DNA from: Pseudonocardia thermophila
GTDB lineage: Bacteria > Actinomycetota > Actinomycetes > Mycobacteriales > Pseudonocardiaceae
Direction: 5' to 3'
NCBI RefSeq assembly: GCF_900142365.1
Contig: NZ_FRAP01000001.1
Span: forward strand, 124,001-188,000
Length of the DNA: 64,000 nucleotides
The position numbers and the translations under genes were made by a program. Of this stretch, positions 1 to 64,000 are shown in pieces (position 1 is the stretch's first letter; every line of letters begins with the position of its first letter). Under the pieces are notes generated by a model that worked only from the letters and a program-made list of their open reading frames with translations, was not told where the DNA came from and did not search any database.

Positions 1-263
1 ACCCGGTCGGGGCACCGGAGGAGGCGTTCGCCGCGGTCACCCTCGACGACGGGCCGAACCTCGACACCGTCGCACAGGCGTGCGTACCCGGCACCCGGCA
101 GGCCGCTGGCAACGGGTTCGTGTGCCGCCTCGGCGCGGGCTCCCTGATGGCGGCCACCACCCGCGACGGTGAGCTCGTCACCGTCACCGTGGCGAAGGCC
201 CCGCCCGGCACCACCACCGAGGCGCTGACCGAGGCGCTCGCCGAGCAGCTGCCCGACCTCTAG
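1..263 (+). CDS. C-terminal part of an unidentified protein
   Basis: This is the 3' end of a plus-strand gene whose start lies before the window. Reading from base 3, 86 codons run to a TAG at 261-263. The visible part holds two Cys residues (in QACVPG and FVCRLG), which could form a disulfide, and a polar Glu-rich C-terminus ending in LPDL. GC at third positions is very high, so the frame is real. I do not recognise the family. It converges on rbpA across a hairpin terminator. Confidence 0.6.
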   Translation, partial: PVGAPEEAFAAVTLDDGPNLDTVAQACVPGTRQAAGNGFVCRLGAGSLMAATTRDGELVTVTVAKAPPGTTTEALTEALAEQLPDL

Positions 264-271
264 AAGACGAA

Positions 272-301
272 GCGCTCCCCCGGCCGCGGCCGAGGGAGCG
301 C
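272..301. terminator. Hairpin terminator between convergent genes
   Basis: GCGCTCCC at 272-279 pairs with GGGAGCGC at 294-301 around a 14-nt GC-rich loop. It lies 8 bp after the stop of the plus-strand partial gene and 14 bp after the stop of minus-strand rbpA, so it can serve both. There is no U-tract, which is usual for actinobacterial hairpins. Confidence 0.6.
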
Positions 302-315
302 AGAAGAGGCCGAGC

Positions 316-657
316 TCAGAGCTCGCGCGACGCGCGCAGCCGGGCCAGCGCTTCTTCGAGGATGGCCTCGCCGTCCTCGTCGGTCCGCCGCTCCTTCACG
401 TACGCCAGGTGCGTCTTGTACGGCTCCGTGCGCGGAGGTGCGGGCGGATTGTTCCCGTCGCGCCCGGCCGGGAACCCGCAGCGCGGGCAGTCCCAGGTCT
501 CCGGGATCTCGGCGTCGATCGCGAACGACGGCGAGGTCACGTGGCCGTTCGCGCAGTAGTAGTTCACGCGGCACCGGGGGGCGGTCTCGCCCCGCTCGGA
601 CTCACCCATCGGACCGGCACCCACGCGGGTGCCTCGGATCGCATTTCCACCTGCCAT
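316..657 (-). CDS. rbpA: RNA polymerase-binding protein RbpA
   Basis: RbpA is an actinobacterial RNA polymerase-binding factor that contacts the principal sigma factor and promoter DNA and stabilises the open complex. The 113-residue protein has the family layout: N-terminal NAIRGTRVG segment, a central RbpA core with CANGH and CPRCG zinc-type Cys motifs flanking EIPETWDC, the basic linker ending in KTHLAYVKERR, and an acidic sigma-interaction helix (EEALARLRASREL). ATG at 657 is preferred to an in-frame TTG at 663; neither has a strong Shine-Dalgarno. It lies directly downstream of secG with 10 bp between them, so it may be cotranscribed. Confidence 0.93.
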   Translation of the reverse strand: MAGGNAIRGTRVGAGPMGESERGETAPRCRVNYYCANGHVTSPSFAIDAEIPETWDCPRCGFPAGRDGNNPPAPPRTEPYKTHLAYVKERRTDEDGEAILEEALARLRASREL

Positions 658-667
658 GGCCAACTGG

Positions 668-904
668 TCACGCCCCGATCTTCACGAGGAGGCCGATGCC
701 GATGATGGCGATGAGCCATACGGCACCGACGAACAGGGTCAACCGGTCGAGGTTCTTCTCGACCACGCTCGATCCCGAGAGGCTCGACTGCACGCCGCCG
801 CCGAACAGGGACGAGAGGCCACCGCCTCGCCCGCGATGCAGCAGGATCAGCAGCACCAGCAGCACGCTGGTGACGATCAGCACGATCTGCAGTGCGAGAT
901 GCAT
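668..904 (-). CDS. secG: Preprotein translocase subunit SecG
   Basis: SecG is the small third subunit of the SecYEG export channel. The 78-residue product is the usual size and has two transmembrane helices, at about residues 4-22 and 56-76. Between them is the Gly-rich loop typical of the family (RGGGLSSLFGGG), followed by the Val-Val-Glu-Lys-Asn-Leu-Asp-Arg segment. It lies 179 bp downstream of tpiA behind that operon's terminator and just before rbpA. The order tpiA-secG is conserved in mycobacteria and relatives. Confidence 0.95.
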   Translation of the reverse strand: MHLALQIVLIVTSVLLVLLILLHRGRGGGLSSLFGGGVQSSLSGSSVVEKNLDRLTLFVGAVWLIAIIGIGLLVKIGA

Positions 905-1030
905 CCGTTCCTCGACTTCCGGACCTTCGCGAGCGTTCGCAGGTCTGACGGTGGTGGGGCGTACGAGGGTACCTGGAGCTCAGGGCCACGCGTGCCCCGG
1001 GTCACGATCGGATCGATCAAGGCCGGTCGG

Positions 1031-1055
1031 CCCCGGCCGGCCCGTCCGGCCGGGG
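1031..1055 (-). terminator. Terminator after the gap-pgk-tpiA operon
   Basis: CCCCGGCCGG at 1031-1040 and CCGGCCGGGG at 1046-1055 are perfect inverted arms with a 5-nt loop, 29 bp beyond the tpiA stop. No U-tract follows. Confidence 0.6.
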
Positions 1056-1083
1056 CGACCACGACGCCGTCGAGGAAGAGCCG

Positions 1084-1896
1084 TCAGGGTAGCGGGCCGC
1101 CCGCCGCCACGGCGCACAGCTTCGCGAACTCCGCGCCGTCCAGGCTGGCCCCGCCGACGAGCGCGCCGTCGACGTCGGGCTCGGCCACGATCTCGCCCAC
1201 GTTGCTGGACTTCACCGAGCCGCCGTAGAGGATCCGGAGGCGCCGGGCTACGTCGGCGTCGTACAGCTCGGCCAGGGTGGCGCGCAGTGCGGCGCACGCC
1301 TCCTGCGCGTCGGCCGGGCTGGCCACCTTGCCCGTGCCGATGGCCCAGATCGGCTCGTAGGCGACGACGAGCGTCGGCCCCTCACCCGTGATCTGCGCGG
1401 CGGGCACCTTCGCCAGCGCGGCCCGCAGCTGGGCCGTGATGTGTGCGATGTGCCCGCCCGCCTCGCGGACGTCCAGCCCCTCCCCCACGCACAGGATGGG
1501 GGTGATGCCGTGCTTGAGCGCCGCCCGCACCTTGAGGTTGACCAGCTCGTCGGTCTCGTGGTGGTACTCGCGCCGCTCCGAGTGCCCGACCACGACGTAC
1601 TTGCAGCCGAGCTTGGCGAGCATCGGCCCCGACACGTCGCCGGTGTAGGCACCGGAGTCGTACGGGGAGATGTCCTGCGCGCCGTGCACCATCAGCAGCT
1701 CGTCGCCGTCGATCAGCGTCTGGACGCTGCGGATGTGCGTGAACGGCGGCAGGACCGCGACGTCGACCTTCGCGTAGTACTTCTCCGGCAGCGACATCGC
1801 CAGCTTCTGGACGAGGTGGATGCCCTCGAGGTGGGTGAGGTTCATCTTCCAGTTGCCGGCGATGAGCGGCTTGCGCGGCTCGACCTGCTGGTTCAT
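1084..1896 (-). CDS. tpiA: Triosephosphate isomerase
   Basis: TpiA interconverts dihydroxyacetone phosphate and glyceraldehyde 3-phosphate in glycolysis and gluconeogenesis. The 270-residue protein carries AGNWKMN near residue 14 (active-site Asn and Lys), GHSERR (catalytic His), [11 protein letters not shown] (catalytic Glu) and YGGSVKSSN (phosphate loop). Its length is normal for a TIM barrel. The ATG overlaps the pgk stop as ATGA, so the two genes are translationally coupled as the last members of gap-pgk-tpiA. Confidence 0.97.
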
Positions 1897-3074
1897 GCCT
1901 GCTCCTGCTCCAGCACCGCGATGCCGGGCAGGTGCTTGCCCTCCAGGTACTCCAGTGAGGCGCCGCCGCCGGTGGAGATGTGCGAGAAGCCGTCCTCGGC
2001 GAGGCCGAGCGCCCGCACCGCAGCGGCCGAGTCACCGCCGCCGACCACGGAGTACGCCGACGAGGCGATGATCGCCTCCGCCACGCCGCGGGTACCGGCG
2101 GCGAACGGCGCCATCTCGAACACGCCCATCGGGCCGTTCCAGAACACCGTCTTCGCCGCGCCCAGCACCTCGGTGAACGCCGCGACGGACGCCGGGCCGA
2201 TGTCCAGCCCCATCCACCCGTCGGGGATCTGGTCGGCCGGCACGGTCTGCGTGGCGGCGTCCGCGGCGAACTTGTCGGCCACCACGACGTCGGTCGGCAG
2301 CACGATCTTGCCGGTCTCCAGCAGCCGCCGGCAGTCGTCGATGCGCTCGGTCTCCAGCAGCGACGTGCCGATACCCAGGCCCTGCGCGGCCAGGAACGTG
2401 AAGCACATGCCACCGCCGACCAGCAACGAGTCGACCCGCGGCAGGAGCGACTCGATGACGGCCAGCTTGTCGGAGACCTTGGAGCCGCCGAGCACGACCG
2501 TGTACGGCCGGTCCGGGTCGCCGGTCAGCCTGCGCAGCACCTCGACCTCGGCCAGCACGAGCCCGCCGGCGTAGGCCGGCAGCTCGCGGGCCACGTCGTA
2601 GACCGAGGCCTGCTTGCGGTGCACGACGCCGAAGCCGTCGGACACGAACGCGCCGTCGCTGCCGACCAGCGCTGCCAGCTCACGGGCGAGCGCCGCCCGA
2701 TCGTCGTCGTTCTTGCTGGTCTCGCGCGGGTCGAAGCGCACGTTCTCCAGCAGCACGACCTCGCCGGGCCCCACCTGGGGCGCGCCGTCGGCGAGCTGGA
2801 CCAGGGGCACCTCGGTGCCCAGCAGCTCGCCCAGGCGCTTCGCCACCGGGGCGAGCGAGTACTCCGGGTCCGGCCCGCCCTTGGGGCGGCCCAGGTGCGC
2901 CGCGACGACCACCCGCGCCCCGGCCCCGCGCAGCGCGTTGATCGTCGGTAGCGACGCGCGGATCCGGCCGTCGTCGGTGATCGTCTCGCCGTCCAGCGGC
3001 ACGTTCAGGTCGGAGCGCACGAGCACACCGCGCCCCTTCACGTCCGTGGCGAGCAGGTCGTCGAGGGTCTTCAC
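1893..3074 (-). CDS. pgk: Phosphoglycerate kinase
   Basis: Pgk transfers phosphate from 1,3-bisphosphoglycerate to ADP. The 393-residue protein contains the N-domain substrate motif [28 protein letters not shown], the mid-domain [10 protein letters not shown] and the C-terminal nucleotide loop GGGDSAAA. The frame stays open to 3110, but GTG at 3074 (VKTLDDLL) has a GGGAG 7 bp upstream and matches the family's N-terminus, so I start there. It overlaps tpiA by 4 bp and follows gap after 43 bp. Confidence 0.96.
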
Positions 3075-3117
3075 CGGGCGGCTCCCACCCCGAGTCGGTC
3101 CTCCGTCCACATCCCCG

Positions 3118-4164
<1,047 letters not shown>

Positions 4165-4169
4165 TCACC

Positions 4170-4202
4170 AGGGTCGGTGCGCGGCTTCCGCGCACCGACC
4201 CT
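4170..4202 (-). terminator. Terminator after the uvrC-rapZ-yvcK-whiA operon
   Basis: AGGGTCGGTGCGCGG at 4170-4184 is followed by a 3-nt loop and its exact complement at 4188-4202. This 15-bp perfect stem lies 75 bp beyond the whiA stop and 36 bp before the gap start. Confidence 0.75.
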
Positions 4203-4277
4203 AGCGTTGCGGTCCGTCATCCGCGCAGGGAGGGTCTGGATCGATCAACATGCGAGGTATCACGCGTGGGCGTGATC

Positions 4278-5261
4278 TCAGGCCTCCTCCAGCATCTCCG
4301 GGGTCACGGCCGACTCCGTGTCGGGGATGCCCAGGTCGGCGGCCCGCTTGTCGGCCATGTGCAGCAGCCGGCGGATCCGCCCGGCGACGGCGTCCTTGGT
4401 CATCGGCGGATCGGCCAGCTGGCCCAGCTCCTCCAGCGACGCCTGCGTGTGCTCCAAGCGCAGCTTGCCGGCCTGCAGCAGGTGCGGCGGCACGTCGTCG
4501 CCGAGGATCTCCAGCGCCCGCGACACCCGCGCGGCCGCGGCCACCGCGGCCCGTGCCGAGCGGCGCAGGTTGGCGTCGTCGAAGTTGGCCAGCCGGTTGG
4601 CCGTGGCCCGCACCTCGCGGCGCATCCGCCGCTCCTCCCACGCGAGCACGCACTCGTGCGCGCCCATGCGGGTGAGCAGCGCGCTGATCGCGTCACCGTC
4701 GCGCACCACCACGCGATCGGCGCCGCGCACCTCGCGGGCCTTCGCCGTCACGCCGAGCCGCCGGGCCGCCCCCACCAGCGCCAGCGCCGCCTCCGGCCCG
4801 GGGCAGGTCACCTCGAGCGCCGAACTGCGGCCCGGTTCGGTCAGCGAGCCGTGCGCCAGGAACGCCCCCCGCCAGGCGGCCTCGGCGTCGCAGAGCCCCC
4901 CGGACACGACCTGCGGCGGCAGCCCGCGCACGGGACGGCCGCGGTTGTCGAGCAGCCCGGTCTGGCGGGCCAGCCCCTCCCCGTCGCGCACCACCCGGAT
5001 CACGTAGCGGGCGCCGCGGCGCAGACCGCCCGCGGTGATCACGTGCGCCTCGCAGGTGTGGCCGTAGAGCTCGTGGATCTCCTTGCGCAGGCGGCGGGCG
5101 ACGGATCCGGTGTCGACCTCGGCCTCGATGACGACGCGGCCGCCGACGATGTGCAGGCCGCCCGCGAAGCGCAGCAGCGCGGCCACCTCGGCGCGCCGGC
5201 AGCACGGCTTCGTGACGGCGAGCCGCGAGAGCTCGTCCTTGACCGCTGAGGTCATCGCCAT
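4278..5261 (-). CDS. whiA: Sporulation/cell-division regulator WhiA
   Basis: WhiA is a DNA-binding protein with a degenerate LAGLIDADG homing-endonuclease fold and a C-terminal helix-turn-helix. In Streptomyces it acts with WhiB to control sporulation septation, and it is conserved across Gram-positives. The 327-residue protein has the N-terminal [10 protein letters not shown] and the CCRRAE segment, the LAGLIDADG-like region, and the C-terminal [21 protein letters not shown] helix-turn-helix (about residues 270-300). ATG 5261 has GGAGG 8 bp upstream. It is the last gene of uvrC-rapZ-yvcK-whiA. Confidence 0.95.
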
Positions 5262-5309
5262 GGGTGGAACCTCCGGACAGGGGCGGGAGTAGGGAGCGGG
5301 TCTGGCACG

Positions 5310-6344
5310 CTACGCCTCCCCGGGCCGGGGCACGGAGGTGGACGCAGCGGCCGGAGCGTGGGCCGGACCGGCCAGCACCTCGGCCAGGGCCGCCGCGAGT
5401 GCGGCCGGCTCGTGGCGCGGGACGTGGCCGGGGGCGGCGACCGGGGCGAGGTGGACCCGGCCGCCCGGGGCGAGCAGCGACTCGGCCGCCTTGAACAGAC
5501 GGTCGGGCACGGGGACCGCGTCGACGTCGGCGACGACGGCGTCGACGCGCAGCTGCGGCTCGTGCTCGGTGAGCACAGCCAGGTGCTGCTCCGGGGAGAA
5601 CCCGGCCGTCTCCCCGGGTTCGGGGGCCAGGTTGAGCACGAGGACGCGCCGGGCCGGCGTCTCCAGCAGCGCGTCGCGCAGATCGGGTACGAGCAGGTGC
5701 GGCAGCACGCTGGTGAACCACGAACCGGGGCCGAGCAGCACGAGATCGGCCTCCCGCACCGCGGCGACCGCCTCCGGGCAGGCCTTCGGCCGCTCCGGAC
5801 GCAGCCACACCCGCTGCGGCCGGCCCGGGGTGGACGCGACCGCCACCTGGCCGCGGATGCGGTGCGCCGCGTGCGGATCGGCGCCCAGGCCGACGACGTC
5901 GGCCTCGATGTCGAGCGGGTCGCAGCTCATCGGCAGCACCCGGCCGGACAGCCGCAGCAGCCGCGCCACCTCGTCCAGCGCGGCCACCGGGTCGCCGAGG
6001 GTCTCCATCAGCCCGGCCAGGATCAGGTTGCCGACCGCGTGCCCGGCCAGCGCGCCGGTGCCGCCGAAGCGGTGCTGAACCACCTCGGCCCAGCGCTGCC
6101 CCACGGGATCGTCGGCCGCGAGCGCGGCCAGCGCCATCCGCAGGTCACCGGGTGGCAGCAGGCCCAGCTCGCGGCGCAGCCTGCCGGACGAGCCGCCGTC
6201 GTCGGCCACGGTGACCACCGCGGTGACCGCGTCCGAGATGTGCCCCTGCGCCGCCAGCACGCGCAGCGCGTGCAGGGTCGCGTGCAGACCGTGACCGCCG
6301 CCGAGCGCCACGGCACGGGGGAGCGTCTGTCCGGCCGTCGTCAT
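5310..6344 (-). CDS. yvcK: YvcK/GlmR-type gluconeogenesis factor
   Basis: YvcK proteins resemble CofD transferases. They bind UDP-GlcNAc and link carbon supply to cell-wall precursor synthesis; in mycobacteria the homologue is CuvA. The 344-residue protein has the N-terminal ALGGGHGLHATL loop, TVADDGGSSGRLR, the PPGDLRMALAAL segment and LGPGSWFTSVLPHLL, all conserved in the family. The ATG overlaps the rapZ stop as ATGA. The rapZ-yvcK-whiA order is conserved in Gram-positive bacteria. Confidence 0.94.
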   Translation of the reverse strand: MTTAGQTLPRAVALGGGHGLHATLHALRVLAAQGHISDAVTAVVTVADDGGSSGRLRRELGLLPPGDLRMALAALAADDPVGQRWAEVVQHRFGGTGALAGHAVGNLILAGLMETLGDPVAALDEVARLLRLSGRVLPMSCDPLDIEADVVGLGADPHAAHRIRGQVAVASTPGRPQRVWLRPERPKACPEAVAAVREADLVLLGPGSWFTSVLPHLLVPDLRDALLETPARRVLVLNLAPEPGETAGFSPEQHLAVLTEHEPQLRVDAVVADVDAVPVPDRLFKAAESLLAPGGRVHLAPVAAPGHVPRHEPAALAAALAEVLAGPAHAPAAASTSVPRPGEA

Positions 6345-7237
6345 TCGCGCCCCAGGTCGCGGTGCGCGACGTTCACCGTCAGTCCCTGGTCGGACGCCGC
6401 GAGCCGGCGTGCGATCTCCTCGCTGATCGCGACGCTGCGGTGCTTGCCGCCGGTGCAGCCCACCGAGAGCGTGAGGTAGCGCTTGCCCTCCCGCCGGTAC
6501 CCGGCGGCGACGATGCCGAGCAGCTCCAGGTAGCGGGTGATGAACTCCTCCGCCCCGTCCTGGCTGAGCACGTAGTCGCGCACGGCCTCGTCGCGGCCGG
6601 TGAGGTCGCGCAGCTCCGGGATCCAGTACGGGTTCGGCAGGAACCGCACGTCGACCACCAGGTCGGAGTCCATCGGCAGGCCGTACTTGTAGCCGAACGA
6701 GACCACGGTGACCTTCGTGTGGTGGACGGTCTCGCCGCCGAACGCCCGCTCCAGCTTCGCCCGCAGCGCCGGGACGGTGGTGTTCGACGTGTCGATGACC
6801 AGGTCGGCGTCCTCCCGCAGCGGCCGCAGCAGCTCGCGCTCCGCGGCGATCCCGTCGGCCAGTCGCCCGTCGCCCTGCAGCGGGTGGCTGCGGCGCACCT
6901 GCTCGAACCGGCGCACCAGCACCGCGTCCGAAGCCTCCAGGAACAGCAGCCGCGGCCGGTAGCCGCGCGCGTCCAGGTCCTTGATGACGGCGCCGAGGTC
7001 CGCGGTGAACGCGCGGCTGCGCACGTCCATCACGACGGCGATGCGGGTGATCTCGCCGCGGGCCTTCGCTCCGAGCTCCATCATCGTGGCGATCAGCTCG
7101 GGCGGCAGGTTGTCCACGACGAACCAGCCGAGGTCCTCCAGCACCTTCGCCGCCGTGCTGCGCCCGGCCCCGGACAACCCGCTGACCAGCGTGACCTCGA
7201 TGCCGACCGGGCCCTCCGGCGGTGGTTCACCCGTCAT
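6341..7237 (-). CDS. rapZ: RapZ/YvcJ nucleotide-binding protein
   Basis: RapZ family proteins are P-loop nucleotide-binding proteins. In enterobacteria RapZ is an RNase adaptor controlling glmS; the actinobacterial role is less clear. The 298-residue protein has Walker [10 protein letters not shown] near residues 19-27, the VVDNLPPEL motif, and a C-terminal domain with [19 protein letters not shown] and [12 protein letters not shown]. It overlaps uvrC by 11 bp and yvcK by 4 bp, so expression is coupled. Confidence 0.95.
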
Positions 7238-9254
7238 CGCCGTCCCCCTCCGGCCGCGGCGCGAGCGCCGTCAGCACCGCCTCGGCCGTGCGCCTGCCGA
7301 ACCCGGGCAGCGCCGCGATGTCGTCGACGTCCGCCTCGCGCAGCTTGCGGACCGACCCGAAGTGCTTGAGCAGCGCCGCCTTGCGGGCGGGCCCCAGCCC
7401 GGGCACGCCGTCCAGCACGGAGGTCGTCATGGTCTTCGACCGGCGCTGCCGGTGGTAGCTGATCGCGAACCGGTGCGCCTCGTCCCGCACCCGCTGCAGC
7501 AGGTACAGTCCCTCGCTGGTGCGCGACAGGATGATCGGGTCGGGGTCGCCGGGCAACCACACCTCCTCGAGCCGCTTCGCCAGGCCGCAGAGTGCCACGT
7601 CGGTGATCCCGAGCTCGGCGAGCACGTCGGCCGCCGCCTCCACCTGCGGCTGCCCACCGTCGACGACCAACAGGTTCGGCGGATAGGCGAACTTGCGCGG
7701 ACGCCCCGTCTCGGGATCGATGCCCGGCCGGGAGGCCGTGTCGTGGGGGTCGCCCTGCGCGGCCCCGGCGTTACCGTTCGTCGCCCCGGTCTCCGCGAGG
7801 TACCGCTTGAACCGCCGCCGCACGACCTCGGCGATCGAGGCGACGTCCCCGCCCTCGGCGCCATCGCGGATCTCGAAGCGGCGGTACTCGGACTTGCGCG
7901 CGATGCCGTCCTCGAACACCACCAGCGACGCCACGACGTTCGTGCCCTGCACGTGGGAGACGTCGATGCACTCGATGCGCAGCGGAGCCTGCTCCAGACC
8001 GAGGGCGTCCTGCAGCTCCTGCAGCGCCGCCGAACGCGCGGTGAGGTCGCCGGCGCGGCGCAGCTTGTGCTGGGTCAACGCCTCCCCCGCGTTGCGGGCC
8101 ACCGTCTCGGCGAGCGCCCGCTTGTCGCCGCGCTGCGGCACCCGGACCTGCACACGCGAGCCGCGCAGCCCGGACAGCCAGTCGGTGATCGAACCGAGAT
8201 CGGCGGGCAGTGCCGGCACCAGGATCTCCTTCGGCACCGGCTGCATCGCGTCGTCGGCCGCTCCGGCCAGTGCGGCCTGTTCGCCGTAGAACTGCGTGAG
8301 GAACCGCTCCACCAGCTGTTCGGTGGTGGTCGGCTCCACCTTCTCCACGACCCAGCCGCGCTGCCCGCGCACCCGCCCGCCGCGGACGTGGAAGACCTGG
8401 ACGGCCGCCTCCAGCTCGTCCTCGGCGAAGGCGACGACGTCGGCGTCGGTGCCGTCGCCGAGCACGACGGCCTGGCGCTCCATCGCCCGGCGCAGCGCGC
8501 CGATGTCATCGCGCAGCCGGGCGGCCTTCTCGAACTCCAGCGCCTCGGCCGCCTCGTTCATCCGCTTCTCCAGGTCACGGACGAAGTGGTCGGTGCGGCC
8601 GCCGAGGAAGTCGCAGAAGTCCTCCACGATCGCGCGGTGCTCCTGCGCGTCGACGCGGCCGACGCACGGCGCCGAGCACTTGTCGATGTAGCCGAGCAGG
8701 CACGGCCGGCCCATCTGGCCGTGCCGGCGGAACACCCCGGTCGAGCAGGTCCGCGCGGGGAAGACGCGCAGCAGCGTGTCGAGGGTCTCCCGGATCGCCC
8801 ACGCGTGGGCGTACGGGCCGAAGTAGCGGGCACCCTTGCGGCGCGGCCCGCGGTAGACCGACAGCCGGGGGAACTCCTCGGCCATCGTCACCTGCAGAAC
8901 CGGGTAGGTCTTGTCGTCGCGGTAGCGGACGTTGAACCGCGGATCGAACTCCTTGATCCAGTTGTACTCGAGCTGCAGCGCCTCCACCTCGGTCGACACC
9001 ACGGTCCACTGCACCGAGGTGGCAGTGGTGACCATCTGCCGCGTGCGCGGGTGCAGGCTCGAGACGTCCGCGAAGTAGGAACTCAGGCGCTGGCGCAGGC
9101 TCTTGGCCTTGCCGACGTAGATGACCCGGCCGTGCTGGTCGGCGAAGCGGTAGACCCCGGGTTCGTCCGGGATCGATCCCGGGGCCGGGCGGTACCGCGC
9201 CGGATCGCCGGGAGCGGGGACCGGGGAGCTTCGCGGTGCGGCAGGGTCGGCCAT
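7227..9254 (-). CDS. uvrC: Excinuclease ABC subunit C
   Basis: UvrC makes both incisions in nucleotide-excision repair. The 675-residue protein has an N-terminal GIY-YIG nuclease domain ([20 protein letters not shown]), a UVR UvrB-binding motif ([15 protein letters not shown]), the RNase H-like UvrC homology region ([20 protein letters not shown]) and a C-terminal helix-hairpin-helix pair ([28 protein letters not shown]). The frame is open to 9443, but ATG 9254 has CTGGAGG 5 bp upstream and fits the family. A 23-residue insertion rich in Gly, Ala and Asn precedes the [15 protein letters not shown] motif. Confidence 0.96.
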
Positions 9255-9384
9255 GGCCCCTCCAGGGTAGGACCGGCGTTTCGCACGGCGTGGCGCCCCG
9301 GCGTGTCGGCGCTGGGCCGTTCTGGTGTAAGGCGGTTCCCGATCCGGTTGCGTCGGTGCCGTACGCGCGTCGCGAGCCTGCATC

Positions 9385-9427
9385 TGTCGGCACCCCGTGG
9401 TACACCTTCGTGCGAACAGGTGTTCGA
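9385..9427 (+). promoter_or_regulatory. DNA-damage promoter: PafBC-type motif plus LexA-type box
   Basis: GAAC-AGGT-GTTC at 9414-9425 fits the actinobacterial SOS box GAACNNNNGTTC, and the wider GCGAAC-N4-GTTCGA differs from TCGAAC-N4-GTTCGA by one base. Just upstream, CTGTCGGCA at 9384-9392, then 8 bp, then TACACC at 9401-9406 resembles the mycobacterial RecA-NDp motif TTGTCRGTG-N8-TANNNT. Both point toward the DUF2786 gene at 9467; uvrC starts about 160 bp away on the other side. Confidence 0.6.
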
Positions 9428-9466
9428 ACACCGTGAGCGCCACCGCTCACGGGGAGGGGACGACGG

Positions 9467-10213
9467 GTGCGCGGGGAATCGGCGAAGAAGTCGGAGAAGC
9501 TCGAGGTCATCCGCAAACTGCTGGCCAAGGCGGAGCGGGCGGCCACGCCGGAGGAGAGCGAGACCTACACCGCCAAGGCCATGGAGCTGATGGCCCGCCA
9601 CGGGATCGACGAGGCGCTGCTCGCGGCCGCCGAGCCGGGCCGGGACGTGCCGGGCGGCACCACGATCGCGATGACCGACCCGTACAGCTCGGCGAAGGCG
9701 CGGCTGCTCGCGTGGATCGCGGCGGCGCTGCGCTGCCGCTCGGTGCTGCACACCCGGCCAGGTGGTCGGGTTGCGGCGGTCACCGTCTTCGGGTTCGCCA
9801 GCGATCGCGAACGGGTGGAGATGCTGTTCACCTCGCTGCTCATGCAGGCCACCGCCCAGCTGGCCGGTCAGCGGCCGGCCTGGCCGGACGAGTCGGTGGC
9901 CGCCTACCGGCGGTCCTGGCTGCACGGGTTCGCCGCGGAGGTGCACCGCAGGCTGATCGCGGCCGAAGGGCGCTCGGCCGCGGAGGAGCGCACCGTGCCC
10001 GCGGGCGTGCCCAGCACCGAACTGGTGCTGGCCGACCGGGCCGCCGAGGTCGACCGCGCGTTCGCCGCCGCGTACCCGCACCTGCCGACGGCGCGGCCGG
10101 CGCGGGTGTCCGGCAGCGGGCTGCGGGCCGGGATGTCGGCCGGGCGGCGAGCCGATCTCGGCGGCCGCCGGGCGGTCGGCGGTCGGCGGCGCGGCGCCGT
10201 GCCGGCCGGTTGA
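9467..10213 (+). CDS. DUF2786 family protein, probably DNA-damage regulated
   Basis: The N-terminal 40 residues match the DUF2786 domain: KLEVIRKLLAKAERAATPEE, then an ETYTAKAMELMARHGID helix. DUF2786 proteins occur in actinobacteria and phages and have no established function. The rest of the 248-residue protein is helical and Ala-rich, followed by a basic Arg/Gly-rich tail (about residues 215-248) that could bind nucleic acid. GTG 9467 has GGGGAGGGGA 6 bp upstream. It is divergent from uvrC, and a LexA-type box lies 40 bp before the start. A small inverted repeat GTGAGCG/CGCTCAC (9433-9450) sits in the 5' leader. Confidence 0.8.
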   Translation: MRGESAKKSEKLEVIRKLLAKAERAATPEESETYTAKAMELMARHGIDEALLAAAEPGRDVPGGTTIAMTDPYSSAKARLLAWIAAALRCRSVLHTRPGGRVAAVTVFGFASDRERVEMLFTSLLMQATAQLAGQRPAWPDESVAAYRRSWLHGFAAEVHRRLIAAEGRSAAEERTVPAGVPSTELVLADRAAEVDRAFAAAYPHLPTARPARVSGSGLRAGMSAGRRADLGGRRAVGGRRRGAVPAG

Positions 10214-10342
10214 TCTCTTCGGATGGTCTTCGCGGGGCTCCGGAGCCCGTCACGGGCACGGATCGTGATCACTCGGTCGGGTGGGATGCCCTAGCCGGCC
10301 GCACGGCTGCGGAAAATCCACCTGTTCGCAGCAGAGCTGTTC

Positions 10343-11389
10343 CTACGCGGGTCGCGTTCCCGGATCGGCCGCGGCCAGCACCGCGATGCGGCACCGGTCC
10401 GGGGAGAGCGCGGCCAGGCCGAGATCGTGGTAGATGCCGGGCTCGCCCACCCGGAACCGGTACCAGGCGCACTCGCCGGCGCGGCGTTCGATCTCGGCGA
10501 TGCGGGCGTGCTCGCCGGCGCCGGAGAGCGCACCGAGGGTGCGCCACGCGGCCAGCCGGCCGAACGCGCCGTACTCCCCCAGGTTGCGCGGGCCGCCCAG
10601 CGACGCCGCCACGAACAGCAGGCGCCAGACCGTCCGGGGCTCGCACGCCGATCCCTGCACCTGCGAGCCGGGGTGCTCCAGGCCCAGTGCGCCCACGACG
10701 AGCGGGATCGCCTCCTCGAGCAGCGGTTCGACCACTTCGACGAGCCGGGTCTCGATGGTGCCGGTGGACCAGGTCGCGACGGCGGCGTCGCTGCCGACGG
10801 GCGCGGGGCTGGTCATGAACGGCGGCACGTCGCCCGCGGGCGCTTCCTCGTCGACGGGGATCAGCTCGAGGGTGGTCGGCCGGCGGGTCCAGTCGAGCCC
10901 GTACCGCGGCAGCGGCGGATCGTGCTCCAGTGCGGTGCGCACACCGGGCAGCACCGAGAGGGGGTGCCCGATCGGCATCGGCGCCGGGTCCCGGGCGCCG
11001 CGCAGCACCAGCTCCTGGGCCAGACACGCGCGCAGGGTGGCAGGCGAGGTCGGGGCGAGCGCGGGCGCCAGGTCGGCGAGGTCCTGCCCCGCGGCCAGCA
11101 GCGAGGCGACGTAGCGCGAGGCGATCCCGGCGCCGGCGGCGAGGCGCAGCACCTGCGGCACGTGTCCCGGCCATGGCAGGAGCGCGAGCCGGCGGAGCAG
11201 GCCGTCCACGGCGGACCGCACGTTCGGCACCGGCCGGATCCCGTACGTGCGGCGCAGCGCGATCCCGACATCGGCGAGGAACGCCGCCCCGCCGTCGGCC
11301 AGGCGGGCGTCCATGCGGTCCCAGAACCCGTCCAGCTCGGAGCGCGCCGGCAGCTCCGCCACCAGCTCGTCGATCTCCGCGGAGGCCAT
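10343..11389 (-). CDS. Uncharacterised actinobacterial protein (possibly DUF6183)
   Basis: I do not firmly recognise this 348-residue soluble protein. It is Ala/Leu-rich and helical at the N-terminus, with a distinctive C-terminal half (GTIETRLVEVVEPLLEEAI; CAWYRFRVGEPGIYHDLGLA). It recalls the DUF6183 family of streptomycete unknowns, but that is a memory match only. The frame is open to 11452, but ATG 11389 shares a base with the stop of a 17-codon leader ORF (TGATG), which points to coupled initiation there. Tandem 16-bp repeats lie upstream. It converges on the DUF2786 gene. Confidence 0.65.
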   Translation of the reverse strand: MASAEIDELVAELPARSELDGFWDRMDARLADGGAAFLADVGIALRRTYGIRPVPNVRSAVDGLLRRLALLPWPGHVPQVLRLAAGAGIASRYVASLLAAGQDLADLAPALAPTSPATLRACLAQELVLRGARDPAPMPIGHPLSVLPGVRTALEHDPPLPRYGLDWTRRPTTLELIPVDEEAPAGDVPPFMTSPAPVGSDAAVATWSTGTIETRLVEVVEPLLEEAIPLVVGALGLEHPGSQVQGSACEPRTVWRLLFVAASLGGPRNLGEYGAFGRLAAWRTLGALSGAGEHARIAEIERRAGECAWYRFRVGEPGIYHDLGLAALSPDRCRIAVLAAADPGTRPA

Positions 11390-11442
11390 CAGGCCGGCCA
11401 CCGGCCGAGCAGGGGTCGCTGCTCGATCCGCTCCGGGCTCAT
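11389..11442 (-). CDS. Possible 17-residue leader peptide
   Basis: An ATG at 11442 has GGAGGA 10 bp upstream and opens a 17-codon frame (MSPERIEQRPLLGRWPA). Its TGA overlaps the ATG of the downstream 348-residue gene in a TGATG junction. The only good Shine-Dalgarno in the region belongs to this ORF, so the downstream gene is probably translated by coupling. Whether the peptide itself matters is unknown. Confidence 0.4.
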   Translation of the reverse strand: MSPERIEQRPLLGRWPA

Positions 11443-11481
11443 CTGGGTGCACTCCTCCGGTCGGGCTGGTGTCGATCGCCG

Positions 11482-11525
11482 GTCGATCGGCAGTGCAGTC
11501 GATCGGCAGTGCAGTCGATCGGCAC
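11482..11525. repeat. Tandem 16-bp direct repeats (2.7 copies)
   Basis: GTCGATCGGCAGTGCA occurs at 11482-11497 and 11498-11513, then GTCGATCGGCA again from 11514. A further GTCGATCG begins at 11471. The repeats lie in the 109-bp spacer upstream of the 348-residue unknown gene and after the dihydroorotate-dehydrogenase-like gene. They could be an operator array. Confidence 0.8.
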
Positions 11526-11561
11526 GGGGTGCCGGCGATCGTACGGGGCCCGCGGGGGTGC

Positions 11562-12572
11562 TCAGCCGGTCGTTCGCCGGATCGGGGCAGTCGAGTACGG
11601 CTCGATGGCCCGCAGCAGGCGCCGCACCTGGAGAGCCCGCACCGGTGCCAGCGCGTACCCGGGGTAGCTGCGCAGCCACACCGCGCTCCCGAGGCTCACC
11701 GCGTCGGCACCGGCCCAGAAGTACTCGCGGCAGTCGTCGATGGTGCGGATCCCACCCGTGGCGATGATCGGCAGCGTGACGCCGGCGTCGCGCAGCTCGG
11801 ACACCACACGCAGCCCGATCGGCTTGATCGCCCGGCCGGACAGCCCACCGTAGCGGTTGGCCAGGAACGGGGTGCCGGTGCGCGGGTCGAGCCGCAGCGC
11901 CTTCACCGTGTTGATCGCGGTGAGCGCGGAGACACCGGCCCTGGCCGCCTGCTTGGCGTTGCGGATGTAGTCGTAGTCCGGCGACAGCTTGAGGATCACC
12001 GGGTGGTTGGACCGCGGTACGGCCTCGTCCAGTACGTCCTGCAGGATCGTGGAGAAGTCGAAGTTCACGTTGTGGCAGCTGACGTTGAACTCGACGGCAG
12101 CGATCTCGCCCGTGGGCACGGCCGCGTTGACCTTGTCGACGAGGGTGACGAACTCCTCCGCCGAGAACCCGCCCAGCGAGATGATCGTGCGCTGCTCGCG
12201 GGTGCGCGGGTAGTAGTCGCGCAGGTAGGCGTCGATGCCGACGTTGCACCAGCCGAACGCGTTGATCCAGCCGGCATCGACCCCGCGCAGCACGCGGGCG
12301 TAGCGGCGCAGCAGACCGGGTAGCTCACGCGGCGACCAGTCCTCACGGGTGGTGAAGTGCCCTTCGCGCGGCTCGACGGTCAGCGTGCGGGTGGTGACCG
12401 CGCCGAACTTCTCCAGCGGCACGAACAGCGCGATCGGGCTCATCCCGTAGAAGCCCGAGCTGGACCGGCCGTACCCGAGCAGGCTCGACGAGGTGACCAG
12501 CCGGTTGCGCAGCACGATGTCGCCGAGCCGGACCCCGGCCTCGTCGGACGGCCTGCGCAGCGTGCGCGTCAT
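11562..12572 (-). CDS. Dihydroorotate dehydrogenase-like flavoprotein
   Basis: The 336-residue protein belongs to the dihydroorotate/dihydropyrimidine dehydrogenase family of FMN TIM barrels. It has VEFNVSCHNVNFD (catalytic-loop Cys), VILKLSPDYD, NTVKAL, GGLSGRAIKPIGLR and the FMN-phosphate segment PIIATGGIRT plus DAVSLGSAVWL. The substrate is not established: it lies outside the pyrimidine operon and is coupled to an enoyl-CoA hydratase gene by an ATGA overlap. It may be an accessory PyrD or act on another cyclic substrate. ATG 12572 is fixed by the overlap. Confidence 0.8.
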   Translation of the reverse strand: MTRTLRRPSDEAGVRLGDIVLRNRLVTSSSLLGYGRSSSGFYGMSPIALFVPLEKFGAVTTRTLTVEPREGHFTTREDWSPRELPGLLRRYARVLRGVDAGWINAFGWCNVGIDAYLRDYYPRTREQRTIISLGGFSAEEFVTLVDKVNAAVPTGEIAAVEFNVSCHNVNFDFSTILQDVLDEAVPRSNHPVILKLSPDYDYIRNAKQAARAGVSALTAINTVKALRLDPRTGTPFLANRYGGLSGRAIKPIGLRVVSELRDAGVTLPIIATGGIRTIDDCREYFWAGADAVSLGSAVWLRSYPGYALAPVRALQVRRLLRAIEPYSTAPIRRTTG

Positions 12573-13507
12573 GACTGCTCCTGCTCCGGTAGCGGGGTGA
12601 AGGGGCGCTCCGGCCACCACGGGTAGAAGGTGCCCAGGCCGTCGGAGACCCGGTCGGGGAACGCCGCGGGGCGCTTCTCCAGGAATGCGCTGACGCCCTC
12701 GCGGGCGTCCGCGGACCGGCCCCGCTCGATCATCGCGCGGGAGTCCACGCGGTGGGCCTCCATCGGGTGGTCGACGCCCAGCATCCGCCACATCATCTGG
12801 CGAGCCAGCGCGACCGAGACCGGGGCGGTGTGGTCCGCGATCTCGCGGGCCAGCGCGTACGCGGCCGGCAGCAGCTCGGCAGGCTCGTGCACCGCGCGGA
12901 TCAGCCCGGCGTCCAGCGCCTCGGCGGCGTCGAAGATCCGGCCGGTCACCGCCCACTCGACGGCCCGGCTGATGCCGACCACACGCGGCAGGAACCAGCT
13001 CGACGCGGCCTCCGGCACGATGCCGCGGCGGGCGAACACGAACCCGAAGCGGGCGTTCGTGGAGGCCAGTCGCACGTCCATCGGCAGCGTCATCGTGGCG
13101 CCGACGCCGACCGCGGGCCCGTTGATCGCGCCGATCACCGGCTTCGTGGACTCGAAGATGCGCAGGCTGACCATGCCGCCGTCGTCGCGGCGCAGATCGT
13201 GGATCTCGTCTTCGACGATGCCCTGCTCTGCCTGGGCCTCGTAGTCGAACGTCCCGCCGCCCGCCGAGAGGTCCGCGCCCGCGCAGAACGCTCGCCCGGC
13301 GCCGGTCACGACGACCACCCGGACGTCGTCGTCGGCGTCCGCGCGGTCGAACGCCTCGATCAGCTGGCGCATCATCACGGCGGTGAACGCGTTGAGCCGG
13401 GCCGGCCGGTCCAGCGTGACGGTCAGGACACCGTCGGCCAGCTCGGTGCGGACCTGCCGATCAGCCTGCTCCCCCGGCTGGTCCGCCGCGTGCTCCTGGG
13501 CGGTCAT
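12569..13507 (-). CDS. Enoyl-CoA hydratase/isomerase (crotonase) family
   Basis: The 312-residue protein has the crotonase fold. LDRPARLNAFTAVMMRQL and GRAFCAGADLS provide the CoA/oxyanion loop, and NGPAVGVGATMTLPMDVRLAS gives the second oxyanion-hole Gly. RRGIVPEAASSWFLPRVVG carries the Glu equivalent to hydratase Glu164, while the first catalytic Glu position is not conserved, so the exact reaction is uncertain. It overlaps the PH-domain gene upstream and the dehydrogenase gene downstream by 4 bp each. The GTFYPWWPERPFTP tail is typical of one actinobacterial subgroup. Confidence 0.87.
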   Translation of the reverse strand: MTAQEHAADQPGEQADRQVRTELADGVLTVTLDRPARLNAFTAVMMRQLIEAFDRADADDDVRVVVVTGAGRAFCAGADLSAGGGTFDYEAQAEQGIVEDEIHDLRRDDGGMVSLRIFESTKPVIGAINGPAVGVGATMTLPMDVRLASTNARFGFVFARRGIVPEAASSWFLPRVVGISRAVEWAVTGRIFDAAEALDAGLIRAVHEPAELLPAAYALAREIADHTAPVSVALARQMMWRMLGVDHPMEAHRVDSRAMIERGRSADAREGVSAFLEKRPAAFPDRVSDGLGTFYPWWPERPFTPLPEQEQS

Positions 13508-13950
13508 CGCGCCCGCGCCGCCGCGTGCAGCGCCCGCAGCTCCCGCATCGCCGCCACCGCGCGCTCCCCGTCGACCGCTTGCACGGCCATCACGTGGATG
13601 TACTCGTCGTCGGCCAGGTCGAGCCGTGCCCACGGCGCCCCGTCGGGGAACGACACCCGCTCGACGGCCGACCAGGGCAGCCGGTGCGTCGTGATGATGT
13701 TGCGGACCTCGATGCCCTCGGCGTCGGCGCGCACCCGGGGCCGAGCCACCAGCAGCAGCCCGCCCGCGATGAACAGGCCGATGAGGATCAACGCGATCTG
13801 GTCGGCCAGCCGGAAGTACACCCCGGTGTACGTGCTGGTGAGGAAGACCGCGATCACCGTGAACAGCGCGACGATGATCACCGCACCGATCCACGCCGCG
13901 ATGAGCACCTTGCGCGGTCGGGCCACCACCGCGCCGTTCGTCGTCGTCAT
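13504..13950 (-). CDS. PH-domain membrane protein
   Basis: This 148-residue protein has two transmembrane helices (about residues 17-36 and 48-66), then a soluble bacterial PH-like domain (VRADAEGIEVRNIITTHRLP, WSAVERVSF, WARLDLADDEYIHVMAVQ). A similar membrane protein gene lies beside ribH in mycobacteria, which agrees with its place 23 bp after ribH here. The function is unknown. The ATG at 13950 follows the ribH stop closely, and the stop overlaps the hydratase start as ATGA. Confidence 0.8.
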   Translation of the reverse strand: MTTTNGAVVARPRKVLIAAWIGAVIIVALFTVIAVFLTSTYTGVYFRLADQIALILIGLFIAGGLLLVARPRVRADAEGIEVRNIITTHRLPWSAVERVSFPDGAPWARLDLADDEYIHVMAVQAVDGERAVAAMRELRALHAAARAR

Positions 13951-13973
13951 GGCTCCATTGTCCGCTTCCGCGC

Positions 13974-15732
<1,759 letters not shown>

Positions 15733-15736
<4 letters not shown>

Positions 15737-16347
15737 CGCACTGCCCTCCCGGTCTCGCCGTTGAGTCGCTCCAGGTACTTGGCCAGCACGTCGACCTCGA
15801 TGTTCACCGTGTCGCCCGGCTTGCGCGTGCCCAGAGTCGTGTGTTCCAGAGTCGTCGGGATCACGGCGACCGTGAAGGTGTCGCTCGTCACCCCGGCGAC
15901 GGTGAGGGAGACCCCGTCCACCGCGATCGAGCCCTTCTCCGCGACGTAGCGGGCGATCTCCGGGGCGAGCGAGAACACGAACTCGTCGCTGCGCTCACCC
16001 GGCGACCGTGAGACGAGTGTGGACACGCCGTCGACGTGGCCTTGCACGATGTGCCCGCCGAGCCGACCGTTCACCGGGACCGCCCGTTCCAGGTTGACCC
16101 GGGTGCCGGGGGCCACCGCCGAGAGGCTCGATCTCTTGAGGGTCTCGGGTACCAGCTCCACCGTGAACGTGCCGTCGGTGGCGCCGTCGGGGTCGATCAC
16201 CGTGAGGCACACGCCGTTGACGGCGATCGAGTCGCCGTGGCGGGCGTCGCTGGTCACGGTCTCGGCCCGGACGGTGAGCGCCACCACGTCGCCGCGCTCC
16301 TGCACGGCCACCACCTCGCCGATCTCCTCGACGATCCCGGTGAACAT
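15733..16347 (-). CDS. ribE: Riboflavin synthase alpha chain
   Basis: RibE dismutates two lumazine molecules to riboflavin. The 204-residue protein is a tandem of two lumazine-binding barrels: [12 protein letters not shown] at the start, [13 protein letters not shown] and [15 protein letters not shown] in the first repeat, then [13 protein letters not shown] in the second. ATG 16347 starts at the universal MFTGIVE sequence and shares a base with the rpe stop (TGATG). No ribD lies between rpe and ribE, unlike the mycobacterial cluster. Confidence 0.95.
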
Positions 16348-17036
16348 CAGGCGGTCCTCCACTCGCGATCCGGGTTGGCCCGACGGGCCCGCTCGCGCAG
16401 CGCGCGGACCGCCCGGCCCGGGTCGTCGGCGCCGTACACGGCGGAGCCGGCGACGAAGCAGTCGACACCCGCCTCGGCAGCGGCCTCAACGGTGTCGGCG
16501 TTGATGCCCCCGTCGATCTCGACCAGTACGGTCAGATGACCAGTGTCGACCAACCGACGGGCGGTGCGCACCTTCTCGAGCACGTCCGGGATGAACTCCT
16601 GGCCGCCGAACCCCGGCTCGACGCTCATCACCAGCAGCGTGTCGTAGTGCTTGAGGGTCTCGATGTGCGGCTCCAGAGGGGTCCCCGGCTTGATCGACAG
16701 CCCGGCCTTCGCGCCGGCGGCGCGCAGGTTCTTCGCCAGCGCCACCGGGTCGCGGGCGGCCTCGACGTGGACGGTGACGTTGTAGGCGCCCGCCTCGGCG
16801 TACCCGATCGCCCAGCGGTCGGGGTCCTCGATCATGAGGTGGCAGTCCAGAGGCAGGTCGGTCGCCTTGAGCAAGGACTGCACCACGGGCAGCCCCAGGG
16901 TCAGGTTCGGCACGAAGTGCCCGTCCATGACGTCCACGTGCAACCAGTCCGCACCCTCGCCCGCGGGCCCGGCGACCGCCGCCGCCTCGTCCGCGAGGCG
17001 CGCGAAGTCCGCCGCGAGGATACTCGGCGCGATCAT
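16347..17036 (-). CDS. rpe: Ribulose-phosphate 3-epimerase
   Basis: Rpe interconverts ribulose 5-phosphate and xylulose 5-phosphate; ribulose 5-phosphate also feeds the riboflavin enzymes next door. The 229-residue TIM barrel has [28 protein letters not shown] (metal His/Asp), [19 protein letters not shown] and [11 protein letters not shown] start at ATG 17036, which has GGGAAAG 7 bp upstream; a GTG at 17060 would add eight residues. It is the first gene of rpe-ribE-ribA-ribH. Confidence 0.94.
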
Positions 17037-17142
17037 CGGCGCGATCTTTCCCGGCACCACTGCAGGTTAGTCCCGCCGAGGGTGCGTCACCCCATCCGGA
17101 GGGGTGTGCGCATCGTCGGTGCGATGCGATTCACTTCCCGGC

Positions 17143-17529
17143 GTGCCCGACGACCCGCTCACGAAGCTGCTGTCCGCCGAGCCCCCGGAGGTCGCGCAGC
17201 TGCTGCTCCGCCTCCGCGACGTCGTCCGCGAGGCCCACCCGGACCTGCAGGAGAAGGTGAACCTCGGCTGGCACGGCATCGCCTACCGCCATTCCCGCGC
17301 CGGCTACGTCTGCGGGCTGTTCCCCCGCGGGAACGGGGTGAACGTGGGGTTCGAGCACGGCGCGGACCATCCCGACCCGCACGGCCGGCTCGTCGGCACG
17401 GGGCGCACCCGGGACGTGCGGGTGGAGGTCGGGGCGGGATCCGAGGAGGACGAGATCGTCGTCGACTACCTCGACCTGGCCGTGGACATGGCGATCGACC
17501 GGGCGGAGGACGCACGGCACAGGCGATGA
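17143..17529 (+). CDS. DUF1801-type protein
   Basis: This small soluble protein resembles the DUF1801/YdhG family, whose function is not settled: DPLTKLLSAEPPEVAQLLLR, DLQEKVNLGWHGIAYRH and AGYVCGLFPRGNGVNVGFEHG. The frame is open from GTG 17104, and GTG 17119 is also possible. GTG 17143 best fits where homologues begin, though none of these has a well-spaced Shine-Dalgarno and the message may be leaderless. It is divergent from rpe and converges on rsmB. Confidence 0.72.
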   Translation: MPDDPLTKLLSAEPPEVAQLLLRLRDVVREAHPDLQEKVNLGWHGIAYRHSRAGYVCGLFPRGNGVNVGFEHGADHPDPHGRLVGTGRTRDVRVEVGAGSEEDEIVVDYLDLAVDMAIDRAEDARHRR

Positions 17530-17559
17530 GGGCATGCGGTGCCCTCGACGGGGGTGGGC

Positions 17560-19020
17560 TCAGGCAGGCCTGCGCAGCAGCGCCAGGAACATCGCGTCCG
17601 TACCGTGCCGGTGCGGCCACAGCTGCACGCTCGGCCCATCACCCAGCCGGGGCACGCCCGGCAGGTAGGTCCGGGCGTCCAACTGCTCGACGTCCCGCTC
17701 GCGGCGCAGCACCGCGCTGACGATCCCGACGGTCTCGGAGAGGTGCGGGGAGCACGTCACGTACGCCACGACCCCGCCCGGCCGCACGTGCCGCAGCGCG
17801 GCCTGCAGCAGCTCCCGCTGGAGCTTCCCCAGCCCCGCGACGTCCTCGGGCCGGCGCCGCCAGCGCGCCTCCGGGCGGCGCCGCAGCGCCCCCAGCCCGG
17901 TGCACGGGGCATCGACGAGCACCCGGTCGTAGACGCCTTCCGGCAGGCCGGAGGCGCGGCCGTCGACCGTGTGCACGGTGACCGGGAGGTCCTTGGTGGT
18001 GTCGCGGACGAGGTCGGCGCGCCGCTCCCCCGGCTCGACGGCGTCGAGCGTGCCACCGTCCAGCGCGACCAGCCCACCGAGCAGCGCGGCCTTGCCGCCG
18101 GGGCCGGCGCACAGGTCGAGCCAGCGCCCCGTGTCCTGCCCGATCAGCTCGGCGCGGGCGAGGGCGAGCGCGACGAGCTGGCTGCCCTCGTCCTGCACGA
18201 TCGCCAGGCCCTCCGTGATGGCGTCCAGCTCGCCGATCTCGCCGCTGCCCGGCTCCAGGTGCACCCCGTACGGCGAGTACGGGGCCGGGGTGCCCCCCGT
18301 GACCAGCGCCAGCTCGTCGGCGGTGATCTCGCCGGGGCGGGCCAGCAGGTGCACGACGGGACGGGCGTCGTCAGCGGCGAGCGCCGAGTCCAGCTCCCCG
18401 CCCGGGCCCAGCGCGTCGGCGCCGAGCGCGTCGGCGAACGCCTGAGCGATCCAGCGGGGGTGGGCGTGCGCGAACGCGGCGTGGCCGATCGGGTCGTCGT
18501 TCTCGGGCGGCGCGAGCTGCGCGACCCAGGCCTTCTCGTCGTGCTCGGAGACCTTGCGCAGGACCGCGTTGACGAACCCGGCGGCGCGGCTGCCGGCCTG
18601 CACGCGCACCAGCTCCACCACGCCGTGCACGGCCGCGTGCGGCGGCACCCGGGTGCGCAGCAGCTGGTACGCCCCGATGCGCAGGGCGTCCTTGACGGCG
18701 GGCTCGACGCGGTCGTAGTCGCGGTCGATGCACGCCGCCAGCACCGCGTCCAGCAGCCCCTGCGCGCGCAGGGCGCCGTAGCCGAGTTCGGTGGCGAGCG
18801 CGGCGTCGCGGCCCTTCAGCCGGTAGCGGCGCAGGATCGCGGGCAGTGCCAGGTTGGCGTAGGCGTCGCGGACCCGCACCGCGGTGAGCAGCTCCAGCGC
18901 CGCCTGGCGCGCCGGATCGACGTCCGGCGGGCGCGGCGGGCCGCTGCGCCCGCGCGGGGGCCCGGACCGGCGCTCCGGCACTGGTCCGCGCCGGCGGGAG
19001 CGACGGCCGGGCGAGCTCAT
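17560..19020 (-). CDS. rsmB: 16S rRNA m5C967 methyltransferase RsmB
   Basis: RsmB (Fmu/Sun) methylates a cytosine in helix 31 of 16S rRNA. The 486-residue protein begins with a basic Arg/Pro tail, has an N-terminal NusB-like RNA-binding domain (about residues 35-165), and a Rossmann methyltransferase domain: [27 protein letters not shown] (SAM loop), [19 protein letters not shown] (PC motif) and [10 protein letters not shown] (catalytic Cys). ATG 19020 overlaps the fmt stop. The def-fmt-rsmB order is widely conserved. Confidence 0.95.
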
Positions 19021-19940
19021 ACGACGGTCTCCCCGGCCTCGATGCGCACGCCGCGGGCCCAATCGGGGGCCGGCATCGGTCGCTTCCCCTCCGGCCGCAC
19101 CTCGCCGAGCGCGACGGCCCGCGTGCCGGTGCCGACCAGCACCCGCCGCTTCTCCGCCACGATCTCGCCCGGCTTGAGCTCGACGTCGGTGTGCGTCACC
19201 GGCCCGAGGCCCAGGCGGGCGCCGCGGAACGTGGTCCACGCACCCGGGTCGGGGGTGACCGAGCGGATCACCCGGTGCACGACCTGCGCCGGCAGCGACC
19301 AGTCGACGCGCGCGTCCTCGACCGTCACCTTCGGCGCGTGGCTGACGCCCTCGGTGGGCTGCGGGCGGGCGACGAGGGTGCCGTCCTCGATGCCGTCGAG
19401 GGTGGCGACGAGCAGCCGGGCACCCGACTGCGCGAGCCGCTCCAGCAGCATGCCCGCGGTGTCGTCGGGCCCGATCGGCTCGGTGACCACACCGAACGTC
19501 GGGCCGGTGTCCAGCCCTTCCTCCAGCAGGAAGGTCGTGGCGCCGGTGATGTCGTCGCCCGCGCGGATCGCGGCCTGCACCGGAGCGGCGCCGCGCCAGG
19601 CCGGCAGCAGCGAGAAGTGCAGGTTCACCCAGCCGTGCCGGGGGATGTCGAGCACCGGCCGCGGGATGAGCGCGCCGTACGCGACGACCGGGCAGCAGTC
19701 CGGCGCCAGCCCGCGCAGCGCCTCGACGAACTCCGGTTCGCTCGGCCGCTTCGGGGTGAGGACCGGGACACCCGCGGAGTCGGCGAGCGCCCCGACCGGC
19801 GAGCGCACGAGCTTGCGGCCCCTCCCGGCTGGGGCGTCCGGCCGGGTCACCACCGCGACGACCTCGTGGCGCGGCGAGTCGAGCAGTGCCTGCAGCGACG
19901 GCACCGCGGCGGTGGGCGTGCCGGCGAAGACGAGTCGCAT
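19017..19940 (-). CDS. fmt: Methionyl-tRNA formyltransferase
   Basis: Fmt formylates initiator Met-tRNA using 10-formyl-tetrahydrofolate. The 307-residue protein has [16 protein letters not shown], the hydrolase-like active-site segment [16 protein letters not shown] (conserved Asn, His, then Ser-Leu-Leu-Pro), GITLF-type loop [14 protein letters not shown] and a C-terminal OB-like domain. Its start shares a base with the def stop (TGATG) and its stop overlaps rsmB. Confidence 0.96.
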
Positions 19941-20503
19941 CAGCGCGATCCGAACAGTGGGTGCGGGTTCTCCTTGATCACGGGAGCGGTGCCGGTGAAC
20001 CACTCGGCGGCGCGGATCTCGGCCATCGCGCGCTTGCGGGTCTCGGCGTCGAGCCGGTCGACGAACAGCACACCGTCGAGGTGGTCGGTCTCGTGCTGGA
20101 TGCAACGGGCCAGCAGGTGGGAGCCCTCGACGGTGACGGGTTCGCCGTACTGGTTCCACCCCTTCGCCACGACGTGGAGGTGCCGCTTGCAGTCCCAGGA
20201 CAGGCCCGGGATCGACAGGCAGCCCTCCGGTCCGATCTGCTCCTCGTCCCCCACGACGTCGAAGCTCGGGTTGACGAGGTGCCCCTCGAACCCGTCGCAG
20301 TTGTAGGTGAAGACGCGCAGCGACACCCCCAGCTGGGGCGCGGCGAGGCCGGCGCCGCCCTGGGCGTGCATGGTGTCCATGAGGTCGGTGACGAGCTTGC
20401 GCAGCTCGGCGTCGAACGTGGTCACCGGCGCCGCGGGGGTGCGCAGCACAGGGTCGCCGAAGAGCCGGATCGGCGTGACGGTCACGTCGATCCATTCTGC
20501 CAT
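19940..20503 (-). CDS. def: Peptide deformylase
   Basis: Def removes the N-formyl group from nascent proteins. The 187-residue protein has the three metalloprotease motifs GGAGLAAPQ (49-57), EGCLS (93-97) and QHETDHLDG (136-144), with metal-binding Cys95, His137 and His141. A C-terminal basic extension and PLFGSR end are typical of actinobacterial forms. It overlaps fmt and follows priA after 6 bp. A GTG six codons in is an alternative start. Confidence 0.95.
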
Positions 20504-20509
20504 CCGCCG

Positions 20510-22558
20510 TCAGCCGATCGCGGGCGGATCCAGCTGCACCCGGACGACGTCAGTGGCTTTGCGGGCGGTCCGTGCGGCCTGGGCGGTGTGCAGCGCGGTG
20601 GCCAGCGCCTTGCCGTCGGTGCGCTTCACCCGCAGCAGCACCCGCTCCTCCGGCTCCTCGGGCGCCGTGCGGGGATCGGCCTTCGGATCGGGCTCGATCT
20701 CCACGGGGCCCAGGGCCTCCACTGCGTCGCCGAGCTGCTGCTCCACGTGCTCGACGAGGGACGCGACCGCGGCGGGCGGCCCCTCGACGCAGGCCATCCG
20801 CACCGCAGGCGGGAACCCGACCTCCTCGCGGGCGGCGAGCTCGGCGGCGGCGTGGCCGACCGGGTCCCAGCGCACCAGCGCCTGCACGACGGGCAGATCG
20901 GACGGGGCCACCACGACCACCCGGCCCCCCTCGGCGTGCGGCACCACGAGCGCGGCGGCGGCCATCCAGCGGCGCAGCGTCTCCTCCGCGACGCGCAGGT
21001 CGGCCCGGCCGAGCAGCGCCCATCCGTCGAGCAGGAGCGCCGCGCCGTAGCCGTGGGGTGCCGGTGGCTCGGCGCCCGGGGTGGCGACGACCAGCTCGGC
21101 GCGGTCCGCGGCCGAGTCGAGCACGGCGACCCCACCGCCGGAGGCCTTCACCGGCACGCCGGGGAACGCCCGGCCCAGCTCCTCCGCGGTCCGGCCGGAG
21201 CCGACGACCGCGGCCCGCAGCCGCCGGGAGCCGCAGTGCCCGCAGCGGAACGCCGACTCGGAGCGGCCGCACCAGCGGCAGCTGGGGAGCACCGCTTCGT
21301 CCGCGGCGGCGCGGGCGGGCAGCTCGAGCGGCCCGGCGCAGTGCCGGCAGCGCGCGGTCTCGCGGCAGCCCGCGCAGGCCAGCCACGGCACGTACCCGGC
21401 ACGCGGCACCTGGACCAGCACCGGTCGGCCCGCGTTGAGCGCGGCCCGCGCTGCCTCGAACGCCGGGTGGGGCAGCCGGGCGGCGCGCAGGGCCGGGTCC
21501 TGCTCCTCCTGCGCCGACGTCTCGCCGATGGCGGTGATCCGGGGCATCGCGGCCCGTACGGTGACCCGCTCGGCCACCACCTCGCGGGCCCAGCCCGACT
21601 CGACCAGCAGCTGGCCCTCCGCGGTGCGGGCGTGCCCGGCCACGAGCATCGCCACCCCGCCGGTGTGGGCGCGCAGCACGAGCACGTCCCGGGCGTGCGG
21701 GTAGGGTGCCCGCGGCTCGGCGTGGGAGTCGTCGCCGTCGTCCCAGATCGCGACCAGGCCCAGGTCGTGGACCGGGGCGAACGCGGCGGCCCGGGTACCG
21801 ATCACCACGGGCACGGTGCCGCGGCGCACGGCCAGCCACCGCCGGTAGCGCTCGGCGGGCCCGAGGTCCGCGGTGAGCGCGACGAACGCGTCCTCGCCGA
21901 GCACAGTCGCGCACGCGCGTTCCAGTGCCGCGACGTCGCGCTGGTCGGGCACCACGACCAGCGCGCCCTTGCCCGCCGACGCCGTGGCCGCGGCAGCCTC
22001 CGCGAGCCGTGCTGCCCAGTCCTCCCCCGGCAGCGCCTGCCAGACGGCGTGCGCGGCCCGCCCGGCGCGCAGCGCCTCCAGGAGCGCGGCACCGTGGCGG
22101 TAGCGGGCCCAGCCGGCTGCCGGGTCCGGCGGGTCGATCGGGCCCACCGCGCGACCGCGCGGCGCCTCAGCCTCAACCCGGGCGTGCCGCGGCGGGACCG
22201 CCAGCCGCAGCACGTCGCACATCATCCCGGCGCCGCGGTCGGCCACCGCCCGGGCGAGCACCGCGATCTCCGGCGCCAGCGCGGGTTCCGGCGACACCAC
22301 CCGTTCCACCCACGCCAGGTCGCCCACGTGTTCGGTGGTCTCGGCGCGCTCCAGCAGGAACCCGTCCACCGGGCGGCCGGCGAACCGCACCTTGATCCGC
22401 ACACCGGGCTGGGCCTCGGTGTCGAGGTGCTGCGGGACCCGGTAGTCGAACGTCCGGTCCAGGTGGGTCAGGGGGACGTCGACCACCACCCGCGCGATCG
22501 GTGCCACCGGGGCCGGTTGCCACTCACCCCGGTTGGCGGGACGGGTCGCTACGGGCAC
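20510..22558 (-). CDS. priA: Replication restart protein PriA, helicase-degenerate
   Basis: PriA recognises stalled forks and reloads the replisome. This 682-residue protein keeps the N-terminal DNA-binding domain ([39 protein letters not shown]) and an eight-Cys zinc domain ([13 protein letters not shown], then [17 protein letters not shown], about 425-475). The Walker A loop GVTGSGKT is replaced by ALPGEDWA, and the DEEH box by WDDGDDSH, so ATP hydrolysis is unlikely. This loss is known for actinobacterial PriA. It lies between metK and def. Confidence 0.93.
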
Positions 22559-22698
22559 GGTCGGACACTAGACGGACGGGACGACGGGTTCGGTCGTGAC
22601 CCGGCATCGGATCGAGGTGCGAGTGGCCGTTGGTCGGTGCGGCTCCGGGATCTCGCGGTGATCGTCGATCGCGACCCGTTCGAGCCCGGCCGGAGACA

Positions 22699-22750
22699 CC
22701 ACGAACGGCACTTCCGTCAGCACCGGTGCTGACGGAAGTGCCGTTCGTGG
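22699..22750. repeat. 52-bp palindromic element, copy 1
   Basis: This is a perfect palindrome of two 26-bp arms with no loop. The outer arms are CCACGAACGGCACTTCCGT and ACGGAAGTGCCGTTCGTGG, and the centre is CAGCACCGGTGCTG. It lies 50 bp beyond the metK stop, before priA. It could terminate metK transcription, but it shares sequence, not only structure, with copies at 37053, 60418 and 62899, and has no U-tract. Confidence 0.95.
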
Positions 22751-22800
22751 AGCGTCAGCGGGATCCAGCCCGGCCCACCGCGTCGCCCACGGGCGCGGGC

Positions 22801-24018
22801 TCAGGCGCCCACGATGGAGCGCAGGGCGTCCGCGCGGTCGGTGCGCTCCCACGGCAGGTCGAGGTCGGTGCGGCCGAAGTGGCCGTACGCCGCCGTGGGC
22901 TGGTAGATGGGCCGCAGCAGGTCGAGGTCGCGGATGATCGCGGCCGGGCGGAGGTCGAAGACCTCGGTGATCGCGGCCTGGATCTTCGCGGGGTCCACCT
23001 GCTCGGTGCCGAAGGTCTCCACGAACAGGCCGACGGGCGCGGCCTTACCGATGGCGTAGGCGATCTGCACCTCCAGGCGCTCGGCGAGGCCGGCGGCCAC
23101 CGCGTTCTTCGCGACCCAGCGCATCGCGTACGCGGCGGAGCGGTCGACCTTCGACGGGTCCTTGCCGGAGAACGCGCCGCCGCCGTGGCGGGCGAAGCCG
23201 CCGTAGGTGTCGACGATGATCTTGCGGCCGGTCAGGCCCGCGTCGCCCATCGGGCCGCCGAGGACGAAGCGGCCGGTGGGGTTCACCAGGAGCCGGACGT
23301 CGGAGGTCTCGAGCTCGAGATCGGCGATCTCCGGCGTGACGACGTGCTCGAGGATGTCGGGGGCGAGCATGCCGTCGATGTCGATGTCGGCGGCGTGCTG
23401 GGTGGAGACGACGACGGTGTCGAGCCGGACGGCCTTGTCACCCGCGTACTCGATGGTGACCTGGGTCTTGCCGTCGGGCCGCAGGTAGGGCAGCACGCCT
23501 TCCTTGCGGACGGAGGCGAGGCGACGGGCGAGGCGGTGGGCGAGCGCGATCGGCAGCGGCATGAGCTCGGGGGTGTCGGTGTTCGCGTAGCCGAACATCA
23601 GCCCCTGGTCGCCGGCGCCCTGGCGGGCGATCTCGTCCTCGGACATCTCGACCCGGCTCTCGTAGGCCTGGTCGACGCCCTGCGCGATGTCGGGCGACTG
23701 CGCGCCGATGGCGACGTTCACGCCGCAGGAGGCCCCGTCGAAGCCCTTCGCGGACGAGTCGTAGCCGATGCCGAGCACGGTGTCGCGCACGATCTGCGGG
23801 ATGTCCGCGTACGCGGACGTGGTGACCTCGCCCGCGACGTGCACCTGCCCGGTGGTGATCAGGGTCTCGACGGCGACCCGGCTCCTCGGGTCCTGCGCCA
23901 GCAGGGCGTCGAGGATCCCGTCGCTGATCGCGTCGCACATCTTGTCGGGGTGACCCTCGGTCACCGACTCGCTCGTGAACAGCCGTCGTCCTGCGCTCGT
24001 CACCAGAGATTCCGCCAT
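22801..24018 (-). CDS. metK: S-adenosylmethionine synthetase
   Basis: MetK makes SAM from Met and ATP. The 405-residue protein has [17 protein letters not shown] (metal and ATP site), [48 protein letters not shown] and DLPWERTD near the end. The frame is open to 24054; ATG 24018 (MAESLVTS) suits the family. It is alone between two intergenic regions and is divergent from an SH3-domain gene. Confidence 0.96.
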
Positions 24019-24201
24019 TCTGCGTCTGCAGTCCTGCCCGTCCGGCTCCTGCACGGCGGGCGTACATCGGTCGGGCGTGAGCGTAGTCGACCGCGCGGGG
24101 TCAACTCGTTACGCGGCACAGCGGCCGGGCTCGACTCACGTTCCGTGTTCGTATCTGCGACACGCCGCACTGTTCGTCCCCGATCGGTGGAAATCACATC
24201 G

Positions 24202-24219
24202 GGTAGCGAATCGGTAACG
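24202..24219 (+). promoter_or_regulatory. Direct repeat GGTAGCG/GGTAACG upstream of SH3 gene
   Basis: GGTAGCG at 24202-24208 and GGTAACG at 24213-24219 are spaced 11 bp centre to centre, one helical turn. They lie 22-39 bp before the ATG of the SH3-domain gene. Such in-phase repeats suit a response-regulator dimer. The regulator is not identified. Confidence 0.3.
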
Positions 24220-24240
24220 GGTCGTTTCGTTGGACCGGGC

Positions 24241-24789
24241 ATGGACGCCCCTCTGCGAGGAACCGTCACATTCCTGCGGCGCCGTGCCCGGACGATCGCG
24301 GTGGTCGGCGCCGTCGTGGCCGTCGGGGCCGCGACCCTCATGACCGTCGCCGTCGCCGAGGCCGCCGAGCCCGGCCGGTGCGTCGGCAACGTCAACGTGC
24401 GCGCCGAGCCGGACCAGGACGCCCCCGTCCTGACCGTGTGCCGCCGCGGCACCCCCGTCACGGTCGGCGAGATCCGCAACGGCTTCGTGGAGCTCACCTC
24501 GCTCCACGGCTGGGCGGCCCAGGAGTACGTCGAGATCAACGGCCACACGCCACGGCCACCGGTCGAGCGGATCCCTGCCGCGGACGAGGAGCCCGAGGCG
24601 CGACCGGCGCCCCGCACCGCCCGTTCGGCGGCCACCCGAGCGGCCGGACCCACGACCCCGGCGACCACACCGCCGACCCCCGAGCAGGAACCCGCCGAGG
24701 AGCCCGAGGCCGCCCCGGAACCCGCACCCGTCACCACCGGCGCCCAGCCCCTGCTCACGCCGCCGCGCCTGCGGCTGTCGGGCGGCTGA
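24241..24789 (+). CDS. Membrane-anchored SH3-domain protein
   Basis: The 182-residue protein begins with a basic stretch and one hydrophobic segment (about residues 18-40, TIAVVGAVVAVGAATLM) that is either a signal peptide ending AEAAE or an anchor. A bacterial SH3 domain follows (NVNVRAEPDQDAPVLTVCRR, then WAAQEYVEI; about 45-100), with two Cys residues that could pair. The last 80 residues are Pro/Ala/Glu-rich and likely wall-spanning or disordered. The role is probably cell-envelope binding; no catalytic domain is present. It is divergent from metK. Confidence 0.75.
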   Translation: MDAPLRGTVTFLRRRARTIAVVGAVVAVGAATLMTVAVAEAAEPGRCVGNVNVRAEPDQDAPVLTVCRRGTPVTVGEIRNGFVELTSLHGWAAQEYVEINGHTPRPPVERIPAADEEPEARPAPRTARSAATRAAGPTTPATTPPTPEQEPAEEPEAAPEPAPVTTGAQPLLTPPRLRLSGG

Positions 24790-24832
24790 TCCACCACAGC
24801 CGTCCACCACAGCCCTCCACCACAGCGCTCCA
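24790..24832. repeat. Tandem 13-bp direct repeats (3.3 copies)
   Basis: TCCACCACAGCCG, TCCACCACAGCCC and TCCACCACAGCGC follow each other without gaps from 24790, then TCCA. They fill the 51-bp space between the convergent stops of the SH3 gene and coaBC. There is no dyad symmetry, so this is not a hairpin terminator. Confidence 0.8.
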
Positions 24833-24840
24833 GGGTTGCG

Positions 24841-26070
24841 CTACCGGTCCCGCAGCCGGGCCGCGACCGCGTCCCACACCCGCGAGGCGAGCAGCGCCTT
24901 CGAGCCGTGCGGCAGCACGGTCTCGGAGCCGTCGGCGGCCAGCAGCCACCCGGCGTTCTCCGGCACCTCGAACGCCATGCCGTCCCCGACGGCGTTGACG
25001 ACCAGCAGGTCGCAGCCCTTGCGGGCGAGCTTCTGCCGGCCGTGGTGCAGCGCGTCGCCCGTGTCGTCGCCGGTCTCGGCCGCGAACCCGACCACGATCT
25101 GGCCCGGTTCCCGCGCACCGACCAGCTCGACGAGGATGTCCGGGTTCGTGGTGAGCGCCAGCGGTTCGGGGTCAGAACCCGTCTTCTTGATCTTGTGCCC
25201 GGCCAGCGAGACCGGCCGGAAGTCGGCCACCGCGGCGGCCATCACGACCGCGTCCGCGCCCTTCACCGCCGCGTGCATCGCATCGCGCAGCTCCAGAGCG
25301 GACCCGACCCGCACCACCTCGACGGCGGCCGGATCGGCCAGGTCGGCGGTGTGCGCGGCGACCAGCGTGACCGCGGCGCCGCGCTGCGCGGCCACGGCGG
25401 CCAGCGCGTAGCCCTGCCGCCCGGACGAGCGGTTGCCCAGGAACCGGACGGGATCGAGCGGCTCCCGCGTGCCGCCCGCCGACACCACGACCCGCCGCCC
25501 GGCGAGGTCCTGGGGCAGGCCGTCGGGGCGCTCGAGGAGCAGCCGGCCCAGCTCGACGATCTGCTCCGGCTCGGGCAGCCGGCCCGGTCCGGTGTCGGCG
25601 CCGGTGAGCCGTCCGGAGGCCGGCTCCATGACGACGGCGCCGCGCGAGCGCAGCAGGGCCACGTTGGCCCGGGTGGCCGGGTGCTCCCACATCTCGGTGT
25701 GCATCGCCGGCGCGAACAGCACCGGGCACCGGGCGGTGAGCAGCGTGGCGGTCAGCAGGTCGTCGGCGCGGCCCTGCGCGGCGCGGGCCAAGAGGTCCGC
25801 GGTGGCGGGCGCGACGACGACGAGGTCCGCCTCCTTGCCCAGGCGCACGTGCGGCACCTGGTGCACGTCGGCGAACACGCCGGTGTGCACCGGCTGCCCG
25901 GACAGCGCCTCGAAGGTGGCGGCGCCGACGAACTCCAGTGCCGACGGGGTCGGCACCACCCGCACGCGGTGCCCGCTCTCGGTGAACCTGCGCAGCACCT
26001 CGGCGCTCTTGTAGGCGGCGATGCCGCCCGCCACCCCGAGGACCACCCGGGGGCCGTCGACCGCGTTCAT
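24841..26070 (-). CDS. coaBC: Bifunctional CoaBC (Dfp) of coenzyme A synthesis
   Basis: CoaBC joins cysteine to phosphopantothenate and decarboxylates the product. The 409-residue protein has the N-terminal flavin decarboxylase domain CoaC (LGVAGGIAAYKSAEVLRRF, PATADLLARAAQG, APAMHTEMWEHPA with its catalytic-site Met/His context; about 1-185) and the C-terminal CTP-dependent synthetase CoaB (VVSAGGTREPLDPVRFLGNR, AAVADFRP, KIKKTG, LVVGFAAET-like segment). It lies 28 bp after rpoZ, a conserved order. Confidence 0.95.
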   Translation of the reverse strand: MNAVDGPRVVLGVAGGIAAYKSAEVLRRFTESGHRVRVVPTPSALEFVGAATFEALSGQPVHTGVFADVHQVPHVRLGKEADLVVVAPATADLLARAAQGRADDLLTATLLTARCPVLFAPAMHTEMWEHPATRANVALLRSRGAVVMEPASGRLTGADTGPGRLPEPEQIVELGRLLLERPDGLPQDLAGRRVVVSAGGTREPLDPVRFLGNRSSGRQGYALAAVAAQRGAAVTLVAAHTADLADPAAVEVVRVGSALELRDAMHAAVKGADAVVMAAAVADFRPVSLAGHKIKKTGSDPEPLALTTNPDILVELVGAREPGQIVVGFAAETGDDTGDALHHGRQKLARKGCDLLVVNAVGDGMAFEVPENAGWLLAADGSETVLPHGSKALLASRVWDAVAARLRDR

Positions 26071-26098
26071 GACGCCTCTCGCGTCTGCGCGCGACCGA

Positions 26099-26380
26099 TC
26101 AGTGCTCGCCCTCGACGTGCTCCAGCAGCCCGGCCTGGATCTCGCGCATCGCGATCGAGAGCGGCTTCTCGCGCGGCCCCGGCTCGACGAGCGGGCCGAC
26201 GTACTCGAGCAGACCCTCGCCGAGCTGGGAGTAGTAGTCGTTGATCTGCCGGGCGCGCTTGGCCGCGTAGATCACCAGGGCGTACTTCGAGCTCACCCGG
26301 CTGAGCAGGTCGTCGATGGGCGGGTTGGTGATGCCCTCCGGCTGGGCATCGGCGGTGGGGGCGATCAGCGGCATGCTCAA
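26099..26380 (-). CDS. rpoZ: RNA polymerase omega subunit
   Basis: Omega assists folding and assembly of the beta' subunit. The 93-residue protein has the signature [20 protein letters not shown] and [20 protein letters not shown], and ends [23 protein letters not shown] 26380 has AGGAG 9 bp upstream; an ATG two codons later (26374) is the alternative. It lies between gmk and coaBC in the conserved gmk-rpoZ-coaBC-metK order. Confidence 0.95.
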
Positions 26381-26419
26381 CGCAGCAAACTCCTAGCGGG
26401 GTACGGCCGGCGGGATCTT

Positions 26420-27130
26420 TCAGCCGACCAGCAATTCTATCAATCGGCGGACGACCTTCTGCACGTCGTCGTTGACCAGCTGGACGTCGAACTCGTCCGC
26501 TGCAGCGAGCTCCTCCTTCGCCGTGGCGAGGCGGCGCTCGAACTGCTCCGGCGACTCCGTCCCCCGGTCGCGCAGCCGCCGCACCAGCTCGTCCCACGAC
26601 GGCGGGGCCAGGAAGACGGTCGTCGCCTCCGGCATCGCCTTCTTCACCGCGCGGGCGCCCTGGAGATCGACCTCCACGAGGACCGGGTCACCCCTGCGCA
26701 GTGCCTCCTCCACCGGTGCCCGCAACGTGCCGGAGCGCTGCAGACCACCGTGGATCTCCGCCCACTCCAGCAGCTCGTTGCGGGCGATCAGCTCGTCGAA
26801 CCCGGCCGGACCGACGAAGCGGTAGTGGACCCCGTCGATCTCGCCGGGTCGCGGGTCGCGGGTGGTCGCCGACACGGAGAAGTACAACTCCGGCAGCGCC
26901 GCCCGCAGCGCCGTCACGACGCTGGACTTGCCGACGCCGGAGGGGCCGGCCAGAACGAGCAGCCGGCCCCTCCGGGGCTCGTGCGACCGCGGTTGCGACG
27001 TCATCTCGGACAGTGTCTCCGACGATGCCGCCCCGGGCAGTGCCGCGGTGGGCACCGCCGTGGCGGGCATCGACGTCGACAGCGTCTCGGACGCCTGGGA
27101 GATCGACGCCTGGGGGATCGGCTCGGACAT
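26420..27130 (-). CDS. gmk: Guanylate kinase with N-terminal extension
   Basis: Gmk phosphorylates GMP to GDP. The core has Walker [34 protein letters not shown] (GMP binding) and [16 protein letters not shown]. The core would begin at ATG 27004 (MTSQPRS; 194 residues, the usual length). Codons with GC-rich third positions continue upstream through ATG 27130 to a GTG at 27157 that overlaps the mihF stop as GTGA. I take 27130, giving a 42-residue Ser/Ala/Thr-rich extension. The true start is uncertain. Confidence 0.92.
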
Positions 27131-27153
27131 CGACCCGTACCGCGGTGAGCCGA

Positions 27154-27483
27154 TCACCCCTCGAAGTCGGCGAGCAGAGCCTTGCGCTGCCGGTCACCCA
27201 GGCCGCGCAGCCGACGCGACGGCGCGATCTCCAGCCGCTCCATGATCTGGGCGGCCCGGACCTTGCCGACGCCCGGCAACGACTCGAGCAGCGCCGAGAC
27301 CTTCATCTTGCCCAAGACGTCGTCCGTGTCGGCGAGCTTGAGCACCTCCGGCAAGGTGGTGGCGCCCGTCTTGAGCTTGTTCTTCAGCTCGGCCCGGGCA
27401 CGGCGCGCCGCAGCGGCCTTCTGCAAGGCCTCGGCGCGCTGTTCCTCGGTCAGCTGGGGAAGGGCCACGGTCTCCTCCGTCAT
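27154..27483 (-). CDS. mihF: Actinobacterial integration host factor
   Basis: MihF/sIHF is the nucleoid-associated DNA-binding protein of actinobacteria, unrelated to HU-type IHF. The 109-residue protein has a long N-terminal helix ([20 protein letters not shown]) and the helix-two-turn-helix core [20 protein letters not shown] and [20 protein letters not shown], ending [18 protein letters not shown]. It precedes gmk, as in mycobacteria, and follows a 495-bp non-coding stretch that should hold its promoter. Confidence 0.95.
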
Positions 27484-27978
27484 TCGTTCGTGCGGGCTCC
27501 GGCACGTTCCGAAGCCGCTTACACACCGGCCGCCGGTGCGCTGGTCCGTCTCTCCGGAGCAGAGCCCGAGCGGTACGGGATCCGAACGTACTCATCGCGT
27601 GCGGGAACCCGGAACCGGGGTGCCACCTGTGGGTTTGCGGTTTCGCTCACCCGTCACGGTGATAGCACGAGACACCGGTCGGTATCGACACCGACGCGCC
27701 CCGTTCACCGCAACTCCGGGACCGTGCACCTGTTTACCCGATCCCGCGCGCACGGCACGTCGACCGCTCGACCGGACGCCGAGCGGTGCACCCGTCCGGG
27801 CGCCTGACAACCGGGTGATCACGGTCGGTGACCCTCCGTCACTCCGACGCCGCGGACCGCCCAGCGGCAGGGCCGACGCGCCGAACGGCGGGTCCGATTC
27901 CGGTCCCTGACCAGGCGCGATACCGGACGGAATCCGCTGTGTGGTGTTCGCGACATCACCCCGGCGCAACCGGGTCCG
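27484..27978. other. 495-bp intergenic region upstream of mihF
   Basis: No credible gene was found on either strand between the mihF start and the pyrF stop; base composition by codon position is not coding-like. A short inverted repeat GTCGGT/ACCGAC lies at 27678-27695. The region presumably carries the mihF promoter and leader, but I could not place promoter elements. Confidence 0.5.
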
Positions 27979-28799
27979 TCATCCCGCCACGGCCGCGACC
28001 TCGTCGCGCAGCCGCAGGGCCGCTGCCCGCAGCGCGGCCGGGTCCGGCCCGGCCGCCAGCACCGACCGCGACGCCGCGGGCAGCACGACGCCGTCCAGGC
28101 CCGCGAACCGGCGCGCCACATCTGCGGGCCCGGCGCCCTGGGCGCCGATCCCCGGGGCGAGCACCGGGCCGTGCAGGCGGCCGAGGTCCAGCCCGTGGTC
28201 ATGGGTGGCGCCCACGACCACGCCGACGTCCCCGAGTGCCTCAGCGCCGGCGTTGCGCTCCCCTGCGGCATCGACGATGCGCTGCGCCACGCTCGTGCCG
28301 CCCGCGGTGGCGAGCTGCACGTCCGCCCCTTCCGGGTTGGACGTCCGGGCGAGCACGAAGACCCCGCGCCCGGCCTGCGCCGCGGCGGAGAGCCCGGGTT
28401 CCAGGGAGTCGAACCCGAGGTACGGGGTGAGGGTCACCGCGTCCGCGCCGAGCGGCGCACCCTCCGCCAGGTACGCGTCGGCGTAGCCGGCCATCGTCGA
28501 GCCGATGTCGCCCCGCTTGACGTCGAGGATCACCTGGGTGCCCGTCCCGGCGACGTCCGCGAGCAGCCGCTCCAGCACGGCGATGCCGGCCGAGCCGTGC
28601 CGCTCGAAGAACGCCGACTGCGGCTTCACCACCGCGACGTGCCCGGCGAACGCCTCCACGCAGGCCCCGGCGAAGGCCGCCAGGCCGTCCGCGTCGTCGG
28701 CGAGGCCCCACGCCACCAGCAGACCCGGGTGCGGGTCGATCCCGGCGCACAGCGTGCCGTGGGCGGCGACGGCCTCGGCCAACCGCGCACCGAACCGGC

Positions 28800-28803
<4 letters not shown>
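27979..28803 (-). CDS. pyrF: Orotidine 5'-phosphate decarboxylase (type 2)
   Basis: PyrF makes UMP from OMP. The 274-residue protein has the actinobacterial type-2 motifs [38 protein letters not shown] (catalytic Lys/Asp) and [12 protein letters not shown], with [10 protein letters not shown] near the phosphate site. Its GTG start overlaps the carB stop as GTGA. It is the last gene of the pyr operon. Confidence 0.95.
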
Positions 28804-32098
<3,295 letters not shown>

Positions 32099-32099
<1 letters not shown>

Positions 32100-33208
32100 C
32101 AGCGACCACCCTCCATCAGCTGCGCGAACTGGTCGAACAGACCGGCGGCGTCGTGCGGGCCCGCCGCGGCCTCCGGGTGGTACTGCACGCTGAACGCCCG
32201 CCCGCTGAAGAGGGCGACGCCCTCGACGCAGCCGTCGTTCGGGCAGACGTGGGTGACGCGGGCGCGCCCGTAGGGGGTGTCCCACTCCTCCCCCGCCTCG
32301 CCCTCGACGGCGAAGCCGTGGTTCTGCGAGGTGATCGCCACCCGCCCGGTGTCGAGCTCGACGACCGGGATGTTGATCCCGCGGTGGCCGTAGCGCATCT
32401 TGTACGTCCCGCGGCCCAGCGCCCGCGCCAGGATCTGGTTGCCGAAGCAGATGCCGAAGACCGGCAGGTCCGCCTCCAGCGCCTGCCGCACCAGCGCCAC
32501 CGGCTTGTCCGCGGTGGCCGGGTCGCCCGGCCCGTTGGCGATGAACACACCGTCCGGGTTCAGCTCGGTGATCGCGTCGAACGGCGAGTCGGCCGGCAGC
32601 ACGTGGGTCTCGATGCCGCGCTGGGCCATCATCCGCGGGGTGTTGAACTTGATCCCCACGTCGATGGCGGCGACGACGAACCGCTTCTCCCCCGCCGCCG
32701 GGACGACGTAGGGTTCCTTCGTCGTGACGGCCCCGTAGAGATCGGCGCCCTCCATGCGCGGGCTGGCGAGCACGCGCTCGACGAGCTCGGCGTCGTCAGC
32801 CAGGTCGGGGCCGGAGAACACCCCGGCCCGCATGGCGCCGCGTTCGCGCAGGTGGCGCACCACCGCGCGGGTGTCGATGCCCGCGATCGCGACGATCCCC
32901 TGCTCGGTCAGCGCCTCCTCCAGGCTGCGCCGCGAGCGCCAGTTCGACGGGATGCGAGCCGGATCACGCACCGCGTAGCCGGCCACCTGGATGCCGCGCG
33001 ACTCGTCGTCCTCGTCGTTCCAGCCGGTGTTGCCGATCATCGGTGCGGTCTGCACGACGATCTGGCCGTGGTAGCTGGGGTCGGTGAGCGTCTCCTGGTA
33101 GCCGGTCATGCCGGTCGTGAAGACCGCTTCGCCCAGCGCGGTGCCGGTGGCGCCGTACGCCTGCCCGCGGAAGATCCGCCCGTCCTCCAGGACGAGTACG
33201 GCCGTCAT
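32099..33208 (-). CDS. carA: Carbamoyl-phosphate synthase small subunit
   Basis: CarA hydrolyses glutamine and channels ammonia to CarB. The 369-residue protein has an N-terminal CarA domain ([35 protein letters not shown]) and a C-terminal class I glutamine amidotransferase domain with [15 protein letters not shown] (nucleophile Cys), [17 protein letters not shown] and [12 protein letters not shown] (His-Glu). It overlaps pyrC by ATGA with no gene between, whereas mycobacteria carry a membrane protein gene there. Confidence 0.97.
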
Positions 33209-34487
33209 GCCACTTCTCCGTTCCGTGCCGTGATGCGACCCCGCAGGATCGTGGCGGTCACCGTCGCCGGCAGCCGCATGCCTTCGTAGGGGGTGTTGGA
33301 CGCCTTGCTGGCGAGGTTCTCCCCGCGCACCGTCCAGACGCCGTCGGGATCGACGAGCGTGAGGTTCGCGGGCTCGCCGACGGCGATCGGGCGGCCGTGG
33401 TCGGGCAGGTTGCCGATCTCGGCGGGCCGTTCGGACATGACCCGGGCGACGCCGCGCCAGTCCAGCAGGCCCGGCTCCACCATCGTGTGCACGACCACCG
33501 ACAGCGCCGTCTGCAGGCCGAGCATGCCCGGGCGGGCGGCCGCCCACTCGGTGTCCTTGTACTGCGCGGCGTGCGGGGCGTGGTCGGTGGCGACGACGTC
33601 GATCAGACCCTCGGCCAGCGCCGTCCGCATGGCCTCGGTGTCGGCGGCGGTGCGCAGCGGCGGATTCACCTTGTTGACCGGGTCGTAGCTGGTCAGCCGG
33701 GCGTCGGTGAGCAGCAGGTGGTGCGGGGTGACCTCGGCGGTGACCCGCACCCCCTGCTCCTTCGCCAGCCGCAGCACATCGATCGTGCGCGCGGACGAGA
33801 CGTGGCAGATGTGCAGCGCGGCACCGGCCTCCCGGGCCAGCGCGCAGTCCCGGGCGACGATCGTCTCCTCGGCGGTCGCCGGCCACCCGGTCAGGCCCAG
33901 CCGGGACGCGACCACGCCCTCGTGGGCCTGGGCACCGACGGTGAGCCGGTGGTCCTCGGCGTGCTGGGCGATGACGACGTCCAGGGCCGAGGCGTACTCC
34001 AGGGCCCGGCGCATGATCACCGGGTCGTGCACGCACCGGCCGTCGTCGGAGAACATGCGCACCTGCGCGCGGCTGTTGGCCATCGTGCCCAGCTCGGCCA
34101 TCTTCTGGCCCTCGAGCCCCACGGTGACCGCGCCGACCGGGTGGACGTCGACCAGGCCGACCTCCTCGCCGCGGCGGCGCACGTGCTCGACGACGACCTC
34201 GCTGTCGGCGACCGGGTCGGTGTTGGGCATCGCGAACACCGCGGTGTAGCCGCCGAGCGCGGCCGCGGCTGAGCCGGTGGCGATCGTCTCCGACTCCTCA
34301 CCGCCGGGCTCGCGCAGGTGGGTGTGCAGGTCGACGAACCCGGGCAGCAGCACCTGGCCGGCGCCGTCGAGCACCTCGGCGCCCTCCGGCCCGGCCAGGC
34401 CGGCGCCGATCTCGGTGATCACCCCGTCCTCGACGAGGAGGTCGACGGGCTCCTCTCCGTAGGGGCGGGCGTTGCGGATGACGAGGC

Positions 34488-34491
<4 letters not shown>
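33205..34491 (-). CDS. pyrC: Dihydroorotase
   Basis: PyrC cyclises carbamoyl aspartate to dihydroorotate. The 428-residue amidohydrolase has [18 protein letters not shown] (metal-binding His pair), [27 protein letters not shown] and [18 protein letters not shown] (catalytic Asp). It is a class I enzyme, normal in length, coupled to pyrB and carA by 4-bp overlaps. Confidence 0.96.
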
Positions 34492-35428
<937 letters not shown>

Positions 35429-35432
<4 letters not shown>

Positions 35433-36040
35433 CCGGTGCCCCCCGTCGTGCGCGCCAGCGCCACCCCGTCGACGCCGTCGATCTCGGTGAACTTCACCAG
35501 GATCTGCTCGTCGCGGGCGGTGGGCACGTTCTTGCCGACGTAGTCGGCGCGGATCGGCAGCTCCCGGTGGCCGCGGTCGACGAGCACCGCCAGCTGCACC
35601 GCGCGGGGGCGGCCGTGCTCGGACAGCGCGTCGAGCGCGGCGCGGACGGTGCGGCCGGACATGAGCACGTCGTCGACGAGCACGACGAGCAGGTCGTCGA
35701 GCCCGCCCTCGGGGACGTCGGTGACCGCGAGCGCACGGGCGGGGCCCCGGCGCAGGTCGTCGCGGTAGAGGGTGGCGTCGATGGAGCCGACGGGCACCTC
35801 GGTGCCGGAGAACTCGGCGATGGCCGCTCCCAGGCGGCGGGCCAGGATCGTGCCGCGGGTGGGGATCCCGATCAGCACGGCGTGGGCGAGGCTTCCGGTC
35901 TCCCGGTCGGCCACCCGCTCGATGATCTGGTGCGCCATGCGCGCGATGGTGCGGGTGACGTCGGCAGCGCTGAGCAGCTCGCGGGCAGGCGTGACCTGCC
36001 CCGCTGCATCTGCCGGGCCCCCGCGACGGTCGTCCGTCAC
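35429..36040 (-). CDS. pyrR: PyrR pyrimidine operon regulator / uracil phosphoribosyltransferase
   Basis: PyrR binds UMP and pyr mRNA to lower operon expression and has phosphoribosyltransferase activity. The 203-residue protein has [30 protein letters not shown] and the PRPP motif [20 protein letters not shown] 36040 has AAGGAG 7 bp upstream. It is the first gene of the operon and its own leader carries a PyrR-type binding loop, so it should repress itself and the operon when UMP is high. Confidence 0.96.
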
Positions 36041-36047
36041 GAGTTGT

Positions 36048-36072
36048 CTCCTTCCCCGCCTCACCGGACGGG
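36048..36072 (-). promoter_or_regulatory. PyrR-binding RNA loop next to the pyrR Shine-Dalgarno
   Basis: In the mRNA, CGUCCGGUGAGGCG (complement of 36057-36070) matches 12 of 14 positions of the PyrR-binding consensus ARUCCNGNGAGGYU, including the CNGNGA hexaloop. CCCG/CGGG arms close the hairpin (36055-36072). It directly adjoins the Shine-Dalgarno AAGGAG (36048-36053), so bound PyrR would block initiation. This is the translational mechanism reported for mycobacterial PyrR. Confidence 0.75.
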
Positions 36073-36123
36073 TCTTAAAGGAACCGGTTCGTCGATCCGC
36101 CGAAGGGGCGTTCGACGGACCCG

Positions 36124-36150
36124 ACCGTATCAGCGGAACGGACGCCTCAA
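36124..36150 (-). promoter_or_regulatory. pyrR: Candidate promoter of the pyr operon
   Basis: On the minus strand, TTGAGG (complement of 36145-36150) and TACGGT (complement of 36124-36129) lie 15 bp apart, resembling -35 and TANNNT -10 boxes, about 84 bp before the pyrR start. The spacer is short and the call is tentative. Confidence 0.3.
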
Positions 36151-36304
36151 CGCGGGTACGTGAGGACACCCACCCGTACGCGCGCGGAAACCGAACTGAC
36201 ACGATGCGCACCGTGGGGGCGCTGCTGTTGACGTCGGAGGGCCGGTGTCGATCAGCCGTTCGAGTGATCTCCGGCGTGTCTAGCCCGATCGGGGGGCCAC
36301 GAAC

Positions 36305-36334
36305 TTGACCGATCGGAGCCGCACGCGGAGGATT
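36305..36334 (+). promoter_or_regulatory. bldD: Candidate bldD promoter
   Basis: TTGACC at 36305-36310 is a good -35 box. AGGATT at 36329-36334 would be the -10 with an 18-bp spacer. The imperfect dyad CGGAG-N7-CTCCG spans the same place and could be an operator. It would leave a leader of about 165 nt before the bldD ATG. Confidence 0.3.
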
Positions 36335-36505
36335 ACTCTCCGTATTGATCGTCTGCATCGTGGGTGGCCGCGGACTGCGGGGGCACCGCCACGGACTGCA
36401 GCACCGGTGCGACGCTCCCCGACGCACCAGCCCGCCCCAGTACCCACCGTCACGACCCGTCGGTCCCGCGGCCGACACAGAAACGCAAGTGAGGAGGTCG
36501 CCATC

Positions 36506-36991
36506 ATGGGCGACTACGCCAAGGCGCTCGGCGGGAAGCTCCGCGCCATCCGGCAGCAGCAAGGCCTGTCGCTGCACGGCGTCGAGCAGAAGTCTGGCGG
36601 CCGCTGGAAGGCTGTCGTCGTGGGGTCCTACGAGCGCGGCGACCGCGCCGTGACCGTGCAGAAGCTCGCCGAGCTGGCCGACTTCTACGGCGTGCCCGTG
36701 GCCGAGCTGCTGCCCGAGGGCCGGGTCCCGTCCGGCTCGGAGCCCGCCACGAAGATCGTCATCAACCTGGAGCGCCTGCAGCAGCTGCCGGCCGACAAGG
36801 TCGGTCCGCTCGCTCGGTACGCCGCGGCGATCCAGAGCCAGCGCGGGGACTACAACGGCAAGGTCCTCTCGATCCGCTCGGAGGACCTGCGCTCGCTTGC
36901 GATCATCTACGACATGACGCCGGGCGAGCTCACCGACCAGCTGATCAGCTGGGGGGTCCTGCCGCCGGAGGCGCGCCCGTCCTCGCAGTGA
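36506..36991 (+). CDS. bldD: Developmental regulator BldD (c-di-GMP-responsive)
   Basis: BldD is the master repressor of development in streptomycetes and dimerises on tetrameric c-di-GMP. The 161-residue protein has an N-terminal XRE-type helix-turn-helix (about 8-70: [40 protein letters not shown]) and a C-terminal effector domain. The c-di-GMP signature RXD-X8-RXXD is intact as RGD (113-115) and RSED (124-127). ATG 36506 has GAGGAGG 8 bp upstream; the open frame further upstream is not needed. It is divergent from pyrR. Confidence 0.95.
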
Positions 36992-36995
36992 CGGT

Positions 36996-37019
36996 CCGGC
37001 TCCTGGGGAAGGGAGCCGG
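36996..37019 (+). terminator. Terminator after bldD
   Basis: CCGGCTCC at 36996-37003 and GGAGCCGG at 37012-37019 form an 8-bp stem with an 8-nt loop, five bases after the bldD stop. Confidence 0.6.
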
Positions 37020-37052
37020 CACGCCGCTGCCCGGCGTGCGTCCCGGCAGGCG

Positions 37053-37104
37053 CCACGAACGGCACTTTCGTCAGCACCACTGCTGACGAGAGTGCCGTTC
37101 GTGG
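37053..37104. repeat. 52-bp palindromic element, copy 2
   Basis: The arms CCACGAACGGCACTTTCGT and ACGAGAGTGCCGTTCGTGG flank CAGCACCACTGCTG. Compared with copy 1 it has one wobble in the arms and two unpaired central positions, with identical length and ends. It lies between the convergent bldD and fusion-oxidase genes, but bldD already has its own hairpin, so termination alone does not explain it. Confidence 0.95.
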
Positions 37105-37136
37105 TGTTTCGGGCCCCGTCCCGCACGCTGCTCCCC

Positions 37137-39404
37137 TCACGCCGGGACGCCCGCGGAGACCCCGGTGTCCGCCCCGCGCTCGGCCGGGTCGATGAAGAAG
37201 TTGTCGCGGAACAGTCCCGTCGGGTCGTAGCGGTGCTTGAGCTCCCGCAGCCGAGCCAGGTGCGCGGGCGGGAACGCCCTGGCCACGACCTCGGGCCCAC
37301 GAGAGGTCTCGAAGCTCAGGTAGAGCCCCTCCATGTGCGGCAGGAGCAGCGTGTCCCACCGCTCGTCGAGGCCCGAGTTCCGCGTCCCGAACGCACCGAT
37401 GGTGAAGTTCGCCCGCCGCCAGCCCCAGGCGGTCGCGTCGGCCGGGACGTCGGCGACCTTCCCGCCGAGTGCGCGGATCGCGAAGAAGTACGAGGCCCGC
37501 GCGTCGAGGATCTCGGCAACCCCCTTCGCGAACTCCGGGGTGAGGTGCTCGACCATCCCGGAACGCGAGTGCGGCTCGCCGAAGCCGTGCTGCTCGTCGT
37601 CGGTGACCGCGAACCCGATCACCTCGTCGTAGGTCGTCAGCACGACCGACTGCTGCATGAGCGGCGCGATGTCCGCGAACGGCTGCAGCAGCTCGACGAT
37701 CGTGTCCGGGTCGTCGCTCTCCACGACCAGGATCGCCTGCGCGAACCGGCGACCGCCCTGGCCGGGTCCGAGGATGATCTCGCCGGTGACGCGCCGGTCG
37801 GCGGCCTCCAGCGTCGCGCCCCAGCGCTGCACGAACCCGGCGGTGTCGGTGGCGTCGAAGACGAGCTGGGCGAAGCCGACCTTGCCGACGTGCGCGGCCT
37901 CGAACTCGAACGACACGGCCACGCCGAAGTTCGCGCCAGCGCCGCGGACGGCCCAGAACAGATCGGGGTTCTCCTCGGCCGAAGCGTGCGCGAGCGTGCC
38001 GTCGGCGAGCACGACGTCGACGGAGCGGAGGTGGTCGATCGTCAGTCCGTGGGAGCGGGCGAGCAGTCCGACGCCGCCCGCGGTGGCCAGGCCGCCCACG
38101 CCGACGCCGCCGTGGTCGCCGCTCGTGATCGCCAGGCCGTGCGGGGTCAGTTCGCGTGCCACGTCGAGCCAGCGGGCACCGGGGCCGATCCGCACCCGGC
38201 CCGACTCGGCGTCGAGCACCTCGACGGCGTTGAGGGCGCCGACGTCGATGACGATCCCGCCGTTGTTGAGGGACCGGCCGGAGATGCCGTGGCCGGCGCT
38301 GAAGATGCCGAGCGGCACGTCGCGGTTGCGCGCGGCGAACCGCACGGCGTCCTGCACCTCGGCCACGGTGCGCGGCCGCAGGACCAGCGCCGGAGCCCCG
38401 CCGCGCAGGTAGCCGGCGGTGTAGCGGGCGTACCCGGGGTCGCCGGGTTCGAGGGCCCGGTCGGCGAGCGAGTCGGGGATGCCGGCGTAGTCGATGCCGG
38501 GCACCCGGGAGGAGCGGGCCTTGACCCGCGCCGGGCGCACAGTGGCGGTGCCGCGGCGGGCCCGGCCGCGCTCGACGGCCTCCCGCACGGCGGGTGCGAC
38601 GTCGCGGCCGAAGCGCTCCAGCAGCCTCGGGTCGTCGCCGGCGAGGATGAACGTGCTGATCCCCTCGTCGAGGGCCAGCGAGACGATGTCCTCGACCGAC
38701 TCCTGCGGGGTGATGTTGAGCAGCCGCTCGATCTCGCGGGGATCGCGGCCCGCGGCCTTCGCCGCGGCGTCGATGATCGCGTTGCCGCGGGTGATGTCGC
38801 CGGGCTTCAGGTACGGCATCGACGGCAGCCAGCCGTCGGCGACCGTGCCGGTCAGCTCGAGCATCCGCTTCTTGTAGGCGCCGACCCAGATCGGGATGGG
38901 GTGCGCGGGGGCCGGGCCGCGCTTCGCTCCGTCGACGCGGTGGTGCACGCCGCCGGCGCGCAGGAGACCGGTGTCGTCGGTGTTCCAGATGCCGCGCATG
39001 ACCTCGATGGCCTCGCGCAGGGCGTCGACGGACTCGGCGGGCGTCAGGCGCTTGCCGCCCATCGCCGCGATCGCGTCCCAGAACCCGCCCGCGCCGATGC
39101 CGAGCCGCACCCGGCCGCCGGTGAGCAGGTCGAGGCTGGCGGCGGCGCGGGCGAGCACCGCGGGCTGGCGCAGGGGCAGGTTGAGGACGTTGCCGGCGAG
39201 CGCGATCCGCTCGGTGCGGGCCGCGACCCAGGCCAGCAGGGTCCAGGTGTCGTGGAACTGGGGCTGGTAGGGGTGGTCCTGGAACGTGACCAGGTCCAGG
39301 CCGTGCTCTTCGCTCAGCAGGGCCAGATCGGCTGGACGGGACACGGGGCGGTTCCGCGGCGTGATGAAGGAACCGAAACGCAGTGGGTGGCCGTAGTCGG
39401 GCAT
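37137..39404 (-). CDS. Luciferase-like monooxygenase fused to FAD-linked oxidase
   Basis: This 755-residue protein joins two flavoenzymes. Residues 1-285 are a luciferase-like (F420/FMN) domain: [40 protein letters not shown] and [14 protein letters not shown]. Residues 325-745 are a berberine-bridge/VAO-type oxidase: [33 protein letters not shown] (His for covalent FAD), [21 protein letters not shown] and a C-terminal [15 protein letters not shown]. The usual second flavin-linking Cys is absent. The frame is continuous with no internal stop. The substrate is unknown. It is divergent from an HxlR regulator 64 bp away. Confidence 0.85.
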
Positions 39405-39444
39405 GGCCTCAGCGTCCGCCCGACGCCCGACGTCGCCAAGCCAG

Positions 39445-39458
39445 CGGTTAGTCGGTTA
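39445..39458. promoter_or_regulatory. CGGTTA direct repeat in a divergent promoter region
   Basis: CGGTTA occurs at 39445-39450 and 39453-39458 in the 64-bp gap between the fusion oxidase and the HxlR gene. It could be part of the HxlR operator; the gap is too short for a long leader on either side. Confidence 0.3.
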
Positions 39459-39468
39459 CTTTGGATAA

Positions 39469-39804
39469 GTGCACAGCCCGCCGACCAGGAACGACGAGGA
39501 CCGGGTCCGGCTCAGCGCGGTCCTGGAGTTCGTCGGCCGGCGCTGGATCGGCGCGATCCTGCTCGGGCTCGGCCACGGCCCGACTCGGTTCGGCGAGATC
39601 CAGCGGCAGGCGCCGGGTCTGTCCGCCCGCATGCTCACCGTGCGGCTGCGGGAGCTGGAGGCGGCCGGTCTCGTGGAGCGCGCCGTCGAACCGACGATGC
39701 CGGTGACGGTGCGCTACCGCCTGACGCAGCAGGGCGAGGACCTGCTGCGCTCGCTGCAGGGCCTCGCCGACTACGGGCGGCGCTGGGGCCTGCCCGCCGG
39801 TTAG
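39469..39804 (+). CDS. HxlR family transcriptional regulator
   Basis: The 111-residue protein is a winged-helix HxlR regulator: VLEFVGRRWIGAILLGLGHG, RFGEIQRQAPGLSARMLTVRLRELE (recognition helix), AGLVERAVEP and VRYRLTQQGEDLLRSLQGL. The family typically senses redox or aldehyde stress or small ligands. It lacks an N-terminal Cys of the kind that senses quinones. The GTG start at 39469 has no Shine-Dalgarno, so it may be leaderless. It is divergent from the fusion oxidase, its likely target, and its stop overlaps that of nusB on the other strand. Confidence 0.88.
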   Translation: MHSPPTRNDEDRVRLSAVLEFVGRRWIGAILLGLGHGPTRFGEIQRQAPGLSARMLTVRLRELEAAGLVERAVEPTMPVTVRYRLTQQGEDLLRSLQGLADYGRRWGLPAG

Positions 39805-40247
39805 CGGGTGGCGCGCAGCTGCGGGGCGATGTCGGCGATGCGGCCGAGCACCCCGTTGAGGAACCGCGGGCTGTCGTCCGTGGACAGCGTGCGGGCCAGC
39901 TCCACCGCCTCCGTGATGGCGACGGGATCGTCGACGTCGTCCTCCCAGAGCAGCTCGTACACGCCGATCCGCAGCAAGGTGCGGTCCACGGCCGGCATCC
40001 GCGCGACGGTCCACCCCTCGGCGTGCTCGGCGAGGAGCTGGTCGATCCGCTCGCGGTGCGCGACGACACCCTCCACGAGCGTGGCCGCGTAGTCCGACAC
40101 CGGGGGCGCGTCGTCGGTCGTGCGCCGGTGGGCGAGCACCTCCAGCGGGTCCTCGCCGCGGGCCTCGGACTCGAAGAGGATGTCCAGCGCCCGCTTGCGG
40201 GCCTTGGTGCGGGCCCGCTGCGGGCGCGGTTGCCGGGCTGCGGACAT
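39801..40247 (-). CDS. nusB: Transcription antitermination factor NusB
   Basis: NusB binds boxA RNA with NusE (S10) in rRNA antitermination. The 148-residue helical protein has TKARKRALDILFESEARGED, AEGWTVARMPAVDRTLLRIG, ELLWEDDVDDPVAITEAVEL and FLNGVLGRIA. ATG 40247 shares a base with the efp stop (TGATG). Confidence 0.95.
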   Translation of the reverse strand: MSAARQPRPQRARTKARKRALDILFESEARGEDPLEVLAHRRTTDDAPPVSDYAATLVEGVVAHRERIDQLLAEHAEGWTVARMPAVDRTLLRIGVYELLWEDDVDDPVAITEAVELARTLSTDDSPRFLNGVLGRIADIAPQLRATR

Positions 40248-40810
40248 CAGCTGGACGCGCGTCCCAGGTAGCGGCCGTCGCGGGTGTCGACCTTGATCTT
40301 GTCGCCGGTGTTGATGAACAGCGGCACCTGGACCTCGGCGCCGGTCTCCAGCGTGGCGGGCTTCGTGCCGCCGGTGGAGCGGTCGCCCTGCAGGCCGGGC
40401 TCGGTGTGCGACACGACCAGCTCGACCGAGGCCGGCAGCTCGATGTAGAGCGGGGTGCCCTCGTGCATGGCGACCGTCGCGGTCTGGTTCTCCAGCAGGT
40501 ACCCGGCGGCCTCGCCGACGACCTCCGACGAGATCGGGATCTGGTCGTAGGTGTCGGTGTCCATGAACACGAAGTCGTCGCCGTCGCGGTACAGGTACGT
40601 CATGTCGCGGCGGTCGACGGTGGCGGTGTCGACCTTCGTACCGGCGTTGAAGGTCTTGTCGACGACCTTGCCGGTGACCACGTTCTTCAGCGTGGTGCGC
40701 ACGAACGCACCCCCCTTGCCGGGCTTGACGTGCTGGAACGAGGTGACCGACCACAGCTGGCCGTCGAGGTTGAGCACCAAGCCGTTCTTCAGGTCGTTCG
40801 TGGTGGCCAC
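40247..40810 (-). CDS. efp: Elongation factor P
   Basis: EF-P rescues ribosomes stalled at polyproline. The 187-residue protein has three beta domains, with [19 protein letters not shown], the loop [13 protein letters not shown] (modifiable-Lys position), [13 protein letters not shown] and the C-terminal [20 protein letters not shown] 40810 is preferred to a longer frame to 40849; it has AGGAGAG about 10 bp upstream. It sits in pepQ-efp-nusB. Confidence 0.95.
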
Positions 40811-40990
40811 GTGCGGGACTCTCTCCTGCGTCGATGGGCGGCGCGGCACGGCCGATCGAGCCGGGCGCCAGGTACGGAGTGTGACGGCGAAGGGCCGTCG
40901 TCGGTCCGCCAGCTTACCTGTCGCGTCCTGCGGCGGAGCGGCCGGTGGCGGGCGGTACTGCGCCGAACGGGTGGAGACCTCCGGGGCGGC

Positions 40991-42063
40991 TCAGACCTCG
41001 ATCAGCTCGCGCGGCAACCGGGTCAGCGCCTCGGGCTCCCCGCCCCGCACGACGAGGGTGTCCTCGATGCGCACGCCGCCGCGGCCGCTCAGGTAGACCC
41101 CGGGCTCGACGGTCACGACCATGCACTCGGCGAGCTCGCCGGTGCCCTTCGCCACGATCCACGGCTGCTCGTGGATCTGCAGGCCGACGCCGTGGCCGAG
41201 GCCGTGCGGGAAGTCGTCGCCGTGGCCGGCACCGCGGATCCAGTCGCGGGCGGCGGCGTCGACGGCGGTCACGTCGGCGCCCGGCGCCACCGCCTCGCGG
41301 CCGCGCTGCTGGCTCTCGGCCACGAGCGCGTGCAGGTCCCGCTGCCACGGCGCCGCCGGCCCGACGACGAACGTGCGGGTCGTGTCGGAGTGGTAGCCGC
41401 GCTCCAGCGCGCCGAAGTCGACGACGACGAGGTCGCCGCGGCGCAGCGGGGTATCGGTCGGAGCGTGGTGCGGCACGGCCGAGTGCGGCCCGGCGGCGAC
41501 GATCGTGTCGAACGACGGACCGGGTGAACCGAGTCCGCGGATGCGGTCCTCCAGGTCGCGGGCGATCTCCCGCTCGGTGCGGCCCTCGGTGAGCCCGCCG
41601 GCGGCGAGCAGGTCGGACAGGGCGGCGTCGGCGATCTCGCAGGCGGTGCGCAGGGCGGCGATCTCGGCGTCGTCCTTGACCGCGCGCAGCTGCTCCACGA
41701 GCCCGGTGGTGCGGCACAACCCGGCCGCGCCTGCGGCTGCGATGAGCGCGCCGTGCGCCGCGACGGTGACGTGCTCGGCCTCGAAGCCGAGCCGCCGGGC
41801 CCCGCGTTCCGCGGCCGTGCGTGCGGCTGCGGCCCCCGCGGCCCGCTCCAGGACGATCTCCAGGTCGGGTGCCTCCGCCTTCGCGCGCTCCGTGTAGCGG
41901 GCGTCGGTGACCAGCACGGCCTCGCCCTCGACGGGCACCACGAGCGCCGCGTTCGACCCGGTGAACCCGCACAGGTAGGCGATGTTGACCAGATCGGTGA
42001 CCAGCAGCGCATCGACGTCCAGCGGCGGCAGCAGCCGCTGCAGCGCGGCGATCCGCGCCGTGC

Positions 42064-42067
<4 letters not shown>
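40991..42067 (-). CDS. pepQ: Xaa-Pro peptidase (M24 family)
   Basis: This is a creatinase-fold metallopeptidase cleaving X-Pro bonds. The 358-residue protein has an N-terminal creatinase-like domain ([20 protein letters not shown]) and a pita-bread catalytic domain with [20 protein letters not shown] (two metal Asp), [15 protein letters not shown] (metal His), [10 protein letters not shown] (Glu) and [11 protein letters not shown] (Glu). GTG 42067 overlaps the aroQ stop (GTGA). The aroQ-pepQ-efp-nusB order is conserved in actinobacteria. Confidence 0.92.
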
Positions 42068-44244
<2,177 letters not shown>

Positions 44245-44429
44245 GCCCGTTCCGCGGGCTCCGGCGAGCGCGAGCGCAGCCGTCCGGCGACACGATCAGG
44301 TGAAAACCCTGCGTGTAATTCCCGGTTCGCTGACCAGCGGATACAGAGTTCGGCTATGGTCTGGAGCCAGCCGGTCGGCAGCGAAATGTCACCAGTACGT
44401 TACGGATAGTGATCACGATCGGAGTACGA

Positions 44430-44570
44430 GTGGCCGCGAGCGAACCACCCGCACCGCGCCGGCGCACCGCCCGGCCGTGCGACCTGCCCCGACAGCGCGA
44501 CCACCGCACTCGGTCCGCGACGCCGCCGGTGCCCGCCCAGCTGATCATCCCGGCGCAGCGCAAGGGCTGA
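44430..44570 (+). CDS. Possible 46-residue basic peptide
   Basis: A GTG at 44430 has GGAG 5 bp upstream and opens 46 codons to TGA 44568-44570. The product is Arg/Pro-rich (APRRRTARPCDLPRQRDHRT) and ends PAQLIIPAQRKG. A TATGGT box at 44355-44360 upstream could be a -10. I do not recognise it. It is the only candidate gene in the 337 bp between aroK and tatC. Confidence 0.35.
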   Translation: MAASEPPAPRRRTARPCDLPRQRDHRTRSATPPVPAQLIIPAQRKG

Positions 44571-44581
44571 CCGGGTTTCGC

Positions 44582-45580
44582 TCACGTGGCGTCCTCGTAC
44601 CGCTGGTCGGTGCGCTCGTCCGCCGACGGATGCCCGGGCTTCGGCGGCTCGAGCACGCTCGGCGAGGCATCGATCTTGCTCGGGCTCGTGTCGATCGCGC
44701 TGGGGCTGGTGTCGATCGGGGACGGCTGGTCCGGGTCCCAGCTGTCCCAACCCTCCTCAGCCCGCTTGCGCGCACGGCGGGCGTCGGTGATCCGGGTGAT
44801 CTGGATGGCCAGCTCGAACAGGAGGGTCAGAGCGATCGCCAACGCGACCATGGAGATCGGGTCCTGACCCGGGGTCGCGATCGCGGCGAACACGAACAGA
44901 CCGAAGATCAGTCCGCGCCGCCAGGACTTCAGCTTCTCGTAGCTGACCACGCCGACCTGGTTGAGCATCACCACGAGCAGCGGCAGCTCGAAGCTCACCC
45001 CGAAGATCAGCAGCAGCGCGATGACGAACGAGAAGTACTTCTCGCCCGACAGCGCCGTGGTCTGCACCTCGGACCCGATCGAGAGCAGGAAACCGAGGCC
45101 CTGGGTGACGACGAAGTACGCCAGCACCGCACCGGCGACGAACAGCACGGCCGCGCACGAGACGAACGTCAGCGCGTACTTGCGCTCCTTCTCGTACAGG
45201 CCCGGGGTGATGAACGCCCAGATCTGGTAGAGCCACATCGGGCAGGCCAGCACGACGCCGGCCGTGACGCCGACCTTCAACCGCAGCGCGAACTGGTCGA
45301 AGGGGCCGGTGCCGAGCAGAGTGCACGAGCCGTCGGCGGCGAGGGTGACGCGCGCGGAGTCGGGCAGCGAGCAGTACGGGTCCTTCAGCAGCTCACCGAG
45401 GCTCGGCCAGCCGAAGAACCCGACGTCGAACCAGACGTAGCCGAAGACCGTGGTGACGAGGATGGCCAGCAGGGACACCCCGAGCCGGTTGCGCAGCTCG
45501 TAGAGGTGATCGACGAGCGGCATCGTGCCGTCGGGGTTCTCCCGCCGTGAGCCGCCCCGCCGCAGCGTGAACCAGCCCAC
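44582..45580 (-). CDS. tatC: Sec-independent translocase protein TatC
   Basis: TatC is the multispanning receptor of the twin-arginine export system. The 332-residue protein has [20 protein letters not shown], six transmembrane helices, [41 protein letters not shown] and [17 protein letters not shown] 45580 starts like the mycobacterial protein; upstream codons are unlike TatC. The cytoplasmic tail ends in repeats of IDTSPS. It lies 7 bp after tatA. Confidence 0.94.
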
Positions 45581-45587
45581 CGCCCGG

Positions 45588-45863
45588 TTACTGCCCGGAT
45601 CGGGTCTGCTGCTCGGGCGCGGGCTCGGCGGCCTGCGCCGGCGGCTGGGGCTGCGTCGCCGGCGGCAGCGGCTTGGCCTCATCGGCCGGCGGGTTCTGCG
45701 TGGCGGCGGCCTTGGCCTCGTCCTCCTTGAGGCCCTTCATCTCGCCCTTGAACACACGCGCGGACTGGCCGATCGAGCGCGCCATCTCGGGCAGCTTCTT
45801 GGCTCCGAACAGGAGAAGCAGCACACCGACGATGACGAGCAGTTCCCAACCACCGGGGATCAT
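45588..45863 (-). CDS. tatA: Sec-independent translocase protein TatA
   Basis: TatA oligomers form the twin-arginine export pore. The 91-residue protein has one N-terminal transmembrane helix ([20 protein letters not shown]), the Phe-Gly-Ala-Lys-Lys-Leu-Pro hinge, an amphipathic helix ([20 protein letters not shown]) and a Pro/Gln-rich tail. It precedes tatC and follows pafC and a small membrane protein, the usual actinobacterial order. Confidence 0.95.
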
Positions 45864-45951
45864 GCCGACCTCCTTCGCGACGCCACGCGGCCAGCATACG
45901 CGGGTCGGCCCCGCCGGCCCCTGCTGGTGTGATCCGGCCTCTGTTACAGGC

Positions 45952-46155
45952 TCATGTCGACGGGGATGCGCCGGACCCGCGCGCGTGGCGGATCGCCCGA
46001 AGCGCGGCGACCTCGCTGCGCATCGTGCGCCGCAGCGCCGCGCGGGCGTGGGTGAACCGGCGCAGCGGTGGCATCAGCAGCGTCGCGACCAGCACCAGCA
46101 GCACCACCACGCCGCCGACGAACCCGATCATTGCCAGGACGTACCCGGTCGTCAC
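45952..46155 (-). CDS. Small single-pass membrane protein
   Basis: The 67-residue product has one transmembrane helix (about residues 5-29, YVLAMIGFVGGVVVLLVLVA) and a basic cytoplasmic tail (RRFTHARAALRRTMRSEVAA). The function is unknown. Its GTG start overlaps the pafC stop (GTGA), and it precedes tatA by 88 bp, so it belongs to the pafBC-tatAC transcription unit. Confidence 0.65.
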   Translation of the reverse strand: MTTGYVLAMIGFVGGVVVLLVLVATLLMPPLRRFTHARAALRRTMRSEVAALRAIRHARGSGASPST

Positions 46156-47138
46156 CGCGGCTCCCCCACCGTCTCCCCGACCTGCTCCAGGGCGGCCGCC
46201 GCCCGCTCGGCGACGGCCGCGGCGACCTCCGGCGGCTCGACGACGCGGACGCTCCCGCCGAGCCCGAGCACGAGCCGCACCAGCCACGCCGGGTCGGCGT
46301 AGCGCATCACCACCCGGGCCCGGGTGCCGTCCGGCGCGTGCTCGGTCACGACGTCCTCCACCGGGTAGTACTCGGCCACCCACAGCGTGTCCGGCCCCAG
46401 CTCCAGCACCGCGGAGCGGTGCTCGGCGCGCGGGGTGAACACGCCGGCGGAGATGTCGGTGTGCTCCGCGGTGGCCGGTGGCGCGCTCGGCTCGTCGAGC
46501 ACCTCGACGTCCTCGACGCGGTCCAGCCGGAACAGCCGCACGCCTTCGGCCTTCCGGCACCAGGCCTCCAGGTAGCCGCGGCCCTCCGCGAGCAGCAGCC
46601 GCATCGGGTCGACGACGCGCAGCGACACCGCGTCGCGGCCCGCCGTGTAGTAGCGGATCCGCAGGGCGCGCCCGCGCTCCAGCGCCTCCCGCACGGCCGC
46701 CGTGGCGCGTTCCTCCTCCTCGTGGTGGCCAGGGGCGTCGAAGTCGACGGCGACTCCCGCGTCGCCGACTGCCCGCTCGATCTTCGCGGTAGCCCGCCGC
46801 ACGGCCTCCGTGTCGACGACACCCGGCGCGTCGGCGAGCGTGCGCAGCGCCACGAGCAGCGCCGCCGCCTCCGCCGTGGTCAGCCGCAGTGGCCGGCGCA
46901 TCCCGGCGTCCTCGATGACGGTGACGGTGTCGCCGGAGAACTGCAGGTCGACGAGGTCACCGGGCCCGTAGCCGGGTAGCCCGCACATCCACAGCAGCTC
47001 GAGGTCGCGGCGCAGCTGGCGCTCGGTGATGCCGAAGTCGGCCGCCGCATCGGCGATCCGCACCCCCGGCCGGGCCAGCAGGTACGGGACCAGGCTCAGC
47101 AGCCGGGGCAGCCGGTCGGCCGCGGAGGTGCCGCTCAC
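46152..47138 (-). CDS. pafC: WYL-domain regulator PafC
   Basis: PafC pairs with PafB to activate the mycobacterial LexA-independent DNA-damage response. The 328-residue protein has an N-terminal winged helix (LVPYLLARPGVRIADAAADF, then ITERQLRRDLELLWMCGLPG), a WYL domain (RALRIRYYTAGRDAVSLRVV, YLEAWCRKAEGVRLFRLDRV) and a C-terminal WCX extension. GTG 47138 overlaps the pafB stop. Confidence 0.93.
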   Translation of the reverse strand: MSGTSAADRLPRLLSLVPYLLARPGVRIADAAADFGITERQLRRDLELLWMCGLPGYGPGDLVDLQFSGDTVTVIEDAGMRRPLRLTTAEAAALLVALRTLADAPGVVDTEAVRRATAKIERAVGDAGVAVDFDAPGHHEEEERATAAVREALERGRALRIRYYTAGRDAVSLRVVDPMRLLLAEGRGYLEAWCRKAEGVRLFRLDRVEDVEVLDEPSAPPATAEHTDISAGVFTPRAEHRSAVLELGPDTLWVAEYYPVEDVVTEHAPDGTRARVVMRYADPAWLVRLVLGLGGSVRVVEPPEVAAAVAERAAAALEQVGETVGEPR

Positions 47139-48151
47139 GTCGGCACCCCCGTGGGCGCGCTGCGCGACGGGGTGGCTGCGTGCGCCGCGTACGCCCCGCG
47201 CAGCCGCTCCCGCACGGCCTCGGCGAGCTCCGGCGGATCCAGCACCACGACGTCCGGGCCGTGTCCAGCGATCCAGCGGGCGAGCGTGTCGACGTGGCGC
47301 AGTTGGAGCTCCAGCTCCTCGCCCGGCCGGCCCACGTGCTCGGCGGGCCCGCGCACCGTGCCCAGTCGGCGCAGCCCGTACGCCCGGCCGGCGGCGACCC
47401 ACAGCCGGGCCGTGCGCTGCTCGCCGGGCCCCGGGTCGACGCTGCGCCGCACCAGCTCGACCAGATCGACGTCCGCGGGCACCTCGACCGCACCCTCCGG
47501 CCCGACGGTCTGCACCGGGCCGACGATCCGGGAGAGCCGGAACGAGCGGGGCGCCTGCCGGTCGCGGTCGAACCCGACCAGGTACCAGCGCCCGCGCAGC
47601 GACACCACGCCCCACGGCTCGACCGTGCGGCGCACCACCTCACCGGCCGGGCCACCGCGCCGGTGGTCGAACGTGACCGCGCGTCCGGCCTGCACCGCGG
47701 CCAGCAGCGGCGCGAACGCCGGGTCCGCACCACCGGCGCGGGGCTGCACGCGGCCCTGGTCCTCATCCACCTCCACGCCCGCCGCGCGCAGCTTCACCAG
47801 CGCGCCGTGCGCGGCCCCGGCCAGCTCAGGGGTCTCCCACAGCCGCGACGCCAGCGCGACCGCGGTGGCCTCGTCCGGGGCGAGATCGATCTCCCCCAGC
47901 TCGTAGTCCGACCGCGCGATGCGGTAGCCGTCCACCGTGTCGAACGGGCTCATCCGGCCCGTCTCCAGCGGCACCCCCAGCTCACGCAGCTCGTTCTTGT
48001 CCCGCTCGAACATGCGGAAGAACGCCTCGTCGCTGGGCGCGTCGGCGTAGCCCGGGACGATGCCGCGGATCCGCTCGGCCGTCAGGTACTGGCGGGTGGA
48101 CAGCAGGCACAGCACCAGGTTCACCAGCCGCTCGGCGCGTGCGGAGGACAC
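47135..48151 (-). CDS. pafB: WYL-domain regulator PafB
   Basis: PafB forms the PafBC transcription factor with PafC; single-stranded DNA has been implicated in its activation. The 338-residue protein has an N-terminal helix-turn-helix (ERLVNLVLCLLSTRQYLTAE, MFERDKNELRELGVPLET), a WYL domain (VTFDHRRGG, VEPWGVVSLRGRWYLVGFD, RSFRLSRI) and a WCX-type C-terminus. It is the first gene of pafB-pafC and is separated from pafA by a small plus-strand gene, so it needs its own promoter here. Confidence 0.92.
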   Translation of the reverse strand: MSSARAERLVNLVLCLLSTRQYLTAERIRGIVPGYADAPSDEAFFRMFERDKNELRELGVPLETGRMSPFDTVDGYRIARSDYELGEIDLAPDEATAVALASRLWETPELAGAAHGALVKLRAAGVEVDEDQGRVQPRAGGADPAFAPLLAAVQAGRAVTFDHRRGGPAGEVVRRTVEPWGVVSLRGRWYLVGFDRDRQAPRSFRLSRIVGPVQTVGPEGAVEVPADVDLVELVRRSVDPGPGEQRTARLWVAAGRAYGLRRLGTVRGPAEHVGRPGEELELQLRHVDTLARWIAGHGPDVVVLDPPELAEAVRERLRGAYAAHAATPSRSAPTGVPT

Positions 48152-48236
48152 CCCGGCATCGTAGAACCAGGCAGGCGTCTCACAGTGCTACACCCGCGGG
48201 GTTGACCCGGGCCGACGAGCCCACCAGGTTGGGTCC

Positions 48237-48482
48237 ATGGACGAGCCGGTCGAGACGTTCAACCCGTGGACCGTCGTGAACCTGGTGTTCCACCACCTCG
48301 CCGAGAACGGCCTGCACCCGGTCCTCGGGGAGGCCGGTGACCCGGCCGTCCCCGCCGCCGCGCTGCTGCGGGCCCTGGGGATCGAACCCGGCCGCAACGA
48401 CGAGACGGTCACCTCGGCCCGGGTCCAGGACGATCTCGCCCGGATCCGCGAGCGGATGTTCAGCGAGGGCCGCGAAGACTGA
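48237..48482 (+). CDS. Small conserved-looking protein, function unknown
   Basis: The 81-residue soluble product (NPWTVVNLVFHHLAENGLHP, then AALLRALGIEP and DDLARIRERMF) looks like a compact helical domain. ATG 48237 is clear and third-position GC is high. I do not recognise the family. It sits on the plus strand between pafB and pafA, divergent from pafB and convergent with pafA. Confidence 0.6.
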   Translation: MDEPVETFNPWTVVNLVFHHLAENGLHPVLGEAGDPAVPAAALLRALGIEPGRNDETVTSARVQDDLARIRERMFSEGRED

Positions 48483-48503
48483 GCCGAGCCCCGCGCCGCG
48501 CCG

Positions 48504-49865
48504 TCACAGCGAGGCGATCAGCCGGTCCACCCGCTCGTCCAGGGACCGGAACGGGTCCTTGCACAGCACGGTGCGCTGCGCCTGGTCGTTCAGCTTCAGG
48601 TGCACCCAGTCGACGGTGAAGTCACGGCCCGCGGCCTGGGCCGCGGCGATGAAGTCGCCGCGCAGCTTCGCCCGCGTCGTCTGCGGCGGGGTGTCCTTGG
48701 CCGCCTCGATCTCCCCGTCGTCGGTGACCCGGTCGACCATGCCCTTGCGCTGCAGCAGGTCGAACAGGCCCCGGCCGCGGCGGATGTCGTGGTAGGCCAG
48801 GTCGAGCTGCGCGATGCGCGGGCTGGCCAGGTCGAGGTCGTGGCGCAGCTGGTAGCGCTCCAGCAGGCGGCGCTTGATCGCCCAGTCGATCTCCCGGTCG
48901 ATCAGCGACAGGTCCTGCCGCTCGACGGCGTCCAGCGTGCGGCCCCACAGCTCGACGACCCGCTCGATGGTCGGGTCGGCGCTGCCCCGCGCGGCCACGT
49001 GCTCGACGGCGCGCGCGTGGTACTCGCGCTGGATGTCCAGCGCGCTCGCCTCGCGCCCGCCCGCCAGGCGCACGGTCCGCCGCCCGGTCAGGTCGTGGCT
49101 GATCTCGCGGATGGCGCGGATCGGGTTGTCGAGGGTGAAGTCGCGGAACTGCACCCCCGCCTCGATCATCTCCAGCACCAGCGTCGCCGAGCCCACCTTC
49201 AGCAGGGTGGTGACCTCGGACATGTTCGAGTCGCCGACGATGACGTGGAGCCTGCGGTAGCGCTCGGCGTCGGCGTGCGGCTCGTCGCGGGTGTTGATGA
49301 TCGGGCGCGAGCGGGTGGTGGCGCTGGAGACGCCCTCCCAGATGTGCTCGGCCCGCTGCGACAGGCAGTACACGGCCCCGCGCGGGGTCTGCAGCACCTT
49401 CCCGGCGCCGCAGATCAGCTGGCGGGTCACGAGGAACGGCAGCAGCACCTCGGCGATGCGGCTGAACTCCCCGGCCCGGGCCACGAGGTAGTTCTCGTGG
49501 CAGCCGTAGGAGTTGCCCGCCGAGTCGGTGTTGTTCTTGAACAGGTAGATGTCGCCGCCGATGCCCTCGTCCACGAGCCGGCGCTCGGCGTCGACGAGCA
49601 GGTCCTCCAGGATCCGCTCGCCCGCCTTGTCGTGGGCGACGAGCTGCTCGAGCGAGTCGCACTCCGCGGTGGCGTACTCGGGGTGGCTGCCGACGTCGAG
49701 GTAGAGCCGGGCGCCGTTGCGCAGGAAGACGTTGGACGACCGGCCCCAGGAGACCACCCGCCGGAACAGGTACCGCGCGACCTCGTCCGGCGAGAGCCGG
49801 CGCTGGCCGTGGAAGGTGCAGGTGACCCCGAACTCGGTCTCCACACCGTAGATCCGCCGCTGCAT
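48504..49865 (-). CDS. pafA: Pup-protein ligase PafA
   Basis: PafA uses ATP to join the C-terminal Glu of Pup to target lysines. The 453-residue protein is a carboxylate-amine ligase: [14 protein letters not shown] (nucleotide-site Glu), [20 protein letters not shown] (catalytic Asp), [40 protein letters not shown] and [18 protein letters not shown]. Length matches the family. A five-residue acidic C-terminus is absent; it ends LIASL. Confidence 0.96.
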
Positions 49866-49953
49866 CTACCCAGCCTATGCGGATTCCACCACCGATTGTC
49901 ACGTCCAACCGACGCGTTTCGCGCGCGTCCGGTCACACGCGGTGGGTGCGCCC

Positions 49954-50796
49954 CTACAGCAGACCCACCTCGGCCAGGCGCTCCTCGGCGATGTCGAGGA
50001 CCTCCTCCTCGTCGCGGCCGGCCGCCTGCGCCTCCTGCCATATCCGCGCGTAGGTGTCCACGGCCTGCTCGTAGCGCTGCACCCAGCGGTCGGCGTCGAT
50101 GCGCCAGTAGCCGAGCACACCGTAGGCGCCGGGCGGCAGGCCCAGCTCGTGGCGCAGCATCCGGCGCACCGCCCGGGTCGCGGCCGCTTCCCCCGCCGCG
50201 TAGACGTACCCCGGCCCGTCGGGCAGGTCGGCGAGCAGGCCACGGGCGGCCTCGGCCAGCGTGCTGCCCGCGGCGAGCCGCGGGTTGTGCACCCAGGTGA
50301 CGTCGGCGCCGGGCAGGTCCCGCTCGTCGGCGGGCTCCGGCACCTCCACGAGCGCGGCCGTGCGCACCCCGGCCGGGGTCTCCGCGACGATGCGGCTGAT
50401 CGCCGGCAGCGCCGCCAGGTCGCCGAGCAGGATCTGCCAGGTCGCGTCCGCGGGGCGGCGGAACCAGCATCCCTGGCACGACACGCCGAGCCGGTCGCCG
50501 ACGCGGGCCCGGCGCGCCCAGGACGCCCCGACGCCGCCCTCGTGGGTCACCAGCTCGACGACGAGCCGGCCCTCGTTCCGGCCGCAGATCGTGTACCAGC
50601 GCCCGCGTGGATCGCGCTCGCCGTCGTCCAGGGGCACGTGCAGCACCACGGCTTCGTCGGGCCCGCCCATCGGTGTGAACCGGGCGAGATCGGCACCGTC
50701 GAGCTCGATCCGCACCAGGTTCGGCGACACCGGCGCGACCGTCGTCACCACCAACTCCAACGGGTCGTCCAGTATCCGCTTGCCGTTGTCGCCCAC
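49954..50796 (-). CDS. Siderophore-interacting (ViuB-like) ferric reductase
   Basis: SIP proteins are FAD- and NAD(P)H-dependent reductases that release iron from imported siderophores. The 280-residue protein has an FAD-binding barrel (GRWYTICGRNEGRLVVELVT; VGASWARRARVGDRLGVSCQ), LLGDLAALPAISRIV, YVYAAGEAAATRAVRRMLR and the SIP-type end AYGVLGYWRIDADR. GTG 50796 has GAGGAG 6 bp upstream. An IdeR/DtxR-type iron box lies 17 bp upstream, fitting iron repression. Confidence 0.88.
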   Translation of the reverse strand: MGDNGKRILDDPLELVVTTVAPVSPNLVRIELDGADLARFTPMGGPDEAVVLHVPLDDGERDPRGRWYTICGRNEGRLVVELVTHEGGVGASWARRARVGDRLGVSCQGCWFRRPADATWQILLGDLAALPAISRIVAETPAGVRTAALVEVPEPADERDLPGADVTWVHNPRLAAGSTLAEAARGLLADLPDGPGYVYAAGEAAATRAVRRMLRHELGLPPGAYGVLGYWRIDADRWVQRYEQAVDTYARIWQEAQAAGRDEEEVLDIAEERLAEVGLL

Positions 50797-50812
50797 CACA
50801 CGCTCCTCGATC

Positions 50813-50831
50813 TCAGGTGAGGCAACCCTAA
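50813..50831 (-). promoter_or_regulatory. IdeR/DtxR-type iron box
   Basis: On the minus strand TTAGGGTTGCCTCACCTGA (complement of 50813-50831) matches 15 of 19 positions of the actinobacterial iron box TTAGGTTAGGCTCACCTAA. It is 17 bp from the SIP gene start and 54 bp from the divergent PAP2/kinase gene, so it could control either or both. Confidence 0.65.
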
Positions 50832-50884
50832 CCGATTGATCGCGGTTCCGGCAGCGAGTGCGGACCGTCCCGTAGGGTCGGACC

Positions 50885-52444
50885 GTGCTCTCCAGGCCGC
50901 GGCGCGCAGCCGGAAAGGTCCACACCCACGTCAACGAGGTCGACCGGGCGATCGCGCACGCGGTCTCCTCGCTCCCGCCGACCCGCTTCGACGCGGCGAT
51001 GAAGACGGTCTCGGCCGCAGCGAACCACAGCCTGCTCTGGTTCACCGTCGCCGCCCTGCTCGCCTGCCGCCGCGGCGCGCTGCGCAAGGCCGCGCTGCGC
51101 GGCATCGCCGCCATCGCCGGGTCGAGCATCCTCGCCAACGGCGTGCTCAAGCGGCTGCTGCCGCGCCGTCGTCCGGCTGCGGCCGAGCTGCCCGGCTACC
51201 GCACCCTGTCGAACCCGCCCACGTCGTCGTCGTTCCCGTCCGGCCACGCCGCCTCCGCCGCGGCGTTCGCCGCCGCGGTGGCCCTGGAGAGCCCGCGCAC
51301 GGGGCTGGCGATCGCCCCGCTGGCCGCCGCCGTGGCCTACTCCCGTGTCCACACCGGGGTGCACTGGGCCTCGGACGTCGCCGCGGGCGCGGCCGTCGGC
51401 GCCGGGGTCGCGCTGGCGACGCAGCGCTGGTGGCCGGTGCGCCCCACCGACGAGGCCCGGGCCCGCCCGATCGACGCCGCGCCGGAGCTGCCCCGCGGCA
51501 AGGGCCTCGTGCTGATCTCCAACCAGCGCTCCGGCGATCCGGACGCCGATCCCGCCGACGAGATCGAGCAGGCGTTCCCGGACGCGGTCGTCGTGCGGGC
51601 CGTGCCGGACCGCGATCTCGACGAACAGCTCGACGAGGCGGTCGCCGCGCACGAGGACACGGTCCTCGCCGTCGGGGTCGCCGGCGGGGACGGTTCGGTG
51701 GCCGCGGCCGCCGCCGTGGCCGGGCGCCGCGGCCTGCCGCTCGTGGTGGTGCCGATGGGCACGCTCAACCACTTCGCCCGCGACGTCGGCGTCTACGACC
51801 TGCAGGAGGCCGTCGACGCCGGTGGGGCCGGGCAGGCCGTGGCGGTCGATCTCGGTCTGGTGGACGTGCACCCGCCGCGGGGCGCGGGTGAGCCCGACGC
51901 CGTCGTGCGCACCCGGGTGTTCATCAACACCGCGAGCCTGGGCTCCTACCCGGAGCTGGTGCGGCTGCGCGAGCGCTGGCAGCCGCGGCTGGGCAAGTGG
52001 CCGGCGTTCGCCCTCGCCCTCGCCGTGGTGCTGCGCCGCTCGGAGCCGGTGCGGGTGTGCATCGACGGCCGCTGGCAGACCGTGTGGTTCCTGTTCATCG
52101 GCAACAACCCCTACTACCCGCGCGGGTTCGTGCCGGCCTGGCGGCCGTCCCTCGACACCGGCCTGCTCGACGCCCGCTGGCTGCGGGCCGACGTGCCGTT
52201 CTCCCGGCTCCGCGCGGTCGTCGGGCTGGCACTGGGCGCGCTCGGCCGCAGCCGCGTCTACGTGCAGCGCGAGGCCCCGTCGTTCGACGTGGAGCTGGAG
52301 GTGCCCGGCATGCTCGCCACCGACGGCGAGGTCGTGGAGGAGTCGGGGCGGTTCACCTTCCGCGTCGCGCCCGAGCCGATCCCGGTCTACCGCCGCGACG
52401 AGGACCGCTGGACCGGGCGCGACCGGCCGTACCTGCGGGCGTGA
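50885..52444 (+). CDS. PAP2 phosphatase fused to diacylglycerol/sphingosine kinase domain
   Basis: The 519-residue protein has an N-terminal PAP2 lipid phosphatase domain (about 1-190): KRLLPRRRP, PPTSSSFPSGHAASAAAF and YSRVHTGVHWASDVAAG carry the three acid-phosphatase motifs, amid hydrophobic helices. The C-terminal part (about 200-505) is a diacylglycerol kinase-like domain: VGVAGGDGSVAAAA (nucleotide loop), VVVPMGTLNHFARDVG and DTGLLDARWL. Opposing phosphatase and kinase activities in one chain suggest lipid phosphate recycling. Such fusions are known in actinobacteria. GTG start at 50885. Confidence 0.88.
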   Translation: MLSRPRRAAGKVHTHVNEVDRAIAHAVSSLPPTRFDAAMKTVSAAANHSLLWFTVAALLACRRGALRKAALRGIAAIAGSSILANGVLKRLLPRRRPAAAELPGYRTLSNPPTSSSFPSGHAASAAAFAAAVALESPRTGLAIAPLAAAVAYSRVHTGVHWASDVAAGAAVGAGVALATQRWWPVRPTDEARARPIDAAPELPRGKGLVLISNQRSGDPDADPADEIEQAFPDAVVVRAVPDRDLDEQLDEAVAAHEDTVLAVGVAGGDGSVAAAAAVAGRRGLPLVVVPMGTLNHFARDVGVYDLQEAVDAGGAGQAVAVDLGLVDVHPPRGAGEPDAVVRTRVFINTASLGSYPELVRLRERWQPRLGKWPAFALALAVVLRRSEPVRVCIDGRWQTVWFLFIGNNPYYPRGFVPAWRPSLDTGLLDARWLRADVPFSRLRAVVGLALGALGRSRVYVQREAPSFDVELEVPGMLATDGEVVEESGRFTFRVAPEPIPVYRRDEDRWTGRDRPYLRA

Positions 52445-52460
52445 GCGGTGCGCGAGCGGG

Positions 52461-52862
52461 TCACGGCGGCGGGTGCCCCGGGGCGTACTGCCACGTGATC
52501 CACCGGCAGATCGCCGCCACCACGTAGGTCCGCTCGGCCGGGTCGAGGGGGCGGCCGGCCGGGATGCCGTGCCAGCGCTGCAGGCAGGCGCGGCAGCAGG
52601 TCGCGGTGGCGTGCTGGGCGACGAACACGGGATGGCCGCGGTAGGGCGTCTGCTTGCCGTCGTTGCGCGGCTGCGCCGGGGCCAACCGGTCGCCGATCAG
52701 CTCCTCGGCGTGCCGGCGGACAGTGGCGATGCCGCGCAGGTCGACGATCGCCCGGTCGCGGCCGCGCAGCCGGAACCTCGCGCGGAACGGGTGCTGCCCG
52801 ATGCGCCGCAGCCGAACGGCCAGCTCGTCCTCCGCCTCCGGCACCGTGCCGTCAGACACCAT
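52461..52862 (-). CDS. DUF4186 family protein
   Basis: The 133-residue protein fits the DUF4186 family: a short N-terminal beta region (FRARFRLRGRDRAIVDLRGI), then VFVAQHATATCCRACLQRWH with His and three Cys that look metal-binding, then PAERTYVVAAICRWI. The function is unknown. ATG 52862 is chosen; the open frame continues upstream across the prcA terminator, which cannot be coding. It lies downstream of prcA. Confidence 0.78.
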   Translation of the reverse strand: MVSDGTVPEAEDELAVRLRRIGQHPFRARFRLRGRDRAIVDLRGIATVRRHAEELIGDRLAPAQPRNDGKQTPYRGHPVFVAQHATATCCRACLQRWHGIPAGRPLDPAERTYVVAAICRWITWQYAPGHPPP

Positions 52863-52871
52863 CCCATGACA

Positions 52872-52908
52872 CCACCGCCCCGCCCGCGGAGTGCGGACGG
52901 GGCGGTGG
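52872..52908 (-). terminator. Terminator after the proteasome operon
   Basis: CCACCGCCCCG at 52872-52882 pairs with CGGGGCGGTGG at 52898-52908, and CCGC/GCGG extends the stem inside. It begins 13 bp after the prcA stop. Confidence 0.7.
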
Positions 52909-52920
52909 GTGAGTCGCAGG

Positions 52921-53706
52921 TCAGCTCTCGGTGGCACCGGCGCCCGCCGGGCTCTCGTCGCCGCCGACGGCGTCGGGGCCCGGGGGGACGTCGACGTTCC
53001 GGTTGGCCTCGGGGAGCAGGTTGCGCAGCGTCTCGCCCTGGATGCGGCGGAACGTGCGGCGCTCGCGGGTGCGGTCCAGGACCGCCACCTCGAGCGCGGT
53101 GACGCCGAGCGGGGTCGGCGTGCCGTTGCCGGGCGCGGTGCCCGCCTGCAGCGCCTCCACCGCCACGGCGAGCGCCGCCTCCAGGTCGAGCCCGGTCGTG
53201 TAGGTCTCCTTGAGCTTGGAGCTGATCGGCTCCGTGGTGCCGCCCATCACCACGAACTGCGGCTCGTCGGTGATCGAGCCGTCGTAGGTGATGCGGTAGA
53301 GCTGGTCACCCTCCGGTGTGAGGCCGACGCCTGCCACGCACAGCTCCACCTCGTACGGCTTCTGCTGCTCCACGAACGACGCGCCCAGCACCTGCGCGTA
53401 CATGTTCGCGAGCATCCGGGCGGTGACGTCGCGGCGGTCGTAGGCGTACCCGCGGAAGTCGGCGGCGCGGATACCGGCGGTGCGCAGGGCGTCGAACTCG
53501 TTGTAGCGCCCGACCGCGGCGAAGCCGATGCGGTCGTAGATCTCGGAGATCTTGTTGAGCGCCTTCGAGCGGTTCTCCGCCACGAACAGCACGCCACCGG
53601 TGAACGTCAGGATCGCGACGCTGCGGCCCCGGGCGATGCCCTTGCGGGCCAGCTCCGAACGGTCGCGCAGGAGCTGGTCGACCGAGGAGTAGAACGGCAT
53701 CGTCAT
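52921..53706 (-). CDS. prcA: 20S proteasome alpha subunit
   Basis: PrcA forms the outer rings of the core proteasome and gates entry. The 261-residue protein has [20 protein letters not shown] (gating N-terminus), [40 protein letters not shown] and [16 protein letters not shown]. The last 30 residues are Pro/Gly/Glu-rich and disordered. It begins 4 bp after the prcB stop, and the subunits should be made in equal amounts. Confidence 0.96.
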
Positions 53707-53709
53707 GGC

Positions 53710-54570
53710 TCAGGCCTCCGCGGTTCCGGTGCTCGGGCTCTGCGTCCGCTCGGCCACGATGTCGCGCACGATCGCCTCGATCTCCGAGGTGGGCCGCTTC
53801 GCCGCGCCCTCGGCCCCGGTGATGCTCACCACGGTCGGGTAGAGCCCCCGCGTGAGGTCGGGCAGGCCGGTGGCGGTGTCGTCGTCGGCCGCGTCGTAGA
53901 GGGCCGCCAGGGCCGTGCGGATCGCCGCGGCCTGGTCGGCGTTCGGGTCGTAGGTCTTCTTCAGCGCCGACTTCGCGAAGACCGATCCCGACCCGACCGC
54001 GTTGTAGCCGAGGTGCTCGTCGTAGCGGCCGCCGGTGGCGTCGTAGTTGACGATCCGCCCGCCGCCCGCCTCGGGGTCGTAGCCGACGAACAGCGGGACC
54101 ACCACGAAGCCCTGCATGGCCGCGCCGAGGTTGGCCGCGACCGACTGGGCCAGCTTGTTGGCCTTGCCGTCGAACGACAGCGAGACGCCCTCGAGCTTCT
54201 CGTAGTGCTCCAGGTCGGCCGAGTACAACCGGATCATCTGGAGGGCCACGCCGGCCGACCCCGCGATCCCGACGGCCGAGTACGAGTCGGTGATGAAGAT
54301 CTTCTCGATGTCGCGCTGGGCGATGACGTTCCCCGAGGTCGCCCGCCGGTCGCCCGCGATCACCACGCCGTCGCGGAAGGTCAGCGCGACGATCGTGGTG
54401 CCGTGGGGGACGTCGAGCCCACCGGCCGCGGCCCCGGACGCCGCGGGCGCGGCAGCGGGGGTGGGCAGCAGGTGCGGCGCGTGGGAGCTGACGAAGTCGG
54501 TGAACGACATGGGTCCGGGCGCGAGGTACGCACCGAGACCTGGGGCAGTGACCGGGGGCCGGAACTCCAT
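53710..54570 (-). CDS. prcB: 20S proteasome beta subunit (proteolytic)
   Basis: PrcB carries the proteolytic N-terminal threonine. The 286-residue precursor has an Ala/Pro-rich propeptide of 57 residues; autocleavage at HG|TTIVALTF exposes Thr58. Further motifs are DRRATSGNVIAQRDIEKIF (catalytic Lys), GIAGSAGVALQMI and GSGSVFAKSALKK. ATG 54570 gives a propeptide of normal length. A strong hairpin lies 29 bp before its start. Confidence 0.96.
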   Translation of the reverse strand: MEFRPPVTAPGLGAYLAPGPMSFTDFVSSHAPHLLPTPAAAPAASGAAAGGLDVPHGTTIVALTFRDGVVIAGDRRATSGNVIAQRDIEKIFITDSYSAVGIAGSAGVALQMIRLYSADLEHYEKLEGVSLSFDGKANKLAQSVAANLGAAMQGFVVVPLFVGYDPEAGGGRIVNYDATGGRYDEHLGYNAVGSGSVFAKSALKKTYDPNADQAAAIRTALAALYDAADDDTATGLPDLTRGLYPTVVSITGAEGAAKRPTSEIEAIVRDIVAERTQSPSTGTAEA

Positions 54571-54598
54571 GCTCAGGGCGTGCCTCTCCTTCGTGCCG

Positions 54599-54625
54599 GC
54601 GCGCACGCCGTCACGGCGTGCGCGC
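54599..54625 (-). promoter_or_regulatory. 12-bp perfect hairpin between pup and prcB
   Basis: GCGCGCACGCCG at 54599-54610 and CGGCGTGCGCGC at 54614-54625 form a perfect stem with a 3-nt loop. In the minus-strand message it falls 34 nt after the pup stop and 28 nt before prcB. It may be a partial terminator or RNA processing block that leaves more pup than prcBA message. Confidence 0.6.
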
Positions 54626-54659
54626 ACCAGGTCGTGATCTCGTCGTGCAGGAGAGGAAG

Positions 54660-54857
54660 TTACTCCCCGCCCTTCTGGACGTACGCACGGACGAAGTCTT
54701 CCGCGTTCTCCTCGAGGACGTCGTCGATCTCGTCGAGGATCGTGTCCACGTCCTCGCCGAGCTTCTCGCGACGCTCCTGGCCGGCGGCGGCGCTGTCGGA
54801 ACCGGTCTCGTCGTCGCCGCCACCGCCGCCCTGACGCTTGGTCTGTTCCTGCGACAT
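54660..54857 (-). CDS. pup: Prokaryotic ubiquitin-like protein Pup (Glu-ending)
   Basis: Pup is the disordered tag joined to proteasome substrates. The 65-residue protein has a Gly/Gln-rich start (SQEQTKRQGGGGG), an acidic helical stretch that binds Mpa (LGEDVDTILDEIDDVLEENA), EDFVRAYVQ and the terminal Gly-Gly-Glu. The last codon is GAG, so Pup is ligation-ready without deamidation, unlike mycobacterial GGQ Pup. ATG 54857 has GGAGGAGGT upstream. Confidence 0.96.
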   Translation of the reverse strand: MSQEQTKRQGGGGGDDETGSDSAAAGQERREKLGEDVDTILDEIDDVLEENAEDFVRAYVQKGGE

Positions 54858-55000
54858 GTGAAGTACCTCCTCCTCCCGGACACCTGTCGCCGCACGTGCC
54901 CGTTGAGGAAACAGTAACCCAGCACGCCGACGACACGCCCGTGATCGGGACGCGGTGCACCCCTCGTCCGCGGTGTTCGCAGCCGGCCAACCGGCGCCGC

Positions 55001-56545
55001 TCAGCCCTGCGTCAGGGCGGTCACGAGCTCCTCGGCGGTGCGCGCGTTGTCGATCAGCTCGCCCACGTGCCGCCGGGTGCCGCGCAGCGGTTCGAGGGTG
55101 GGGATGCGCACCAGCGACTCGCGGCCGAGGTCGAAGATGACCGAGTCCCACGAGGCCGCAGCGACCTCACCGGGGTACCGCTCGAGGCAGCGACCGCGGA
55201 AGTAGGCGCGGGTGTTCTCCGGCGGGTTGTGCATGGCCGCGCGGATGTCCTCCTCGCTGACCAGCCGCTTGATCGACCCGCGGGTGGCCAGGCGGTTGTA
55301 GAGCCCCTTCGCCATCCGCACGTCGCTGTACTGCAGGTCCACCAGCGCCAGCCGCCCGGACTCCCAGCTGAGCCCGTCGCGCTCCCGGTAGCCCTCGAGC
55401 AGCCGCAGCTTGGCCGTCCAGTCGAGCCGGTCGGCGGTCTCCATCGGGTCGCGCTCGAGCGCGTCGAGGACCTCGCCCCACAGCTGCAGCACCTCGGCCG
55501 TGTCCGGGTCGACGTCGGCGCCCAGGGTGTTCTCGACGTGCTTCTGCGCCTTCTCGAAGTACGCCCGCTGCACGTCCAGGCCGGTGAACTTGCGCCCGTC
55601 CACCAGGTCGACGGTGGTCTTGAGCGTGGGATCGTGGCTGATCCGGTGCACCGAGCGCACCGGCTCGGCCAGGCGCAGCTCGTCGAACCGGACGCCGTTC
55701 TCGATCATGTCCAGCACCAGCGCCGTGGTGCCGACCTTCAGCAGTGTGGAGTACTCGCTCAGGTTCGCGTCGCCGATGATCACGTGCAGACGGCGGTACT
55801 TGTCGGCGTCGGCGTGCGGCTCGTCGCGGGTGTTGATGATGCCGCGCTTGAGCGTGGTCTCCAGGCCGACCTCGACCTCGATGTAGTCGGCCCGCTGGGA
55901 CAGCTGGTAGCCGGGCTCCTCGCCCGTCGTGCCGATCCCGACCCGCCCGGAGCCGGTGATCACCTGCCGGGTCACGAAGAACGGCGTGAGCCCCGCCACG
56001 ATCGCCGGGAACGGGGTGAACCGGGACATCAGGTAGTTCTCGTGCGAGCCGTAGCTCGCGCCCTTGCCGTCGACGTTGTTCTTGTAGAGCTGGATCCGCG
56101 GGGCGCCGGGGACGGTGGCCGCCCGCAGCGCGGCCTCCTCCATCGTCCGCTCCCCCGCCTTGTCCCAGATCACGACGTCGCGCGGGGTGAGGACCTCGGG
56201 GGTCGAGTACTCCGGGTGCGCGTGGTCGACGTAGAGCCGGGCACCGTTGGTGAGGATGACGTTCGCGGCACCCAGGTCGTCGAGGTCGGAGTCGCCGGGC
56301 GAGTGCATCGTCGGCGCGGACAGGTCGAACCCGCGCGCGTCGCGCAGCGGGGACTCCACCTCGTAGTCCCACCGGGCCCGCCGGGACCGCGGGATGTCGG
56401 CCGCCGCGGCGTACGCCAGGACGATCTGGGTCGAGGTGATCACCGGGTTCGCGGCGGGGTCACCGGGCACCGAGATCCCGTACTCGACCTCGGTGCCCAT
56501 GATCCGGCGAGCACCGGACAGGGGCTTCGTCGACGGCTGTGTCAC
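55001..56545 (-). CDS. dop: Depupylase / Pup deamidase Dop
   Basis: Dop removes Pup from proteins and, where Pup ends in Gln, deamidates it. The 514-residue protein is a PafA homologue: [37 protein letters not shown] (catalytic Asp), [19 protein letters not shown] and the Dop-specific loop near [14 protein letters not shown] that PafA lacks. Since Pup here already ends in Glu, depupylation is its expected job. It precedes pup. Confidence 0.95.
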
Positions 56546-56599
56546 GCGCGCACCTCACACGAGCTCATCCGCCGAGCCTAACCGGCGGAAGATGGGACC

Positions 56600-57121
56600 G
56601 TGCAGGATCCTGGCGCCGAACTCGTGGCGCTCTACGACCCCGAGGGTGCCCCGACCGGCGAAGCGGCGCAACGCAGCGTCGTCTACCGCGACGGACTCTG
56701 GCACGCCGCCACGGCCGTGCTCCTGCGCAGCACCGACGGACGGCGGGTCTACCTGCACCGGCGGACGGACACCAAACTGGTCCACCCGGGTGCGTACGAC
56801 TGCTGGGCAGGCGGGGTGGTCGACCCGGGCGAGACGCCCGGTGCGGCCGCGGAGCGGGAGCTGGCCGAAGAACTCGGGGTGACGGGCGTCCCGCTCGCGC
56901 CGCTCGACCGGTTCCGCTACGACGACGGCCGGCTGCGCTACCACGTGTTCGCCTACGAGGCGTTCTGGGACGGCCCGGTCACCTGGCAGCCCGAGGAGGT
57001 GGCCTGGGGCGGCTGGGTCACCGTGGCGGAGCTGCGTGCGGTGCTCGCCGACCCGGCTCGCCCGTTCGCCCCGGACGGGCGGGTGGGTGCGCAGCGCTGG
57101 CTGGCCCGGCTGGGGACCTGA
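56600..57121 (+). CDS. NUDIX hydrolase
   Basis: The 173-residue protein has a NUDIX box GGVVDPGETPGAAAERELAE followed by ELGV, matching GX5EX7REUXEEXGU. RDGLWHAATAVLLRSTDGRR, YLHRRTDTKLVHPGAYDCWA and FAYEAFWDGPV resemble the YfcD/IPP-isomerase-like subgroup, but the substrate is not predictable. GTG 56600 starts 54 bp from divergent dop. The plus-strand orientation breaks the dop-mpa run. Confidence 0.88.
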   Translation: MQDPGAELVALYDPEGAPTGEAAQRSVVYRDGLWHAATAVLLRSTDGRRVYLHRRTDTKLVHPGAYDCWAGGVVDPGETPGAAAERELAEELGVTGVPLAPLDRFRYDDGRLRYHVFAYEAFWDGPVTWQPEEVAWGGWVTVAELRAVLADPARPFAPDGRVGAQRWLARLGT

Positions 57122-57150
57122 GGCGGGGTCCGAGGGGATCAGGACGGGGA

Positions 57151-57471
57151 TCAGCCGAACCACCGCACGGTCATGCCGGGCAGGCCGTCCGGGTACCGAT
57201 CACGGACCTCGCACCACTCCTGCACGTTCGCCCGCACGATGAGCGCAGCCGCGGTCAGGGGCTCGCCGCCGAGCCCCGCGAGCATCCCCGGGAAGGTGAG
57301 CCGCCACCTCGCCTCCCGGCCTTCGGCCTCGGCGAGCTCGACGACGAGCCCGGTCCCGGTGCGGTCGGCCACCACGCCGGTCGCCTCCGGCAGCCGCTCC
57401 CGGACCGCGGCGGCGAGCTCGTCGACGGTCCACGGCGCATCCGGTGCCGAACCAGCGACGGGCCGGCGCAC
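57151..57471 (-). CDS. Uncharacterised protein downstream of lpdA
   Basis: The 106-residue product (WTVDELAAAVRERLPEATGV, LVVELAEAEGREARWRLTFP, NVQEWCEVRDRYPDGLPGMT) looks like a small soluble alpha-beta protein. I do not recognise a family. It starts at GTG 57471, three bases after the lpdA stop, so the two are coupled, and it converges on the NUDIX gene. Confidence 0.6.
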   Translation of the reverse strand: MRRPVAGSAPDAPWTVDELAAAVRERLPEATGVVADRTGTGLVVELAEAEGREARWRLTFPGMLAGLGGEPLTAAALIVRANVQEWCEVRDRYPDGLPGMTVRWFG

Positions 57472-57474
57472 GGC

Positions 57475-58890
57475 TCAGAGGTTGATCATGTGCCCGGCGA
57501 GCCCGTGGATGGCCTCCTGGAGCCCCTCGGACAGCGTCGGGTGCGCGTGGACGTTGCGGGCCAGCTCGTGGGCGGTGAGGTCCCACTTCTGCGCCAGCGT
57601 GAGCTCCGGCAGCAGCTCGGTGACCTCGGGGCCGATGAGGTGACCGCCGAGCAGCTCGCCGTGCGTGTCGTCGCTGATGAGCTTGACGAACCCGCCCGGC
57701 TCGGCGATGCCCTGCGCCTTGCCGTTCGCGGTGAAGGGGAACTTCGCGACCTTCACCTTCCACCCGCGCTCCGCGGCCAGCTCGTTCGCCTGGGCCTCGG
57801 TGTAGCCGAAGCTCGCCACCTGCGGTGTGCAGAACGTCGCCCGCGGCATCATCACGTAGTCCTCGGGCCCGAGCGGCATCGTCTCGGCGCCGGCGATCGT
57901 CTCGGCCGCGACCACGCCCTGGGCCTCGGCGACGTGGGCGAGCATCAGCTTCGCGGTGACGTCGCCGATCGCGTACACGTGCTCGACGTTGGTGCGCATG
58001 TGGTCGTCGACCGCGATCGCGCCCCGCTCGGTCAGCGCGACGCCCAGCCTCTCCAGGCCGTAGCCCTCGGTGCGCGGGGCGAACCCGATCGCGGAGAGCA
58101 GCTTGTCGGCGGTGAGCGTCTTCTCCTGGCCGTTCTGGGTGACCGTGACGGTCACACCGTCACCGGACTCGTCGACCGCTTCGACCTTCGTGGAGGTCAG
58201 CACGTCGATGCCGTACTTCTTGTAGCGGCGGGCCAGCTCCTTGGAGACCTCGGCGTCCTCCAGCGGCAGGAGCCGGTCGAGGAACTCGACGATCGTGACC
58301 TTGACGCCGAAGTTGCGCAGCACGAACGCGAACTCGACACCGATCGCGCCGGCCCCCGCGATGACGATGCTCTTCGGGAGATCGCGGCTGAGGATCTGCT
58401 CCTCGTAGGTGACGACCTTCTCCGAGCGCTCCACCCCGGGCATCATCCGGGTGGTGGTGCCGGTGGCGATGATGACGTCGTCGTAGGTGACGGTCTCGGT
58501 GCCGCCGGAGTTGAGCGCGACCTCGATCACACCGGGCTCGACGAACGTGCCCCGCCCGTCGAACTCGGTGATCTTGTTCTTCTTCATCAGGTAGTGCACG
58601 CCCTTGACGCGGCCCTCGGCCACGGCCCGGCTGCGGTCGAAGGCGGCCCCGAAGTCGAACGAGACGTCGCCGGAGACCCCGAAGGTCTTCGCCTCGTCGG
58701 TCATCAGGTGCGCGAGCTCGGCGTTGCGCAGCAGCGCCTTCGACGGGATGCACCCGACGTTCAGGCACACGCCGCCCCAGTACTTCTCCTCCACCACGGC
58801 GACGCTCTTGCCGAGCTGAGCCGCGCGGATCGCCGCGACGTACCCACCGGGACCTGCACCGAGAACGACCACGTCGAAGTGCGATGACAT
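57475..58890 (-). CDS. lpdA: Dihydrolipoyl dehydrogenase
   Basis: LpdA is the E3 flavoprotein of 2-oxo acid dehydrogenase complexes and, in mycobacteria, of the AhpC/AhpD/DlaT peroxidase system. The 471-residue protein has [20 protein letters not shown] (FAD), redox motif [13 protein letters not shown] (about 42-54), [20 protein letters not shown] (NAD), [15 protein letters not shown] and the C-terminal base [16 protein letters not shown] 58890 (MSSHF) is preferred to 58899. Confidence 0.95.
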
Positions 58891-59065
58891 GGTCGCCACC
58901 CTAGTAGGCGACTCCCGTCGGCGGTGCGCCCGTCGTGCATCCGTGATCTTGCGCCATCGGTGTGATGACCACCACCGCGGGAATTATGTGAACGCTCAAC
59001 TTGTAATTATTGGTGTCCGCTCAACAACTGAGCTTTCACGTACCCCCACGGAGGACCGAAGCAGC

Positions 59066-59608
59066 ATGACGACCGCGACCCGCATCCCCGGTTACATCGC
59101 CGGCACCTGGGACATCGACCCCGTCCACTCCACGGTCGGCTTCGCCGTCCGGCACATGATGGTCAGCAAGGTCCGCGGCCGTTTCACCACGTTCTCGGGC
59201 GAGATCGTCACCGGTGAGAACCTGGAGGACTCGAAGGTCACCGCCACCGTCGACGCCGCTTCGATCGACACGGCGAACGAGCAGCGCGACGAGCACATCC
59301 GCTCCGCCGACTTCTTCGCGGTCGAGAAGTACCCGACCTGGACCTTCCGCTCCACCTCGGTCAGCGAGGACAAGCTGGAGGGCGAGCTGACCATCAAGGG
59401 CGTGACCAAGCCGGTCACCTTCGACCTGGAGTTCACCGGCTTCGGGCCGGACGCCTACGGCGGCACCCGCGCCGGGTTCGAGGCCACCACCACCATCAAC
59501 CGCAACGACTTCGGCGTCGACATCCAGATGCCGCTCGACGGTGGCGGCGTGGTGATCGGCGACAAGGTCACCATCACCCTCGAGATCGAGGCCGTGCTGC
59601 GCAAGTGA
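59066..59608 (+). CDS. YceI family lipid-binding protein
   Basis: YceI proteins are lipocalin-like barrels that bind polyisoprenoids. The 180-residue protein has WDIDPVHSTVGFAVRHMMVS, FTTFSGEIVTGENLEDSKVT, DEHIRSADFFAVEKYPTWTF and LTIKGVTKPVTFDLEFTGFG. It has no signal peptide, so it is cytoplasmic, as in most actinobacterial members. ATG 59066 has GGAGGA 11 bp upstream. It is divergent from lpdA with 175 bp between. Confidence 0.92.
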   Translation: MTTATRIPGYIAGTWDIDPVHSTVGFAVRHMMVSKVRGRFTTFSGEIVTGENLEDSKVTATVDAASIDTANEQRDEHIRSADFFAVEKYPTWTFRSTSVSEDKLEGELTIKGVTKPVTFDLEFTGFGPDAYGGTRAGFEATTTINRNDFGVDIQMPLDGGGVVIGDKVTITLEIEAVLRK

Positions 59609-59649
59609 GTCGCACGTGAGGTGAGAGCCGGCCACTCGCGAGCCGGCGA

Positions 59650-60200
59650 GCACCTATCACGAGGTCGGGCCCTTACCGGGAACGACGCCGCCGACGGCAC
59701 TGCGGGAGGCGATCGCGGCCGTCTGGACGCTCGACGCACCTCGCGGCGCGTGCTCCCGGACGGGTGCACGGACCTGGTCTGGAGCAGCGGCGAGCTCCTC
59801 GTCGCCGGCCCGGACACCGCACCTGACCGGCGGTCGCGCTCCGGCGCGGCCGCCGGTGTGCGTTTCCAGCCGGGTGCGCTCCCGTCGCTCGTGGCGTGCC
59901 CGGCGCGGCGCTGCGCGACCAGCGCGTCCCGCTCGCCGAGCTGCTCCCCGATCTCGCCGGCGCCGCGACCGCCCGCATCGAGCGCGGCGACGATCCCACC
60001 GCGGTGCTGCTCGACCTCGCCCCGCGGCTGCCCGGCGATCCCGCCCTGCCGTGCGGCGCGCGTCGCGCGGTGCGGTGGCCGGGCGATCAGCCGCGGAGCT
60101 GGCCGACGCGCTCGGCTGGCTACGCCGGCCAGCCGCACCTCTCCCAGGAGGTCCGCACCCTCGTCGGGACCAGCCCGGCTCAGCTGAGCGGGCCGAACAG
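59650..60200 (+). pseudogene. Decayed AraC-family regulator
   Basis: Pieces of one AraC-type regulator appear in order but in three frames. Frame 0 has YHEVGPLPGTTPPTALREAI and AAVWTLDAPRG from 59655. The next frame has RVLPDGCTDLVWSSGELLVA and VRFQPGALPSLV. The third has VPLAELLPDLAGAATARIER and DLAPRLPGDPA. Frame 0 returns with AAELADALGW, then GYAGQPHLSQEVRTLVGTSP. The middle of the helix-turn-helix is missing and no start codon remains. At least three frameshifts and a deletion make it nonfunctional. Confidence 0.8.
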
Positions 60201-60345
60201 GTCGACGCCCGTGCCGTCGGGCGCCGGGCAGGGTCACCTCCACGTGCCCGTCCGCCTCAGGGGGCAGTCCAGGGCCGAGCAGGCGGTAGAAGGCCGGTGC
60301 TCTCGCCATGTCGGAGACGATGATGCCGGTGTGGTCGAAGCGTCC
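60180..60345 (-). pseudogene. Decayed VOC (glyoxalase-like) gene
   Basis: The minus strand encodes FDHTGIIVSDMARAPAFYRL, then PPEADGHVEVTLPGA, the start of a vicinal-oxygen-chelate protein. A frame change then leads into DGTGVDLFGPLS and a TGA at 60180-60182, the usual end of such proteins. About 60-70 central residues are missing and there is no start codon. It overlaps the tail of the decayed AraC gene, with which VOC genes are often paired. Confidence 0.72.
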
Positions 60346-60417
60346 GTGCGTCGTGCGCCGCGACGCTAGGGGCTCCCGGCGGCCCCTGTCGTGAACGGAT
60401 CGGACAGCCCCGAAGAG

Positions 60418-60469
60418 CCGCGAACGGCCCTTCCGTGAGCGGTGCTGCTCACGGAAGGGCCGTTCGTGG
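60418..60469. repeat. 52-bp palindromic element, copy 3
   Basis: The arms CCGCGAACGGCCCTTCCGT and ACGGAAGGGCCGTTCGTGG flank GAGCGGTGCTGCTC. It differs from copies 1 and 2 by compensated changes (CAC/GTG to CCC/GGG in the arms). It lies 30 bp beyond the ahpF stop and next to the AraC/VOC remnants. Confidence 0.95.
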
Positions 60470-60498
60470 AGATCGCGCGGGCCCGCCGCGGTGCCTGA

Positions 60499-62073
60499 TC
60501 AGACCGGCGCCGTCGTGCGGATCAGGTGGTCGAAGGCGCTCAGCGCGGCCTTCGCCCCCTCACCGGCAGCGGTGACGATCTGCTTGTACGGCACGGTCGT
60601 GCAGTCACCCGCCGCGAACACCCCCGGGACGTTCGTCCGGCCGGCGGCGTCCACCACGACCTCGCCCCGGTCGGTGAGCTCGATGGTGTCGGCCAGCCAG
60701 TCCGTGTTCGGCACCAACCCGATCTGCACGAAGACGCCCGCCACGTCCAGGACGTGCTCCTCGCCGCTCGTGCGGTCCCGGTAGCGCAGCCCGGTGACCC
60801 GGCGACCGTCGCCGATCACCTCGGTGGTCTGCGCCTCCAGCACGACCGTCACGTTCGGCAGGCTGCGCAGCTTGCGCTGCAGCACCTCGTCGGCGCGCAG
60901 CTCCCCGAGGAACTCCAGGAGCGTGACCCGGGAGGTGATGCCGGCCAGGTCGATGGCCGCCTCCACCCCCGAGTTGCCGCCTCCGACGACCGCCACGGGC
61001 TTGCCCTTGAACAGCGGGCCATCGCAGTGCGGGCAGTAGGTCACGCCCTTGTTGCGGTACTCCTGTTCGCCGGGGACCCCGAGGTTGCGCCACCGGGCGC
61101 CGGTCGCGAGCACGATCGTCCGGGCGCGCAGCTGCGCACCGTTCTCGAACTCGACGACCAGCGGCTCGCCTTCCTCGACCGGCGCGACGAGCTTGACCGC
61201 CTTCTGCCGGTCGATGACGTCGACCTCGTACTCCCGCACGTGCCGCTCCAGAGCCGCCCCGTACTGGACGCCCTCGGTGTGCAGCACGGTCGGGTAGTTC
61301 TCGATCCCGGCGGTGTCGAGGACCTGGCCGCCCAGCCGCTCGGCGACCAGCCCGGTGCGGATCCCCTTGCGGGCCGCGTAGATCGCCGCCGTCGCACCGG
61401 CCGGGCCGCCCCCGACGACGAGCACGTCGTAGGTCTCGCGGCCGGACATCTCCTGCGCCTGCCGCTCCTCGGCGCCGGAGTCGAGCTTGGCGACGATGTC
61501 GGCCAGGCCCATCCGGCCCTGGGCGAACAGCTCACCGTTGAGGTAGACGGTCGGGACGCTCAGGATCTCCCGCGCCTTGACCTCGTCCGCGAACGCACCG
61601 CCCTCGATCGCCGTGTGGGTCACGTTCGGGTTCAGCGCGCTCATGATGTTGAGCGCCTGGACCACGTCGGGGCAGTTCTGGCAGGTGAGCGAGAAGTAGG
61701 TCTCGAAGTGCAGCGGACCCGGCAGCGCCTTGACCTGCTCGAGCAGCTCAGCCTCCTCCTTGGGCGGGTGACCGCCCACGTGGAGCAGCGCCAGCACCAG
61801 GGAGGTGAACTCGTGCCCGAGCGGGACACCTGCGAAGCGGACGCCGGTGTCCACGCCGGGATTGGTGATCAGGAACGACGGGCGGCGCACGTCGTCGAGG
61901 TCGCGCTCGACGACGGTCACCTTGTCGCTGACCGACGCGATGTCGGCCAGCAGCTCCCGTGTCTGCTGACTGACCCTGTCGGAGTCATCGCCCAGGGTCG
62001 CCACCAGCTCGATAGGCTTGCGGAGCAGCCCAAGATGCTCCTTGAGCTGCGCCTTCAGGCGCTCGTCCAGCAT
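60499..62073 (-). CDS. ahpF: Alkyl hydroperoxide reductase subunit F
   Basis: AhpF passes electrons from NAD(P)H to AhpC. The 524-residue protein has an N-terminal double thioredoxin-like domain with the redox centre [13 protein letters not shown] (usual form CHNC), then a thioredoxin-reductase-like part: [20 protein letters not shown] (FAD), [20 protein letters not shown] (redox CXXC plus NAD loop) and [19 protein letters not shown] 62073 follows the ahpC stop by one base. Confidence 0.95.
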
Positions 62074-62074
62074 G

Positions 62075-62638
62075 TCAGATCTTGCCGACCAGCTCCAGGG
62101 ACGGGGACAGGGTCTCGGCGCCCTCCTCCCACTTCGCCGGGCAGACCTCACCGGGGTGGGCGGCGATGTACTGCGCGGCCTTGACCCGGCGCAGCAGCTC
62201 GGCGGCGCTGCGGCCGATGCCGTTGTCGTTGACCTCGGCGGCCTTGATCACGCCGTCGGGGTCGATGACGAACGTGCCGCGCAGGGCCTGGCCCGCGTCC
62301 TCGATCAGCACGTCGAAGGCGCGCGAGAGCTCGAAGGTCATGTCGGCGAGCATCGGGTACTTCACCTTGCCGACGGCCGGCGAGCTGTCGTGCCACGCCT
62401 TGTGCGAGAAGTGGCTGTCGGTGGAGACGGCGTACACCTCGACGCCGAGCTTCTGGAACTCCTCGTAGTTGTCGGCGAGGTCCTCGAGCTCCGTGGGGCA
62501 GACGAAGGTGAAGTCACCCGGGTAGAAGACCAGCACGCTCCACTTGCCCTTGAGGTCGGCGTCGGTGACCTCGATGAACTTCCCGTCGTGGAAAGCGTTC
62601 ACCTTGAACGGCTGGATGGTGCTGTTGATCAGAGGCAT
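62075..62638 (-). CDS. ahpC: Alkyl hydroperoxide reductase subunit C (peroxiredoxin)
   Basis: AhpC reduces peroxides. The 187-residue 2-Cys peroxiredoxin has [18 protein letters not shown] (peroxidatic Cys), [31 protein letters not shown] and [13 protein letters not shown] (resolving Cys). ATG 62638 has AGGAG 5 bp upstream. It forms an operon with ahpF. No oxyR gene is adjacent, but the upstream region carries operator-like repeats. Confidence 0.96.
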
Positions 62639-62687
62639 CGTCACTCCTACTCGTGCGACCGCCGCGGAACCAGGGGAGCACCGCGGG

Positions 62688-62712
62688 CTTGTCTTGAATG
62701 ATTCCAGACAAG
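62688..62712 (-). promoter_or_regulatory. ahpC: Inverted repeat upstream of ahpC, Fur-family-like operator
   Basis: CTTGTCT at 62688-62694 and AGACAAG at 62706-62712 are perfect arms. Inside, TTGAATGATTCCA resembles the 6-1-6 form TTGAAT-N-ATTCAA of peroxide-sensing Fur-family boxes with one mismatch. It lies 50-74 bp before the ahpC start. Confidence 0.5.
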
Positions 62713-62725
62713 GCGGTGAGATGCC

Positions 62726-62768
62726 GAATCTGCGGACCATGGCCTGCGTCACGCATGAATCTGCGGAC
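62726..62768. repeat. GAATCTGCGGAC direct repeat upstream of ahpC
   Basis: GAATCTGCGGAC occurs at 62726-62737 and 62757-62768, 31 bp apart (about three helical turns), upstream of the ahpC inverted repeat. In-phase spacing suits a regulator binding two sites. Confidence 0.6.
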
Positions 62769-62898
62769 AAAGACCTTGATCAACGGATGTTGAGGATATC
62801 CACGCTGATCAACCACGGGTCCGCCGGGCGGTCCGCCGCGGATCGGCCCTCTCCGCGTCAGCAGGCCTGTGACCAGCACCTCACCCGGACCGGGAAAG

Positions 62899-62950
62899 CC
62901 ACGAACGGCCCTTTCGTGCGCAATGCTGCTACGAAAGGGCCGTTCGTCGG
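62899..62950. repeat. 52-bp palindromic element, copy 4
   Basis: The arms CCACGAACGGCCCTTTCGT and ACGAAAGGGCCGTTCGTCGG flank GCGCAATGCTGCT. One extra C near the right end breaks the final base pairs. It lies in the long gap between ahpC and mpa, about 85 bp beyond the decayed GNAT gene. Confidence 0.9.
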
Positions 62951-63034
62951 GAATCGGTGGGGGCGAAGGTCCCGGACGCCGGTGTGAGATCCAGCGCGAG
63001 ATCCAGCGGGTGGAGGTCGAGCGTGAACTCCACC

Positions 63035-63233
63035 GAGGTCCTCCGGCGCCCCGCAGCCGACCAGCAGGCCGTGGTCGCGCACGTGCAGAACGCGGTCTCC
63101 GGTGCGCGCAGCGCATCCGGGTCCCGCGCGCGTGCACGTGCTCGGGCGGGCTCAGCTCGTGCGTCTGGTCCAGGTGCGCCTGCGGGAACGCCGCCACGTC
63201 GCGACCCCGCAGGTCGCCGACGACGATCTGCAC
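63035..63233 (-). pseudogene. Decayed GNAT acetyltransferase gene
   Basis: A GTG at 63233 with GGGGGGA upstream opens MQIVVGDLRGRDVAAFPQAH and LDQTHELSPPEHVHA, the start of a GNAT N-acetyltransferase. The homology continues as DPDALRAPETAF in a second frame and VRDHGLLVGCGAPEDLGG in a third. The acetyl-CoA-binding part does not follow. Frameshifts and truncation make it nonfunctional. Confidence 0.7.
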
Positions 63234-63261
63234 GCATCCCCCGAACACGTCCCCCGAACAC

Positions 63262-63300
63262 GGCGAACCGCCCGGTGCTCGAAGCACCGGGCGGTTCGCC
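63262..63300 (-). terminator. Terminator after mpa
   Basis: GGCGAACCGCCCGGTGCT at 63262-63279 and its exact complement at 63283-63300 form an 18-bp perfect stem with a 3-nt loop, 27 bp after the mpa stop. No U-tract follows. Confidence 0.8.
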
Positions 63301-63327
63301 TGCTCGTCGTCTCCTACAGGTGGGTCG

Positions 63328-64000
63328 TCACAGGTACTGGCCCGTGTTCGACGCGGTGTCGATCGCGCGGCCGGTGTCGGCGTTCTTCCCGGTGACGAGC
63401 GTGCGGATGTAGACGATCCGCTCGCCCTTCTTGCCGGAGATGCGCGCCCAGTCGTCGGGGTTGGTGGTGTTGGGCAGGTCCTCGTTCTCGGCGAACTCGT
63501 CGACGATCGCGTCCAGCAGGTGCTGGACCCGCAGACCCGGCTGGCCCGTCTCCAGCACCGACTTGATCGCGGCCTTCTTCGACCGGTCGACGATGTTCTG
63601 GATCATCGCGCCGGAGTTGAAGTCCTTGAAGTAGAGCGTCTCCTTGTCGCCGTTGGCGTAGGTGACCTCCAGGAACCGGTTCTCCTCGCTCTCGTCGTAC
63701 ATCCGCTCGACGACCCGCTGGATCATCGCGTCGATGCACGCCTTCCGGTCGCCGCCGAACTCGGCGAGGTCGTCCTTGTGGATCGGCAGCGTCTCGGTCA
63801 GGTACTTCGAGAAGATGTCCTTCGCCGCCTCCGCGTCCGGCCGCTCGATCTTGATCTTCACGTCCAGCCGACCGGGCCGCAGGATCGCGGGGTCGATCAT
63901 GTCCTCGCGGTTGGACGCGCCGATCACGATCACGTTCTCCAGGCCCTCGACGCCGTCGATCTCGGCGAGGAGCTGGGGCACGATCGTGGTCTCGACGTCG
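63328..64000 (-). CDS. mpa: Proteasomal AAA ATPase Mpa/ARC, C-terminal part
   Basis: Mpa captures pupylated proteins, unfolds them and feeds them to the 20S proteasome. The visible 224 residues (the gene continues past the window end) start in the AAA domain: [20 protein letters not shown] and [20 protein letters not shown] (arginine-finger region), then the lid helices and [20 protein letters not shown]. The protein ends in GQYL, the conserved penultimate-Tyr motif that docks on PrcA. It is separated from dop by about 6.8 kb of unrelated genes. Confidence 0.95.

What the first reader, a model, noticed from the sequence alone, without database searches (positions are those of the whole stretch)
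22699..62950. Family of four 52-bp intergenic palindromes with conserved sequence
Copies at 22699-22750, 37053-37104, 60418-60469 and 62899-62950 share length, outer arms (CCRCGAACGGCMCTTYCGT with its complement) and a central TGCTG. Arm differences are mostly compensated (CAC/GTG versus CCC/GGG), which points to selection on pairing. All are intergenic. Ordinary terminators in this window share no sequence, so a common identity suggests a mobile palindrome (REP/MITE-like), a protein-binding site, or a dedicated RNA signal. I see no target-site duplications.
Basis: seen in the sequence. Interest (0 to 1): 0.72.

Follow-up and report, generated by a model that had tools for sequence, protein, structure and literature searches.

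The report
REP-like palindrome family in Pseudonocardia
The four palindromes belong to a family of DNA hairpins scattered through Pseudonocardia genomes, mostly just behind genes but sometimes inside them, which looks like a mobile element that the cell may partly use to mark gene ends.

Summary
The four 52-bp palindromes are real. They belong to a genome-wide family, here called F1. The own genome (6.1 Mb) holds 141+136 arm matches against 5+5 for a reversed control. I read 66 complete copies. Arms are near-invariant (ACGAACGGCMCTTYCGT), their starts 30 or 31 bp apart; variable stem positions co-vary. Of 62 intergenic copies, 29 lie in convergent, 29 in tandem and 4 in divergent gaps (random placement 9.6/31.7/20.6), a median 31 nt from a stop codon. 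No T-tract follows.

F1 occurs in 21 of 35 congeners searched and in a few other genera of the family, with a species-specific centre. Two of 66 copies lie in frame inside genes (SMC, AtuA). At those sites some relatives carry other palindromes and others none.

Best reading: a REP-like mobile palindrome without the usual RAYT transposase or GTAG/CGTC tag, retained mainly at gene ends, where it probably acts as a two-way 3'-end hairpin. The mobilizer is unknown and termination is untested. Separately, an IS110-family element interrupts F1 in two species and carries a guide-like word matching its own target.

The parts
22699..22750 (.). F1 palindrome, copy 1 (offset-31 subfamily); 50 nt downstream of the metK stop codon, tandem gap
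37053..37104 (.). F1 palindrome, copy 2 (offset-31 subfamily); convergent gap, arms 63 and 34 nt from the two stop codons
60418..60469 (.). F1 palindrome, copy 3 (offset-31 subfamily); arms 31 nt downstream of the stop of the minus-strand gene 60499-62073; scored convergent, the plus-strand neighbour being 811 nt away
62899..62950 (.). F1 palindrome, copy 4 (offset 30, weaker hairpin); tandem gap of 689 nt, arms 262 and 380 nt from the flanking called genes
22801..24018 (-). 405-aa protein, metK (S-adenosylmethionine synthetase; name recalled from the protein sequence, not scanned against a library), whose 3' end carries copy 1
37137..39404 (-). 755-aa protein whose stop codon faces copy 2
60499..62073 (-). 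524-aa protein whose stop codon faces copy 3

Best explanation
F1 is a non-autonomous, REP-like interspersed palindrome of Pseudonocardia. Shown: it is dispersed, with tens to hundreds of copies in some species; it keeps 17-bp arms and a 30/31-bp arm spacing; its centre is similar within a species and different between species; in the own genome it sits mostly within about 60 nt after stop codons, often between convergent genes; and in two cases it sits in frame inside coding genes, at sites where some relatives have no palindrome and others have a palindrome of another sequence. Inferred: it spreads by copying, with a mobilizer that is not a RAYT and remains unidentified; copies that hit promoters or most coding sequence are lost; copies that land behind genes persist because the long hairpin, formed in the transcript of either strand, ends or protects transcripts from both sides although no U-tract follows.
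For: Genome-wide count 141+136 against control 5+5. 66 copies in 861 kb: 29 convergent, 29 tandem, 4 divergent, 3 called genic, 1 at a stretch edge; 4 unpaired arms at up to 2 mismatches. Random placement gives 9.6/31.7/20.6 (5000 runs: at most 20 convergent, at least 9 divergent); median distance to the nearest stop 31 nt against a simulated mean of 112 (minimum 40); 22 of 29 tandem copies nearer the upstream stop (simulated mean 50%, maximum 83%). Covariation across the long hairpin. 13-nt centre distance, offset-30 copies of four species: within 0.9-2.5, between 3.7-7.9. Paired pattern in 21 of 35 congeners and 0 of 24 genomes of other genera of the order, up to 213 copies; named hits all Pseudonocardia; the arm is abundant in a few other genera of the family. 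SMC and AtuA copies with the lowest coding score at the copy; 5 of 10 SMC orthologues and 3 of 7 AtuA orthologues examined carry a non-F1 palindrome there, while hairpins of score 15 or more number only 4 in 2.11 Mb of coding sequence, two of them F1. P. kunmingensis copies carry shared asymmetric flanks. Convergent gaps with F1 less often hold another hairpin (3 of 28 against 13 of 35, p 0.02).
Against: No mobilizing enzyme found. No target-site duplication beyond shuffles. No U-tract: 1.67 T per 10 nt after the hairpin against 1.42 expected and 1.05 before it, 5 of 87 ends with 4 or more. No preference for G-U over A-C mismatches on the transcribed strand of tandem copies (10 against 16), so nothing specific to RNA-level selection. 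In P. kunmingensis 8 of 32 placed copies are in divergent gaps (about 11 expected from gap length), where a terminator role makes no sense. The other-hairpin test is not significant when tandem gaps are included (5 of 56 against 38 of 217, p 0.15). Sharing of F1 by orthologous gene ends is weak: 2 of 5 against 4 of 48 pairs, p 0.09. No empty site with base-exact borders was obtained. The paired pattern was not found in 14 of 35 congeners.
Confidence: 0.6

Rival explanations
1. Neutral or selfish REP-like element: the same mobile palindrome, but without a function at gene ends. Its position only reflects where insertions do little harm.
For: Copies inside genes in frame; divergent copies in P. 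kunmingensis; no U-tract; no G-U preference; other recurrent palindromes show similar placement.
Against: Clustering within 60 nt after stops (46 of 58) and on the stop side of tandem gaps (22 of 29); fewer other hairpins in convergent gaps that hold F1; pairing kept by compensatory change, although a palindrome-correcting mutation process could also do that.
Confidence: 0.28
2. Binding site of a dedicated factor (for example a dimeric DNA-binding protein, or gyrase as reported for REPs): conserved arms are read as double-stranded DNA, and the element acts as a roadblock or topological insulator between convergent genes.
For: Most arm positions are invariant or nearly so; each 17-bp arm is itself a rough palindrome (ACGAA...TTCGT, read by eye); arm-start spacing is 30 or 31 bp in all 66 copies, near three helical turns; convergent bias. 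REPs bind gyrase according to a passage of PMC1525189.
Against: Arm changes are compensated across the long hairpin (13/41, 16/38); single arms are rare (4 against 66 pairs); the same gene-end or loop position holds other palindromes in relatives; fixed spacing can come from common descent.
Confidence: 0.1
3. Ordinary intrinsic terminators that merely share composition and arose independently, not a family.
For: Gene-end position and strong hairpin.
Against: Over a hundred arm hits on each strand against five for the control, in-gene copies, species-specific centres.
Confidence: 0.01
4. DNA-uptake-like signal (DUS dialects), which also pair up at terminators and shift sequence between species.
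For: Species-specific sequence variants at gene ends resemble DUS dialects (abstract of PMC3630211; a passage of PMC2267715 on DUS pairs as possible terminators).
Against: DUS occur in thousands of copies per genome (same abstract); here about 140 by arm count, almost always paired.
Confidence: 0.01

Closest known systems
REP sequences with RAYT (GTAG-tagged REPs; PMC3733652 and PMC1525189, abstract and passages read)
   Same: Short high-copy palindromes, mostly between convergent and tandem ORFs and downstream of genes, some inside genes, several types in some genomes, used as targets by IS110-family elements.
   Different: No GTAG at the ends (1 of 132 sides); no Y1/RAYT gene in the own genome, in the F1-richest relative G004, or in G011 and G013; a 47-53 bp palindrome, longer than the 20-40 bp given in PMC3733652 though within the 21-65 given in PMC1525189.
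CGTC-tagged REPs and Rickettsia palindromic elements (PMC3733652, abstract and passages read)
   Same: No dedicated transposase known; in-frame copies inside genes; the paper reports different REPs at about the same site of recB in two Xanthomonas species, comparable to SMC here.
   Different: No CGTC tag (0 of 132 sides); different sequence; an actinomycete host. A term search of that paper for Actinobacteria and Streptomyces gave no occurrence.
Stem-loop sequence (SLS) families (PMC2267715, passages read; PMC1590033, search listing only)
   Same: Repeated sequence families defined by a shared stem-loop.
   Different: The passage seen lists only Corynebacterium and Mycobacterium under high-GC Gram-positives.
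U-poor ('I-shaped') intrinsic terminators of GC-rich actinomycetes (PMC8914203, PMC12207403, passages read)
   Same: Long stable hairpins behind genes with little U after them.
   Different: Those are defined by structure; F1 is a sequence family. Streptomyces terminators have 3-4 U in 10 nt (PMC12207403), F1 1.67.

Membership tests
REP (GTAG, RAYT-mobilized) | high-copy short palindrome, mostly extragenic | tested here: met
REP (GTAG, RAYT-mobilized) | unpaired GTAG at one end | tested here: not met
   1 of 132 flanks within 8 nt
REP (GTAG, RAYT-mobilized) | RAYT (Y1 transposase) in the genome | tested here: not met
   PF01797: no match in G000, G004, G011, G013; 7 of 37 genomes have one; 5 of 14 control genomes ring. 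G000 is a draft, 98.83% complete
CGTC REP / RPE | CGTC tag at one end | tested here: not met
   0 of 132 flanks within 8 nt
CGTC REP / RPE | in-frame copies inside genes | tested here: met
   2 of 66 copies, SMC and AtuA
MITE | target-site duplication | tested here: not met
   66 copies: flank repeats of 3-9 bp within the range of 300 shuffles; one copy has a 9-bp match, equal to the shuffled maximum
MITE | autonomous parent transposon with the same ends | not tested
   No search for a parent was made beyond PF01797
intrinsic terminator | stable hairpin shortly after the stop codon | tested here: met
intrinsic terminator | U-tract | tested here: not met
   1.67 T in 10 nt, 5 of 87 with 4 or more
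intrinsic terminator | transcripts end there | not testable with these tools
   No RNA data
SLS family | sequence family sharing a stem-loop | tested here: met
DNA uptake sequence | thousands of copies per genome, not confined to inverted pairs | tested here: not met
   About 140 copies by arm count, 4 single arms against 66 pairs
Rfam families | match to a curated RNA family at gathering score | tested here: not met
   No match in the window or in 7 loci

The most novel reading that the evidence does not exclude
Pseudonocardia chromosomes have persistent 'palindrome sites' (gene ends and tolerant loops inside genes such as the SMC hinge) whose occupant is exchanged between species: whichever palindrome family is active in a lineage (F1 or the CAGGAANGCCAC family S2) replaces or re-fills the same site. 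This would need a copying or conversion process acting on palindromes that does not use RAYTs, and would explain both the species-specific 'dialects' and the lack of target duplications.
Probability: 0.2. Interest if true: 0.85.

Novelty: new variant of a known kind. Interest (0 to 1): 0.6.

Why it matters
Tagged REP elements reside predominantly in Proteobacteria, and RAYTs are the proposed mobilizers of the GTAG type (PMC3733652, abstract). A large palindrome family in an actinomycete genus, with no RAYT in the own genome, and with other palindromes at the same site of the SMC gene in relatives, makes the open question of how such palindromes multiply directly testable. The IS110-family elements found in F1, as IS621 in E. 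coli REPs (PMC1525189 and PMC11208160, passages), suggest that conserved extragenic palindromes may be general landing sites for bridge-RNA elements.

Tried and rejected
RAYT/Y1 transposase as mobilizer: rejected for this genome. Rfam family: none. Phage carriage: exact paired pattern, 0 hits in viral contigs. DUS: rejected on copy number and pairing. Inner palindrome of each arm as a dimer site: covariation follows the long hairpin instead. RNA-level wobble signal: not seen. Target-site duplication: not above shuffles. Shared F1 at orthologous gene ends: suggestive only, p 0.09. F1 selected to be open in all frames: no signal, 26 of 66 copies open in six frames against 32% of random window 53-mers. 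The first metK table picked wrong ORFs in several loci and was replaced. A terminator scan of window 56001-64000 found one U-tract site against 1.9 in shuffles and none at F1. Sequence-string paper searches gave no paper; searches joining palindrome terms with Pseudonocardiaceae, Amycolatopsis or Actinobacteria gave nothing relevant, judged by listings. These searches cover only the held open-licence library.

Ascertainment: the 40 own stretches were chosen around exact arm hits listed (contigs C1-C22 only, the list being capped), so F1 density and the share of gaps with F1 are inflated; the comparison between gap classes is not. Copies were accepted with up to 4 mismatches per arm and 6 in all. 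SMC orthologues: 10 stretches taken of 33 other genomes with a match. AtuA: 7 loci of 30 others. metK: the 30 best loci, the own one included, of 61 genomes with a match; two of them (G025, G264) look like near-identical genomes. Rows dropped: the 3 called-genic and 1 edge copy before the gap-class and distance tests; offset-31 copies before the centre-distance test. L139 7547-7593 was called genic, but the coding score turns negative there, so it is probably a gene-end copy. The L102 and L050 cases come from loci fetched because they hold F1.
Full report
Observation. The four palindromes are present as described and fold as hairpins of -38 to -50.4 kcal/mol. The window lies in a 6.1-Mb genome of 47 contigs (G000:C14:124001-188000).

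Copy number and anatomy. The arm pattern with up to two mismatches gives 141 forward and 136 reverse matches in the own genome against 5 and 5 for the reversed control. In 41 own stretches (861 kb, 40 of them chosen around hits, plus the window) I found 66 complete copies; the arm-start offset is 30 bp in 45 and 31 bp in 21; 4 arms were unpaired. The offset-30 group has mostly the centre CCACTC-N-GAGTGG and outer ends GCA/TGC; the offset-31 group, to which three of the four window copies belong, has a more varied centre such as GAGCACC..GGTGCTC. Most arm positions are invariant or nearly so. Those that vary are compensated across the long hairpin: pair 3/51 shows all four Watson-Crick types, 13/41 is paired in 44 of 45 copies against 22.9 expected, 16/38 in 41 of 45 against 31.5. 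The rough palindrome inside each arm is not compensated, which speaks for the full hairpin. A mutation process that corrects imperfect palindromes could produce the same pattern.

Position. Random placement in the same gaps gives 9.6, 31.7 and 20.6, and in 5000 simulations never more than 20 convergent or fewer than 9 divergent. The nearest stop codon is a median 31 nt away (simulated mean 112, minimum 40); 46 of 58 are within 60 nt; 22 of 29 tandem copies are nearer the upstream stop than the downstream start (simulated mean 50%, maximum 83%). In convergent gaps other hairpins are rarer where F1 is present (3 of 28 against 13 of 35, p 0.02), but over all stop-bounded gaps the difference is not significant (5 of 56 against 38 of 217, p 0.15). 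T residues in the 10 nt after the hairpin average 1.67, against 1.42 expected and 1.05 before it, and G-U mismatches on the transcribed strand are not preferred over A-C (10 against 16). So the position says 'gene end', but the sequence lacks the marks of a canonical terminator.

Relatives. The paired pattern occurs in 22 of 60 genomes searched, the own one included; the other 21 are all congeners (21 of 35), and none of the 24 genomes from other genera of the order has it: 213 in G004, 50 in G011, 22 in G013, 76 in the own genome for this spacing. The single arm is also abundant in one genome of genus g35 (116+96) and in several of g64 (up to 45+42). In all, 124 of 249 family genomes have at least one single-arm match, but many of these have only one or a few, close to the control columns. 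The 13-nt centre of offset-30 copies is similar within a species (mean distance 0.9-2.5, four species) and differs between species (3.7-7.9). In P. kunmingensis many copies share asymmetric flanks beyond the palindrome, about GGCTCCCACCCGG before and CATGCGAATCCCG after (24 rows aligned; 26 of 41 copies by the test). The right-hand flank word occurs 36+29 times in that genome with 0 control, 7 and 2 times in G011 and G030, and not in the own genome. There 8 of 32 placed copies are in divergent gaps.

Orthologous sites. Behind metK, 18 of 29 relatives' loci have a hairpin (score 9 or more) starting within 60 nt of the stop; in four it is of a GTGAGYGG type and in four, two of them from near-identical genomes, of a CGAACGGC type. 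For gene ends in general the sharing of F1 between species is weak (2 of 5 against 4 of 48 pairs, p 0.09). Two shared cases have F1 at the same gene end with a different, species-typical centre (L107/L102, L116/L050); the relatives' loci had been fetched because they hold F1.

Copies inside genes. Two of 66 copies lie inside SMC (L132 9111-9157, within the hinge domain match) and AtuA (L145 9128-9174, between the AtuA and ferredoxin-like domain matches); the coding score along the gene is lowest at the copy. Both are read in the same frame (NERPFRP..VDERAVR). At the SMC site, G004, G022, G033, G015 and G005 carry a palindrome of the CAGGAANGCCAC type (here S2), while G008, G032, G013, G009 and G017 have none of score 10 or more in the stretch taken. 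At the AtuA site G026 and G013 carry GTGCGCG-type palindromes (scores 22 and 17) and G031 a GGCCGCCGGGTCCC palindrome (14), while G015, G025, G032 and G255 have none of score 9 or more. Hairpins of score 15 or more are otherwise almost absent from coding sequence: 4 in 2.11 Mb over eight genome samples, two of them these F1 copies. S2 is a family in its own right: 449+448 matches in G314, 91+84 in G015, 16+18 in G004, 0+1 in the own genome. For F1 and S2 the occupant of the site is thus a family that the genome also carries elsewhere; for the GTGCGCG type this was not tested genome-wide.

Mechanism. Dispersal, lineage-specific centres, extended copies and in-frame intragenic copies are what a mobile palindrome gives (inference). 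The mobilizer is not a RAYT in this genome: PF01797 has no match in G000, G004, G011 or G013. No target duplication is visible. Gene-end retention with pairing kept fits a two-way 3'-end hairpin (inference, untested).

IS110 elements. One own copy (L108 from 10117) and one P. kunmingensis copy (L264 from 9497) are interrupted at the same place in the right arm..AGTGCC|TCAGTGT. The P. kunmingensis transposase matches PF01548 and PF02371; the broken own one was scanned in one piece and matches PF02371. GTTCGT, the rest of the arm, follows at the other end in both (read by eye). The left end folds into a long interrupted hairpin (no shuffle control). It carries a 10-nt word shared with the left target, GAAAGTGCCT in the own genome and GAGAGTGCCT in P. 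kunmingensis, the last base belonging to the element. A related left end in G026 (its transposase was not scanned) lies next to a non-F1 target and carries ACAAGTGCCT, matching its own target; no left end carries another's 9-nt word. The junction pattern with up to one mismatch occurs in 7 of 62 genomes, once in each; only G000, G004 and G026 are exact, and the reversed control has hits in three genomes. The covariation is what a bridge-RNA target guide would give (PMC11208160, passages), and IS621 likewise inserts into E. coli REPs (PMC1525189 and PMC11208160, passages).

Known work. REPs are small palindromes found mostly between convergent and tandem ORFs, downstream of genes and sometimes inside genes; different REPs at about the same site of recB in two Xanthomonas species are reported (PMC3733652, passages). 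F1 shares these habits but has no GTAG or CGTC tag (1 and 0 of 132 flanks) and the genome no RAYT match. I therefore call it REP-like, a new variant, not a member. No paper in the searched library turned up under the sequences or terms I tried.

Noticed in passing
L108:10117-11500 (own genome C2), L264:9497-12190 (P. kunmingensis), L330 (G026): IS110-family elements; two sit in the right arm of F1, and all three left ends carry a 10-nt word that matches their own target and not the others' (bridge-RNA-like guide). The P. kunmingensis copy is itself interrupted by an IS3-like element; the own copy is broken.
   Followed up: partly
L112, L117, L118, L120, L122, L123 and others (own genome): A second own hairpin group, typified by CGTCGAGAACGAA..TGGTGATCA...TGATCACCA..TTCGTTCTCGACG: 9 members in the 861-kb sample by k-mer clustering, 5 of them convergent.
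   Followed up: partly
genus-wide; L058-L092 (Pseudonocardia sp. TRM90224): Family S2 (CAGGAANGCCACNTTC palindromes, arm offset 33 in 10 of 10 copies), 449+448 arm matches in G314 and nearly absent from the own genome.
   Followed up: partly
L248, L249, L264 (P. kunmingensis): A third palindrome family, CGCACCTTGGAGCCTTACTGCTG, 3 clustered copies in 400 kb, all between convergent genes.
   Followed up: no
L093, L105, L106, L257 and others (P. kunmingensis): F1 copies embedded in an asymmetric element of about 78 bp; three copies (L086, L105, L106) share still longer flanks containing GGAAACGGGACATG.
   Followed up: partly
window 63262-63300: An 18-bp perfect inverted repeat (GGCGAACCGCCCGGTGCT) 27 nt from the stop of the next gene, not of the F1 family.
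   Followed up: no
L114:9334-9395 (own genome): An F1 left arm whose right half is replaced by another palindrome (GAGCTGCCTTCGTGAGCAGCTGCTCACGAAGGCAGCTC), perhaps a rearranged copy.
   Followed up: no
L322:11127 (G049, another family of the order): A long hairpin GGTGATCAAGAGGTTTGGGTCA... between convergent genes, which may point to similar conserved hairpins outside the family; not searched further.
   Followed up: no
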